NCBI GenBank assembly: GCA_009778325.1
Contig: WRJZ01000026.1
Span: 1-35,506 of the forward strand
From: Candidatus Endomicrobium neocapritermitis
GTDB taxonomy: Bacteria; Elusimicrobiota; Endomicrobiia; Endomicrobiales; Endomicrobiaceae
DNA: 35,506 nucleotides
Direction: 5' to 3'
Shown here: positions 1 through 35,506 of the stretch, piece by piece
Position numbering within the stretch: the stretch's first letter is position 1
Layout of the letters: every line of letters starts with the position of its first letter
The notes under the pieces: generated by a model
The model's database searches: none
Seen by the model: only the letters and a program-made list of their open reading frames with translations
What the model was told of the DNA's origin: nothing
Position numbers and translations under genes: made by a program

Positions 1-122
1 AGTTAATAGTTAATAGATAATAACTAATAGTTATTGAATTTCGGCGAAGCCGAAATCTATTAATAGGTTTTCGCTTCGCGAAAACACCGAAACTATTACC
101 TATTATCTATTAACTCTTAACT
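1..122. repeat. Palindromic intergenic element E1 (heptad arms, two hairpins)
   Basis: The left arm is a 7-bp tandem array (TAATAGT, TAATAGA, TAATAAC, TAATAGT) and the right arm, 90-122, is its inverted partner. Between them are two perfect hairpins, TTTCGGC-GAA-GCCGAAA at 39-55 and GTTTTCGC-TTC-GCGAAAAC at 67-85, joined by CTATTAATAGG. The element may begin upstream of the window. Its right arm contains the aconitase stop codon and last codons. Confidence 0.85.
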
Positions 123-2035
123 GTCGTATTCTTTATCCAATTTAAAAGCCCGCCGGCGAAAAGAATCTCTTTCTGTCTTTTTGTTAAATCGTAGTTTAAT
201 TTTATCTCTTTTCCGCTGACCTTAGCGCTGAGCGGCTTGCTGTTTTCCAATATACTTTTTATGTTTTCAAATTTTATATCGTCATTAAGATTTATGCCGT
301 CATAATCCGCGGGATTTGAAAATGTCAGAGGAAGTATACCGAAATTTATTAAATTTGCAAGATGTATTCTCGCAAACGATTTAACAAGAACAACCTTTAT
401 GCCCAAATATCTCGGCGCAAGAGCGGCATGTTCCCTTGAAGAGCCCTGCCCGTAATTTTCGCCGCCGATTATTACGCCGTTTTTAATTGTTTTTGCTCTT
501 GCCGCAAAATCTTTATCAACCGCGGCAAAAGTGTACTCTGAAATTGCCGGAAGATTTGACCTCAACGGCAGAATCTTTGCTCCTGCCGGCAAAATATGAT
601 CCGTCGATATATTATCGCCTGTTTTTAAAGCGATCTTTCCTTCTATGCTTGCTTCCATCGGTGTAAAATCCGGCAACGATTTTATGTTCGGCCCTTTTAT
701 AACCTCAACTTTTGAACCGTCTGCCTCCGGCATCAGAAACTGTTTATCGTTAACATAAAACTTCTCAGGCATTTTTATATTAGGTTTTTTTCCGAAATAT
801 TCCATGGGATCGGTTATTTCGCCTGTTAACGCCGCTGCTAAAGCGGCTTCCGGAGAGCAGAGATATACACGGGCGTCTTTTGTTCCGCTTCTGCCTTCAA
901 AATTTCTGTTAAAAGTTCTTAGCGATACCGCTCCGCTTTTAGGAGCCTGCCCCATACCTATGCATGGGCCGCACGCGCTTTCCAAAACTCTGGCGCCGCT
1001 TTCTATAATACTTGTAAGCGCGCCAGACTGTGAAAGCATTGTCATAACCTGCCTTGAGCCAGGAGAAATCACAAGGCTGACATTTTTGTTTATCATCTTA
1101 TCTTTCAAAACTTCCGAAGTTAAAAGCATATCCGAAAGAGAAGAGTTTGTGCAGGAACCTATGCCGACCTGGTCGACTTTTATTCCTTTAACGTCTTTAA
1201 CTTTTACGACTTTATCAGGCATATGCGGAGCAGCTATCAAAGGCTCCAAAGTATTTAAATCGATTACGATTTCCTGGTCATACTGCGCGTCTTTATCGGC
1301 AACTATTTCCGTCCAGCTTGAGCCGCGCCCCTGCCTTTCAAGAAAATCTTTAGTTATATCGTCAGACGGGAAAACGCTTGTCGTAGCGCCGAGTTCCGTA
1401 CCCATGTTTGTTATGGTAGCCCTCTCGGGAACTGACAATGTCCGCACGCCTTCGCCGGCAAATTCGTATATTTTTCCTCTTCCGCCTTTAACGGTTTCAA
1501 TGCGTAAAAGTTCAAGAATAATATCTTTCGCGCTTACCCACTCTCTTAATTTTCCTTTAAGATTGACTTTAACTATTTTCGGCATAGTTATATAGAAAGG
1601 CTGCCCTGCCATAGCGCACGCAACGTCAAGCCCGCCAGCGCCGAAAGCCAGCATGCCTAAGCCGCCGCCCGTGGGAGTATGCGAATCCGAACCGATAAGA
1701 GTCATCCCCGGAACGCCGAATCTTTCAAGGTGCACCTGATGGCAAATACCGTTTCCTGCGGGAGAAAAAACTATGCCGTACTTCGCGGCTATGGTCTGCA
1801 AAAATTTGTGGTCGTCGGCATTTTCAAAGCCGGACTGAAGCGTATTGTGATCTATATAGCTTACGGAAAGTTTTGTTTTTACTTTCGGCACGCCCATGGC
1901 TTCAAACTGAAGATATGCCATTGTTCCGGTTGCATCCTGCGTCAAAGTCTGGTCTATTTTTAAACCTATTTCTTCCCCTATTTTCATCTCTCCGCTTAGT
2001 AGATGGTTTGCAAGAATTTTCTTTGAAACGTTCAC
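110..2035 (-). CDS. acn: Aconitate hydratase
   Basis: Interconverts citrate and isocitrate in the TCA cycle with a [4Fe-4S] cluster; cytoplasmic. The 641-residue length fits the short, single-chain bacterial aconitase type rather than the roughly 890-residue AcnA. Expected cluster cysteines are visible at C295 (GSCTNSS) and C355/C358 (ACGPCIG). The N-terminal part has SDSHTPTGGG near 116-125, and the C-terminal swivel domain has GQGSSREHAALAPRYLG. The start is GTG (CAC at 2033-2035 on the plus strand) with GGGGAT about 8 bases upstream; no better ATG precedes it. A promoter-like pair lies at 2068-2096. The last residues (VKS) and the stop are encoded by repeat element E1. Identification is by motif and length and is close to certain. 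Confidence 0.97.
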   Translation of the reverse strand: MNVSKKILANHLLSGEMKIGEEIGLKIDQTLTQDATGTMAYLQFEAMGVPKVKTKLSVSYIDHNTLQSGFENADDHKFLQTIAAKYGIVFSPAGNGICHQVHLERFGVPGMTLIGSDSHTPTGGGLGMLAFGAGGLDVACAMAGQPFYITMPKIVKVNLKGKLREWVSAKDIILELLRIETVKGGRGKIYEFAGEGVRTLSVPERATITNMGTELGATTSVFPSDDITKDFLERQGRGSSWTEIVADKDAQYDQEIVIDLNTLEPLIAAPHMPDKVVKVKDVKGIKVDQVGIGSCTNSSLSDMLLTSEVLKDKMINKNVSLVISPGSRQVMTMLSQSGALTSIIESGARVLESACGPCIGMGQAPKSGAVSLRTFNRNFEGRSGTKDARVYLCSPEAALAAALTGEITDPMEYFGKKPNIKMPEKFYVNDKQFLMPEADGSKVEVIKGPNIKSLPDFTPMEASIEGKIALKTGDNISTDHILPAGAKILPLRSNLPAISEYTFAAVDKDFAARAKTIKNGVIIGGENYGQGSSREHAALAPRYLGIKVVLVKSFARIHLANLINFGILPLTFSNPADYDGINLNDDIKFENIKSILENSKPLSAKVSGKEIKLNYDLTKRQKEILFAGGLLNWIKNTTVKS

Positions 2036-2067
2036 TTGTTTTATCCCCTTTTTTATGTTTTTCAGTA

Positions 2068-2096
2068 ATTTTACTATATTACGAACGTATCTTCAA
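2068..2096 (-). promoter_or_regulatory. Putative sigma-70-type promoter of acn
   Basis: On the minus strand TTGAAG (2091-2096) is followed after exactly 17 bases by TAAAAT (2068-2073). Initiation would fall near 2061, giving a leader of about 26 bases containing the GGGGAT ribosome binding site. Confidence 0.55.
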
Positions 2097-2170
2097 ACGT
2101 ATAATGGAAGAAGATGAGACGCTGTGATGTGAGAGATGTTGAGAAGCGGAAAAATAAATAAAATTTGAAC

Positions 2171-2701
2171 TTACTCGCTCAATCTTTCGTTTTCTTCTTT
2201 TTTTATTTCCTGAAATTCGGCATTATTCGCAATCAACGCCTTTACAAGCAGCCTTGAAACTTTAGGAATTTTCATAACTTGAAGAAAATTATCTTTTGCA
2301 AACTTGGCAGCATAGTAATTTGCATAAGCCAAATACGCTTCTCCGAGTTTTTTACCATCTTCATCCATTGCATCCCAGTTTTTAGAATTATAAAGCTCAT
2401 AATATTTTTGGCTCGCTTCCAAATCGTTTGCAAAGTTTATTTCTTCCGTTGTCTGAGCAATAATATCTTCATATTTTTTCATTTCCTGAGCTTTTAACTC
2501 TATATTACTGTCCAAAAAGTTCTGATACTCGTGTATTTCGGCATCGGTTGCCTGCGCAGTCTTAATTTCTTTAATATAGGAAGCATTGCTATGGACTACT
2601 CTGTAAACACATGAACCGATTTGGATTAAAAGCAATACAAATATCACAGCGGATGTGATAAGCACTATTTTCAAGGTACTGTTATCTTTCTTCTTATTCA
2701 T
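2171..2701 (-). CDS. Small membrane-anchored helical protein of unknown function
   Basis: I do not recognise a family. The 176-residue product starts with a short positive stretch (MNKKKDN), then one hydrophobic segment at about 11-32, then a charged, probably all-helical domain rich in Ala, Glu, Lys and Tyr. This suggests a single-pass inner-membrane protein with the bulk outside the cytoplasm. One Cys lies at the end of the membrane segment (IGSCVYR) but is not in a good lipobox. The ATG at 2699-2701 has a strong AAGGAG 8 bases upstream. It lies 81 bases downstream of clpB on the same strand, so it could be co-transcribed with it, but nothing in the sequence ties it to protein quality control. 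Confidence 0.8.
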   Translation of the reverse strand: MNKKKDNSTLKIVLITSAVIFVLLLIQIGSCVYRVVHSNASYIKEIKTAQATDAEIHEYQNFLDSNIELKAQEMKKYEDIIAQTTEEINFANDLEASQKYYELYNSKNWDAMDEDGKKLGEAYLAYANYYAAKFAKDNFLQVMKIPKVSRLLVKALIANNAEFQEIKKEENERLSE

Positions 2702-2782
2702 GACAAACTCCTTTTGCTTTTATATTTATTGTTTAATTGTTACTTAACTGTCTTTTTGCAGTTGATTTGCAATTGCCTTTAA

Positions 2783-5395
2783 TTAATTCACATATCCTTT
2801 CTTAAATTCAAGCTCTTCCGCTGATTTTGACTTTGGAGCGTCTATTTTAACAGTATCCCCTTCCTTGAATTCGCCGCTTATAAGTTTAGACGAAAGCGGG
2901 TTGAGCAAATATGTCTGTATTGCCCTTTTCAAAGGTCTCGCTCCAAAAGCAGGGTCATAGCCCTTGTGCGATATAAAATCTTTTGCTTTATCCGAAAGCT
3001 GAACATGTATATTTCTTTCGGCAAGGCGTTTCTCAAAAGCCGCTATTTGTATATCTATAATCTTATTCAGCTCTTTTTCGCTGAGTTTTTTAAATATTAT
3101 TATATCGTCGATTCTGTTCAAAAATTCCGGGCGGAAATAATTGCGGAGTTCCCCGTTAACCTTTTCTTTCATTTCATCATAATTTTCAATCTCCTGAATA
3201 TGCTGGGAACCGACGTTCGAAGTCATAATGACTACGGTATTTTTGAAATCCACGGTTCTTCCCTGTCCGTCGGTCAGCCTTCCGTCGTCTAAAAGCTGAA
3301 GCAGCACATTAAATACTTCCGGGTTGGCTTTTTCAACTTCGTCAAACAAAATTACGGAATAAGGCCTTCTTCTTACGGCTTCCGTAAGCTGCCCGCCCTC
3401 TTCAAATCCCACATATCCCGGAGGCGCACCTATAAGGCGCGAAACGCTGTGTTTTTCCATGTACTCCGACATATCTATTCTTACGATATTTTTCTCATCG
3501 TCAAAAAGCAGAACCGCCAAAGCTTTTGCAAGTTCGGTTTTACCGACGCCCGTAGGCCCTAAAAATAAAAATGAACCTATGGGTTTATTCGGGTCCGACA
3601 GTCCGGAACGCGAACGTCTTACGGCATTGGAAACAGCCGCTATAGCCTCGTCTTGCCCGACGACGCGTTCATGCAGCTTCTCTTCCATTTTTATAAGCTT
3701 CTGCATTTCGCCTTCCATCATGCGCGTCACGGGAATGCCAGTCCATTTGCTGACCACTTCCGCGATATCTTCCTCATCAACTTCTTCTTTGAGCATTTTT
3801 TTATTTTTCTGCAAAGCTTCAAGCTTTTTGCTTTCTTCTTCCATTTTCCGCTGAAGCTGGGGTATCCTGCCGTAACGTATCTCGGCTGCCGTATTTAAAT
3901 CGCCGTTTCTTTCCGCTTTTTGCTCTTCAATTTTAATTTCTTCAAGCTGCTCTTTAATATTTCTTATTTCCGAAATCGAAGATTTCTCTTTTTCCCATTG
4001 AACTTTCATCCCGGCGGATTCATGCCTGAGTTTATCTATCTCTTTTTCCATATTCGCAAGGCGCTCTTTTGACGCGGCGTCCGTTTCTTTTTTAATCGCC
4101 TGTTTTTCAATTTCAAGCTGCATAAGCCTACGCTCGACAACGTCAAGTTCCGTCGGCATAGAATCTATTTCAATTCGCAGTCTGCTTGCCGCTTCGTCAA
4201 TTAAATCTATCGCTTTATCCGGCAGAAATCTGTCGGTAATATATCTTGCCGAAAGCGTCGCGGCCGCGACCAAAGCGGAATCTTTTATCTCAACGCCGTG
4301 GTGAATTTCATATTTTTCCTGTAAACCCCTTAGTATCGCTATCGTATCTTCCACAGACGGTTCGCCGACAACAATAGGCTGGAAACGGCGTTCAAGAGCC
4401 GCGTCTTTCTCGATATATTTTCTATATTCGTCAAGAGTCGTCGCTCCTACCATTTTAAGTTCGCCTCTCGCAAGCATTGGCTTTAGCATATTTGCCGCGT
4501 CAACGGCTCCTTCGGACGAGCCTGCGCCCACAATAGTATGAAGCTCGTCAATAAATAGAATTATCCTGCCGCCCGCAGCCTGAATTTCTTTTAAAACCGC
4601 TTTAAGCCGGTCTTCAAATTCTCCTCTGTATTTGGCTCCGGCTATCAATGCGCCCAAGTCTAAAGCTATGACTTTTTTATCTTTTAACGTTTCCGGTATA
4701 TCTCCTGAAACTATCCTTTGCGCCAGCCCTTCGACAATAGCCGTTTTTCCGACTCCGGGTTCGCCTATTATTACGGGATTATTTTTTGTTCTTCTGGACA
4801 ACACCTGAACGCATCTGCGTATTTCTTCGTCCCTGCCTATTACCGGGTCAAGTTTTCCGCGGCGCGCAAGTTCGGTCAAATCTCTTCCGTATTTTTCCAA
4901 AGCCTGATACTTTCCTTCAGGATTCTGGTCAGTCACTTTTTGATCTCCTCTTATGTCTACAAGAAGTTTTAAGATATTGTCTTTTGTCAGATTATATTTT
5001 TTCAGTATTTTTGACGCAGCTTCGCCGGACGCGTCCGATATCGCAATAAGAATATGTTCTGTAGAAACAAAATCGTCTTTAAGATTTTTTGCGACTTTCT
5101 CGGAGTCATTCAAGATTTTATTTAATGAGTTGGAAAGATATATCTGTCCGCCTGAAACCTTCGGTTTTTTTTCTATTTCCGACATCAAATCTTTTGTTAT
5201 ATTGGCAAGCACCATATCTTCCTGACCTGATGCTGCGGATTTTTTTATTATAGCTTTAACAATACCTTCTTCCTGCTTAACCAAAGCGTAAAGAAGATGT
5301 TCAGCGGTGATTTCCTGATTTCCGTAATCTGACGCGATATTTTGCGTGTCGGCAAGCGCTTCCTGAGATTTGACGGTGAATTTAGATAAATTCAT
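2783..5395 (-). CDS. clpB: ATP-dependent disaggregase ClpB
   Basis: Hsp100 chaperone that extracts polypeptides from aggregates, normally with DnaK/DnaJ/GrpE; cytoplasmic hexamer. The 870 residues match the usual ClpB length. Order of parts: Clp N-domain (about 1-145), first AAA+ domain with Walker A GEPGVGKT (211-218) and Walker B IILFIDE (278-284), the long coiled-coil middle domain (about 405-540) that separates ClpB from ClpA/ClpC, second AAA+ domain with Walker A GPTGVGKT (613-620), and the C-terminal D2-small domain with [16 protein letters not shown]. There is no ClpP-binding IGF loop that I can see, as expected. The ATG at 5393-5395 has GGAGG 6-7 bases upstream. I see no CIRCE operator; the upstream gap is filled by repeat element E2. 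Confidence 0.98.
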
Positions 5396-5407
5396 AATTA
5401 CCTCCGG

Positions 5408-5516
5408 ATAAAGGCAAATAATAGAGAAAAGATAACAGATACAACTAACAACGTAATTTATGCAGTTGCCGTATCTATTCTCTATTATCTCTTATCTATT
5501 CTCTGTTATTTTACGT
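5408..5516. repeat. Palindromic intergenic element E2 (heptad arms)
   Basis: The arm read on the minus strand is a clear 7-bp tandem array (AACAGAG, AATAGAT, AAGAGAT, AATAGAG, AATAGAT), and the opposite arm has matching units (AATAGAG, AAAAGAT, AACAGAT). The centre, about 5435-5473, lacks the two perfect hairpins of E1 but carries GTTGCCGT. It lies between clpB and the 3' end of cysE and overlaps the cysE stop. Confidence 0.75.
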
Positions 5517-6168
5517 TGTGTTGTTTCCTGCAGTCTGCTAAAACGGCGTTTATTTTTTCTTCAAGCTTTTTCTGTTCTTCCAAAACATATTTCATCGCGT
5601 CGGCTATAGGGTCGGGAAGTTTGTCGTGTTCAAGTTTCTCAACTTCTTGCGCGCTGTATCCCAAACTTATTCTTGCGGGTATGCCAACGGCAATTGCGTT
5701 TGCGGGAACGTCATGCGTAACTACAGAAGCAGCTCCCACGCGGGCATTATCTCCTACGGTAATTGCGCCGAGAACAATCGCGTTTGAACCGAGCACTACT
5801 TTATTTCCAACCGTCGGATGTCTTTTTTTCTTCTCAAGAGAAGTGCCTCCCAGAAGCACTCCTTTATATATAAGAACGTCATCGCCGACTACGGAGGTTT
5901 CTCCTATGACAACTCCCATACCGTGGTCTATAAATACCCTTCTGCCCATTTTGGCTCCCGGGTGTATTTCAATGCCGGTAAGAAATCTGGATATGTGGGA
6001 AGTAAACCTTCCCAGGAAATAAAATTTATTATTCCAAAGCCAGTGCGCAGCCCTGTGCATAATCATTGCGTGCAGACCCGGATAGCAGAATAAAACCTCA
6101 AGCCGCGAACGCGCGGCAGGATCTTTATCAAAAATATTTTTAATGTCTTCTCTAAGTATTTTAAACAT
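5506..6168 (-). CDS. cysE: Serine O-acetyltransferase
   Basis: Makes O-acetylserine from serine and acetyl-CoA, the first step of cysteine synthesis; cytoplasmic. The N-terminal helical part contains DPAARSRLEVLFCYPG, and from about residue 60 (of the 220-residue form) a left-handed hexapeptide-repeat beta-helix follows with FIDHGMGVVIGE, then KKRHPTVG and GIPAR, all typical of CysE/EpsC. An upstream in-frame ATG at 6213 would add 15 residues (MLIVSYCLFFCYNHN) not seen in the family and lying on the promoter, so I place the start at 6168. There is no Shine-Dalgarno; an extended -10 puts transcription start at the ATG itself. The last few codons and stop fall in element E2. No sulfur genes adjoin it here. 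Confidence 0.95.
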   Translation of the reverse strand: MFKILREDIKNIFDKDPAARSRLEVLFCYPGLHAMIMHRAAHWLWNNKFYFLGRFTSHISRFLTGIEIHPGAKMGRRVFIDHGMGVVIGETSVVGDDVLIYKGVLLGGTSLEKKKRHPTVGNKVVLGSNAIVLGAITVGDNARVGAASVVTHDVPANAIAVGIPARISLGYSAQEVEKLEHDKLPDPIADAMKYVLEEQKKLEEKINAVLADCRKQHNVK

Positions 6169-6174
6169 GTTGTG

Positions 6175-6183
6175 ATTATAACA
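6175..6183 (-). promoter_or_regulatory. Extended -10 promoter, likely leaderless cysE transcript
   Basis: The minus strand reads TGTTATAAT (TG-n-TATAAT) ending 7 bases before the A of the cysE ATG at 6168. Initiation at the usual distance would start the mRNA at or within a base of the start codon. A convincing -35 is not seen, as is common with extended -10 promoters. Confidence 0.55.
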
Positions 6184-6205
6184 AAAAAACAAGCAATAAG
6201 AAACA

Positions 6206-6340
6206 ATTAACAATTAACAATGAATAATTAATAATTATTGTATTTTTGCTTCACAAAAATCTATTAATTAGGTTTCGCTTTAGCGAAACTCCTGAATTAT
6301 TCATTGTTATTTGTTAATTGTTAATTGCCGTTTACTTGCC
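6206..6340. repeat. Palindromic intergenic element E3 (heptad arms, two hairpins)
   Basis: The left arm has units AATTAAC, AATTAAC, AATGAAT, AATTAAT; the right arm (about 6293-6332) is the inverted partner and ends ATTGCCGTT. The first hairpin, ATTTTTG-CTT-CACAAAAAT-like at 6242-6260, is degenerate; the second, GTTTCGCT-TT-AGCGAAAC at 6272-6289, is perfect. The linker is CTATTAATTAGG. It lies just upstream of the cysE promoter. Confidence 0.85.
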
Positions 6341-6341
6341 G

Positions 6342-6374
6342 TTAAAAAAGCCCCGGCAGGATTGCCGGGGCTTT
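6342..6374 (-). terminator. Intrinsic terminator of the lysine-rich protein operon
   Basis: A perfect 12-bp GC-rich stem (AAAGCCCCGGCA / TGCCGGGGCTTT, 6347-6374) with a 4-base loop, followed on the minus strand by a run of T (6342-6349). It lies 35 bases past the stop of the gene at 6409-6759. Confidence 0.9.
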
Positions 6375-6408
6375 CAAAGGTTTAAAGAAATTTCATTTCG
6401 AAGAAATG

Positions 6409-6759
6409 TTATTTCTTTTTTGCTTTCTTTTTAGGAGCGGCTTTTTTTACCATTTTTTTCTTTGCTACTTTTTTTACCGCTTTTTTTACAGCTTTTTTCT
6501 TAGGAGCGGCTTTTTTCGCTTTCTTCGCTCTTTTCTTTCCGCCTCTGCTCATAACGGCTCTTGAAATGTCGCCTTTTTTATCTAAGAAATACAAAAAGCC
6601 TTTTTCCTTCTTAAGGCCGACTTTCGCGACTTTTGAAGGCTTTCCGCCTTTCTTTCCGCCTCTTGCCATCAATGCTCTTGATACGTCGCCGTCTTTGTCG
6701 AGGAAATAAAGATATCCTGCTTCTCTTTTTACTCCTACTGCCTTTACTTTTTCTGCCAT
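6409..6759 (-). CDS. Duplicated-domain, lysine-rich basic protein (possible nucleoid protein)
   Basis: The 116-residue product has two copies of a roughly 35-residue unit, at about 6-40 and 45-79. Each holds the pattern VGxKxExGxLYFLDKxGDxSRAxMxRGGKK. They are followed by a 37-residue tail of almost only Lys, Ala, Pro and Val (KKAAPKKKAVKKAVKK), like histone H1 or AlgP tails. Such tails bind DNA without sequence preference in known proteins, so a chromatin-like role is a reasonable inference, but I do not recognise the repeated unit. The strong ribosome binding site AGGAGGTGTACA-ATG, the dedicated terminator and the good operon promoter suggest high expression. It follows the helix-turn-helix gene by 28 bases. 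Confidence 0.85.
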   Translation of the reverse strand: MAEKVKAVGVKREAGYLYFLDKDGDVSRALMARGGKKGGKPSKVAKVGLKKEKGFLYFLDKKGDISRAVMSRGGKKRAKKAKKAAPKKKAVKKAVKKVAKKKMVKKAAPKKKAKKK

Positions 6760-6787
6760 TGTACACCTCCTGTTTTTGTTGTGCGGC

Positions 6788-7042
6788 TTATTTATTTTCT
6801 CCGGTCTGTGCCGGATTATTATTTTTTTCGGTTACCGGAGCGTCTTCTTTTTTTGTGATTATTTTATCTTTGAGCCAGTTGTCAACAATATCTTTGGAAA
6901 ATCTGTACTGCCTGCCTATTTTGGACGCCGGGATTTTCTTCATCCTTATAAGACTGTATATTTTGGACTTTCCTATACCCAAATATTCGGACAACTCTTT
7001 TATATCCATTATTTGTTTGTTGTTTGTGTTTTTATTTTCCAT
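6788..7042 (-). CDS. Small helix-turn-helix DNA-binding protein (excisionase/MerR-like fold)
   Basis: The 84-residue protein has one winged-helix/MerR-type HTH of the kind annotated as excisionase-family (HTH_17): MDIKELSEYLGIGKSKIYSL and then KIPASKIGRQYRFSKDIVDNWL, residues about 12-57. The C-terminal tail is polar. There is no integrase or other prophage gene nearby, so a phage excisionase role is unlikely; a small transcription or nucleoid factor fits better. It is the first gene of an operon with the lysine-rich protein. The ATG at 7040-7042 has only a weak purine-rich AAAGAAAG upstream. Two inverted repeats (7135-7170, 7193-7216) upstream of the promoter are candidate binding sites. Confidence 0.85.
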   Translation of the reverse strand: MENKNTNNKQIMDIKELSEYLGIGKSKIYSLIRMKKIPASKIGRQYRFSKDIVDNWLKDKIITKKEDAPVTEKNNNPAQTGENK

Positions 7043-7083
7043 ATTTTATTGTTTTCTTTCTTTTAATTTTATTAACTGCCAAA

Positions 7084-7112
7084 ATTGTATAAATTTTATT
7101 AAATATTGTCAA
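7084..7112 (-). promoter_or_regulatory. Sigma-70-type promoter of the HTH/lysine-rich operon
   Basis: On the minus strand consensus TTGACA (7107-7112) is followed after 17 bases by TACAAT (7084-7089). This is the best match to the sigma-70 consensus that I found in the window. Initiation would be near 7077, 35 bases before the HTH start codon. Confidence 0.75.
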
Positions 7113-7134
7113 GCAGTATTTTTTAGTATTAAAA

Positions 7135-7170
7135 AACAGTAAATAAGATTGTTTAATCTCATTTGCTGTT
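7135..7170. promoter_or_regulatory. 36-bp imperfect inverted repeat upstream of the HTH operon promoter
   Basis: Arms AACAGtAAATaaGATT and AATCtcATTTgCTGTT face each other around GTTT. It lies 22 bases upstream of the -35 box, the position of an operator or activator site. Which protein binds is unknown; the adjacent HTH protein is an obvious candidate. Confidence 0.5.
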
Positions 7171-7192
7171 ATATAGTATTGTTTAATTGTTT

Positions 7193-7216
7193 TTAATCAA
7201 TTGTATTATTGATTAA
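7193..7216. repeat. Perfect 9-bp inverted repeat after the GT-C/TPR gene
   Basis: TTAATCAAT and ATTGATTAA are separated by 6 bases. It lies just past the stop at 7223 of the minus-strand gene, so it could be a weak AT-rich transcript-end hairpin (no T-run follows) or a second operator for the HTH operon. Confidence 0.45.
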
Positions 7217-7222
7217 TATTAT

Positions 7223-8845
7223 TCAGTGTTGTTTATTGCTGTTTATTTTTTCAAAAATTAATTTTAAAAATCTGAAATATTCAGGGTTTTCAGGCTTCAC
7301 TTTGAAAGCTTTTTTCATATTAATTAAAGCTTCTTCATATCTTCCTTCTTTAACATAAATATCGGCAAGCACCGCATACGCCTCATGCACATCCGTATTT
7401 TTATCAACCGCGATTGTAAGATATTTTTTAGCCGCTTTCATATCCCCGCGCTGCCATGCGAATAAGCCCAGAAAAGCGCTGCTTGGTATATTTTTTTGTT
7501 TAGCTCTTATTGAAACATCTTCATAATTCTTTTTCATGAAATATTCGCCGAACCGAACAGTATTATTATCCAAAGATCTTCTTCCGTATAAAAAAGTCGT
7601 CTTCATATTGAACGGCGTTTCCAGCATTGCAGCGGTCGCAAAGTTAAGTTTATTTGCAAACTTATTTATATTAATAATTGATACGCAGACAAAAAATATA
7701 AAATATATCGCAAGCAGGTACGGCAAAACGGTTTTTACGTTTTTGCCGGGTTTAATTTCATTAAGAATAATAATCAAACCTAAAACCGCAGCATACGCTC
7801 TGTGTTCAAGCATAAAATAATTATTTTGAAAATAAGGAAGAACTAAAAACGCGGCAAACCACAAGCTTCCGAAAAGTATATTTGAGCGGTTTACGTTTTT
7901 TGATTTTATCAGCAATGAAGTTATTACCCCAACCACAAATATCCCGAGCAGAGAATCAAACAATGAAAGAACAGGCATTACTTTAAGATTTACCGGCAGA
8001 AATATTTTAGATATATACTGCAAAGTCGCGGGAAAAAGTTTTATCAAAGCCGCTTTTGTATAAACCGCTAAATACATTATATCCAGATCTTTTGCGGCTG
8101 TAAAAGCGTTTTTCATAAAATACCACAATAAGCTGCAAGCGAAAAAGAGTAAGATTGAAAGAATTAATTTTTTCTTTAAGTCATTTCTTTTGTTTAAAAC
8201 AAGATAAAAGGGAAAAACCAATAAAGCCGCGAAAGCGGTTTCTTTTGTAAAAAGCGCGCAAAGAAAGAAAAATGACGAAAGAAAGATATGTTTAAGGCTG
8301 TTTGAATCGGAGTATTTAACAAAAAACATAAAAGAACTGAAAATAAAGACGGCAAGAAGAGTATCATTTCTTCCCGGAATCCACGAAACCGCCTGGTTAA
8401 AAACCGGAAGCACGGCGAAAAAAGCCGCAAAAAGGAATGCTTTAAAATGAGGAATTTTTAAATTTTTTAAAAGATTAAAAAGCAGACATACGGCAATAAA
8501 ATGGTAAACAATGTCAAAAAAATGATAAACCCAAAGCCTTCCTCCGCCGATAACAGTGTCGATTATCCAGCTTACGGTAAGAAAAGGCCTGTAAAAAGTA
8601 TCTGCGCTGTCATTAAAAATACTTTTAAAAAAAGCGCTTATTATATTGTACGGATCTTGAAGGTATCCGTACTGCGAAATTACAAGCGTCTTATCATCAA
8701 GCTCGGTAATGCCGAACATCACGCTTTTGGCGTAAATGATAAATATAATTATAAGAAAAAAAACATACGGAAAAATTTTATAGTTTAAAATATTTTTAAA
8801 CTCTTGAGAAAAACTGCCGTTTTTAGGATTTTGAATTGTATTCAT
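7223..8845 (-). CDS. GT-C-type multispanning membrane protein with C-terminal TPRs (TMTC-like)
   Basis: About 540 residues. The first two thirds form some 10-11 membrane segments; loop motifs FYRPFLTVSW, HFFDIVYH and SWIPGRNDTL recall lipid-linked-sugar glycosyltransferases of the PMT/TMTC kind, where the large loop after the first helix carries an acidic pair (here ELDD). The last 90 residues hold one or two TPR units (AYAVLADIYVKEGRYEEAL). Known relatives transfer sugars to exported proteins; the substrate here cannot be told. The ATG at 8845 is preferred over a TTG at 8860; both overlap the end of the exonuclease gene, so translation is likely coupled. It is the last gene of the 10749-7223 operon. 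Confidence 0.8.
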   Translation of the reverse strand: MNTIQNPKNGSFSQEFKNILNYKIFPYVFFLIIIFIIYAKSVMFGITELDDKTLVISQYGYLQDPYNIISAFFKSIFNDSADTFYRPFLTVSWIIDTVIGGGRLWVYHFFDIVYHFIAVCLLFNLLKNLKIPHFKAFLFAAFFAVLPVFNQAVSWIPGRNDTLLAVFIFSSFMFFVKYSDSNSLKHIFLSSFFFLCALFTKETAFAALLVFPFYLVLNKRNDLKKKLILSILLFFACSLLWYFMKNAFTAAKDLDIMYLAVYTKAALIKLFPATLQYISKIFLPVNLKVMPVLSLFDSLLGIFVVGVITSLLIKSKNVNRSNILFGSLWFAAFLVLPYFQNNYFMLEHRAYAAVLGLIIILNEIKPGKNVKTVLPYLLAIYFIFFVCVSIININKFANKLNFATAAMLETPFNMKTTFLYGRRSLDNNTVRFGEYFMKKNYEDVSIRAKQKNIPSSAFLGLFAWQRGDMKAAKKYLTIAVDKNTDVHEAYAVLADIYVKEGRYEEALINMKKAFKVKPENPEYFRFLKLIFEKINSNKQH

Positions 8846-9422
8846 ATAGCGCGGGTTCAATTGTATCTATTCCTTTTCTGTACATATTAGAAAATAAATA
8901 TTTTGAAACTGAGAACATCGTTAAAACGTCAGCCATTGCCCTGTGTTTAAGCCCGGCTTCAACCCCGATTGCATCTGCAATGCTTCCGAGAACGTTTGAT
9001 TCAAACGAAAAATACTGCCTGGCAAGTTTTAAAGTATCTATATAATATATCCCGCTTGTTCTTATGCCGCTTTCAGAAAGCTCCTTATGCACGAAAGCCA
9101 GATCAAACTGGGCATTGTGGCAGACAACCGTGCTTGTGCCGATAAAAGACGCTACTTCTTTCGCTATATTTTTAAAAACCGGCGAATCCGCGACCATATT
9201 ATCGTAAATCGAATGGATTTTTGAACATTCAAGAGGTATCGGCTGCAGCGGGTTTACAAGCGTTTCAAAACGTTCTTCAGCGCCGTTTTGAACTTTAAGC
9301 ATTGCGATTTCGACTATTCTGGCGCCTGTAAGATGGTTGAGTCCCGTTGTTTCTATGTCCAAATACACCAAGTCGTCAGGAGCGTTTGTTTTAAGAGTTT
9401 TTGTAAAAAGAGTATCTAACAT
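8823..9422 (-). CDS. DEDDh 3'-5' exonuclease (DnaQ/PolC-epsilon-like)
   Basis: A 199-residue stand-alone exonuclease domain. The five metal-binding residues are visible: DIETTG (Exo I, near 22-27), NAQFD (Exo II) and the HRAMADV pair (Exo III, with His as in DEDDh enzymes). Relatives proofread DNA synthesis as the epsilon subunit or trim nucleic acids; with no polymerase domain and no dnaE nearby the exact role is open. The ATG at 9420-9422 comes one base after the TGA of the upstream membrane protein gene, so they are translationally coupled. The 3' end overlaps the start of the GT-C gene. Confidence 0.93.
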   Translation of the reverse strand: MLDTLFTKTLKTNAPDDLVYLDIETTGLNHLTGARIVEIAMLKVQNGAEERFETLVNPLQPIPLECSKIHSIYDNMVADSPVFKNIAKEVASFIGTSTVVCHNAQFDLAFVHKELSESGIRTSGIYYIDTLKLARQYFSFESNVLGSIADAIGVEAGLKHRAMADVLTMFSVSKYLFSNMYRKGIDTIEPALYEYNSKS

Positions 9423-9423
9423 A

Positions 9424-9750
9424 TCAGTATTTTATCATTTTTAAGAAAATTATAAACACCGCCGCGTAACTTAAAACCGTAAAAATCATCCAAAACGTCT
9501 GAGGAAGCATTTGTTTGGGTTTTATTCTGCATATTCCACAGCCTGCCAGATAGCAGTATTTTGAAACAAACGCGATTAAAAGCGCAGCAATAAAAGACGC
9601 GATAATTATCAAACCGTAAACTATTGCCGAACCGAGCAAAAACCCGGACATCAAACCCATCAATATCACCTGTTTGTTTATAAAATGATACAGCGCGGCG
9701 CACATGCCGTAAAGAATCAGAAAAAATACGATTTTATAGTTGTAAAACAT
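9424..9750 (-). CDS. Small three-helix membrane protein with a CX4CX2C motif
   Basis: The 108-residue protein has hydrophobic segments at about 5-35 (possibly two), 38-63 and 84-105. A polar loop between the last two carries CYLAGCGICRIKPKQ, three cysteines spaced CX4CX2C, which could bind metal or form disulfides. I do not recognise a family. The ATG at 9748-9750 has GAGGT about 5 bases upstream, inside the last codons of the TPR gene, whose stop is 3 bases before. It sits between a TPR protein and an exonuclease in one operon. Confidence 0.75.
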   Translation of the reverse strand: MFYNYKIVFFLILYGMCAALYHFINKQVILMGLMSGFLLGSAIVYGLIIIASFIAALLIAFVSKYCYLAGCGICRIKPKQMLPQTFWMIFTVLSYAAVFIIFLKMIKY

Positions 9751-9753
9751 TTT

Positions 9754-10749
9754 CTACCTCAGGTCTATGCCTATATTTCTAAGTTCATAAATCGCTTCAT
9801 CGCTGCCGCGGTAAGCCGCTTTTTTAAGGTACTCCACGGCTTCGGTATTTCTGCCTATGTTTTTATACGCTATGCCGAGAAGATAGTTTGCTCTGTCATT
9901 GTCCGGATTAATCTGCAAAGCGCGCAGATACAGCGATATTGCTTCGTCAAAATTATTTTGTTCCGCGTACAAGGCGCCGATTTTGAGATAAGGGACTATG
10001 TAATTCGGATTAATGTCAGCGGCTTTCTCGTAACAATCAAAAGCGTTTTGGGTATCGTTCATCTTCAAATGCATATCGCCTAAATTGCAGTACGCGGCTA
10101 CAAAACCAAAATCCGAATGTATTGCCCTTTTGTAATAATTTGCAGCTTCTTTGTACCTTTCTTCTTCCCTGAAAGTGTGGCCTATCAAATTATAAAATCC
10201 GGCATTGCTGAAATTGCCGGAAAGAAGGGCGCGCCTGTACCACGCTCTGGCGTTTTCCTGCATGCCTGTGCTTCTGTAGCAAAGCCCTATTAGAAGATAA
10301 GCCTTCTCCATTTCAGGAGATAAAGTAGCGGCTTTTTCAAGATATTGGACCGCCTGAAGAAATTTATCGGAACTGTTCGAGCTTCCGGCTTTTAAATATA
10401 AAGCGTCGCCAAGGCAATAAAAAGTTTCCGGATTATGAGGGTCTGCTTCAAGCGAAAGCTTTAAATATTTTACTGCAGAATCATAATTGGAGAGTTTTGT
10501 TAAAGCTATCGCGTAATTTCTGTACAAGTCAGCGCCGTCCGCTTTGAGTTCCGCGGCTTTAGCGTAATATTTCGCGGCCATAAAATACTGCTCGTTAATA
10601 TAGAATGTGTTTGCTTTCTGCAAAATAACGTCTTTCGAGTAACCGGAATTTATATATATATACGCTCCGGCGCAGGCAAAAAGAAAAAGCAGCGTCAATA
10701 TAACGCTGAATACAAGATTTTTGTCAGTTATGCTTTTATTTTTAAACAT
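9754..10749 (-). CDS. Membrane-anchored TPR protein
   Basis: 331 residues: a short cytoplasmic start, one membrane helix at about 13-33 (LVFSVILTLLFLFACAGAYI), then eight or so consecutive 34-residue TPR units to the end (for example FYCLGDALYLKAG, AYCNLGDMHLKMNDTQNAF, ANYLLGIAYKNIGRNTEAV). TPR arrays bind peptides or scaffold complexes; with the helix it likely faces the periplasm. It is the first gene of a tight operon and may scaffold its downstream membrane partners, which is inference. A promoter is seen at 10808-10836. Confidence 0.88.
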   Translation of the reverse strand: MFKNKSITDKNLVFSVILTLLFLFACAGAYIYINSGYSKDVILQKANTFYINEQYFMAAKYYAKAAELKADGADLYRNYAIALTKLSNYDSAVKYLKLSLEADPHNPETFYCLGDALYLKAGSSNSSDKFLQAVQYLEKAATLSPEMEKAYLLIGLCYRSTGMQENARAWYRRALLSGNFSNAGFYNLIGHTFREEERYKEAANYYKRAIHSDFGFVAAYCNLGDMHLKMNDTQNAFDCYEKAADINPNYIVPYLKIGALYAEQNNFDEAISLYLRALQINPDNDRANYLLGIAYKNIGRNTEAVEYLKKAAYRGSDEAIYELRNIGIDLR

Positions 10750-10807
10750 CTGCCGTCACCGTTGTTTCGTATAAATTATTTTTATGCTCTATCTGTCCTT
10801 ATATAAA

Positions 10808-10836
10808 GTTATAAAATAAAAATCGCCTTTTGACAA
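10808..10836 (-). promoter_or_regulatory. Sigma-70-type promoter of the TPR/exonuclease/GT-C operon
   Basis: On the minus strand TTGTCA (10831-10836), a 17-base spacer, then TATAAC (10808-10813). Initiation near 10801 gives a leader of about 52 bases before the TPR gene. Confidence 0.6.
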
Positions 10837-10850
10837 TCTTTTCTTACATA

Positions 10851-12395
10851 TCATCTGTCCGCCAAAACAATCTTTTCTTTAAAAACAGCAATTGCCGCCG
10901 CCCGGCCTTCCTCTGTCAGAAGTTCTTTCATTTTCGCGGCGTTTTCTTTTTCTGAATGGGTTATATATATTGCCGTTTTTTTATCCTGCCCGGAAAGCCA
11001 TTTTTTAAGCAAATTAAAATCTGCATGGTCTGAAAATATATCATATTTTTTAACGTGTGTGCCGTTTTTTATTCCTTTAACCGTGTCATGCCCCGACAAA
11101 AGCAGACCTGCAGTACTTTTCGGACCCGCATAATTAACAATCATAACCTCCACGTCTTTTCTCGGCAAAAGAAAACGCGCTATACGCGCTGACATGCCTT
11201 TACCCATATCTCCGCTTGAAGAAACAACTATCAGCGGTTTATCGAACTTTACATCGCTTTTAGTATTTAAATTTTCAGGCAGTATGCTTCCCGCTTTATA
11301 AATTTCTTTGCTAAACCATACGCCTTCTTTATTTTTCAGTTCTTTTTGATAAATTCCTGTTATATTATTCGCGCTGGGAGATATGCTGTGTATGGGAAAA
11401 TCTTTTGAAAGTTTACCGCTGCTTTGCATAAGCCTGAGTTCGTACAAAATTTTCTGTGTTCTGTTAAACGCCAAAGCAGGAATCCAGATTATTTTTCCTT
11501 CCGCCGCGGCTTTAGCCAAATCGTTTTGAAAAACATCATAATCGGCAAAACCCGGCTTTGGCTTATCTTCGGCATAAGTCGCTTCCATAAAAATAAGATC
11601 AGCTTTTTCCGGTATGGAGAACTCTCCGTTTAATCTTGAAAAACCGCTTCCCAAATCGCCTGAAAATAAAACCTTCCTGCCGTTTATGTTAAAAATTATG
11701 CTTGCCGAACCCGGGATATGCCCCGCGTCAATAAATTTAAACTTTATATTTTCGGAAAATTTATTTTCATTGTTATAAAATACCGTGACAAACAGTTTTT
11801 CTATTTCGGCTGTTTCTTTGGCAGCGCAGTTTTTACACGCAATAAATTTCGTACCGTAATTTTTACGCAGCTTTACAAGCGTCAGCGGAGAGTCTGATTG
11901 TTCAATATTTTTTATGTTTTTCCTGCATGCTTCATCCCAATGAGCAACAGCCGTTACATTTCTTTTTTGCGCTCTTTCTCTCCGCGAGCGCGACCAAAAC
12001 CACTTTCTTTCAACTATGTCAAAACCGTTTCTTTCCATAAATAATGCCAACGCAAGCTCTTTTGTTGCAGCAGTGGAATATATTTCCCCTTTAAAGCCTT
12101 TGCTTATTAAGAGAGGGACTCTCCCGCAGTGGTCAAGATGCGCATGAGTTAAAAACAAAGCTTTTGCCTGCGCAAGCTCTTTCGGCATATCGGAATTTAA
12201 AGCATTGGAGCTTGCTTCATTACTATTATCCATAAAAAGACCGCAGTCTATTAAAACACTTTCATCTTCGGCGCTCAAAAGAAAACAGCTTCCGGACACG
12301 GTTTGAGCGGCGCCGTAAGGAACCACGGTTATATCCGCAAAAACAAAATTAATTAAAAATATTAAACTTATTATGGATGTTATTAGTTTTTTCAT
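10851..12395 (-). CDS. Exported beta-CASP metallo-beta-lactamase-fold hydrolase
   Basis: Contains the full set of metallo-beta-lactamase and beta-CASP signatures (numbering from the TTG at 12404): THAHLDHCGR (86-95), GHIPGSAS (228-235), FSGDLGSG (247-254), EATY (274-277), PALAFNRTQKIL (309-320), SSSGDMGKG (395-403) and FSDHADF (457-463). Such enzymes are RNA endonucleases of the CPSF73/YSH1 and RNase J type and normally cytoplasmic. Here the protein begins MKKLITSIISLIFLINFVFA, a convincing signal peptide, so it is predicted to be exported. An insert near 135-196 is very basic (WSRSRRERAQKR) and has a CKNC pair. I chose the ATG at 12395, with GGGG upstream, over the TTG. It lies downstream of argS across repeat element E4. 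Confidence 0.88.
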   Translation of the reverse strand: MKKLITSIISLIFLINFVFADITVVPYGAAQTVSGSCFLLSAEDESVLIDCGLFMDNSNEASSNALNSDMPKELAQAKALFLTHAHLDHCGRVPLLISKGFKGEIYSTAATKELALALFMERNGFDIVERKWFWSRSRRERAQKRNVTAVAHWDEACRKNIKNIEQSDSPLTLVKLRKNYGTKFIACKNCAAKETAEIEKLFVTVFYNNENKFSENIKFKFIDAGHIPGSASIIFNINGRKVLFSGDLGSGFSRLNGEFSIPEKADLIFMEATYAEDKPKPGFADYDVFQNDLAKAAAEGKIIWIPALAFNRTQKILYELRLMQSSGKLSKDFPIHSISPSANNITGIYQKELKNKEGVWFSKEIYKAGSILPENLNTKSDVKFDKPLIVVSSSGDMGKGMSARIARFLLPRKDVEVMIVNYAGPKSTAGLLLSGHDTVKGIKNGTHVKKYDIFSDHADFNLLKKWLSGQDKKTAIYITHSEKENAAKMKELLTEEGRAAAIAVFKEKIVLADR

Positions 12396-12406
12396 AAACC
12401 CCAAAA

Positions 12407-12542
12407 AGACAATTACGAATTACGAATGACGAATTACGAATCAACAACAACGGCAACTGCAAACAGCTTTTGCCTTTTATTAATAATTCATAATTGTCTT
12501 TTTGTCTTTGCCGTTGATTCGTAATTCGTAATTGCCGTTATC
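12407..12542. repeat. Palindromic intergenic element E4 (heptad arms)
   Basis: Left arm: units AATTACG, AATTACG, AATGACG, AATTACG, AATCAAC, then AACGGCAA. Right arm (about 12485-12540): TTGCCGTTGATTCGTAATTCG-like units ending ATTGCCGTTA. The middle has ATTATTAATAATTC-like palindromic sequence instead of the two C/G hairpins. The right end abuts the argS stop codon. The same arm sequence recurs inside the TPR gene at 15150-15210. Confidence 0.85.
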
Positions 12543-14190
12543 ACATTTTCTCCGGAGCGGAAACTCCGAGCAATCCGAGGCCGTTTTTAATAATAATTGT
12601 TACGGCTTCGATAAGTTTCAATCTTGATACCGTGAGTTTGGAATCATCGCCTAAAACGCGGCATTTCTCATAAAATTTATGGTATATGTCGGCAAGCTCA
12701 ATTAAGTACGCGGTGAAATGATGCGGGCTCATAGTTTTTTCGCAAAGCGCTAATATATCGCAAAAAGTGGAAAGCTGTTTCATAAGTTCGCGTTCTTCCT
12801 TTGTATTAAGAAGCGAAAAATCAGGCTCTGTGTTCAAATCCGTTCTGTTTTGGCTTTCCCTGAAAATGGAGTGGCATCTCGCGTTTACATACTGGACATA
12901 AAAAACAGGATTTTCGCCGGACTGTTTTTTTGCGAGCTCCAAATCAAATTCAAGCTGCGAATCCGGAGCGCGAAGCAAAAAGAAAAACCTGCACGCGTCT
13001 TTGCCGACTTCATCGACAACTTCTTTCAGAGGCACAAATTCGCCGCTTCTTGTGGACATTGGCACGGGCTTACCGTTTCTTACAAGCGAAACAAGCTGGT
13101 AAAGCAGCACTTTTAAAGCTTCTTTTGAAAACCCGAGCATCTGCACGCAAGCCTCTATTCTTGCCACATAACCGTGATGGTCAGCGCCCCAAAGGTTAAC
13201 AAGCTTGGTAAAACCTCTTTCAAATTTATTTTTGTGATATGCCACATCGGAAGCAAGATAAGTATATCTTCCGTCGGAACGTTTCAAAACTCTGTCTTTG
13301 TCGTCGCCGAACTTTGTAGAAGCAAGCCACAAAGCCTCATCCTGAACATAAGCATTGCCCGTACTTTGCAGGTATTCGCATGCTTTGTCAACTTCGGTTT
13401 TGCCGTTTTTATCTTTATCAACAGCTATGCCGCCTTCGGAAAACCAGTTGTCAAAAACCACGCTGAAATCTTTCAAGTCGTTCTCAATAGTCGCGAGTAT
13501 GTCTTTTACCGCTTCTTTCTTAAAATCTATTGCATTGATATTTTTATTTTCGGATATAAGCCTTTTTGCTATATCAATAATATATTCACCCTTATATCCG
13601 TCTTCCAAAAAGGGGACTTCGTCCCCCTTTAATTGCAAGTACCTCAATCTTACGGATTCCGCAAGAACCTGCATTTGATTGCCGACATCGTTAAGGTAAT
13701 ATTCTTTTGTAACATTATATCCGAGATGTCTTAAAACTCTGGCTAAAGAATCGCCTATTGCGGCGCCTCTTCCATGACCTATATGCAATGGCCCCGTTGG
13801 GTTTGCGGAAACAAACTCAACCATAATTTTTTCTTTATTATTTGAAGCAAGGCTTCCGTATTTTTCTTTTTGCTCTATAATGGCGGCTAGCTCTTTATAA
13901 AGAATTTCATTTTTTAAACGCAGATTGATAAATCCGGCTCCGGCTATATCGGCCTTATCGACAAAATCAGCCATTTCGCTCATGATAATGTTTATTATTT
14001 CCTGCGCGACAACTCTCGGATTCGCTTTAATTTTTTTCGCTAACAGCATAGCCGCGTTTACCGCAAAATCAGCGTCTATGTTTTTCGGAGGAATTTCTAC
14101 CGCGAAAGAAATGCTTTCGGTTAATCCTTTTTCTTTACAATACTTTTCAACTATACTGCCAAGCCTTTCAGTAATCCGTTGTTTAATCAT
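12541..14190 (-). CDS. argS: Arginine--tRNA ligase
   Basis: Class I aminoacyl-tRNA synthetase charging tRNA-Arg; cytoplasmic. 549 residues, the normal bacterial length. An N-terminal additional domain (about 1-110) precedes the catalytic core with SANPTGPLHIGHGRG (HIGH at 136-139). The KMSKS-position motif is the usual ArgRS variant (PMSTRSGEFVPL), and the C-terminal DALR-type anticodon domain ends LGLLGVSAPEKM. A short palindrome at 13607-13630 encodes KGDEVPF (188-194), in a loop where family members vary. The ATG at 14188-14190 has a weak GGGA upstream. Confidence 0.98.
   Translation of the reverse strand: MIKQRITERLGSIVEKYCKEKGLTESISFAVEIPPKNIDADFAVNAAMLLAKKIKANPRVVAQEIINIIMSEMADFVDKADIAGAGFINLRLKNEILYKELAAIIEQKEKYGSLASNNKEKIMVEFVSANPTGPLHIGHGRGAAIGDSLARVLRHLGYNVTKEYYLNDVGNQMQVLAESVRLRYLQLKGDEVPFLEDGYKGEYIIDIAKRLISENKNINAIDFKKEAVKDILATIENDLKDFSVVFDNWFSEGGIAVDKDKNGKTEVDKACEYLQSTGNAYVQDEALWLASTKFGDDKDRVLKRSDGRYTYLASDVAYHKNKFERGFTKLVNLWGADHHGYVARIEACVQMLGFSKEALKVLLYQLVSLVRNGKPVPMSTRSGEFVPLKEVVDEVGKDACRFFFLLRAPDSQLEFDLELAKKQSGENPVFYVQYVNARCHSIFRESQNRTDLNTEPDFSLLNTKEERELMKQLSTFCDILALCEKTMSPHHFTAYLIELADIYHKFYEKCRVLGDDSKLTVSRLKLIEAVTIIIKNGLGLLGVSAPEKM
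13607..13630. repeat. GC-rich hairpin inside argS
   Basis: AAGGGGAC-TTC-GTCCCC, with one extra C then TTT, forms a strong stem within the argS reading frame. It resembles the hairpin in uvrD at 18134-18151 and the size of the hairpins in the intergenic elements. It encodes KGDEVPF. Confidence 0.6.
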
Positions 14191-14212
14191 TCTTGTTTCC
14201 CGTTTTTATATT

Positions 14213-14250
14213 TTATTTGCTGTTTATTCGTAATTGGTAATTGCCGTTTT
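14213..14250. repeat. Single-arm remnant E10 of the intergenic element
   Basis: On the plus strand ATTCGTAATTGGTAATTGCCG followed by TTTT matches the right arm of E4 (heptad ATTCGTA/ATTGGTA and terminal ATTGCCGTT). No inverted partner is seen. It lies between the argS start and the nitroreductase stop. Confidence 0.6.
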
Positions 14251-14746
14251 ACCACGCCTCGTATTTAATTTTCTCAGGCGACCATCTTTCTTTTTCCGCC
14301 GGTTTTTCCGCCGGCTTGCCGATAACCGCAAGCGCGAAAGGTTTTATGTTTTCCGGCAGATTAAATAATTTCGCAAACTCTTCCATTCTTTCCATATTAC
14401 CGTATATTCCGCACCAAACCGAGCCGTAACCTTTTTCCGTTGCCGCCAAAAGTATATTCTGCGTTGCGGCGCCGCAATCCTGCGGCAGATAATCTTCATA
14501 AACAAGATTTGCATCGCCGACAATAAGTATCGCCAAAGGCGCGCCTAAAACCATTTGCGCGGCCCTATGTATGGAGGCAATTTTTTTACGCGTCTCTTTA
14601 TCTTTTATAACAATAAAACTCCAGCAGCGCGTATTTCTTGCCGTAGGCGCAGACATAGCCGCCTTTAACATAAAATTCAAATCTTCATCCGTAACCGGCT
14701 CGGCGGTATATTGCCTTATGCTTGTTCTGTCAAATAAAATGCTCAT
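14249..14746 (-). CDS. Nitroreductase-family FMN oxidoreductase
   Basis: 165 residues. The N-terminus RTSIRQYTAEPVTDEDL, the SAPTARNTRCWSFIVI segment and DCGAATQNILLAATEKGYGS are typical of FMN-dependent NAD(P)H nitroreductases; the C-terminus ends with the family's usual IGKPAEKP...W pattern. These enzymes reduce nitro compounds, quinones or flavins; the natural substrate is not predictable. Short members such as this are common in anaerobes. The start ATG at 14744-14746 has AAGGAG 7 bases upstream. Element E5 lies directly upstream. Confidence 0.93.
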   Translation of the reverse strand: MSILFDRTSIRQYTAEPVTDEDLNFMLKAAMSAPTARNTRCWSFIVIKDKETRKKIASIHRAAQMVLGAPLAILIVGDANLVYEDYLPQDCGAATQNILLAATEKGYGSVWCGIYGNMERMEEFAKLFNLPENIKPFALAVIGKPAEKPAEKERWSPEKIKYEAW

Positions 14747-14763
14747 GACAACTCCTTTTAACT

Positions 14764-14884
14764 ACAGAGTGAAGATTGAAGAGTAGAGAGTGAAGATATT
14801 GAATTTCGGCTTCGCCGAAATCTAATTAACCGGTTTTCGCAAAGCGAAAACACTATATCTCCACTCTTCAATCTTCACTCTTTT
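14764..14884. repeat. Palindromic intergenic element E5 (heptad arms, two hairpins)
   Basis: Left arm units AGTGAAG, ATTGAAG, AGTAGAG, AGTGAAG; the right arm (14853-14883) inverts them (CTCTTCAATCTTCACTC-like). Hairpins: TTTCGGC-TTC-GCCGAAA at 14804-14820 and GTTTTCGC-AAA-GCGAAAAC at 14833-14851, linker TCTAATTAACCG. Its hairpins match E1 while its arms have unrelated sequence. Confidence 0.88.
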
Positions 14885-16084
14885 TTATTTTATTTCAAAA
14901 GGTATTTCATTAATGTTTACATCCGCGAGGTTAGCCCCCAGTGAATCCGCTTTATTTAAATCTACGCGCGCGCTTCTTAAATCTTTCTGCGCTTCTTTAA
15001 CAAGAGCTCTGGCAAGATACGCTTTACCGTTTCTCGGCTGCATTGCTATAACTTTATCCAAATCATCTTGTGCACTCGCGTAATCGCCTGTTCTGTTTTT
15101 TGCAATAGCGCGGTAAAAGTATAAATCCGCTTTTTTAGGGTTGATATTTATTGCCGTTGTCGTTTGCCGTTGATTCGTAATTCGTAATTCGTAATTTGTA
15201 ATTGCCTTTGTAAAGTATTCTACGGCACTTTGAAAATTTCCGATATTGTATTCGATTACGGCCGCATAGTAATACGCTCTGTAGTCTTTAGGCGCAAGCT
15301 CCGCGAGCTTTTCCAAATCGCTCAAAGCTTTTTTGTAATCTCTCATCTTATACCGTATTTCCGCCCGCTTCAAATATGAATCCGGAGATTTAAAAGTATA
15401 ATTTTCCGCTTTATCGTACTCTTCCGTTAAGCCTGCTCTTTTGAGCTTTCTTTGGACAATTTCAAAATTTTCATAAGCTTCGTCAAAATCAGGGTCTTTT
15501 TCTATAGCCTCAAAATAATCCATGGCAGCCGCGGCATTTTCTTTGAGCTGCTCTTTTGCATACCCTCTGCTAAAATATATATCCGCGCTTACGGGATTAA
15601 GCTCCAACGCCTTATCAAAATCTTTCAAAGCTGATTTCCATTTCTTCAGGCTAAATTTGGCGTTTCCTCTTGTAAGGTATGCGGCGCCTATCTGAGGATT
15701 ATACTTTATTGCTTTATTGCTGTCTTTGACAGCTCCTTTATAATCGCCAAAAACGTATTTTATTGCCGCGCGGTTTGCGTACGCGTCGGCGTCTTTTTTA
15801 TCAAGCTGAATAGTAATGTCATAATCTTCCAGAGCGCCGGCATAATCGCCCAAAGCGGCTTTAATATAAGCGCGCATACAATAAAGACCGGCAGACCACG
15901 GCAGAATATTTACGGCTTTATCCAAGTTTTCTTTTGCGGCGGCATAATTTCCTGCCGCTAAAAACGCATTCGCGGCATTCACATAACCGGCAGCTTCGCC
16001 CTTTATTTCTTCATGCTGATGCGAGCAAAAAGCATTCAATGCCAGGCAAATAAGCGCAAAAAAGATAATGACTGTTTTTTTCAT
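14885..16084 (-). CDS. Exported TPR protein carrying an in-frame repeat-element insertion
   Basis: About 399 residues from the ATG at 16084, chosen over one at 16105 because GGGGA precedes it and the protein then begins as a clean signal peptide (MKKTVIIFFALICLALNAFC). The Cys lacks a good lipobox, so lipoprotein status is uncertain. The rest is an array of roughly nine TPR units (AYANRAAIKYVFGDYKGAVKD, AYLTRGNAKFSLKKWKSAL and so on), a protein-binding scaffold probably in the periplasm. Between two TPRs, after VEYFTKAI, the phase is broken by TNYELRITNQRQTTTAI, encoded by a repeat-element arm at 15150-15210; the next TPR resumes with NPKKADLYFYRAIAK. A promoter is seen at 16114-16142. It is divergent from uvrD. 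Confidence 0.9.
   Translation of the reverse strand: MKKTVIIFFALICLALNAFCSHQHEEIKGEAAGYVNAANAFLAAGNYAAAKENLDKAVNILPWSAGLYCMRAYIKAALGDYAGALEDYDITIQLDKKDADAYANRAAIKYVFGDYKGAVKDSNKAIKYNPQIGAAYLTRGNAKFSLKKWKSALKDFDKALELNPVSADIYFSRGYAKEQLKENAAAAMDYFEAIEKDPDFDEAYENFEIVQRKLKRAGLTEEYDKAENYTFKSPDSYLKRAEIRYKMRDYKKALSDLEKLAELAPKDYRAYYYAAVIEYNIGNFQSAVEYFTKAITNYELRITNQRQTTTAININPKKADLYFYRAIAKNRTGDYASAQDDLDKVIAMQPRNGKAYLARALVKEAQKDLRSARVDLNKADSLGANLADVNINEIPFEIK
15150..15210. repeat. Element arm E11 inserted inside the TPR gene
   Basis: GCCGTTGATTCGTAATTCG here is identical to 12510-12528 in E4; heptads ATTCGTA repeat three times and TTGCCGTT occurs twice nearby. In the minus-strand reading frame it encodes about 17 extra residues (TNYELRITNQRQTTTAI) without breaking the frame. 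Confidence 0.85.
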
Positions 16085-16113
16085 TAATTTCCCCGGTGCT
16101 GTCATTACCGTTA

Positions 16114-16142
16114 ATTATACTTAATTCTGATTGATTTTATAA
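16114..16142 (-). promoter_or_regulatory. Putative promoter of the exported TPR gene
   Basis: On the minus strand TTATAA (16137-16142), 17 bases, then TATAAT (16114-16119). Initiation near 16107 would leave a leader of about 23 bases with the GGGGA site before the ATG at 16084, which supports that start over 16105. Confidence 0.5.
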
Positions 16143-16158
16143 GCCGAATCGCAAAATT

Positions 16159-16188
16159 TTGTAAGATTCGCCGTGATTATGGTATAAT
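16159..16188 (+). promoter_or_regulatory. Promoter of uvrD, nearly leaderless
   Basis: TTGTAA (16159-16164), 18 bases, TATAAT (16183-16188). Initiation near 16195 would leave only about 4 bases before the ATG at 16199. No Shine-Dalgarno is present. It does not overlap the divergent promoter at 16114-16142. Confidence 0.6.
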
Positions 16189-16198
16189 AAGCCCTTAA

Positions 16199-18445
16199 AT
16201 GATAAATATTCTAACAGAAAAATTAAACCAATCACAAAAAGACGCCGTATTATGCACTGAAGGCCCACTGATTATTTTTGCGGGAGCCGGTACCGGCAAA
16301 ACAAGAGTAATAACGCACAGGATAGCATATCTGCTGTCGCGAGGCGTTCCTCCATGGTCAATTTTAGCGGTAACTTTTACAAATAAAGCCGCAGCAGAAA
16401 TGAAAAAAAGGATATCTGCTATTTTTCCGGACGGCGCCAATGTGTTGACATCGACATTTCATTCTTTCTGCGCTTATTTTTTGCGCGTAGAAGCTTCAAA
16501 AATAAATTTAAGCCCGGATTTTTTGATATACGATTTTTCCGACCAAAAAAATGTCATTAAAGACTGCATAAAAGAACTTAATCTTGATGAAAAAAAATTT
16601 AAACCTTCAACAATAGCCGACAGAATAAGCCGCGCTAAAGACGATTTAAAGTTTCCTTCGGACATGGCGGCTGACGCCGAACATATAGGCGATTTTTTCG
16701 GAACAGCCATTGCGAAAGTTTACCAGCTATACCAAAAGAAACTTGAAATGGCGCAGGCTCTTGATTTTGGCGATCTCATAATGAGAACAGTTACGGCTTT
16801 GCAGCAGTATCCCGCGCTGCTTGATCATTATCAGCAAAGATTTAAATATATTTTAGTAGATGAGTATCAGGACACAAACCACGCGCAGTACATGCTTGCA
16901 AAACTTTTGGCTGAAAAACATCATAATATATGCGTGGTGGGCGATGATGATCAGTCTGTGTATTCATGGCGCGGTGCAGACATAACGAATATTTTGGATT
17001 TTGAAAAAGATTATCCTGAAGCAAAATCCGTAAAACTTGAACAGAACTACCGTTCCACTCCAAAGATTTTAACGACTGCGTGGCAGGTGGTTAAACATAA
17101 CATCGGAAGAGTAGAAAAAAAGATTTGGACTGAAAATCCGGACAGCGGTTCCGTCTCGGTGGTGAAAAACGACAATGAAAACGACGAAGCAACAAGAGTT
17201 GTGGACATAATCGCGTTAAATACGCAGGACGGCAAATATAAGCTTTCGGACTTTGCCGTTTTTTACCGTACAAACGCACAGTCTCGCGCTTTTGAAGACG
17301 CTTTCAGAAGAGCGGGAATGCCGTACGCGGTTATCGGAACTTTAAGGTTTTACGACCGCGCTGAAATTAAAGATATTATGGCTTATCTTAAACTTATACA
17401 TAATCCCAACGACAATGTGAGCCTTAAAAGAATAATCAATATACCGCGAAGAGGAATCGGAAAAATTTCAATAGAAAATCTTGAAAAAGAAGCTGTAAAA
17501 AGAGGTTTGTCCATATGGCAGACAATACCTTTTGCCGCGGAGGCAGGACTAAACAAAGGAGCAATTTCCGCGTTTAGCTCTTTTGTAACGCTTATTAAAG
17601 GATTTATAAGTTTAAAAGAAAATGAAAGCGTAAAATATATAGCCGAAAAAGTTATAACGCATTCCGGATATTTAAAAGAACTTGAAACGGAAGACACTGC
17701 GGAAGCTAAATCAAAAATAGAAAATATTCAGGAATTAATTTCCGCTATAGATGATTTTGAACACCGTTCCCCGGATAAAACGCTTTCCGGCTATTTAACC
17801 CAAATTGCCTTGGTAAGCGATATAGATACTTTGGACGAATCGCAGGGGAAAGTTACGCTGATGACACTTCATTTGGCAAAAGGGCTTGAGTTTGAAAACG
17901 TTTTTGTCTGCGGACTTGAAGAAGGATTGTTTCCTATAGGCGAATCAGCGTTTAATCCTGAGGAGCTGGAAGAAGAAAGAAGGCTTATGTATGTTGGAAT
18001 GACAAGAGCGAAAAAACATCTGTATCTTTGCTGGGCAAGCGAAAGAACCGTTTACGGAAAAACAAGATGGAATATGCCGTCCAGATTTATTGCCGAAGCT
18101 GGTTTTAAAGACGAATTTGCCGAGCGGGAGCCGAAGGGGCAAAGCCCCTTTAACAAGAACAACTTTGGTTCTAAAAAAGCTAAATATAGCTATAAAGACG
18201 ATGAAAGTTATGATTATATTCCTTCGGATGATGAGATAATTAAAGATGAACCTCTTTACACGCCGACAGCTGACAACAGTCCCTTCAAAATAGGCGATAT
18301 TGTTTCCCACGCTGTTTTCGGAAAAGGCAAGATTATAGAAAAGTCCGGAGTAGGCGACGATTTGAAGCTTGTCGTATTATTTGAAAACGGACAGTGGAAA
18401 AAATTATTGGCTAAAGTAGCGAATTTAACGGCAATTAACAATTAA
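16199..18445 (+). CDS. uvrD: UvrD/PcrA-type DNA helicase
   Basis: Superfamily 1A 3'-5' DNA helicase acting in nucleotide excision and mismatch repair and in clearing replication blocks. 748 residues, the usual UvrD/PcrA size. Motifs: Q-motif LNQSQKDAV, Walker A AGAGTGKT (28-35), Ia TFTNKAAAEMKKR, II VDEYQDTN (220-227), III GDDDQSVYSWRGA (248-260), IV EQNYRSTPKIL, V TLMTLHLAKGLEFENVF, VI EERRLMYVGMTRAKKHLYL. The C-terminal tail (about 695-745) is the Tudor-like RNA-polymerase-binding tail (GDIVSHAVFGKGKI). In the linker before it a palindrome at 18134-18151 encodes PKGQSPF. The last residues TAINN and the stop lie in element E6. No ribosome binding site precedes the ATG. Confidence 0.97.
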   Translation: MINILTEKLNQSQKDAVLCTEGPLIIFAGAGTGKTRVITHRIAYLLSRGVPPWSILAVTFTNKAAAEMKKRISAIFPDGANVLTSTFHSFCAYFLRVEASKINLSPDFLIYDFSDQKNVIKDCIKELNLDEKKFKPSTIADRISRAKDDLKFPSDMAADAEHIGDFFGTAIAKVYQLYQKKLEMAQALDFGDLIMRTVTALQQYPALLDHYQQRFKYILVDEYQDTNHAQYMLAKLLAEKHHNICVVGDDDQSVYSWRGADITNILDFEKDYPEAKSVKLEQNYRSTPKILTTAWQVVKHNIGRVEKKIWTENPDSGSVSVVKNDNENDEATRVVDIIALNTQDGKYKLSDFAVFYRTNAQSRAFEDAFRRAGMPYAVIGTLRFYDRAEIKDIMAYLKLIHNPNDNVSLKRIINIPRRGIGKISIENLEKEAVKRGLSIWQTIPFAAEAGLNKGAISAFSSFVTLIKGFISLKENESVKYIAEKVITHSGYLKELETEDTAEAKSKIENIQELISAIDDFEHRSPDKTLSGYLTQIALVSDIDTLDESQGKVTLMTLHLAKGLEFENVFVCGLEEGLFPIGESAFNPEELEEERRLMYVGMTRAKKHLYLCWASERTVYGKTRWNMPSRFIAEAGFKDEFAEREPKGQSPFNKNNFGSKKAKYSYKDDESYDYIPSDDEIIKDEPLYTPTADNSPFKIGDIVSHAVFGKGKIIEKSGVGDDLKLVVLFENGQWKKLLAKVANLTAINN
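18134..18151. repeat. GC-rich hairpin inside uvrD
   Basis: AAGGGGC-AAA-GCCCCTT is a perfect 7-bp stem (with flanking A/T pairing) within the uvrD frame, in the poorly conserved linker between helicase core and C-terminal tail. Compare the argS hairpin at 13607-13630. Confidence 0.65.
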
Positions 18446-18556
18446 CAAATAATAATTAATAATTATTGTGTTTTCGCAATGCGAAAACTTATTAATAGGT
18501 TTCGGCAAAGCCGAAACACCGACATTATTATTTGTTATTAATTATTAATTGTCGTT
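18426..18556. repeat. Palindromic intergenic element E6 between convergent genes
   Basis: Left arm AACGGCAATTAAC then AATTAAC, AAATAAT, AATTAAT; right arm inverted, ending AATTGTCGTT. Hairpins GTTTTCGC-AAT-GCGAAAAC (18470-18488) and GTTTCGGC-AAA-GCCGAAAC (18499-18517), linker TTATTAATAG. It spans the ends of both uvrD and the convergent gene at 18545 and would fold into a long stem in either transcript. Confidence 0.9.
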
Positions 18557-18844
18557 CTCCGGCAGTTTCCCGCCGTGTTCCGCCTTAATGCTGTCCAAGT
18601 CAATTGATTTAAGCTCGTCCGGTAAGTTATTTTCTTCCTGCATCATTTCCTGAGGCGTTTCATCTTCATAATCAATATCAATTTCTTCGGATTCATTAAT
18701 ATTTTGCATACTCTCGCTATGCTGCTTATTTTTAATAACTGCCCCGACCTTATCCGGAGTAGCGGTAAAATACATTCCCAACAGAAGCCCTATAACAACC
18801 AAAAAAATTGCTACCATTATCCAAAGTTTGTGACTGCCGTGCAT
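18545..18844 (-). CDS. Small single-helix membrane protein of unknown function
   Basis: 99 residues: MHGSHKLW, one membrane helix at about 9-27 (MVAIFLVVIGLLLGMYF), then a strongly acidic, probably disordered tail (ESEEIDIDYEDETPQEMMQEEN). I do not recognise a family. The ATG at 18842-18844 has GGGGGTG 6-7 bases upstream, a good ribosome binding site. The final residues NDN and the stop are encoded by element E6. TATAAT occurs twice on the minus strand at about 18985-19000, which would give a long leader containing element E7; this promoter is only a guess. Confidence 0.75.
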   Translation of the reverse strand: MHGSHKLWIMVAIFLVVIGLLLGMYFTATPDKVGAVIKNKQHSESMQNINESEEIDIDYEDETPQEMMQEENNLPDELKSIDLDSIKAEHGGKLPENDN

Positions 18845-18861
18845 TAGACACCCCCTTTTAT

Positions 18862-18968
18862 CAGAAGCTCAGAAGTTCGGCAGCTCAGCAGCTCAGAGAA
18901 GCTCCGGTCGCTTTGTCTTTATTTTTTGACGTTGCCGAGCTGCTGAGCTGCCGAACTTCTGAGCTTCC
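18862..18968. repeat. Palindromic intergenic element E7 (octad arms)
   Basis: Left arm units of 8 bp: GCTCAGAA, GTTCGGCA, GCTCAGCA, GCTCAGAG. The right arm (about 18932-18967) is inverted: GAGCTGCTGAGCTGCCGAAC-like and then TTCTGAGCTTCCG, a long near-perfect match. The centre holds TTTGTCTTTATTTTTTGACG. It sits between divergent genes and would form a stable stem in the leader of the 18545 gene. E9 has related arms. Confidence 0.85.
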
Positions 18969-19006
18969 GCTTTTCATTGCCATTATATTTATTATACAAT
19001 AAAGAT

Positions 19007-19687
19007 ATGGAATTTAAACATTTTTTCGGAATACCGGCGCAAAATATAAAACAAAACTGTATTATATGCCAGAGCTATGACCTGTCTCTGTTTGCCGAAA
19101 ACGCGAAAAACGGTTTTTTTGTCAAAACGGCCGAAACCGGCAAAGCCGTTGTTATAGCTTTGAAAAATAATTTTCTTGCCGGAGACGCCGTTTTATATTT
19201 AAAAAATACGGCATGCAGAAATATCTTTCTTTTCGGAAGCTGCGGCTGCTGCGGAGACGTTGAGTCCGGAGATTTGCTTATGATAGACAAAGCTTATAAT
19301 CTGGAAAGCTTTTCAAAAATGGCCTCTTTTGACGCCGATCCGGAATATATTTCTTCTTCGAAAGAGCTTACGTCGTCATTTTATAAAAAAAATCTTTATG
19401 AAGATCTGATAAAAACAAACTCCGCATGCGTCAGCTCTCTGGTTTTGGAATCAAAATATATAAACCTGTTTAAAGAAAAACATATTTGCGCGATAGACAT
19501 GGAGTCGTCAATAGTTTTTTCCGCGGCAAAAGAAATCGGCGCTCAGGCCGCTTGTTTTATGTACGCCGCAGACCATATAGAAAAAAACCCTCTGGGAGAA
19601 ACTCCTCAGGAGAGCCTGAAAAAAAGAATATCCTCCGCCAGAAAAAAGCTGGCGCAAATGATTACGGATTTTATAAATGCTCAATAA
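19007..19687 (+). CDS. Nucleoside phosphorylase/hydrolase-like protein
   Basis: 226 residues from the ATG at 19007; an upstream ATG at 18977 adds MPLYLLYNKD within the probable promoter and is not preferred. The fold signatures are those of the PNP/UDP-phosphorylase and MTA/SAH nucleosidase superfamily: a glycine-rich FLFGSCGCCGDVESGDLLMIDKA-type strand-loop and AIDMESSIVFSAAKEIGA, where the Met-Glu pair binds the ribose. It splits or phosphorolyses some nucleoside; the base and sugar cannot be told. The Cys-rich loop (CGCC) is unusual. Its end overlaps the start of the radical SAM gene by 11 bases, so the two are co-translated and may act on related substrates. Confidence 0.8.
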   Translation: MEFKHFFGIPAQNIKQNCIICQSYDLSLFAENAKNGFFVKTAETGKAVVIALKNNFLAGDAVLYLKNTACRNIFLFGSCGCCGDVESGDLLMIDKAYNLESFSKMASFDADPEYISSSKELTSSFYKKNLYEDLIKTNSACVSSLVLESKYINLFKEKHICAIDMESSIVFSAAKEIGAQAACFMYAADHIEKNPLGETPQESLKKRISSARKKLAQMITDFINAQ

Positions 19688-20999
19688 TCTTCGTAAGCTT
19701 ATAGCAGAGCGTTTCCCGAAATTCGGAACAAATAAAGCGCGAGAAATACTCAGGCTTGTGTTCGAAATATCAAAAAAAGAAAATCTTTCTCCCGACGAAA
19801 TAATCGGCTTAATCAAAGAACAAGATTATGAAAAGGTCAAAGATCTTCTGCTGCAGCGCAGATATCCCGAGAGCTTTGCCAAAATGCCGCGAAATTCATT
19901 TTATCTTCCCAAGCTTGAATTTAACGAATCTTTCAAAGCTGATGTTTCAGAGTCAAAATTCAACCCGAAAAATATTTTTTACACGAAAGAAGCTTCCCTG
20001 TCTCATTTATTCCGAAAAATTAAAAATCTGTTTCCTTCGGCCGCTTACGCGGAAATAGAATCTTTAAAATCTTTTTTAAAAAACAGAACTTTTTCCGTCA
20101 AAGATTATAACAGCCGGACCGAAAACTTATTTCTCATTGAAGAAAAATACGATTTCTTCAAAAAATGCCCGTGCACTTCAAATGTCGTAAACTGCGGATA
20201 TTCGATAATGAATCTCGGCATGGGGTGCCCGTATGAATGCAGCTACTGTTTTCTTCAGGGATACCAGAATGTGCCCGGAATAATTTTTCCATCCAACATT
20301 GACGATTATTTACGGGAAGAGAAGATAGTTCCAAACGCAAAAGGATTTTTTAATTATAAAAGAATAGGCAGCGGCGAATTCACGGACTCTCTTGTTTTTG
20401 ACGATATAACCGAATTTTCAGCGCCTATTGTAGATTTTTTTAAAAATCGTCCCGACATATTTTTTGAGTTTAAAACAAAAAGCGTTAATATCAACAACCT
20501 GTTAAACGCCGGGGGCGCGGAAAATATTGTCGCGGCCTGGAGTGTGAATTCTTTAAAGATACAAAAAGAAAACGAATTTAAAACGCCCGGCATAAAACAA
20601 AGGCTCGACGCGGCCAAAAAATGCGCGCAAGTGGGCTTTAGCACGGCGTTTCATTTTGACCCTATGATACCTTACGCGGGCTGGAAGAAAGGATATAAAG
20701 AAACAGTGGACATGATTTTCGACACAGTACCGCACAACAGCATAAAATGGATAAGCCTTGGCGCTCTGCGCATGCCGGCGCAGTTGAAAACCGTCATAGA
20801 AAACAGATTTCCGGAAAACAAAATTCTTGACGGCGAACTTCTTTTGGGCAAAGATTACAAACTTCGCTATGACGCCGATATGAGAGCCGAAATTTACAAA
20901 TTTATAAACGAAGCCGTTAAATCAAAAAAATCAAAAGCGGTTGTTTATTTATGCATGGAAGAAAGCTCGGTATGGAAAAAATCAATTAATAATGAATAA
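19677..20999 (+). CDS. Spore-photoproduct-lyase-like radical SAM protein
   Basis: 440 residues. The radical SAM cluster motif CPYECSYC gives C184, C188 and C191 (CX3CX2C). LGMGCPYECSYCFLQGYQN, the FEFKTKSVNINNLL strand, VAAWSVNSLK and GFSTAFHFDPMIPYAGW are typical of the spore photoproduct lyase (SPL) family. Known SPL reverses the thymine dimer 5-thyminyl-5,6-dihydrothymine in spore DNA. Here the region near 229-238 reads RIGSGEFTDS, where spore-former SPL carries its hydrogen-donor cysteine, so the chemistry may differ. An N-terminal helical region of about 160 residues is longer than in Bacillus SPL. The start overlaps the preceding gene by 11 bases. The last residues SINNE and the stop are in element E8. 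Confidence 0.87.
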   Translation: MLNNLRKLIAERFPKFGTNKAREILRLVFEISKKENLSPDEIIGLIKEQDYEKVKDLLLQRRYPESFAKMPRNSFYLPKLEFNESFKADVSESKFNPKNIFYTKEASLSHLFRKIKNLFPSAAYAEIESLKSFLKNRTFSVKDYNSRTENLFLIEEKYDFFKKCPCTSNVVNCGYSIMNLGMGCPYECSYCFLQGYQNVPGIIFPSNIDDYLREEKIVPNAKGFFNYKRIGSGEFTDSLVFDDITEFSAPIVDFFKNRPDIFFEFKTKSVNINNLLNAGGAENIVAAWSVNSLKIQKENEFKTPGIKQRLDAAKKCAQVGFSTAFHFDPMIPYAGWKKGYKETVDMIFDTVPHNSIKWISLGALRMPAQLKTVIENRFPENKILDGELLLGKDYKLRYDADMRAEIYKFINEAVKSKKSKAVVYLCMEESSVWKKSINNE

Positions 21000-21116
21000 T
21001 TAACAATTAATAATTATTGTGTTTTCGCTTTGCGAAAACTTCTTAATAGGTTTCGGCAAAGCCGAAACACCGACATTATTATTTATTAATTATTAATTGT
21101 TAATTGCCGTTAATAG
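20981..21116. repeat. Palindromic intergenic element E8 between convergent genes
   Basis: The core is nearly identical to E6 over some 80 bases: GTTTTCGC-TTT-GCGAAAAC (21021-21039), TCTTAATAG linker, GTTTCGGC-AAA-GCCGAAAC (21050-21068), then ACCGACATTATTATTT. Left arm units AATTAAT, AATGAAT, AATTAAC, AATTAAT; right arm inverted and ending ATTGCCGTTAA. It contributes the stop codons of both the radical SAM gene and the MORN gene. Confidence 0.9.
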
Positions 21117-22468
21117 TCTGCCGTAAACTCAATAAATTTATCTTCTGAAAATGTAGTGCTTTTGCGCATTTTACCGTTTTTAAACTCTATCAGATATAAA
21201 GGCCTGCGGTTTGTTTCTGACGGAGAGTAATATCTCAGCTGCCCGACCGGTTCGCCTTTTGAGAAATAACTTTCAAAACAAAGCTGCCCGTTTTCATAAA
21301 AACTCTTAAGCGACCCGTGCAGAAGATTGTCCTGATAGCCGGCCTCTGATATAAGTCCGCCGTCTTTATTGTAAATTGAAGAAATGCCTTCGAGTTTGCC
21401 GTTTTTATAACGGTATTCGGCAAGTTTTTCTCCGGTTGCATAATACATTATTGAAATTCCCGTCAGCTTGCCTTCGTAATAATTATCGATAGTTATTATT
21501 TTACCTTCCGGAGAATAAGTTTTAAAATCATCGTAAGGCATATTGTTTGAAAATTTTCCTTCATATTTCACCTGGCCGTTTTTATAATATGTTTTATACA
21601 CGCCGTTAAGCCGCCTGCCTTTTTCAAAAAACCTGATTTCATTTATCATTTTTCTTGATTCGTTCAAATGAGCCATAGCAGGCCCCTGCCACACTATGCT
21701 TATGGTTCCTTGTCTTTTCGAAAAAGCCGGTCTCGCGGAAGCTTCATCTTCATCAATATGCTGTATTTTGTCTATTACTTTTCCGTTTTTATAAAGCAGC
21801 GTGCTTACTTCTCTTCCTTTTTCGTCATAATACTTAGCGTAACCTTCAAGTTTACCGCGGCTGTATGCCATTTCCGATTTTACTGAACCGGAAGGATAGT
21901 ATTTTATGTTTTCGCCTTCCAAAACATTATCCTTATATATCGCCGCTTCCAAAAGTCTGTGCGCTTTATCGTAAAGAAAAGCCGGACCGTTTAGTTTATT
22001 ATCCGTATAGCTGTATTTGTAATAGTTCCCGTTTTCCAGATATACATGCGCCGGCCCTTCAACTTTTCCGTCTATATAAAAAACTTTTTCGGCAATGTTT
22101 CCGTTTTCATAATATTTTACTCCTATGCCTTTCAGAACGCCGTTATAATAATCAAACTCACACTTCTTCCGGCCGCCCGGATAAAAGCCTATAGCTCTTC
22201 CGTGTTTTTTATTATCTTTATATCTCCATACGTACAAAAGTATTCCTTGATCGTCAACCTCTTTAACCTCGCCGTTGACTGTAAATCCGGAGGAAAATTC
22301 AGAATTTCCTTTAACTATTTTTTCCCTGCCTATTTCCGAATTATCTTTATCATAATAAATATAGCCGTATTCTTTACCGGCAAAATACTTTTTTTTGGTA
22401 ACGGCCGCGTAGGCAGACTGAGAAAACAAAACGGCGGCAAGCGATAATATAAAAATCTGTTTTATCAT
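21110..22468 (-). CDS. Secreted MORN-type (YwqK-like) repeat protein
   Basis: 452 residues. Signal peptide MIKQIFILSLAAVLFSQSAYA, with cleavage after AYA, then about 14 MORN_2-type repeats of 20-24 residues (YYENGNIAEKVFYIDGKVEG, YYKNGQVKYEGKFSNN and similar). Such repeats form extended beta-sheets on bacterial surfaces or in the periplasm; databases often call them antitoxin YwqK, which is not supported here because no toxin adjoins. Its ATG overlaps the proB stop (ATGA), so translation is coupled with proB, although no functional link is evident. The C-terminal DY and stop are in element E8. Confidence 0.9.
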   Translation of the reverse strand: MIKQIFILSLAAVLFSQSAYAAVTKKKYFAGKEYGYIYYDKDNSEIGREKIVKGNSEFSSGFTVNGEVKEVDDQGILLYVWRYKDNKKHGRAIGFYPGGRKKCEFDYYNGVLKGIGVKYYENGNIAEKVFYIDGKVEGPAHVYLENGNYYKYSYTDNKLNGPAFLYDKAHRLLEAAIYKDNVLEGENIKYYPSGSVKSEMAYSRGKLEGYAKYYDEKGREVSTLLYKNGKVIDKIQHIDEDEASARPAFSKRQGTISIVWQGPAMAHLNESRKMINEIRFFEKGRRLNGVYKTYYKNGQVKYEGKFSNNMPYDDFKTYSPEGKIITIDNYYEGKLTGISIMYYATGEKLAEYRYKNGKLEGISSIYNKDGGLISEAGYQDNLLHGSLKSFYENGQLCFESYFSKGEPVGQLRYYSPSETNRRPLYLIEFKNGKMRKSTTFSEDKFIEFTADY

Positions 22469-23553
22469 AATATTACAAGATTATCCCTGTGAATTACCTC
22501 GTCTTCTCCTGCGGAGATAATTTTTTTTATCTCTTTTGTGTTTTTCCCTTTTATTTTCAGCATATCTTCGCAATCGTAATTTATTAATCCTCTGGCAAAA
22601 TCTTTTTTCGTATCTTTTTCGGCAATAATTACCGTATCGCCCCTTTTAAAATTGCCGCTTACGCCGGTAACTCCCGCCGCAAGAAGACTTTTTCCTTTTG
22701 CGGTAAGGGCTTCAGCGGCCTTTTTATCGACAAACACGCATCCTTTCGGCTTTTTACTGAAAGCTATCCAGCTTTTTTTTGCCTCAAGAGGATTTTTTTT
22801 TGCGGAAAATACTGTTCCTACTTCTTTGCATTCTATTATATCCTTCAACAGTTTCAGTTTCATTGCGTTGGTTATCACGGTATTTACTCCCGACGCCGAA
22901 GCAATTTTCGCCGCTAAAACTTTGGTTTTCATTCCGCCGGTGCCTTTGCCGCTGGAAGATTCCGGCGAGGCAAAAGCCTCTATTTCTTCGGTTATTTTTT
23001 CAACTCTGTTTATAAGCTTTCCGCTTGACGGGTATCCGTCGTACAAGCCGTCGACGTCCGTGAGTATTATCAATGTGTCGGCGTCAACGGCTGAAGCTAC
23101 AAGCGCCCCCAAAGTATCGTTGTCTCCGAAGTTTATTTCTTCCACGGCTATCGTGTCATTTTCATTTATTACCGGAATAATATTTTTTTCGACCAGCTCC
23201 GACATCGTATTTCTGGCATTGATATATTTTGCCCTGCTGTCAAAATCATCCCTTGTAAGAAGAAGCTGCGCGACCGTAATGCCGTACTTTGCGAAAGCTT
23301 CGTTATACGCGTTCATGACTAAAGGCTGGCCTATGGCCGCGAGCGCCTGCTTTTCTCTGAGAGTTTTTGGTTTTGACTTAAGTTTTAAATGTCCGATGCC
23401 CGCGCCGATTGCGCCCGAACTTACGATTATAATCTTATGTCCGCTTTTTTCTATCTCGCTGACTGCCGCGGCAAATTCTGAAATGTACTTGTTATTAAGA
23501 ACTCCTTCTTTATCCGTAAGAGTGCTTGTTCCGACTTTGATGACTATTTTCAT
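22465..23553 (-). CDS. proB: Glutamate 5-kinase
   Basis: First step of proline synthesis: phosphorylates glutamate; cytoplasmic. 362 residues with the amino-acid kinase domain (KVGTSTLTDKEG, SSGAIGAGIGHL, PVINENDTIAVEEINFGDND, GTGGMKTKVLAAKIA) and a C-terminal PUA domain (about 270-362), the arrangement of E. coli ProB. No proA is in the window. The start ATG at 23551-23553 has AAGGAT about 7 bases upstream; a promoter with a 17-base spacer lies at 23598-23626. It is coupled to the MORN gene downstream. Confidence 0.97.
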   Translation of the reverse strand: MKIVIKVGTSTLTDKEGVLNNKYISEFAAAVSEIEKSGHKIIIVSSGAIGAGIGHLKLKSKPKTLREKQALAAIGQPLVMNAYNEAFAKYGITVAQLLLTRDDFDSRAKYINARNTMSELVEKNIIPVINENDTIAVEEINFGDNDTLGALVASAVDADTLIILTDVDGLYDGYPSSGKLINRVEKITEEIEAFASPESSSGKGTGGMKTKVLAAKIASASGVNTVITNAMKLKLLKDIIECKEVGTVFSAKKNPLEAKKSWIAFSKKPKGCVFVDKKAAEALTAKGKSLLAAGVTGVSGNFKRGDTVIIAEKDTKKDFARGLINYDCEDMLKIKGKNTKEIKKIISAGEDEVIHRDNLVIL

Positions 23554-23597
23554 ATATATCCTTAAAAATTTACAGACATTTGTTACTTTGCGTATAG

Positions 23598-23626
23598 ATT
23601 TTACACTTTTAGAGGCTGTTTTTCAA
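23598..23626 (-). promoter_or_regulatory. Sigma-70-type promoter of proB and the MORN gene
   Basis: On the minus strand TTGAAA (23621-23626), exactly 17 bases, TAAAAT (23598-23603). Initiation near 23591 gives a leader of about 38 bases. Confidence 0.6.
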
Positions 23627-23642
23627 CGGCAGCTAAACGTCT

Positions 23643-26600
23643 TTACGCCGATTTAAGCATCATACTTACGGCAAGCTTGTTTACCGAAACGTTTACGGCA
23701 TCTTTTATGAATTCACTTGCCGGTTTATGTTCGGCAAGAGCAAGAATTTTAATAATTTCTTCTAATGCCGATTTTTCATCGTCCGCTGACTGTAAATTGC
23801 CGTTCACAGGGATTCCGTATCCGAAATTTATTTCAGAAAGATGGGCTCTCATCAACAGTTCTACATTTTTAATTATTTCGTTTATTGTCGCGCCGTTATT
23901 TTGCAGCGTATATATGTAAAGCGCGTAATCTGTAAAACTTTTTGCCGCCTGTCCGCCGTACTCTTCTTCAAGCATTGTTTGAAGCATTTCATCGGGAGTC
24001 ATACCGCTTAACTTTGCGGCGGTATGTACGGCAGGTTCTTTTTCGCCGGATGCTTTTGCGTCTTGCGGCATTGATAAATCTAAAAACAGAAGAGTTCTGA
24101 GCAGCTCAGATTGCTGAGTATCGCTTAAACCGTTGTCCTTTCTAAAAGACGAAAGGAGCGACGCTTCAATTGCCCCGCGCAAATATCCCGCCGCTGCATA
24201 GATTCCGTTCTTATTGTTTCCGGCAAGCGAATCTTGTATAAAACGAAGCTTTTTTATTCCGGGCTCAGCTTCCAGAAAACCGACAAAATGTTTTGCCGCT
24301 TCTTCATCAATTTTTATGCCTTGCCTGAGAGATTTGCCGTTTTGAAGTTTGATAAGCTCCTGAACAAGAAGCTTATTTGTATCGGTTCCGGTTTTAAGTT
24401 CGTCTTTGCTTTGAAGTCCGGTTTTGTATCCTTCAGCATATGCTTCATACGGAGAAAGAGTTCTGGGCAGCGAAAGGATTTCCGTTATTTTGCTCATTAT
24501 TTCTACATGAACGCTCTTGCCGTCAGCGCTTATTATATTAGTTCCGGCAGACACTCCTATGTATCCTGCGCCAAAAGCAACGGCTTTTTGTATATCGGCA
24601 AAATATTTCTCTGCATCTGATTTATACTCTTCATCCAAAGGATTTGCATCCGAAGAATTTTCATCCGAAGGATTTATATCCGCCCATATTTTCTGCTTAA
24701 ACTCTTCAAGATTTTCGTTAAGATTGGCAACGCTTAAAGCCGTTATAATGTCAAGATTTGACGCATTTTCAACAAATTCTCTGACAGCCACGGCAGACAA
24801 CAATGAGGAAGGAAGCCCTGCCATAATAATAGAATCGCTTTTTACTTTTCTCATTTGCGCGGAAACAGCGATGAATAAGGAATTGTTATTTATCATTTTT
24901 TCAGAAGCAAAATTCATTCTTATTCCGTCAAAACCGACGCTTTGCCAGAAAAGCGCGGCCTGTATTATATCGTCCCTTTTCATTTTGCCGGATATGTTCA
25001 GCGAAAGCACAACTTTTCCGCCATTTTTATGTATTTCTTTAAGATTTTTACTTATTTGAGACGTTAAAATAAATTGCGCGAACTGTTCTGCCGGCGAAAT
25101 ATCGTTATCTTTTAAATGTCTGTTTGCATTAACAAATTTTTCAAAATCGGATTTGACTTCCGCGCTGATTTCGTTAAACGCTTTTTCTGAAATCGCAAGC
25201 GATTTTGCCCTTACATCCTCTATATCGCCGCCGTATATGTTTATTTCGCTTTCGCTGATTTTTACGCCCGCAGCCATTTGCGCCGCCGAAGCCCAGTCGA
25301 TAAGCGCGATATCGGCTATGGCGGGATTATCGCTCATTACGGCATCTTCAAGAAGCATTATTGACGAAACCGACTGCCTCATCCTATTTTCAAAATAAGA
25401 CGAAAGCCCGTTTACTCCGTAAGAAGATAAAGGAGCCTCGGAAGCGCTGATAAGGCTGAATAACTTCGAACTTATTTTTTCGCCTACGATAATTCCCGAT
25501 CTGCTCTTTGATTCTTTATCTTTCAGAACAAGCCTTTTGAGCACTTCAAGCATAAAAGTTCTTGTCTTATTTTTATTTCCAGATATGTCATAATAATTCA
25601 GTTTACCGTCGTTTCTTCCGGCAGCCTCCGCTGATTTTCGTATATCTAATGCGTCAGGAAATATTTTTGTGACCGCTCCGGCAAACTCAGACATATTTTT
25701 ACCGTCAAAAGCGAATGCTTTTAAATCAAAGTCATATTCTTTTCCTATCATTCTAAAAAGACTCTCGTTTGAAATAAAATTTATAGCTCTTTCAAGGAGC
25801 GAAATACCACTCGTTAAATACGCGAATTTTCCTTTAACGACATAATCGTTTTGAAGCCTGTTTAAAACTTCTTCGGAAGCTTTAACATAAAATTCTTTCG
25901 GATTCATTTTCGTTTCAAATTTTAACGGAACCATAGCAATGACGGGAATATTATTTTCCATACGCAGGTATGCTTCCGCCGTAACCGCTGCTCCGTTCAT
26001 GTCAACATTGACATAACACAGTCTGTTACGGTCATTGGCAACGCCTTTTTTTCCTATTCTTAAAGCCAGAGGCTTTACGCCGAAATCTTTCAGTTTTGCC
26101 AGCCTGTCGGAATCTATATTAGAGTCAGACATTGCGGCGTCTACGAAAATTTTTCCGTAAAGCATGTGCCCGCCGGGCGACTCGGCTCTTTCGGTTTCAA
26201 GAAGCCATAGTTCGTTTTCGGATATGGATAAAGCGTTTTTCATCCGCTCAAGAACAGTTAAAGAGCCCAGCGCGTTTTTCATTGTTTCGCCGTACACGCT
26301 TACAACAGCCTTACTTTGCAAATGACTGATAATTTGCGAGAAAAAGTCTTCAGAGCGCGGATTATTAATTATTTTAAGCCACAAGATAAGAGAATCCGCA
26401 TTTATCGCTCCGGCATTTTTTATCTGTTCCATTACATAATCGATGTCCGGATTTTCAGCGGCGGATATCGCCGCAAGCAGAAGAACGGTAAAAGCTTTTT
26501 GGTCGCGGTTTAATCCTTCATCTTTTAACATCCGTTCCAAAACCGGCTTTAGCGCAGGGGTAATGTGTTTTCGGTCTTCATTTAGAAATCTGAACGCGGT

Positions 26601-29600
26601 ATTAATCCTGTCATGCATAAACGACGCGCTTGATTCTGCCGCCCTGATACTTTCTTCTATTCCGCGCGCATATTCTTCGGAAAGTTGCTCCGTCGGATCA
26701 TTTTCTTCAAGCAGTTCTTTAACATACGTCGACGGCAATATTCTTACAACGCCGTGTTCGGACCCTCTCACAAAAAAAGCTGTTTCTCCGTCAAAAGCAT
26801 TAGCCTGGCGGCTTATTTTCAAAACGCCGTTTTTGTCTATAATACCGTCCATAGTATTGAGATATACCAACATACGCAAATGAAAAGGTATCAGCATAAA
26901 TGAAAACGGATTGGCTTTATATCCTAACTCTTCATATCTGCTGTCGGCAAAAGACTTCAAAGCTTCAGGCTGAGTAAAAAGAAAAACATGTCCTCCGAAA
27001 AAACTCGCAATACCCCTGACAAAATATTCAGGCAAACTCGTAATATACACCTTGCTGCCGGGTGTGTAGGCTAGAGAGTTCAATACTGCTTTATCAAGAA
27101 CCAGTGTAGTGTTATTGTGCAGCTGCGCAGATCCGGAAACAGACAGCTGGTCATCAATTATAATCGGCTCCGCTGTTTTTGCCGGTTCTCCGGACATGCC
27201 TGCGGCAGTATCCGGTTCTTCATCAAACCATGTATCCTCATCGGCACTTGCCGCAGCAGTTTTCTCTCCTTCTTTCTTGGCAGCAAGAGTACTTAGAAGA
27301 CTCTCAAATTTCCTCACAATATTATTCTTTGCAGCTTCATTCTCCTGTATTGAAGCGTCCCTGTAATCTTTCGAGGACGCTCTGATTAGCAATGTCAACT
27401 CAGTATCCGCACCGGGAAGATACTGAGCCTGAAACGCTCTTATCGCATTGTGCCCTCTTTTTGAATCATTGTATTCATTCTTAAAAATTCCGGATAATCC
27501 CGTCTCTTTATGTTCGTCAAAAGGCTCTTTCTTAATAAACCTTTCTCTTTTTTCCGGATCCGTAACCGCAGATTCTATATCTTTAACCTTTATCGCTCCC
27601 TCGGCCAATGCCCAGTGGACAAACTCGTGAAATAACGCAGTATCGTTTGAAAAAAGATCTTTTCTTAAAGCTATTATACCTTCATGCTTTATATTAAACT
27701 TATTAGAAGAAAAACCTCCGATTTCGGCTGTTTTATTTTCTCTGTATCCGCCGGATTCCGCATATGCCGTTTCTATTTCAAAAAACTTTATTCTTTCAGC
27801 CGCTTTGCTGCCGGCGGCTTCCAAAAGAGTTCGTATCGCGCTTTGGAAATCTTTATTTGTATTTTGTTCCGACAAATTGTTCAAAACCGATTTAATCCTT
27901 TCCCTCATGCCAATGCCATCGATAAACCGCCCGCCGATTTCCATTTCACTCAGGCCTGCATCAGAAATCAGAGAGACTGAAAGTTCCGCAACGGCAGGAT
28001 TGGAGGCATTTGTTCCGGCAGTGTAAACCACCGGAGCCGAAAACTTCCCTATAAACCCGCCGGCATTGCCGGATTCGGGCATTGCGTGCGGTGCGGAATC
28101 TACGGTTAAAGATACGGACTTTGTTTTAAAATCATAAATATAGTATGCGGGGTGTTTCCCATAGCCGTAGTAATCGTACATAACGGTAAATTCGACGGTA
28201 TTGCCGGTTACTGAATTTATCGTAACTTCCGCACTTTTTACAGGCTTGTACAAAAGTCTTTCCGCCGCCGAATTTGCTTCTGAGTCTTTTTCGGCAGAAA
28301 CAACAATGCCGTTAATAAGTCCTTCTATTTCTCTTAACGGAATATTGTTTATTGCCGCGCGGTTTATTGTGGACTCTATAATTTTCGGAAGCGCTATTTG
28401 AATAGGTTCGCTTAATACAGGCATTTGCTTTAACGCGCTTGTAAAAACCTGCGTGTATTGCGAGATTACGGAAAAATACAAGTTTTCCGCTTTTTCCGTG
28501 TTTCCGGTAACATTCGGCGTAATTATGATAAAAGACGTTTTATTTTCAAGAAGTCGTTTTTTCAATCCCTCGCTGTGAAATCCGCCCGTTATGGCAATTT
28601 TAATATTGGCGCCTTCAGAGGCATAGTCCATAAGGGCTTTTAAATCGGTAAAATTATTTGAATCCGAATACTCGGTTCCGGCGGTTTCATTTGAACATGA
28701 CAGCAGTGAAAGGAACACATCGTCTCTTTTTATATTGTTAGAGTGATATTTTTCATAATCGGATAATTTTTCTTTTAAATTAGCCAGATGAATGTTTTTC
28801 CCTAAATATTTCGACACTGTTTCATCAAATTTTTTTCTGTTATTAAGATAATACGCATAATCTCCGGATGTTATTTTCGTATTAAAAAAAACGTCTAAAA
28901 CTTTAATGAATCTGTTCAGAAACACGACATCCCTTTCATATCCTGTCCTGGAAAGAGATATGCCTATATCGTGAATAAGTCTGTCTTCTTCCGCGGCAAA
29001 ATTTAAAAGATTCAAATCACCGTTTGTTTTTAAATATTTGAAAAAAGTCGCCAGATTATTCAGCTTATACTGTTTGCAAATACCGTAGCTGTCGGACAAT
29101 GCCGCAAAAACCGGGAATAAGTCTTCCGTATTTGAAAAATCATTGCTTTTTGCGGACAGCTCATGATAAATACCGTAAGGAAGAATTTCTTTTAAAACAT
29201 TTATAAATATACGCAGCTCATCTGTAATTTTTCCGTAATCTATTCCTTTTTCATTTATAAGAGAGATATACTTATGCACATTTGCGTAAGCGTTGATGTT
29301 AATTCCCGCTTTAGATGAAAGCTTGCTCAAAATCGAATAGTATTTTTTCGCGGATATTTTGCCTTTTGAAAAATCACCGTTAAACTTATCAAGCCTCAGC
29401 AAATCCGAATTGTAATACTCTTTTTTTACGGACTGTATATCGTTTTTAAGACCTTTAAGCTCGGCGTTTATTTCTTCACGGTTATTGAATATATTTCCCA
29501 GAAGGAGTATATTTTCAAAATATAAATCGCTTTTATCCAAAGCTTTGATTATATCGGCTTTACCTGATTTTATTGAATAGTATTCCGCCCCGCTGAGCGT

Positions 29601-30005
29601 TCCGTTCACAAGCAAATCTTCAACGACAAGTTTCCCGAGCTCGCTCGTTCTGAAATTTATAAACTTATCCGTGGAAACGTCCGACACGGCGCCTTCAAGG
29701 TATATTTTATCAAAGCCGTATTTTTCCAGAGCTTTCAAAATCGCGGCGATATTTTTCTGGGTTTCGCCGTGGCAGTGTAAATCCTGAATATTTATGACTA
29801 TATCTTTACTGTTAAAATTTTTCGCGTACGTGACTTTTCCCGCAGAGAAAGGAATGAACGAATCGGAAGATTTTATAATCTCGGCTGCGCTGTCATGATT
29901 ATAGCCTGCATAAATTATCTGTCCGAAAACGGAAGAAGCAATAAAACACGCCGCAGTCAATACTGCGGTAATTTTTGTTTTCATGATGTAAGTTTGTTTT
30001 TTCAT
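23643..30005 (-). CDS. Giant exported multidomain protein with GGFH module and HEFVH metallopeptidase-like site
   Basis: 2120 residues. N-terminal signal peptide or anchor (about 8-33, ITAVLTAACFIASSVFGQII). First module, about 60-515: IQDLHCHGETQKNI (73-86), IYLEGA (101-106) and AITGGFHSEGL (471-481). The spacing of H77/H79, E104 and H477 recalls the EreA/ChaN/TraB hydrolase-like superfamily, but I cannot confirm membership. About 580-690 is a beta-rich stretch. At 791-800 LFHEFVHWAL gives an HEXXH zinc motif (793-797) after ITLEG-like text, suggesting a metallopeptidase. A Glu/Ala-rich linker follows near 905-945. About 1660-1830 has barrel-like strands (KVVLSLNISG, GFDGIRMNF, SIIMAGLP, GAGYIGVSAG). 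Function unknown. The alternative start M8 is equally possible. It follows the second giant gene on the same strand. Confidence 0.8.
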   Translation of the reverse strand: MKKQTYIMKTKITAVLTAACFIASSVFGQIIYAGYNHDSAAEIIKSSDSFIPFSAGKVTYAKNFNSKDIVINIQDLHCHGETQKNIAAILKALEKYGFDKIYLEGAVSDVSTDKFINFRTSELGKLVVEDLLVNGTLSGAEYYSIKSGKADIIKALDKSDLYFENILLLGNIFNNREEINAELKGLKNDIQSVKKEYYNSDLLRLDKFNGDFSKGKISAKKYYSILSKLSSKAGININAYANVHKYISLINEKGIDYGKITDELRIFINVLKEILPYGIYHELSAKSNDFSNTEDLFPVFAALSDSYGICKQYKLNNLATFFKYLKTNGDLNLLNFAAEEDRLIHDIGISLSRTGYERDVVFLNRFIKVLDVFFNTKITSGDYAYYLNNRKKFDETVSKYLGKNIHLANLKEKLSDYEKYHSNNIKRDDVFLSLLSCSNETAGTEYSDSNNFTDLKALMDYASEGANIKIAITGGFHSEGLKKRLLENKTSFIIITPNVTGNTEKAENLYFSVISQYTQVFTSALKQMPVLSEPIQIALPKIIESTINRAAINNIPLREIEGLINGIVVSAEKDSEANSAAERLLYKPVKSAEVTINSVTGNTVEFTVMYDYYGYGKHPAYYIYDFKTKSVSLTVDSAPHAMPESGNAGGFIGKFSAPVVYTAGTNASNPAVAELSVSLISDAGLSEMEIGGRFIDGIGMRERIKSVLNNLSEQNTNKDFQSAIRTLLEAAGSKAAERIKFFEIETAYAESGGYRENKTAEIGGFSSNKFNIKHEGIIALRKDLFSNDTALFHEFVHWALAEGAIKVKDIESAVTDPEKRERFIKKEPFDEHKETGLSGIFKNEYNDSKRGHNAIRAFQAQYLPGADTELTLLIRASSKDYRDASIQENEAAKNNIVRKFESLLSTLAAKKEGEKTAAASADEDTWFDEEPDTAAGMSGEPAKTAEPIIIDDQLSVSGSAQLHNNTTLVLDKAVLNSLAYTPGSKVYITSLPEYFVRGIASFFGGHVFLFTQPEALKSFADSRYEELGYKANPFSFMLIPFHLRMLVYLNTMDGIIDKNGVLKISRQANAFDGETAFFVRGSEHGVVRILPSTYVKELLEENDPTEQLSEEYARGIEESIRAAESSASFMHDRINTAFRFLNEDRKHITPALKPVLERMLKDEGLNRDQKAFTVLLLAAISAAENPDIDYVMEQIKNAGAINADSLILWLKIINNPRSEDFFSQIISHLQSKAVVSVYGETMKNALGSLTVLERMKNALSISENELWLLETERAESPGGHMLYGKIFVDAAMSDSNIDSDRLAKLKDFGVKPLALRIGKKGVANDRNRLCYVNVDMNGAAVTAEAYLRMENNIPVIAMVPLKFETKMNPKEFYVKASEEVLNRLQNDYVVKGKFAYLTSGISLLERAINFISNESLFRMIGKEYDFDLKAFAFDGKNMSEFAGAVTKIFPDALDIRKSAEAAGRNDGKLNYYDISGNKNKTRTFMLEVLKRLVLKDKESKSRSGIIVGEKISSKLFSLISASEAPLSSYGVNGLSSYFENRMRQSVSSIMLLEDAVMSDNPAIADIALIDWASAAQMAAGVKISESEINIYGGDIEDVRAKSLAISEKAFNEISAEVKSDFEKFVNANRHLKDNDISPAEQFAQFILTSQISKNLKEIHKNGGKVVLSLNISGKMKRDDIIQAALFWQSVGFDGIRMNFASEKMINNNSLFIAVSAQMRKVKSDSIIMAGLPSSLLSAVAVREFVENASNLDIITALSVANLNENLEEFKQKIWADINPSDENSSDANPLDEEYKSDAEKYFADIQKAVAFGAGYIGVSAGTNIISADGKSVHVEIMSKITEILSLPRTLSPYEAYAEGYKTGLQSKDELKTGTDTNKLLVQELIKLQNGKSLRQGIKIDEEAAKHFVGFLEAEPGIKKLRFIQDSLAGNNKNGIYAAAGYLRGAIEASLLSSFRKDNGLSDTQQSELLRTLLFLDLSMPQDAKASGEKEPAVHTAAKLSGMTPDEMLQTMLEEEYGGQAAKSFTDYALYIYTLQNNGATINEIIKNVELLMRAHLSEINFGYGIPVNGNLQSADDEKSALEEIIKILALAEHKPASEFIKDAVNVSVNKLAVSMMLKSA
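24634..24684. repeat. Short 15-bp tandem repeat inside the giant gene
   Basis: About three and a half degenerate 15-bp copies with the core (T/G)ATCCGAAG/AGGATTT encode the acidic run NPSDENSSDANPLDEE (about 1778-1793). They fall in a loop of the barrel-like part, an expandable in-frame repeat. Confidence 0.65.
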
Positions 30006-30017
30006 TTCATATACCGT

Positions 30018-30113
30018 TTTGGAAGCTTAGAGAGCTTTGAGGCTTAGAAGTTTGGCAAAGACAAAAGCCGTTGCTAAACTTCCAAGCTTCCAAACTTCCT
30101 AACTTCTGCCGTA
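30018..30113. repeat. Palindromic intergenic element E9 (octad arms)
   Basis: Left arm GGAAGCTTAGAGAGCTTTGA, GGCTTAGAAGTTTGGCA; right arm TTGCTAAACTTCCAAGCTTCC and AAACTTCC-TAACTTCTGCC, imperfectly inverted. GCTTAGAAGTTTGGCA here matches GCTCAGAAGTTCGGCA of E7 at 14 of 16 positions. The centre AAGACAAAAGCCGTTG is like the centre of E7. It separates the two giant genes. Confidence 0.75.
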
Positions 30114-30115
30114 TT

Positions 30116-33100
30116 TTACGCGCTGGCAAGCAATATATTTAACTGCTTTATTTCAACTCGCGTATTTCTTGGCAATAACTTTCCAATGCCGATAACTACC
30201 GGCGCGAAATCAGACATAAGCGCAATAAGCGCGTTTGCCGCAAGAAGAGTTTTATGCCCGTTTGCTGACGATGGCGCTTTTTGTTTAATCTCGTGCAGTA
30301 TTTTTGTAGCAAGATCAATGTACCCGATAACGCCGGCATAAGCCATATATATAAACAATGTGTCTGCATCCATTTTCGAAATGTCAGCCGTTTCCGTATC
30401 AAAAACGCTGTTTGTTATAATTCCGAATGTATTGGCAACAAGCGCATACCGTATTTTGTCATCAGTGCTCAAAATGCCGTAGTCAAGCGATATAATAAAA
30501 TTCGAAGCGGCAGACTTAATGTCTGATTTTTGTTTATCGCTTATTGCATTTTTAGCATCGCCGTAAACAATAGCCAGAGAAGCGAAATCTTCCAAAGAGC
30601 GCGATTTCTCATATGCGCTTAAAACATAATTGCGCGAAATATCGGCATTGTTAAAAAGTATTATATCCCCGATATGAAACTGCTTTTCCTTTTGCGCGGC
30701 CAGCTGCGAATTCAACTGTTCTATAATGTATTTTTTTGAAGAAAGAAGGAAATCATTTCTTTGGGCAACATTAAAATTGTTAATGCCTATATTTTCAGGC
30801 GACGCAATAGTGTTAAGAAAATTCTTCAATTCCGTATCTGCCGGAAGGTCGCTAAAAGCGACGTTCAACTCTTGCATACGTTCGTAAATTGTATAAGAAG
30901 GCTTACTAAAAGCTTCTTTAATCTTACTTATAAAAGCCGGTTCCGATAAAGCGTGATCGAACAATTTTCTGTCGTAAGACAGAGCCGCGGCAAGAAAATC
31001 GTCGCTTGTGCCGGAGACAATCTCCGAAAGCATTCTTTCAAAATATACATTTTTTGCCGCGCTGTCGTTAGGAAATGCTTTTTTATAAAATTCTTCCGTA
31101 TTGAAATCCGTATCTAAAACAAAAGTTTCCGGTTTCAACCGCGAAGATGTTAAATTCCCTTCTTCTCCGGTTTCCAAAGACTCCGTACCGGCGCTTTGTT
31201 TAGCCGTAATTTCAGAAATATCCGTTATAAGTTTCTCAAAACCGTCATAGTCTAAATTTTCAATGTCATATTTTCCGGAAAACACTTCTTTTAACAACTC
31301 TTTGCCATATTCAAGTATTTTTTCAAATTGTTTATTCGTGATTTTAGAACTTTTAACAAACTTGATTGTTTTTATGTCAATGGCTTCTATGCCTAAACCG
31401 GAATATATCTTTTTTAATTTTTCAAAACCATAATACTCTAAATTTTCAATGTTATATTTTCCGGAAAACAATTCCGTCAACAGTTCTTTGTCATATTTCA
31501 ATATCTCTTCAAATTGTTTATCCGTGATTTCGGAATATTGAACAAAAAGAATCGTATATCTGTTAATGACTTCTATATTTTCGCCTGATTTCGCATATAT
31601 TTTGTTTAATTTATCAAAACCGTTATAATTTAAATCTTCAATGGTGCACTTTTCTAAAAACACTTTTTTTAACAACTCTTTGTTATCCTTCAACATTGTT
31701 TTCAATTGAGTAAGGTCGATTTCATGATTTTTAACAAAATCAATCGTATATCTGTTAATGACTTCTATATTTTTATCTGATTGCGCATATATTTCGTTTA
31801 GTTTTTCGAAACTGCCATAGTCTAATTTTTTAATGTCAAACTTTCCGGAAAACAATTCCGTCAACAGCTCTTTGTCATATTTCAATATCTCTTCAAATTG
31901 TTTATCCGTGATTTTAGAATATTGAACAAAAGCAATAGTTTCTTTGTTAATGACTTCTATATTTTTATCTGATTGCGTATATATTTCGTTTAGTTTCTTG
32001 AAACAGCCGCTGTCTAAGTCTTTAATGTCAAATTCTCCGGAAAACAGTTTATTTAACAATATTTCGTCACATTTCAATATTGCTTGCAGTTGATTTTCTA
32101 TTATTTGCAAACTTTTATCTAATAAATTTGAATATATTCCGTTTAATCCCGCTAAACTGTCGTAGTTTAATATAATAGTATTTTCTTCGGAAAACGCATT
32201 TTCTAATAACTTTTTGTCATATTTCAATATTTCTTCAAATTGCTTGTCTGTGATTTTAGAATCTTGAACAAAAGCGATCGTTTTTTTGTTAATGGCTTCT
32301 ATATTTCTGTCTAATTTCACATATATTTCGTTTAGTTTGTCAAAACCGCCGGAGTCTAATTTTTCAATGCCATATTCTCCGGAAAACACTTTTCTTAACA
32401 GCTCTTTGTCATATTTCAATACTTTTTCCAATTGAGCATGCGTTATTTTAGAATTTTTAACAAAATTAATCGTATCTCTGTTAACGACTTTTATATTTTT
32501 ATCTAATTGCTCGTATATTTCGTTTAGTTTCTTGAAACAGTCTTTGTCTAAGTCTTTAATGTCAAACTTTCCTGAAAATACTTCTTTTAACAATCTTCCG
32601 TCATATCTCAATATTTCTCTCAATTGAGCAAGCGTGATTTTAGAACTTTGAACAAACTTGATTGTTTCTTCGTTAACGGTTTTTATATTTCTGGCTAATC
32701 TCACATATATTTCATTTAGCTTATCTAAACAGTCTTTGTCTAAGTCTTTAACGTCAAATTCTCCGGAAAACACTTGTTTAAAAAATGGTTCGTCATATTC
32801 TAATATTTTTGGCTGATTTTCTATCGTTGGATAACTGCTATCTAAAGCTAAAGGCATTTCATTTAATTCCGCTGACTCGTCATAAACAGTTTCTATAGTT
32901 TTAGAATATCGGACTAAAGCAATTATTTCTTTTTCGACGGTTTCTATATTTCCGTATGATTCCGCATATATTTTATTTAGTTTTTCGAAACTGTCATACT
33001 CTAATTTTTCAATGTCATATTTTCCTGAAAACAATTCTTCCAGCAGCTCCTTGTCATATTTCAATATTGTTTCAATTTGTTCATCTGTGATTTGAGGATA

Positions 33101-35506
33101 TTGAACAAAAGCAATCGTATATCTGTTAACGGCTTCTGTATTTTTATCTAATTTCACGTATATTCGGTTTAGTTTTTTGAAATCATTATAGTTGAATCTA
33201 ATAATATATTTTCCTGAAAACACTTTTTGTAAAAATTCTTTGTCATAGTCCAATATTTGTTCAAATTGCTCGCCTGAAATTTGAAGACTGTAAGTTATAA
33301 AATTAATTGTTTCTTGGTTAACGGCTGATTCCCCTAAAACCGAATATATTATTTTTAATTTCTCAAAACCGTCATTGTCTAAATTTTTAATGTAGCATTT
33401 TTTGGAAAGCAGTATTTCATACAGCTTTGATTTTTCATTTGACGCGATTAATGAACTTACCCGCCACCCCAGCTTTATAATAATTGCGATATAAGTATCA
33501 TAAACATCGTATAGAAAATTCACCGCTTTTCCGATATTGGAATCGGAAACCGAAAACTCCAATCTCCAAATAGCCGGCGACTCTTCTTTTTCTACATTTT
33601 CTTTGGATATTTTTACTATCTTTCCGCTTCCGCCGCTTATCAACAATTCTACAATATCGCCTGCTTTGAGCTCATTTGCTTTAACTTTTTCGTGTTTTAA
33701 TAAATTAATGTGGTTATCTAAAAAATTAACTCTCATACTCGGCACAAGAACCTTGCTTACTACGTATATTTTCCCCGCAGTTTTCGCTATTAGAGAAGCT
33801 AAATTATTACCGCCAATTTTAATTTCCTTCCGTTGTTTGGCGCCATTCACATTTATTATTTCATATATTGTTATTTCTTTATACTCCCAAATAGCTTCAG
33901 AGCTTTCATCTTCTACATTTTTGAGGGATACTCTTACTACCTTTCCGCTTCCGCCCTCTACCAGCAATTCTACAGTATCACCTGCTTTGAGCTCTCCTGT
34001 TTTAACTTTTTTGTGTTGTAATAAATTAATGCTGTTATCTAAAAATTTAACTTGCATAACCGGCATAAGAACCTTGGGTACGACGTATCTTTTTCCAGCA
34101 GCTTTCGCTATTAGTGAACCTAAAGCCTTTTGATGTCCAATCCAAATTTTCTTACGACCGTATTTAGTTATTTCATATACCATTATTCCTTTATACTCCC
34201 AAATAGCTGCAGAGTTTTCATCTTCTACCTTTTTTGGGGATATTCTTATTACCTTTCCGCCCTCTACCAACAATTCTACAATATCACCTGCTTTGAGTTC
34301 TCCTGTTTTAACTTTTTCATTTGTTGCTAAATTAACAACTCTGTTACCTAAAAATTTAACTTGCATTCTCGATTTAAGAACTCTGGGCACGACGTAGCTT
34401 ATCCCCTTATTTTCCGCTATAAGCGAAGCTAAATCCTTTTGAGCAATCTTAATTTCCTTCCGTTGTTTGACGCCGTTCACATTTATTATTTCATATATTG
34501 TTATTTCATTTATATTGTCATCAGCTATATTGCCTATCGAAGAAACGGGCATGTTTTCCAATATGCCGTATCTTACAAGCGCGTTATATACAGTGTGTGC
34601 AATAATAGAATATATTACGTTGTATCCCTCAACAGAAAATGCTTCAAATAAAATCCCCAACATCGGAACTGCCGGAATAAACATACACACCGTGTATAGC
34701 ACTGTCATTATGCCAAGCTTTGCCAAATCTTTCGATGTTAACTTTTTGTTAAATACTTTATGCAGCGCGACAAACAATATGCCGCTTATTGCCAAAGATA
34801 ACACCGGATTTATTGAAAATGACGCAACTATCATTACTGGCAGCAAGCCTCTGAATATAATCTCTTCCCACAACGGCGCGATAAGCACAGTATATACTTT
34901 ATAAACCATACTGTCTTTGTTTTTGAAAAAATCGTCTAGCAGTGAGGCAGGTTTAAACTTTTTTTCTGCATTTTGCCGCGTATGCGGCCAGATGATTTCT
35001 ATTTTTCCTTTTTTGCTAAACTCGAGTTCTATATCTTTTTCATTTGTTTTTATTTTCACTCTGTTTTCGCTTACTGTTTCTACGCTTATTTTCTCAATGC
35101 CTTTTTTTTCAACAACGTCTTCATTATAGGCTGCCACTATTTTTTCTATTATGTCTTTATAATCTTTTTTAGCATACAGCCTGCTTATGTCTGCCAATGA
35201 CGAAATCAGCTGAGATTTATCTCCTTTCACCAAATATGCTTCTAACGCGTATCCTTCTATATACCCGCCGACTATATCTGCTTTTCTTTGCTCGTTAAAC
35301 AATCTTTCGTACTTTTCTTCCGCCTCTTTTATTCCTCCGCTTATCTTGGGCGTAAGCGTTATTACGCCTAAGCCTTTTGAAATCAGCATTTCTTTTACTT
35401 CTTCGGTATGAAATCCTCCGGTTATTGCTATGGAGATATTTTTGCCTGGTTCAGAAGACAGCATATCTCCTCGGCCATACCTCTCACGGACGCCCATGGG
35501 GGGGGG
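30116..35506 (-). CDS. Giant membrane protein with CPBP protease domain, TGS-like repeats and a 63-residue repeat array (5' truncated)
   Basis: At least 1793 residues; the true N-terminus lies beyond the window, as the frame runs into the terminal G run. Order of parts (numbered from the ATG at 35497): SIAITGGFHTEEV (22-34), the end of the same module found at 467-510 of the neighbouring giant protein; a CPBP (CAAX-protease/Abi) intramembrane metalloprotease domain, about 195-315, with PLWEEIIFRG (E211, E212, R216), FVALH (H246) and AHTVYN (H301, N305); three units of about 105 residues (about 330-645) ending in VKTGELKAGDIVELLVEGG, resembling TGS beta-grasp domains; about twelve 63-residue repeats (about 680-1435); and a unique 358-residue C-terminal domain. 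All CPBP catalytic positions are present, so it may be an active protease. Function unknown. Confidence 0.82.
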   Translation of the reverse strand, partial: PPPMGVRERYGRGDMLSSEPGKNISIAITGGFHTEEVKEMLISKGLGVITLTPKISGGIKEAEEKYERLFNEQRKADIVGGYIEGYALEAYLVKGDKSQLISSLADISRLYAKKDYKDIIEKIVAAYNEDVVEKKGIEKISVETVSENRVKIKTNEKDIELEFSKKGKIEIIWPHTRQNAEKKFKPASLLDDFFKNKDSMVYKVYTVLIAPLWEEIIFRGLLPVMIVASFSINPVLSLAISGILFVALHKVFNKKLTSKDLAKLGIMTVLYTVCMFIPAVPMLGILFEAFSVEGYNVIYSIIAHTVYNALVRYGILENMPVSSIGNIADDNINEITIYEIINVNGVKQRKEIKIAQKDLASLIAENKGISYVVPRVLKSRMQVKFLGNRVVNLATNEKVKTGELKAGDIVELLVEGGKVIRISPKKVEDENSAAIWEYKGIMVYEITKYGRKKIWIGHQKALGSLIAKAAGKRYVVPKVLMPVMQVKFLDNSINLLQHKKVKTGELKAGDTVELLVEGGSGKVVRVSLKNVEDESSEAIWEYKEITIYEIINVNGAKQRKEIKIGGNNLASLIAKTAGKIYVVSKVLVPSMRVNFLDNHINLLKHEKVKANELKAGDIVELLISGGSGKIVKISKENVEKEESPAIWRLEFSVSDSNIGKAVNFLYDVYDTYIAIIIKLGWRVSSLIASNEKSKLYEILLSKKCYIKNLDNDGFEKLKIIYSVLGESAVNQETINFITYSLQISGEQFEQILDYDKEFLQKVFSGKYIIRFNYNDFKKLNRIYVKLDKNTEAVNRYTIAFVQYPQITDEQIETILKYDKELLEELFSGKYDIEKLEYDSFEKLNKIYAESYGNIETVEKEIIALVRYSKTIETVYDESAELNEMPLALDSSYPTIENQPKILEYDEPFFKQVFSGEFDVKDLDKDCLDKLNEIYVRLARNIKTVNEETIKFVQSSKITLAQLREILRYDGRLLKEVFSGKFDIKDLDKDCFKKLNEIYEQLDKNIKVVNRDTINFVKNSKITHAQLEKVLKYDKELLRKVFSGEYGIEKLDSGGFDKLNEIYVKLDRNIEAINKKTIAFVQDSKITDKQFEEILKYDKKLLENAFSEENTIILNYDSLAGLNGIYSNLLDKSLQIIENQLQAILKCDEILLNKLFSGEFDIKDLDSGCFKKLNEIYTQSDKNIEVINKETIAFVQYSKITDKQFEEILKYDKELLTELFSGKFDIKKLDYGSFEKLNEIYAQSDKNIEVINRYTIDFVKNHEIDLTQLKTMLKDNKELLKKVFLEKCTIEDLNYNGFDKLNKIYAKSGENIEVINRYTILFVQYSEITDKQFEEILKYDKELLTELFSGKYNIENLEYYGFEKLKKIYSGLGIEAIDIKTIKFVKSSKITNKQFEKILEYGKELLKEVFSGKYDIENLDYDGFEKLITDISEITAKQSAGTESLETGEEGNLTSSRLKPETFVLDTDFNTEEFYKKAFPNDSAAKNVYFERMLSEIVSGTSDDFLAAALSYDRKLFDHALSEPAFISKIKEAFSKPSYTIYERMQELNVAFSDLPADTELKNFLNTIASPENIGINNFNVAQRNDFLLSSKKYIIEQLNSQLAAQKEKQFHIGDIILFNNADISRNYVLSAYEKSRSLEDFASLAIVYGDAKNAISDKQKSDIKSAASNFIISLDYGILSTDDKIRYALVANTFGIITNSVFDTETADISKMDADTLFIYMAYAGVIGYIDLATKILHEIKQKAPSSANGHKTLLAANALIALMSDFAPVVIGIGKLLPRNTRVEIKQLNILLASA
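31205..33440. repeat. Array of about twelve 190-bp coding repeats in the giant gene
   Basis: Each unit encodes about 63 residues of the pattern KITDKQFEEILKYDKELL, then LFSGKFDIKKLDYGSFEKLN and EIYAQSDKNIEVINRYTI. Two units near 31460-31590 and 31845-31970 are almost identical at the DNA level over more than 100 bases; others are diverged or shortened (units near 32060-32230 and 32760-32940). Pure in-frame expansion, predicted all-helical. Confidence 0.9.
33565..34515. repeat. Three 320-bp coding repeats (TGS-like units) in the giant gene
   Basis: Units at about 34190-34515, 33885-34190 and 33565-33885. The first and third start with nearly the same DNA (encoding ITIYEIINVNG and KQRKEIKI), while the middle unit has YEITKYGRKKIWIG, so copies have been exchanged or duplicated unequally. 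Confidence 0.85.

Follow-up and report, generated by a model that had tools for sequence, protein, structure and literature searches.

Palindromes whose arms are built of tandem 7-bp units lie between genes in the window analysed here (the whole 35,506-nt stretch, contig C26 of genome G000, a genome of 2.38 Mb in 54 contigs). Several of them have the same two-hairpin core, and the question that they raise is how differently worded arms come to frame one core.

Heptad-armed palindromes in the window and the genome

A preliminary description had treated the palindromes E1 to E11 as a single family with one architecture and heptad arms. The architecture is there: inverted arms are present at window positions 1-122, 6202-6327, 12402-12539, 14766-14881, 18436-18552, 18864-18967 and 20974-21108, tandem 7-bp units were detected at 6202, 12411, 15173 and 20984, and inside each of E1, E3, E5, E6 and E8 is a pair of hairpins with CTATTAATAG or a similar sequence as linker (Table 1). 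The single family is not, since at least three families had been lumped: E9 is a uniform repeat, and E2 and the remnants at 14224 and 15173 form a coreless AATTACG class. The genes around the elements are ordinary (aconitase, Clp-type ATPase, arginyl-tRNA synthetase, UvrD). Among named genomes, an Endomicrobium MAG was the one relative in which a protein of the window had a match (66% identity), which makes an Endomicrobium-type bacterium of the Elusimicrobiota very likely as the source. The window also contains two very large ORFs, at 23643-30005 (2120 aa; no Pfam match) and at 30116-35497 (1793 aa), the latter with 192-bp tandem repeats at 31223-31996 and 32183-32775.

Table 1. Palindromic elements and remnants of the window (window coordinates)
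Feature	Position	Description	Basis
E1	1-122	Core element, TTAATAG-dialect arms; core hairpins 38-85; begins at contig end	Inverted arms, core model
E3	6202-6329	Core element, AATTAAC-dialect arms; model match 6235-6296, less regular hairpins	Inverted arms, fold
E5	14766-14881	Core element, GAAGAGT-dialect arms; hairpins 14803-14851	Inverted arms, fold
E6	18430-18554	Core element, AATTAAC dialect; hairpins 18470-18517; left arm holds uvrD ORF end (18445)	
E8	20976-21112	Core element, AATTAAC dialect; hairpins 21021-21068; left arm holds upstream ORF end (20999)	
E2	12402-12539	AATTACG-dialect palindrome without two-hairpin core; AACGGCA/AAAGACA words inside	
One-arm remnant	14224-14250	AATTACG dialect; end TGCCGTT	By eye
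One-arm remnant	15173-15207	AATTACG dialect; within predicted TPR ORF 14885-16105	
Coreless palindrome	5418-5509	AGAGAAT-like arms	
E9	18864-18967	Member of a separate, uniform repeat family with AGCTCAG arms; alignment of 11 copies	
E10	30020-30108	Degenerate palindrome; arms GAAGCTTAG / AACTTCC	By eye

Heptad-armed palindromes are real, genome-wide and not a product of chance. The genome has 85 occurrences of the sequence TTTCGGCnnnGCCGAAA and 0 of its reversed control. Nine copies of the two-hairpin core were used to build a covariance model, which has at least 150 scored matches in G000 (E 3e-15 to 2e-7); the matches listed amount, read by hand, to at least 103 distinct places, and six further cores parsed from fetched stretches bring the count to about 109 places in 2.38 Mb, a figure in which copies at contig ends may count twice and beyond which more may exist. 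The whole-genome search that the preliminary description had proposed therefore carries the elements beyond the window. The 412 kb fetched around matches, a biased sample, contain 207 runs of period 7 (0 after shuffling), none of period 6 and 18 of period 8; at a looser threshold, 182 of the 256 period-7 runs in these stretches are at core places and 74 elsewhere. The same exact 88-nt stretch of one element is found at four contig ends of G000 (C26, where it belongs to window 1-122, C29, C30 and C51), so that identical copies seem to be what interrupted the assembly.

A strict parsing rule yielded 80 cores, of which 76 have complete flanks. A standard copy measures about 132 bp and consists of a cap, four heptads, an 8-nt inner end, a hairpin, a linker, a second hairpin and the inverted half. 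Caps are of the type A-N-N-R-C-A (ACGGCA-like), with CGGCA at 27, CGACA at 13, AGGCA at 12 and AGACA at 11 of 149 ends. Four units make up 109 of 156 arms, five units 19, three units 16 and other numbers 12. The core comprises an 8-bp hairpin with a 3-nt loop, a palindromic linker (consensus CTATTAATAG) and the second hairpin, arranged head to head, and its loops (n = 158) are mostly GAA/TTC (67) or AAA/TTT (58). Among DNA hairpins, d(GCGAAGC) stands out for its stability, so GAA/TTC loops would suit a fold at the DNA level. Predicted DNA folds of the five core elements of the window have z-scores of -6 to -10, with 0 of 200 shuffles as good; the best fold is a stem ending in two separate hairpins in four of them, and in E8 the hairpins pair mutually.

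The preliminary description had also proposed that base-pairing is kept while sequence changes, and for the core hairpins this holds. In a set of 37 equally long cores, pairing holds in 99.5% of hairpin cells, double changes occur at 9 of 16 pairs, and the covariation score is 0.391 versus 0.146 when shuffled, in a test that is partly circular because the cores were selected for having hairpins; further pair types are not raised (14 versus 14.5). Whole stems have been replaced as well, in elements to which this selection does not apply. At two G000 places found by heptads or position and read by eye, C53:34821 has the stems GTGCGC-GAA-GCGCAC and GCGAGGC-AAA-GCCTCGC, and C50:58167 has the stem GCGGGAC-TTT-GTCCCGC; replacements of the same kind occur in G044 (L137:14146 and L139:9807) and in one G050 element, found by heptads or position and likewise judged by eye.

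Distribution and genomic context

A survey of 76 genomes of the family included five of this genus (G000 and G048 to G051) and four of a second genus (G044 to G047). The core is abundant in three of the five (at least 70 matches each in G000 and G049, 69 in G050), with 2 matches in G048 and 0 in G051, and is present in all four genomes of the second genus (at least 70 in G044, 68 in G045, 22 in G046 and 10 in G047). Genomes of three further genera give a weak signal of 1 to 5 matches, and the core was not found in 41 genomes of the g3 genus. Under stricter filters, with 18 candidates per genome, 12 of 294 genomes of the phylum have a core match at E<=1e-4, all in this family. A phage origin was rejected, the exact core pattern occurring 0 times in viral contigs. 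These elements are best read as a non-autonomous, dispersed, REPIN-like palindromic family of two Endomicrobium-type genera whose arms vary independently of the core, a reading to which a probability of roughly one half (about 0.48) is given.

With element ends set 35 nt past the model match, an element occupies the space from the stop codon to the ribosome site, at a median of 14 nt to the start codon and -3 nt to the stop codon. Among 75 genes that enter an element, the gene end lies within the arm by more than 6 nt in 34, at the cap in 27 and outside in 14; in the window, the arms of E6 and E8 furnish the stop codons of uvrD and of the ORF upstream of E8. A universal stop cassette was considered and dismissed, some dialects being without a regular stop when read inward (by eye). 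Two further cores are within predicted ORFs. A second dispersed repeat, CCCTCACCC...CTCTCCCGCAAGGGGCGAGGG, was seen beside or within heptad arms at L138:2865-3039 and, in G000, at C51:65381 and C27:15060.

This closeness to start and stop codons and the gene ends within arms, together with the hairpin double changes and very stable RNA folds (two window elements, both strands, z -7 to -10, again a stem ending in two hairpins), would be in keeping with functional RNA or regulatory structures, such as terminators, processing signals or translation signals, whose fold is under selection. The orientation of the core is no guide to transcription, however, with 8 of 18 typable cores lying with it and 10 against it. 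Core places flanked by genes (n = 96) are divided among co-directional, convergent and divergent pairs (79, 13 and 4) as is the background (201, 38 and 13), sites differ between species, none of five Rfam matches in the window exceeds its gathering score, and the core is nearly or wholly missing in G048 and G051. A role of this kind therefore appears quite unlikely, and the context fits better with elements tolerated in gaps than with oriented signals.

For a dispersed family, the hairpin pair with its CTATTAATAG linker looks like the part that is recognised, much as in a REPIN. Some trans-acting factor would recognise the folded, single-stranded form of the core and could move copies into gaps between genes; survivors would be those copies that lie after the stop codon of one gene and before the start codon of the following gene.

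Arm dialects and how arms change

The arms fall into about seven wordings, or dialects: TTAATAG, AATTAAC, GAAGAGT, TTCAAAG, AGAGAAT, GTGGAGT and AATTACG. Both arms are of one dialect in 68 of 76 elements and of two dialects in 5, with 3 unassignable. Within an arm the outermost heptad is the most constant (GTTAATA in 15, ATTAACA in 15 and GAGTGAA in 14 of 21 arms, for the three dialects with the most members). Counts of one heptad pattern, with its reversed control in brackets, are 105 (33) in G000, 356 (27) in G050, 48 (15) in G044, 42 (4) in G045, 5 (4) in G049, 0 (0) in G046 and 0 (3) in G047; wording thus differs between genomes sharing the core.

The heptads might instead be putative arrays of protein-binding sites, one dialect per protein, with the palindrome merely placing two arrays. 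Their strict 7-bp period, the prevalence of four units, the constancy of the outermost unit and the occurrence of the same dialects with different interiors agree with such arrays; several dialects nevertheless stand side by side in one genome, usage of a single heptad pattern varies as widely between sister genomes as the above counts indicate, and the arrays would be without a known binding protein. This explanation is considered very improbable. In a dispersed, REPIN-like family, the heptad arms would rather serve as a stem of near-constant geometry, their wording being free within a dialect and variable between copies with the same core.

Inner ends are of different types on the left and on the right, and the complementarity of arms was examined without them. 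Compared with arms of other elements of the same dialect, an element's own arms are more complementary, and weakly so, only in TTAATAG (P = 0.007), one of five dialects tested, and are even less so in GAAGAGT and GTGGAGT (P 0.01 and 0.03). Thus, pairing is kept at the level of wording rather than of the unit, and selection for unit-by-unit arm pairing is rejected in all the dialects tested except TTAATAG.

The preliminary description had suggested that arms evolve by slippage. Units within an arm are no more alike than units at the same position of other arms in five of six dialects, the exception being TTAATAG (0.832 versus 0.809 at the same position elsewhere). This lack of homogenisation and the usual four-unit length (109 of 156 arms) argue against slippage as the main driver of arm change, and the suggestion is abandoned in that form.

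Arm change may come from recombination between copies through their shared core, the preferred source, or, as a second choice, from changes made in place to single units. For 69 of 79, the arm most similar to the left arm and the arm most similar to the right arm are in different elements, and where both neighbours are at least 0.94 identical, they belong to the same element in 0 of 11 cases. An exact match of 59 nt between C50:72799 and C52:62216 runs through one arm and breaks off within the core; some long matches of this kind look like recombination. Identical four-unit arms occur in different elements of the TTAATAG dialect (3 pairs versus 0.39 expected from shuffled units, P = 0.013) but are not in excess in GAAGAGT (0 versus 0.43) or AATTAAC (1 versus 0.32, P = 0.27), and in two of three dialects there is almost no association between units at different arm positions. 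Where identical arms are not in excess, discordant arm neighbours may stem from independent unit change, and as proof of recombination they fail in two of the three dialects. These sequence comparisons thus weakly suggest whole-arm reassortment by recombination between copies. It had been argued at the outset that changing arms are not what simple copy-and-paste transposition gives. That stands for the arms, identical ones exceeding chance in TTAATAG only, but not for whole copies: the exact 88-nt stretch of arm and core at two or more loci indicates that copying also happens.

Sites, mobiliser and known systems

Comparison of loci between relatives, likewise proposed in the preliminary description, reveals that sites differ between species. 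At the four testable window sites (E3, E5, E6 and E8), the core is present at 0 of 14 orthologous sites in G048 to G051 (by eye), two of the 14 being poor comparisons, as G049 is split over two contigs at E3 and G051 meets a contig end at E8. These sites are empty or have other content, including other heptad palindromes. Palindromes of other sequence (GTCATTCCCGTGAAAACGGGAAT..., GGGTCTCTCTAAAAACC...) lie inside AATTACG-like arms in G049 (L119/L118) and G050 (L125), at the mbl-argS, argS-nitro and uvrD sites. Between G044 and G045, which are 83-88% identical in nucleotide sequence, presence differs in both directions: at L138:1141 a core element in G045 faces a 22-bp gap in G044, and at L138:15727 a core element in G044 faces a 13-bp gap in G045.

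Other loci bear on whether the sites are old and their arms are rewritten in place, by conversion from other copies, by template switching between palindrome arms or unit by unit, a site's wording then changing with no new insertion. At L138:2819-3084, G044, G045 and G046 have a common interior repeat adjoined by AAAGTG-, AATTAAC- and AGAGT-like arms, respectively; at L136:8173, G044 and G045 have the same interior and different arms, one of them longer; and at L136:9478, wording differs among four species at one point, least between G044 and G046. The five elements with two-dialect arms and the near-independent assortment of units point the same way. However, the interior at L138:2819 is a dispersed repeat in its own right, and at L139:12459 the AATTACG dialect is retained in three species, which argues against rewriting there and indicates that copies can be old and inherited. 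Nor are co-occupied sites in excess. By a strict period-7 criterion, both genomes are occupied at 4 of 33 junctions of G044 and G045 (one only at 7 and 3, P = 0.19) and at 2 of 36 junctions of G044 and G046 (one only at 9 and 1, P = 0.22), so re-occupation of orthologous sites beyond chance fails this count. Moreover, a stop-to-start gap leaves little choice of position, and repeated insertion would give the same picture as rewriting. Old sites with arms rewritten in place are accordingly regarded as possible, if somewhat unlikely.

The preferred reading, a dispersed family mobilised in trans, leads to the question of the mobiliser. Target duplications longer than 2 bp did not exceed shuffles in 69 elements; among 30 tests, one 2-bp offset gave P = 0.004 and one test P = 0.022. 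TA-specific insertion was discarded, with T at -8 in 62 of 149 ends. Across the 76 genomes, matches to Y1 (REP-type) transposases number 3 in G000, 2 in G049 and 1 each in G044 and G046, and genomes poor in cores or devoid of them have matches too; none was detected in core-rich G045, in G047 or in G050 (70% complete). Four stretches around Y1 genes contain no core.

The Y1 genes examined (L164-L169) encode 250-286 aa, one being cut. Five of the six have another palindrome upstream, and in three a matching inverted copy lies downstream. Those three are flanked by inverted TGTCAAGGGGACG-like / CGTCCCC-TGACA-like ends, and two more have the upstream copy, one of them cut by a contig end; the gene at L165 has neither end and is preceded by an AATTACG heptad palindrome. 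Y1 genes between TGTCAAGGGGACG-like ends are a different element type. A Y1 transposase was thus rejected as mobiliser, since its presence does not track the elements and five of six genes go with other palindromes. The earlier proposal of a non-autonomous family without a known mobiliser is upheld: sites differ between species, and no mobiliser was found in this search.

REPINs, or tagged REP dimers, are similar in several respects. As characterised in the relevant passages of PMC3116915 and PMC3733652, they too are high-copy and intergenic, consist of two short inverted hairpins, show double changes in their stems and encode no protein of their own, and the 8-bp stems and 3-nt loops found here fall in the range published there for GTAG sequences. 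Two short inverted hairpins form a unit in both. The REPIN tag described there is GTAG, whereas the tag beside the hairpin here is ATAG in 66 of 156 cases, GTAG in 4 and any TAG in 82. REPINs as portrayed in those passages have conserved ends and a variable spacer; the present elements have a conserved centre and variable outer arms. REPINs also have a linked RAYT, a tyrosine transposase, and here no RAYT gene tracks the elements. The plan is that of an inside-out REPIN, with the conserved part in the middle, and a family of near-constant architecture that seems to work most like a REPIN turned inside out would be a new form of small non-autonomous palindromic repeat.

Tandem 7-bp units between genes are also the hallmark of the heptamer direct repeats (for example, TAACTGA) of Beggiatoaceae, Cyanobacteria and Bacteroidetes, which, according to the sections of PMC4679880 that deal with them, are present in two to 43 copies, often lie near start codons and change in 7-nt steps between strains by a mechanism not known; such repeats are also treated in part of PMC6749651. 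The repeats depicted in PMC4679880 are direct and variable in length, whereas those described here are inverted, mostly of four units, of many wordings and accompanied by a structured core. Heptamer repeats in distant phyla thus lack an evident mechanism in that account (PMC4679880), and here they form the arms of an element that is folded and dispersed, can be counted and has a conserved core, which makes their origin testable. Some process that swaps or rewrites heptad arms in place, keeping the core and the four-heptad geometry, may also underlie the heptamers of Cyanobacteria, Bacteroidetes and Beggiatoaceae, a proposal that is speculative and rather unlikely to hold in full. In Nostoc, small dispersed repeats of 21-27 nt, reported by Elhai et al. 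in 2008, are said to be structured, often to lie within heptamer arrays and to be mobile. These repeats are not known to have inverted heptad arms of constant geometry.

No description of heptad-armed core elements was found in searches of an open-access library, which is not proof of absence. In the Endomicrobia genome paper PMC11257099, the terms palindromic, intergenic and repeat appear only in a CRISPR/IS methods passage and in references. MITEs, which derive from DDE transposons, are likewise short, palindromic, non-autonomous and dispersed; the core elements differ from them in that no target duplication longer than 2 bp accompanies them and only a loose cap is common to copies whose arms differ. 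The family to which E9 belongs, palindromes of about 110 bp with no clear target duplication by eye in 11 aligned copies, looks more MITE-like than the core elements: its arms are near-constant, and its copies have a common terminal inverted repeat.

What the first reader, a model, noticed from the sequence alone, without database searches (positions are those of the whole stretch)
23643..35506. Tandem giant proteins sharing a GGFH module but carrying different protease-like domains
Both ORFs contain AITGGFH(S/T)E followed by a strand and TP(N/K)(V/I)(T/S)G. After it one has an HEXXH site with barrel-like and other parts; the other has a CPBP intramembrane protease with all key residues, beta-grasp repeats and a large helical repeat array. 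Together they occupy at least 12 kb. Paired exported giants with a common head and divergent effector-like bodies look like a cell-surface, interaction or processing system that I cannot match to a described one.
Basis: partly seen in the sequence, partly recalled or inferred. Interest (0 to 1): 0.75.

Follow-up and report, generated by a model that had tools for sequence, protein, structure and literature searches.

The report
Exported giant proteins with constant ends
Two neighbouring giant genes belong to a family of about 17 exported giant proteins in one gut bacterium that share the same front domain and the same last few amino acids but have completely different middles, some containing copies of the cell's own sugar-burning enzymes; this suggests an undescribed addressing or export system for giant proteins.

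Summary
The two ORFs and the shared GGFH stretch are real, but the pair is not the unit. The window is one contig of an Endomicrobia (Elusimicrobiota) genome. GGFH is the C-terminal end of a ~450-residue head, complete in P1 and cut by the contig end in P2. The head occurs in about 17 giant ORFs of this genome (1.6-9.0 kaa, ~7.5% of the assembly) and in 69 of 341 Elusimicrobiota genomes. Its invariant residues (QDxH, EG, R, GGxH) follow the order and spacing of TIKI-superfamily (ChaN/EreA-like) hydrolases; distant heads reach Pfam PF04187's cut-off, window heads do not. Bodies turn over fast and include phosphoglycerate kinase, phosphoglucose isomerase, adenylate kinase, PPDK, midasin-like AAA arrays and proteases. 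Catalytic motifs in those examined are mostly intact. The giants are cysteine-poor with Sec-like N-termini. P2 does not adjoin P1 in the sister genome. Best reading: exported multi-enzyme payloads addressed by constant head and tail, probably acting on or in other cells. The architecture is well supported; the mechanism is inferred.

The parts
23643..30005 (-). P1: exported giant protein, 2120 aa, complete
   Evidence: ORF call; orthologue in sister genome 3221 aa, head dN/dS 0.13, body 0.24
29901..30005 (-). P1 Sec-type signal peptide (approximate; basic n-region, hydrophobic core, then small residues)
   Evidence: Only TM-like window of P1 lies at the N-terminus; the same layout is read in the other heads; no SignalP run was possible
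28419..29873 (-). P1 head domain, TIKI/ChaN-like, complete (aa 45-529)
   Evidence: Alignment A1 of 16 heads; paralogues; phylum-wide
29775..29786 (-). QDLH motif (D-x-H, putative catalytic His 1)
   Evidence: Invariant in 16 heads; QDxH invariant in the distant heads
29688..29702 (-). YLEGA motif (putative catalytic Glu, 27 residues after His 1)
   Evidence: Glu invariant
28719..28739 (-). N-x-x-R motif (putative substrate-binding Arg)
   Evidence: Arg invariant
28575..28592 (-).
   Evidence: GGxH invariant
27615..27629 (-). HEFVH (HEXXH) in P1 body; no family match
23646..28055 (-). P1 body; found in only 3 of 77 genomes of the family, all of one genus
23646..23687 (-). P1 C-terminal tail ...SVNKLAVSMMLKSA
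30116..35506 (-). P2: giant protein, at least 1796 aa, N-terminus cut by contig end
35267..35506 (-). P2 C-terminal remnant of the head (AITGGFHTE at 35402-35428)
34577..34906 (-). CPBP / Rce1-like glutamic intramembrane protease domain with EExxxR, FxxxH and HxxxN
   Evidence: PF02517 E 2.5e-9; motifs
33551..34510 (-). Three ~105-aa beta-rich repeats, 62% identical
   Evidence: structure uncertain
31211..33283 (-). Helical repeat array, 11 copies, period mostly 64 aa
30119..30160 (-). P2 C-terminal tail ...RVEIKQLNILLASA

Best explanation
P1 and P2 are two members of one large family of exported giant multi-domain proteins of Elusimicrobiota. Each chain has a Sec-type signal peptide, then a ~450-residue head that looks like an active TIKI-superfamily (ChaN/EreA-like) hydrolase, then a fast-changing body, and ends in a ~14-residue tail closing with about [MILV][LM]x[AS]A-COOH. 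Shown: the family, the constant ends, the fast turnover of at least the P1 body, cysteine depletion, purifying selection, and enzyme domains (among them paralogues of the cell's own glycolytic enzymes) in the bodies. Inferred: the signal peptide takes the chain across the inner membrane. The free C-terminal tail is then read by a dedicated late step (outer-membrane export, anchoring or processing), which also ensures that only finished chains pass. The head acts as hydrolase at the envelope or target, possibly releasing payload modules. The body is a payload that works outside the cell, most likely on or inside neighbouring cells, because PGK, PGI, adenylate kinase, PPDK, AAA and ppGpp-hydrolase-like domains need nucleotides or sugar phosphates found inside cells.
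For: About 17 head-bearing giants in the genome; 69 of 341 Elusimicrobiota genomes positive and 1-63 matches per genome in 11 genomes re-scanned in full. Tail in 13/13 complete giants of this genome versus 0/72 other ORFs (Fisher 1.4e-15) and in 28/28 unique Endomicrobiales tails with small variants. A whole-genome DNA scan for a narrower tail pattern closes no ORF over 100 aa except giants. Cys 2.0 per 1000 aa in giants versus 12.1 in other ORFs (p 2e-7). N-terminal hydrophobic segment after basic residues in the heads. TIKI residues invariant with spacing as in RRSP (PMC6254334); PF04187 above cut-off in distant giant heads. Catalytic motifs intact in most bodies examined. Giant-borne PGK 49% identical to the cell's own PGK and under purifying selection (dN/dS 0.17).
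Against: No secretion machine, tail receptor or target cell was identified. ATP-dependent enzymes in an exported protein are a puzzle unless delivery into a cell occurs. The sister genome comes from a higher termite, whose gut microbiota is entirely prokaryotic (PMC7024585, PMC4660790), so a protist host cannot be the general target. Some captured enzymes are partly decayed (L108 PGK has lost HLGRP), which suits structural reuse. The head fold could not be modelled (pLDDT 41), window heads do not hit PF04187, and profile-profile scores are weak.
Confidence: 0.5

Rival explanations
1. Surface coat or adhesin family: the giants form a cell-surface layer or stalk. Enzyme domains are captured as ready-made folded beads or moonlighting binders (surface PGK and PGI are known adhesins, own knowledge), and head and tail anchor them. 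No delivery into other cells.
For: Repeats in P2; Cys poverty; partly decayed PGK in L108; giant genes in Omnitrophota are read as adhesins or coats (PMC10066038).
Against: Giant-borne PGK keeps catalytic motifs under dN/dS 0.17; PGI, PGM, PEP-utiliser, AAA and HD motifs are intact; no adhesin, Ig-like or cadherin domains were found in the scanned bodies.
Confidence: 0.28
2. Membrane-tethered cytoplasmic metabolons: the N-terminal hydrophobic segment is an anchor and the bodies stay in the cytoplasm as giant multi-enzyme complexes for glycolysis and glycogen use.
For: Several consecutive glycolytic and glycogen enzymes occur in giants, four activities in one chain in C17; these need cytosolic substrates.
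Against: Basic residues precede the hydrophobic segment, which predicts the body outside; cysteine depletion; all 13 genomes tested keep a stand-alone PGK and all Endomicrobia tested keep a stand-alone PGI; the head would face the wrong side.
Confidence: 0.13
3. P1 and P2 form a specific two-component surface processing system.
For: Adjacent, co-oriented, 110-bp gap; both carry protease-like motifs.
Against: About 17 scattered paralogues; P2 absent beside the P1 orthologue in the sister genome; CPBP is inside the P1 orthologue there.
Confidence: 0.03
4. Assembly or gene-calling artefact, or decaying pseudogenes.
For: MAG contigs tend to end inside the repeated heads.
Against: Uninterrupted frames of 1.6-13 kaa in many independent genomes; dN/dS 0.13-0.33; conserved ends.
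Confidence: 0.01

Closest known systems
TIKI superfamily (TraB/TIKI/GumN, ChaN PF04187, erythromycin esterase EreA/B, RRSP of MARTX)
   Same: D/E-x-H, Glu ~27-28 residues later, conserved Arg, Gly-rich G-x-x-H; beta-alpha-beta at both ends; distant heads reach the PF04187 cut-off
   Different: Asp in place of the first Glu; very long helical insert (~320 aa) between the halves; fused to the N-terminus of giant proteins; window heads score below every family cut-off
Giant ORFs of Omnitrophota, Elusimicrobia and other PVC lineages (PMC10066038, PMC12057145, PMC11573180)
   Same: Very long, poorly annotated, exported, many per genome; giant genes in Elusimicrobia are already recorded as size outliers
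   Different: The papers read here describe no shared head, no C-terminal tail and no glycolytic content; here the giants are one homologous family
MARTX and other large multi-effector exported proteins
   Same: One exported chain carrying several exchangeable enzymatic domains, including TIKI-like ones
   Different: Sec signal peptide, common N-terminal head, short C-terminal tail, no RTX repeats noted; delivery not shown
Chlamydia CT295 phosphoglucomutase, a type 3 secretion substrate (PMC9251005)
   Same: A housekeeping sugar enzyme gained an export signal and works outside the bacterial cell
   Different: Single enzyme, type 3 secretion, intravacuolar glycogen; here copies sit inside giant Sec-exported chains
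ssrA/tmRNA degron (LAA) and C-terminal signals read by Tsp/Prc proteases
   Same: Small hydrophobic C-terminal residues
   Different: Position -3 is variable and may be Lys; Leu/Met fixed at -4; this genome's own tmRNA tag appears to end LLPIAA

Membership tests
TIKI superfamily (ChaN/EreA-like) | D/E-x-H at the end of the first core strand | tested here: met
   QDLH / QDxH invariant in 16 + 25 heads; note Asp instead of Glu
TIKI superfamily (ChaN/EreA-like) | Glu about 28 residues after the first His | tested here: met
   E66, 27 residues after H39, invariant; RRSP 28 (PMC6254334)
TIKI superfamily (ChaN/EreA-like) | Conserved basic residue and second His in the C-terminal half (RRSP Arg-4001, His-4030) | tested here: met
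   Arg and GGxH invariant; Arg-to-His spacing 50 in P1 and 29 in C28 (counted on the sequences) versus 29 in RRSP
TIKI superfamily (ChaN/EreA-like) | Score above a curated family cut-off | tested here: inconclusive
   PF04187 reached in distant giant ORFs (G008 31.2 bits, G011 28.1, G166 28.0; cut-off 27.7) and in 7 of 25 distant heads at E<=1 (best 2.8e-4); no hit for window or Endomicrobia heads; hhalign weak but in register
TIKI superfamily (ChaN/EreA-like) | Parallel beta-sheet core fold | tested here: inconclusive
   AlphaFold pLDDT 41 from a 3-sequence alignment; only the strand order (b-a-b ... b-a-b) agrees
TIKI superfamily (ChaN/EreA-like) | Hydrolase activity | not testable with these tools
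   No experiment
CPBP / Rce1 glutamic intramembrane protease (P2) | Family score and EExxxR, FxxxH, HxxxN motifs | tested here: met
   PF02517 37.7 bits vs cut-off 22.4; motifs read
Zincin metallopeptidase (P1 HEFVH) | Family match plus third ligand | tested here: not met
   HEXXH only; no family hit
MARTX-type multi-effector exported protein | RTX repeats, cysteine protease domain, type 1 secretion | tested here: not met
   No RTX or CPD match in any giant scanned; Sec signal instead

The most novel reading that the evidence does not exclude
Elusimicrobiota possess an undescribed export or delivery pathway that recognises giant proteins by a common TIKI-like head and a free C-terminal tail, and uses it to send active copies of glycolytic, glycogen-degrading and regulatory enzymes outside the cell or into neighbouring cells (extracellular or hijacked metabolism).
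Probability: 0.3. Interest if true: 0.92.

Novelty: new variant of a known kind. Interest (0 to 1): 0.74.

Why it matters
Giant genes of Elusimicrobia and related phyla are known as size outliers without function. Showing that those of one lineage are a single family with constant head, constant C-terminal tail and exchangeable enzymatic bodies turns 'what are bacterial giant proteins for' into testable questions: what reads the tail, where the chain goes, and whether exported PGK and PGI are active. A defined 14-residue C-terminal signal would also give a handle to find the export machine and further cargo.

Tried and rejected
(1) Known family for the head: Pfam, NCBIfam and PDB profile searches on the window-type heads gave only helical chance hits; PAH_ZNF598 (13 of 25 distant heads, best 5.6e-5) and DUF1722 fall in the helical insert and were rejected. 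(2) Viral origin: no relatives in viral contigs with A1 or A3. (4) TraB/GumN (PF01963): strong hits in the phylum are separate ~300-600 aa proteins, not heads. (5) hhalign heads versus ChaN or Ere sets: best E 0.003-0.007 in the right register, reversed controls 0.08-0.7; suggestive only. (6) Tail as ssrA-like degron: rejected on position pattern and the own tmRNA tag. (7) Glucose-6-phosphate feeding model with flagellate hosts: weakened because the sister genome is from a flagellate-free higher termite and OPA/UhpC transporters are reported only for Parendomicrobium and Endomicrobiellum (PMC11257099). (8) Tail in distant classes: terminal Ala enriched only weakly (11/13 vs 7/17, p 0.026).

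Full report
WHAT IS IN THE WINDOW. The window is a whole contig (C26, 35,506 bp) of an unnamed 2.38-Mb genome of 54 contigs. The only named hit for the P1 head is Endomicrobia bacterium Th196P4bin33 (74% identity), so the genome is an Endomicrobia (phylum Elusimicrobiota); it shares a genus with the genome holding that contig (G296; contig C2 has the same length, 67,739 bp). P1 (23643-30005, minus strand, 2120 aa) is complete. P2 (30116-35506, minus, at least 1796 aa) runs off the contig. The contig ends in a run of C, and contig C14 also ends in a run of C inside the N-terminal half of another head. The two may be one gene; they were not joined.

THE HEAD. A search of the own genome with P1's first 516 residues found about 17 head-bearing loci, E 1e-80 to 1e-17, in ORFs of 1.6-9.0 kaa; one that looked head-only proved to be another giant. 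Summed, these ORFs are 59,289 aa or 7.5% of the assembly, an underestimate for the truncated ones. In an alignment of 16 heads the invariant residues are Q-D-L-H, E-G, E103, N127, N-x-x-R-x-x-x-F, G-G-x-H and a Pro. In 25 heads from other classes of the phylum QDxH, E, R and GGxH stay invariant at about 20% overall identity. A profile finds the head in 69 of 341 Elusimicrobiota genomes (40 of 192 high-quality ones), with ORFs up to 11.8 kaa there and 13.5 kaa on re-scan. 11 genomes scanned in full have 1 to 63 matches each.

WHAT THE HEAD IS. No Pfam, NCBIfam or PDB family hits the window heads. The order and spacing of the invariant residues match the TIKI superfamily. The RRSP paper (PMC6254334) lists Glu-x-His, Glu 28 residues on, an essential Arg, and a second His 29 residues after it. 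Heads have Asp-x-His, Glu 27 on, and Arg to GGxH at 29 in the shortest head (C28). PF04187 (ChaN, Tiki superfamily) reaches its curated cut-off inside giant ORFs of distant families (31.2, 28.1, 28.0 bits versus 27.7) and touches 7 of 25 distant heads. Profile-profile alignment puts the right motifs in register but with weak scores. Strand order from a poor AlphaFold model is b-a-b, helices, b-a-b. I call the head TIKI-like; membership is likely, not proven.

THE TAIL. Over 28 unique tails from Endomicrobiales: -1 Ala 26/28, -2 Ala/Ser 28/28, -4 Leu/Met 28/28, -5 Met/Ile/Leu/Val 28/28, -6 mostly Ala/Ser, -7 often Arg/Lys, -8 mostly hydrophobic. P1 ends VSMMLKSA and P2 ends LNILLASA. None of 72 other ORFs in the same loci has it (13/13 versus 0/72, Fisher 1.4e-15). 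A genome-wide DNA pattern for the tail (narrower than the protein motif: it excludes Lys at -3) gave 36 sites; among those whose reading frame was followed, the only ones that close an ORF longer than 100 aa are giants, and C54:25607 is the known C54 giant. The same-class genomes keep a variant (LLSAG, ILGAV); in other classes only the terminal Ala persists, weakly enriched (p 0.026).

EXPORT. N-termini have basic residues followed by a hydrophobic core and small residues. Giants hold 2.0 Cys per 1000 residues against 12.1 in 83 other ORFs of the same loci (p 2e-7). Both agree with passage out of the cytoplasm. No signal-peptide predictor was available.

THE BODIES. P1's body occurs only in its own genus (3 of 77 family genomes) although the head is widespread. 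Comparing P1 with the sister orthologue, dN/dS is 0.13 for the head, 0.24 for the body and 0.05 for the neighbour proB. The orthologue contains an extra ~1060 residues between head and body, including the CPBP module that here sits in P2: modules move between giants. P2 carries CPBP, three beta repeats and 11 helical repeats. Sibling giants in this genome carry: a VWA domain plus repeated dynein/midasin-type AAA domains (C37); PEP-utiliser His domain then PPDK ATP-binding domain (C43, C28); phosphoglucomutase domain (C31); SecA-like ATPase (C40); GNAT plus a SpoT/Mesh1-like HD domain (C52b); and, in the single C17 chain, phosphoglycerate kinase (6e-133), adenylate kinase, a methyltransferase and phosphoglucose isomerase. 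In 15 giants of other genomes of the class, PGI (4e-135), PGK, glycogen debranching domain (1e-101), 4-alpha-glucanotransferase, glycogen phosphorylase, phosphoglucomutase I-III, PPDK, HD, GGDEF, kinases and M48 peptidase appear. Motifs are intact in most cases examined. All 13 genomes tested also have a stand-alone PGK, and all Endomicrobia tested a stand-alone PGI. The giant-borne PGK of C17 is 49% identical to the cell's own, has no cysteine in its PGK part, and evolves under purifying selection (dN/dS 0.17 versus 0.06 for the stand-alone). The G291 copy has lost the HLGRP motif, so not all copies are active.

PAIRING. Beside the P1 orthologue in Th196P4bin33, proB and the YwqK-like gene are conserved downstream, but upstream lie gatA/gatB-like genes, not P2. 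The pair is two paralogues that happen to adjoin here. Another adjacent pair occurs in G243, so local duplication or insertion happens.

MECHANISM. Established: exported-type giants with constant ends and variable, constrained bodies. Inferred: the tail is read by a late, dedicated step and also acts as a completeness check on chains of thousands of residues; the head is an enzyme; the body is payload. Enzymes that need ATP or sugar phosphates make sense outside only if delivered into, or working next to, other cells, so I favour payload delivery (about 0.5 for the whole picture) over a coat or adhesin (0.28) or cytoplasmic metabolon (0.13). A protist-specific target is unlikely as the general rule because the sister genome comes from Termes hospes, a higher termite with an entirely prokaryotic gut microbiota (PMC7024585, PMC4660790; that the sample code Th196 stands for Termes hospes is partly own knowledge). 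Chlamydia's secreted phosphoglucomutase (PMC9251005) shows that exporting a housekeeping sugar enzyme can be real biology.

LITERATURE. Giant genes are recorded as common in Elusimicrobia and Omnitrophota (PMC11573180, PMC12057145, PMC10066038). Giant Omnitrophota proteins with mixed enzyme domains are discussed as weapons or signalling proteins in PMC12419801. The large Endomicrobia genome study PMC11257099 contains neither 'giant' nor 'secret'. I found no description of the shared head, the tail or the glycolytic payload, but preprints and most subscription papers were not held, so priority is not certain.

Noticed in passing
L032 (G000:C37:1-20000) and L111 (G291:C1:31000-50900): Exported-type giant of ~6,000 aa with a VWA (MIDAS DGSGS) domain and repeated dynein/midasin-type AAA_5 domains (6 Walker B motifs, 3 canonical Walker A in C37); a similar three-Walker-A giant occurs in a genome of another genus, a midasin-like layout in a bacterium.
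   Followed up: partly
G000:C31, G291:C3, G292:C46, G293:C21, G296:C87: The stand-alone phosphoglucose isomerase gene lies within a few kb upstream of a giant gene in five genomes of two genera: a conserved neighbourhood and a possible source of captured PGI copies.
   Followed up: no
L145, about 1500-1905 (G000:C35:19742-20143): tmRNA matching Rfam RF00023 but missed by ARAGORN; a candidate reading gives an unusually long tag ending ...MGFGLLPIAA.
   Followed up: partly
G253:C20:17189-18610: Head with 5 in-frame stops in the small-genome genus g3: decay of the giant family there.
   Followed up: no
L032:1-100; window 35490-35506; L041:1-20: Several contigs end inside giant heads, at a run of C (window, C14) or at a GACCA tandem repeat (C37), so heads break the assembly.
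   Followed up: partly
G294 (same family, genus g4, 1.6 Mb single contig): A complete-looking genome without any head, although its genus-mates G291-G293 have about 17-25 first-look candidates: the family can be lost outright.
   Followed up: no
window 21110-22468: YwqK/MORN-like repeat protein with signal peptide, conserved downstream of proB and the P1 orthologue in the sister genome.
   Followed up: no
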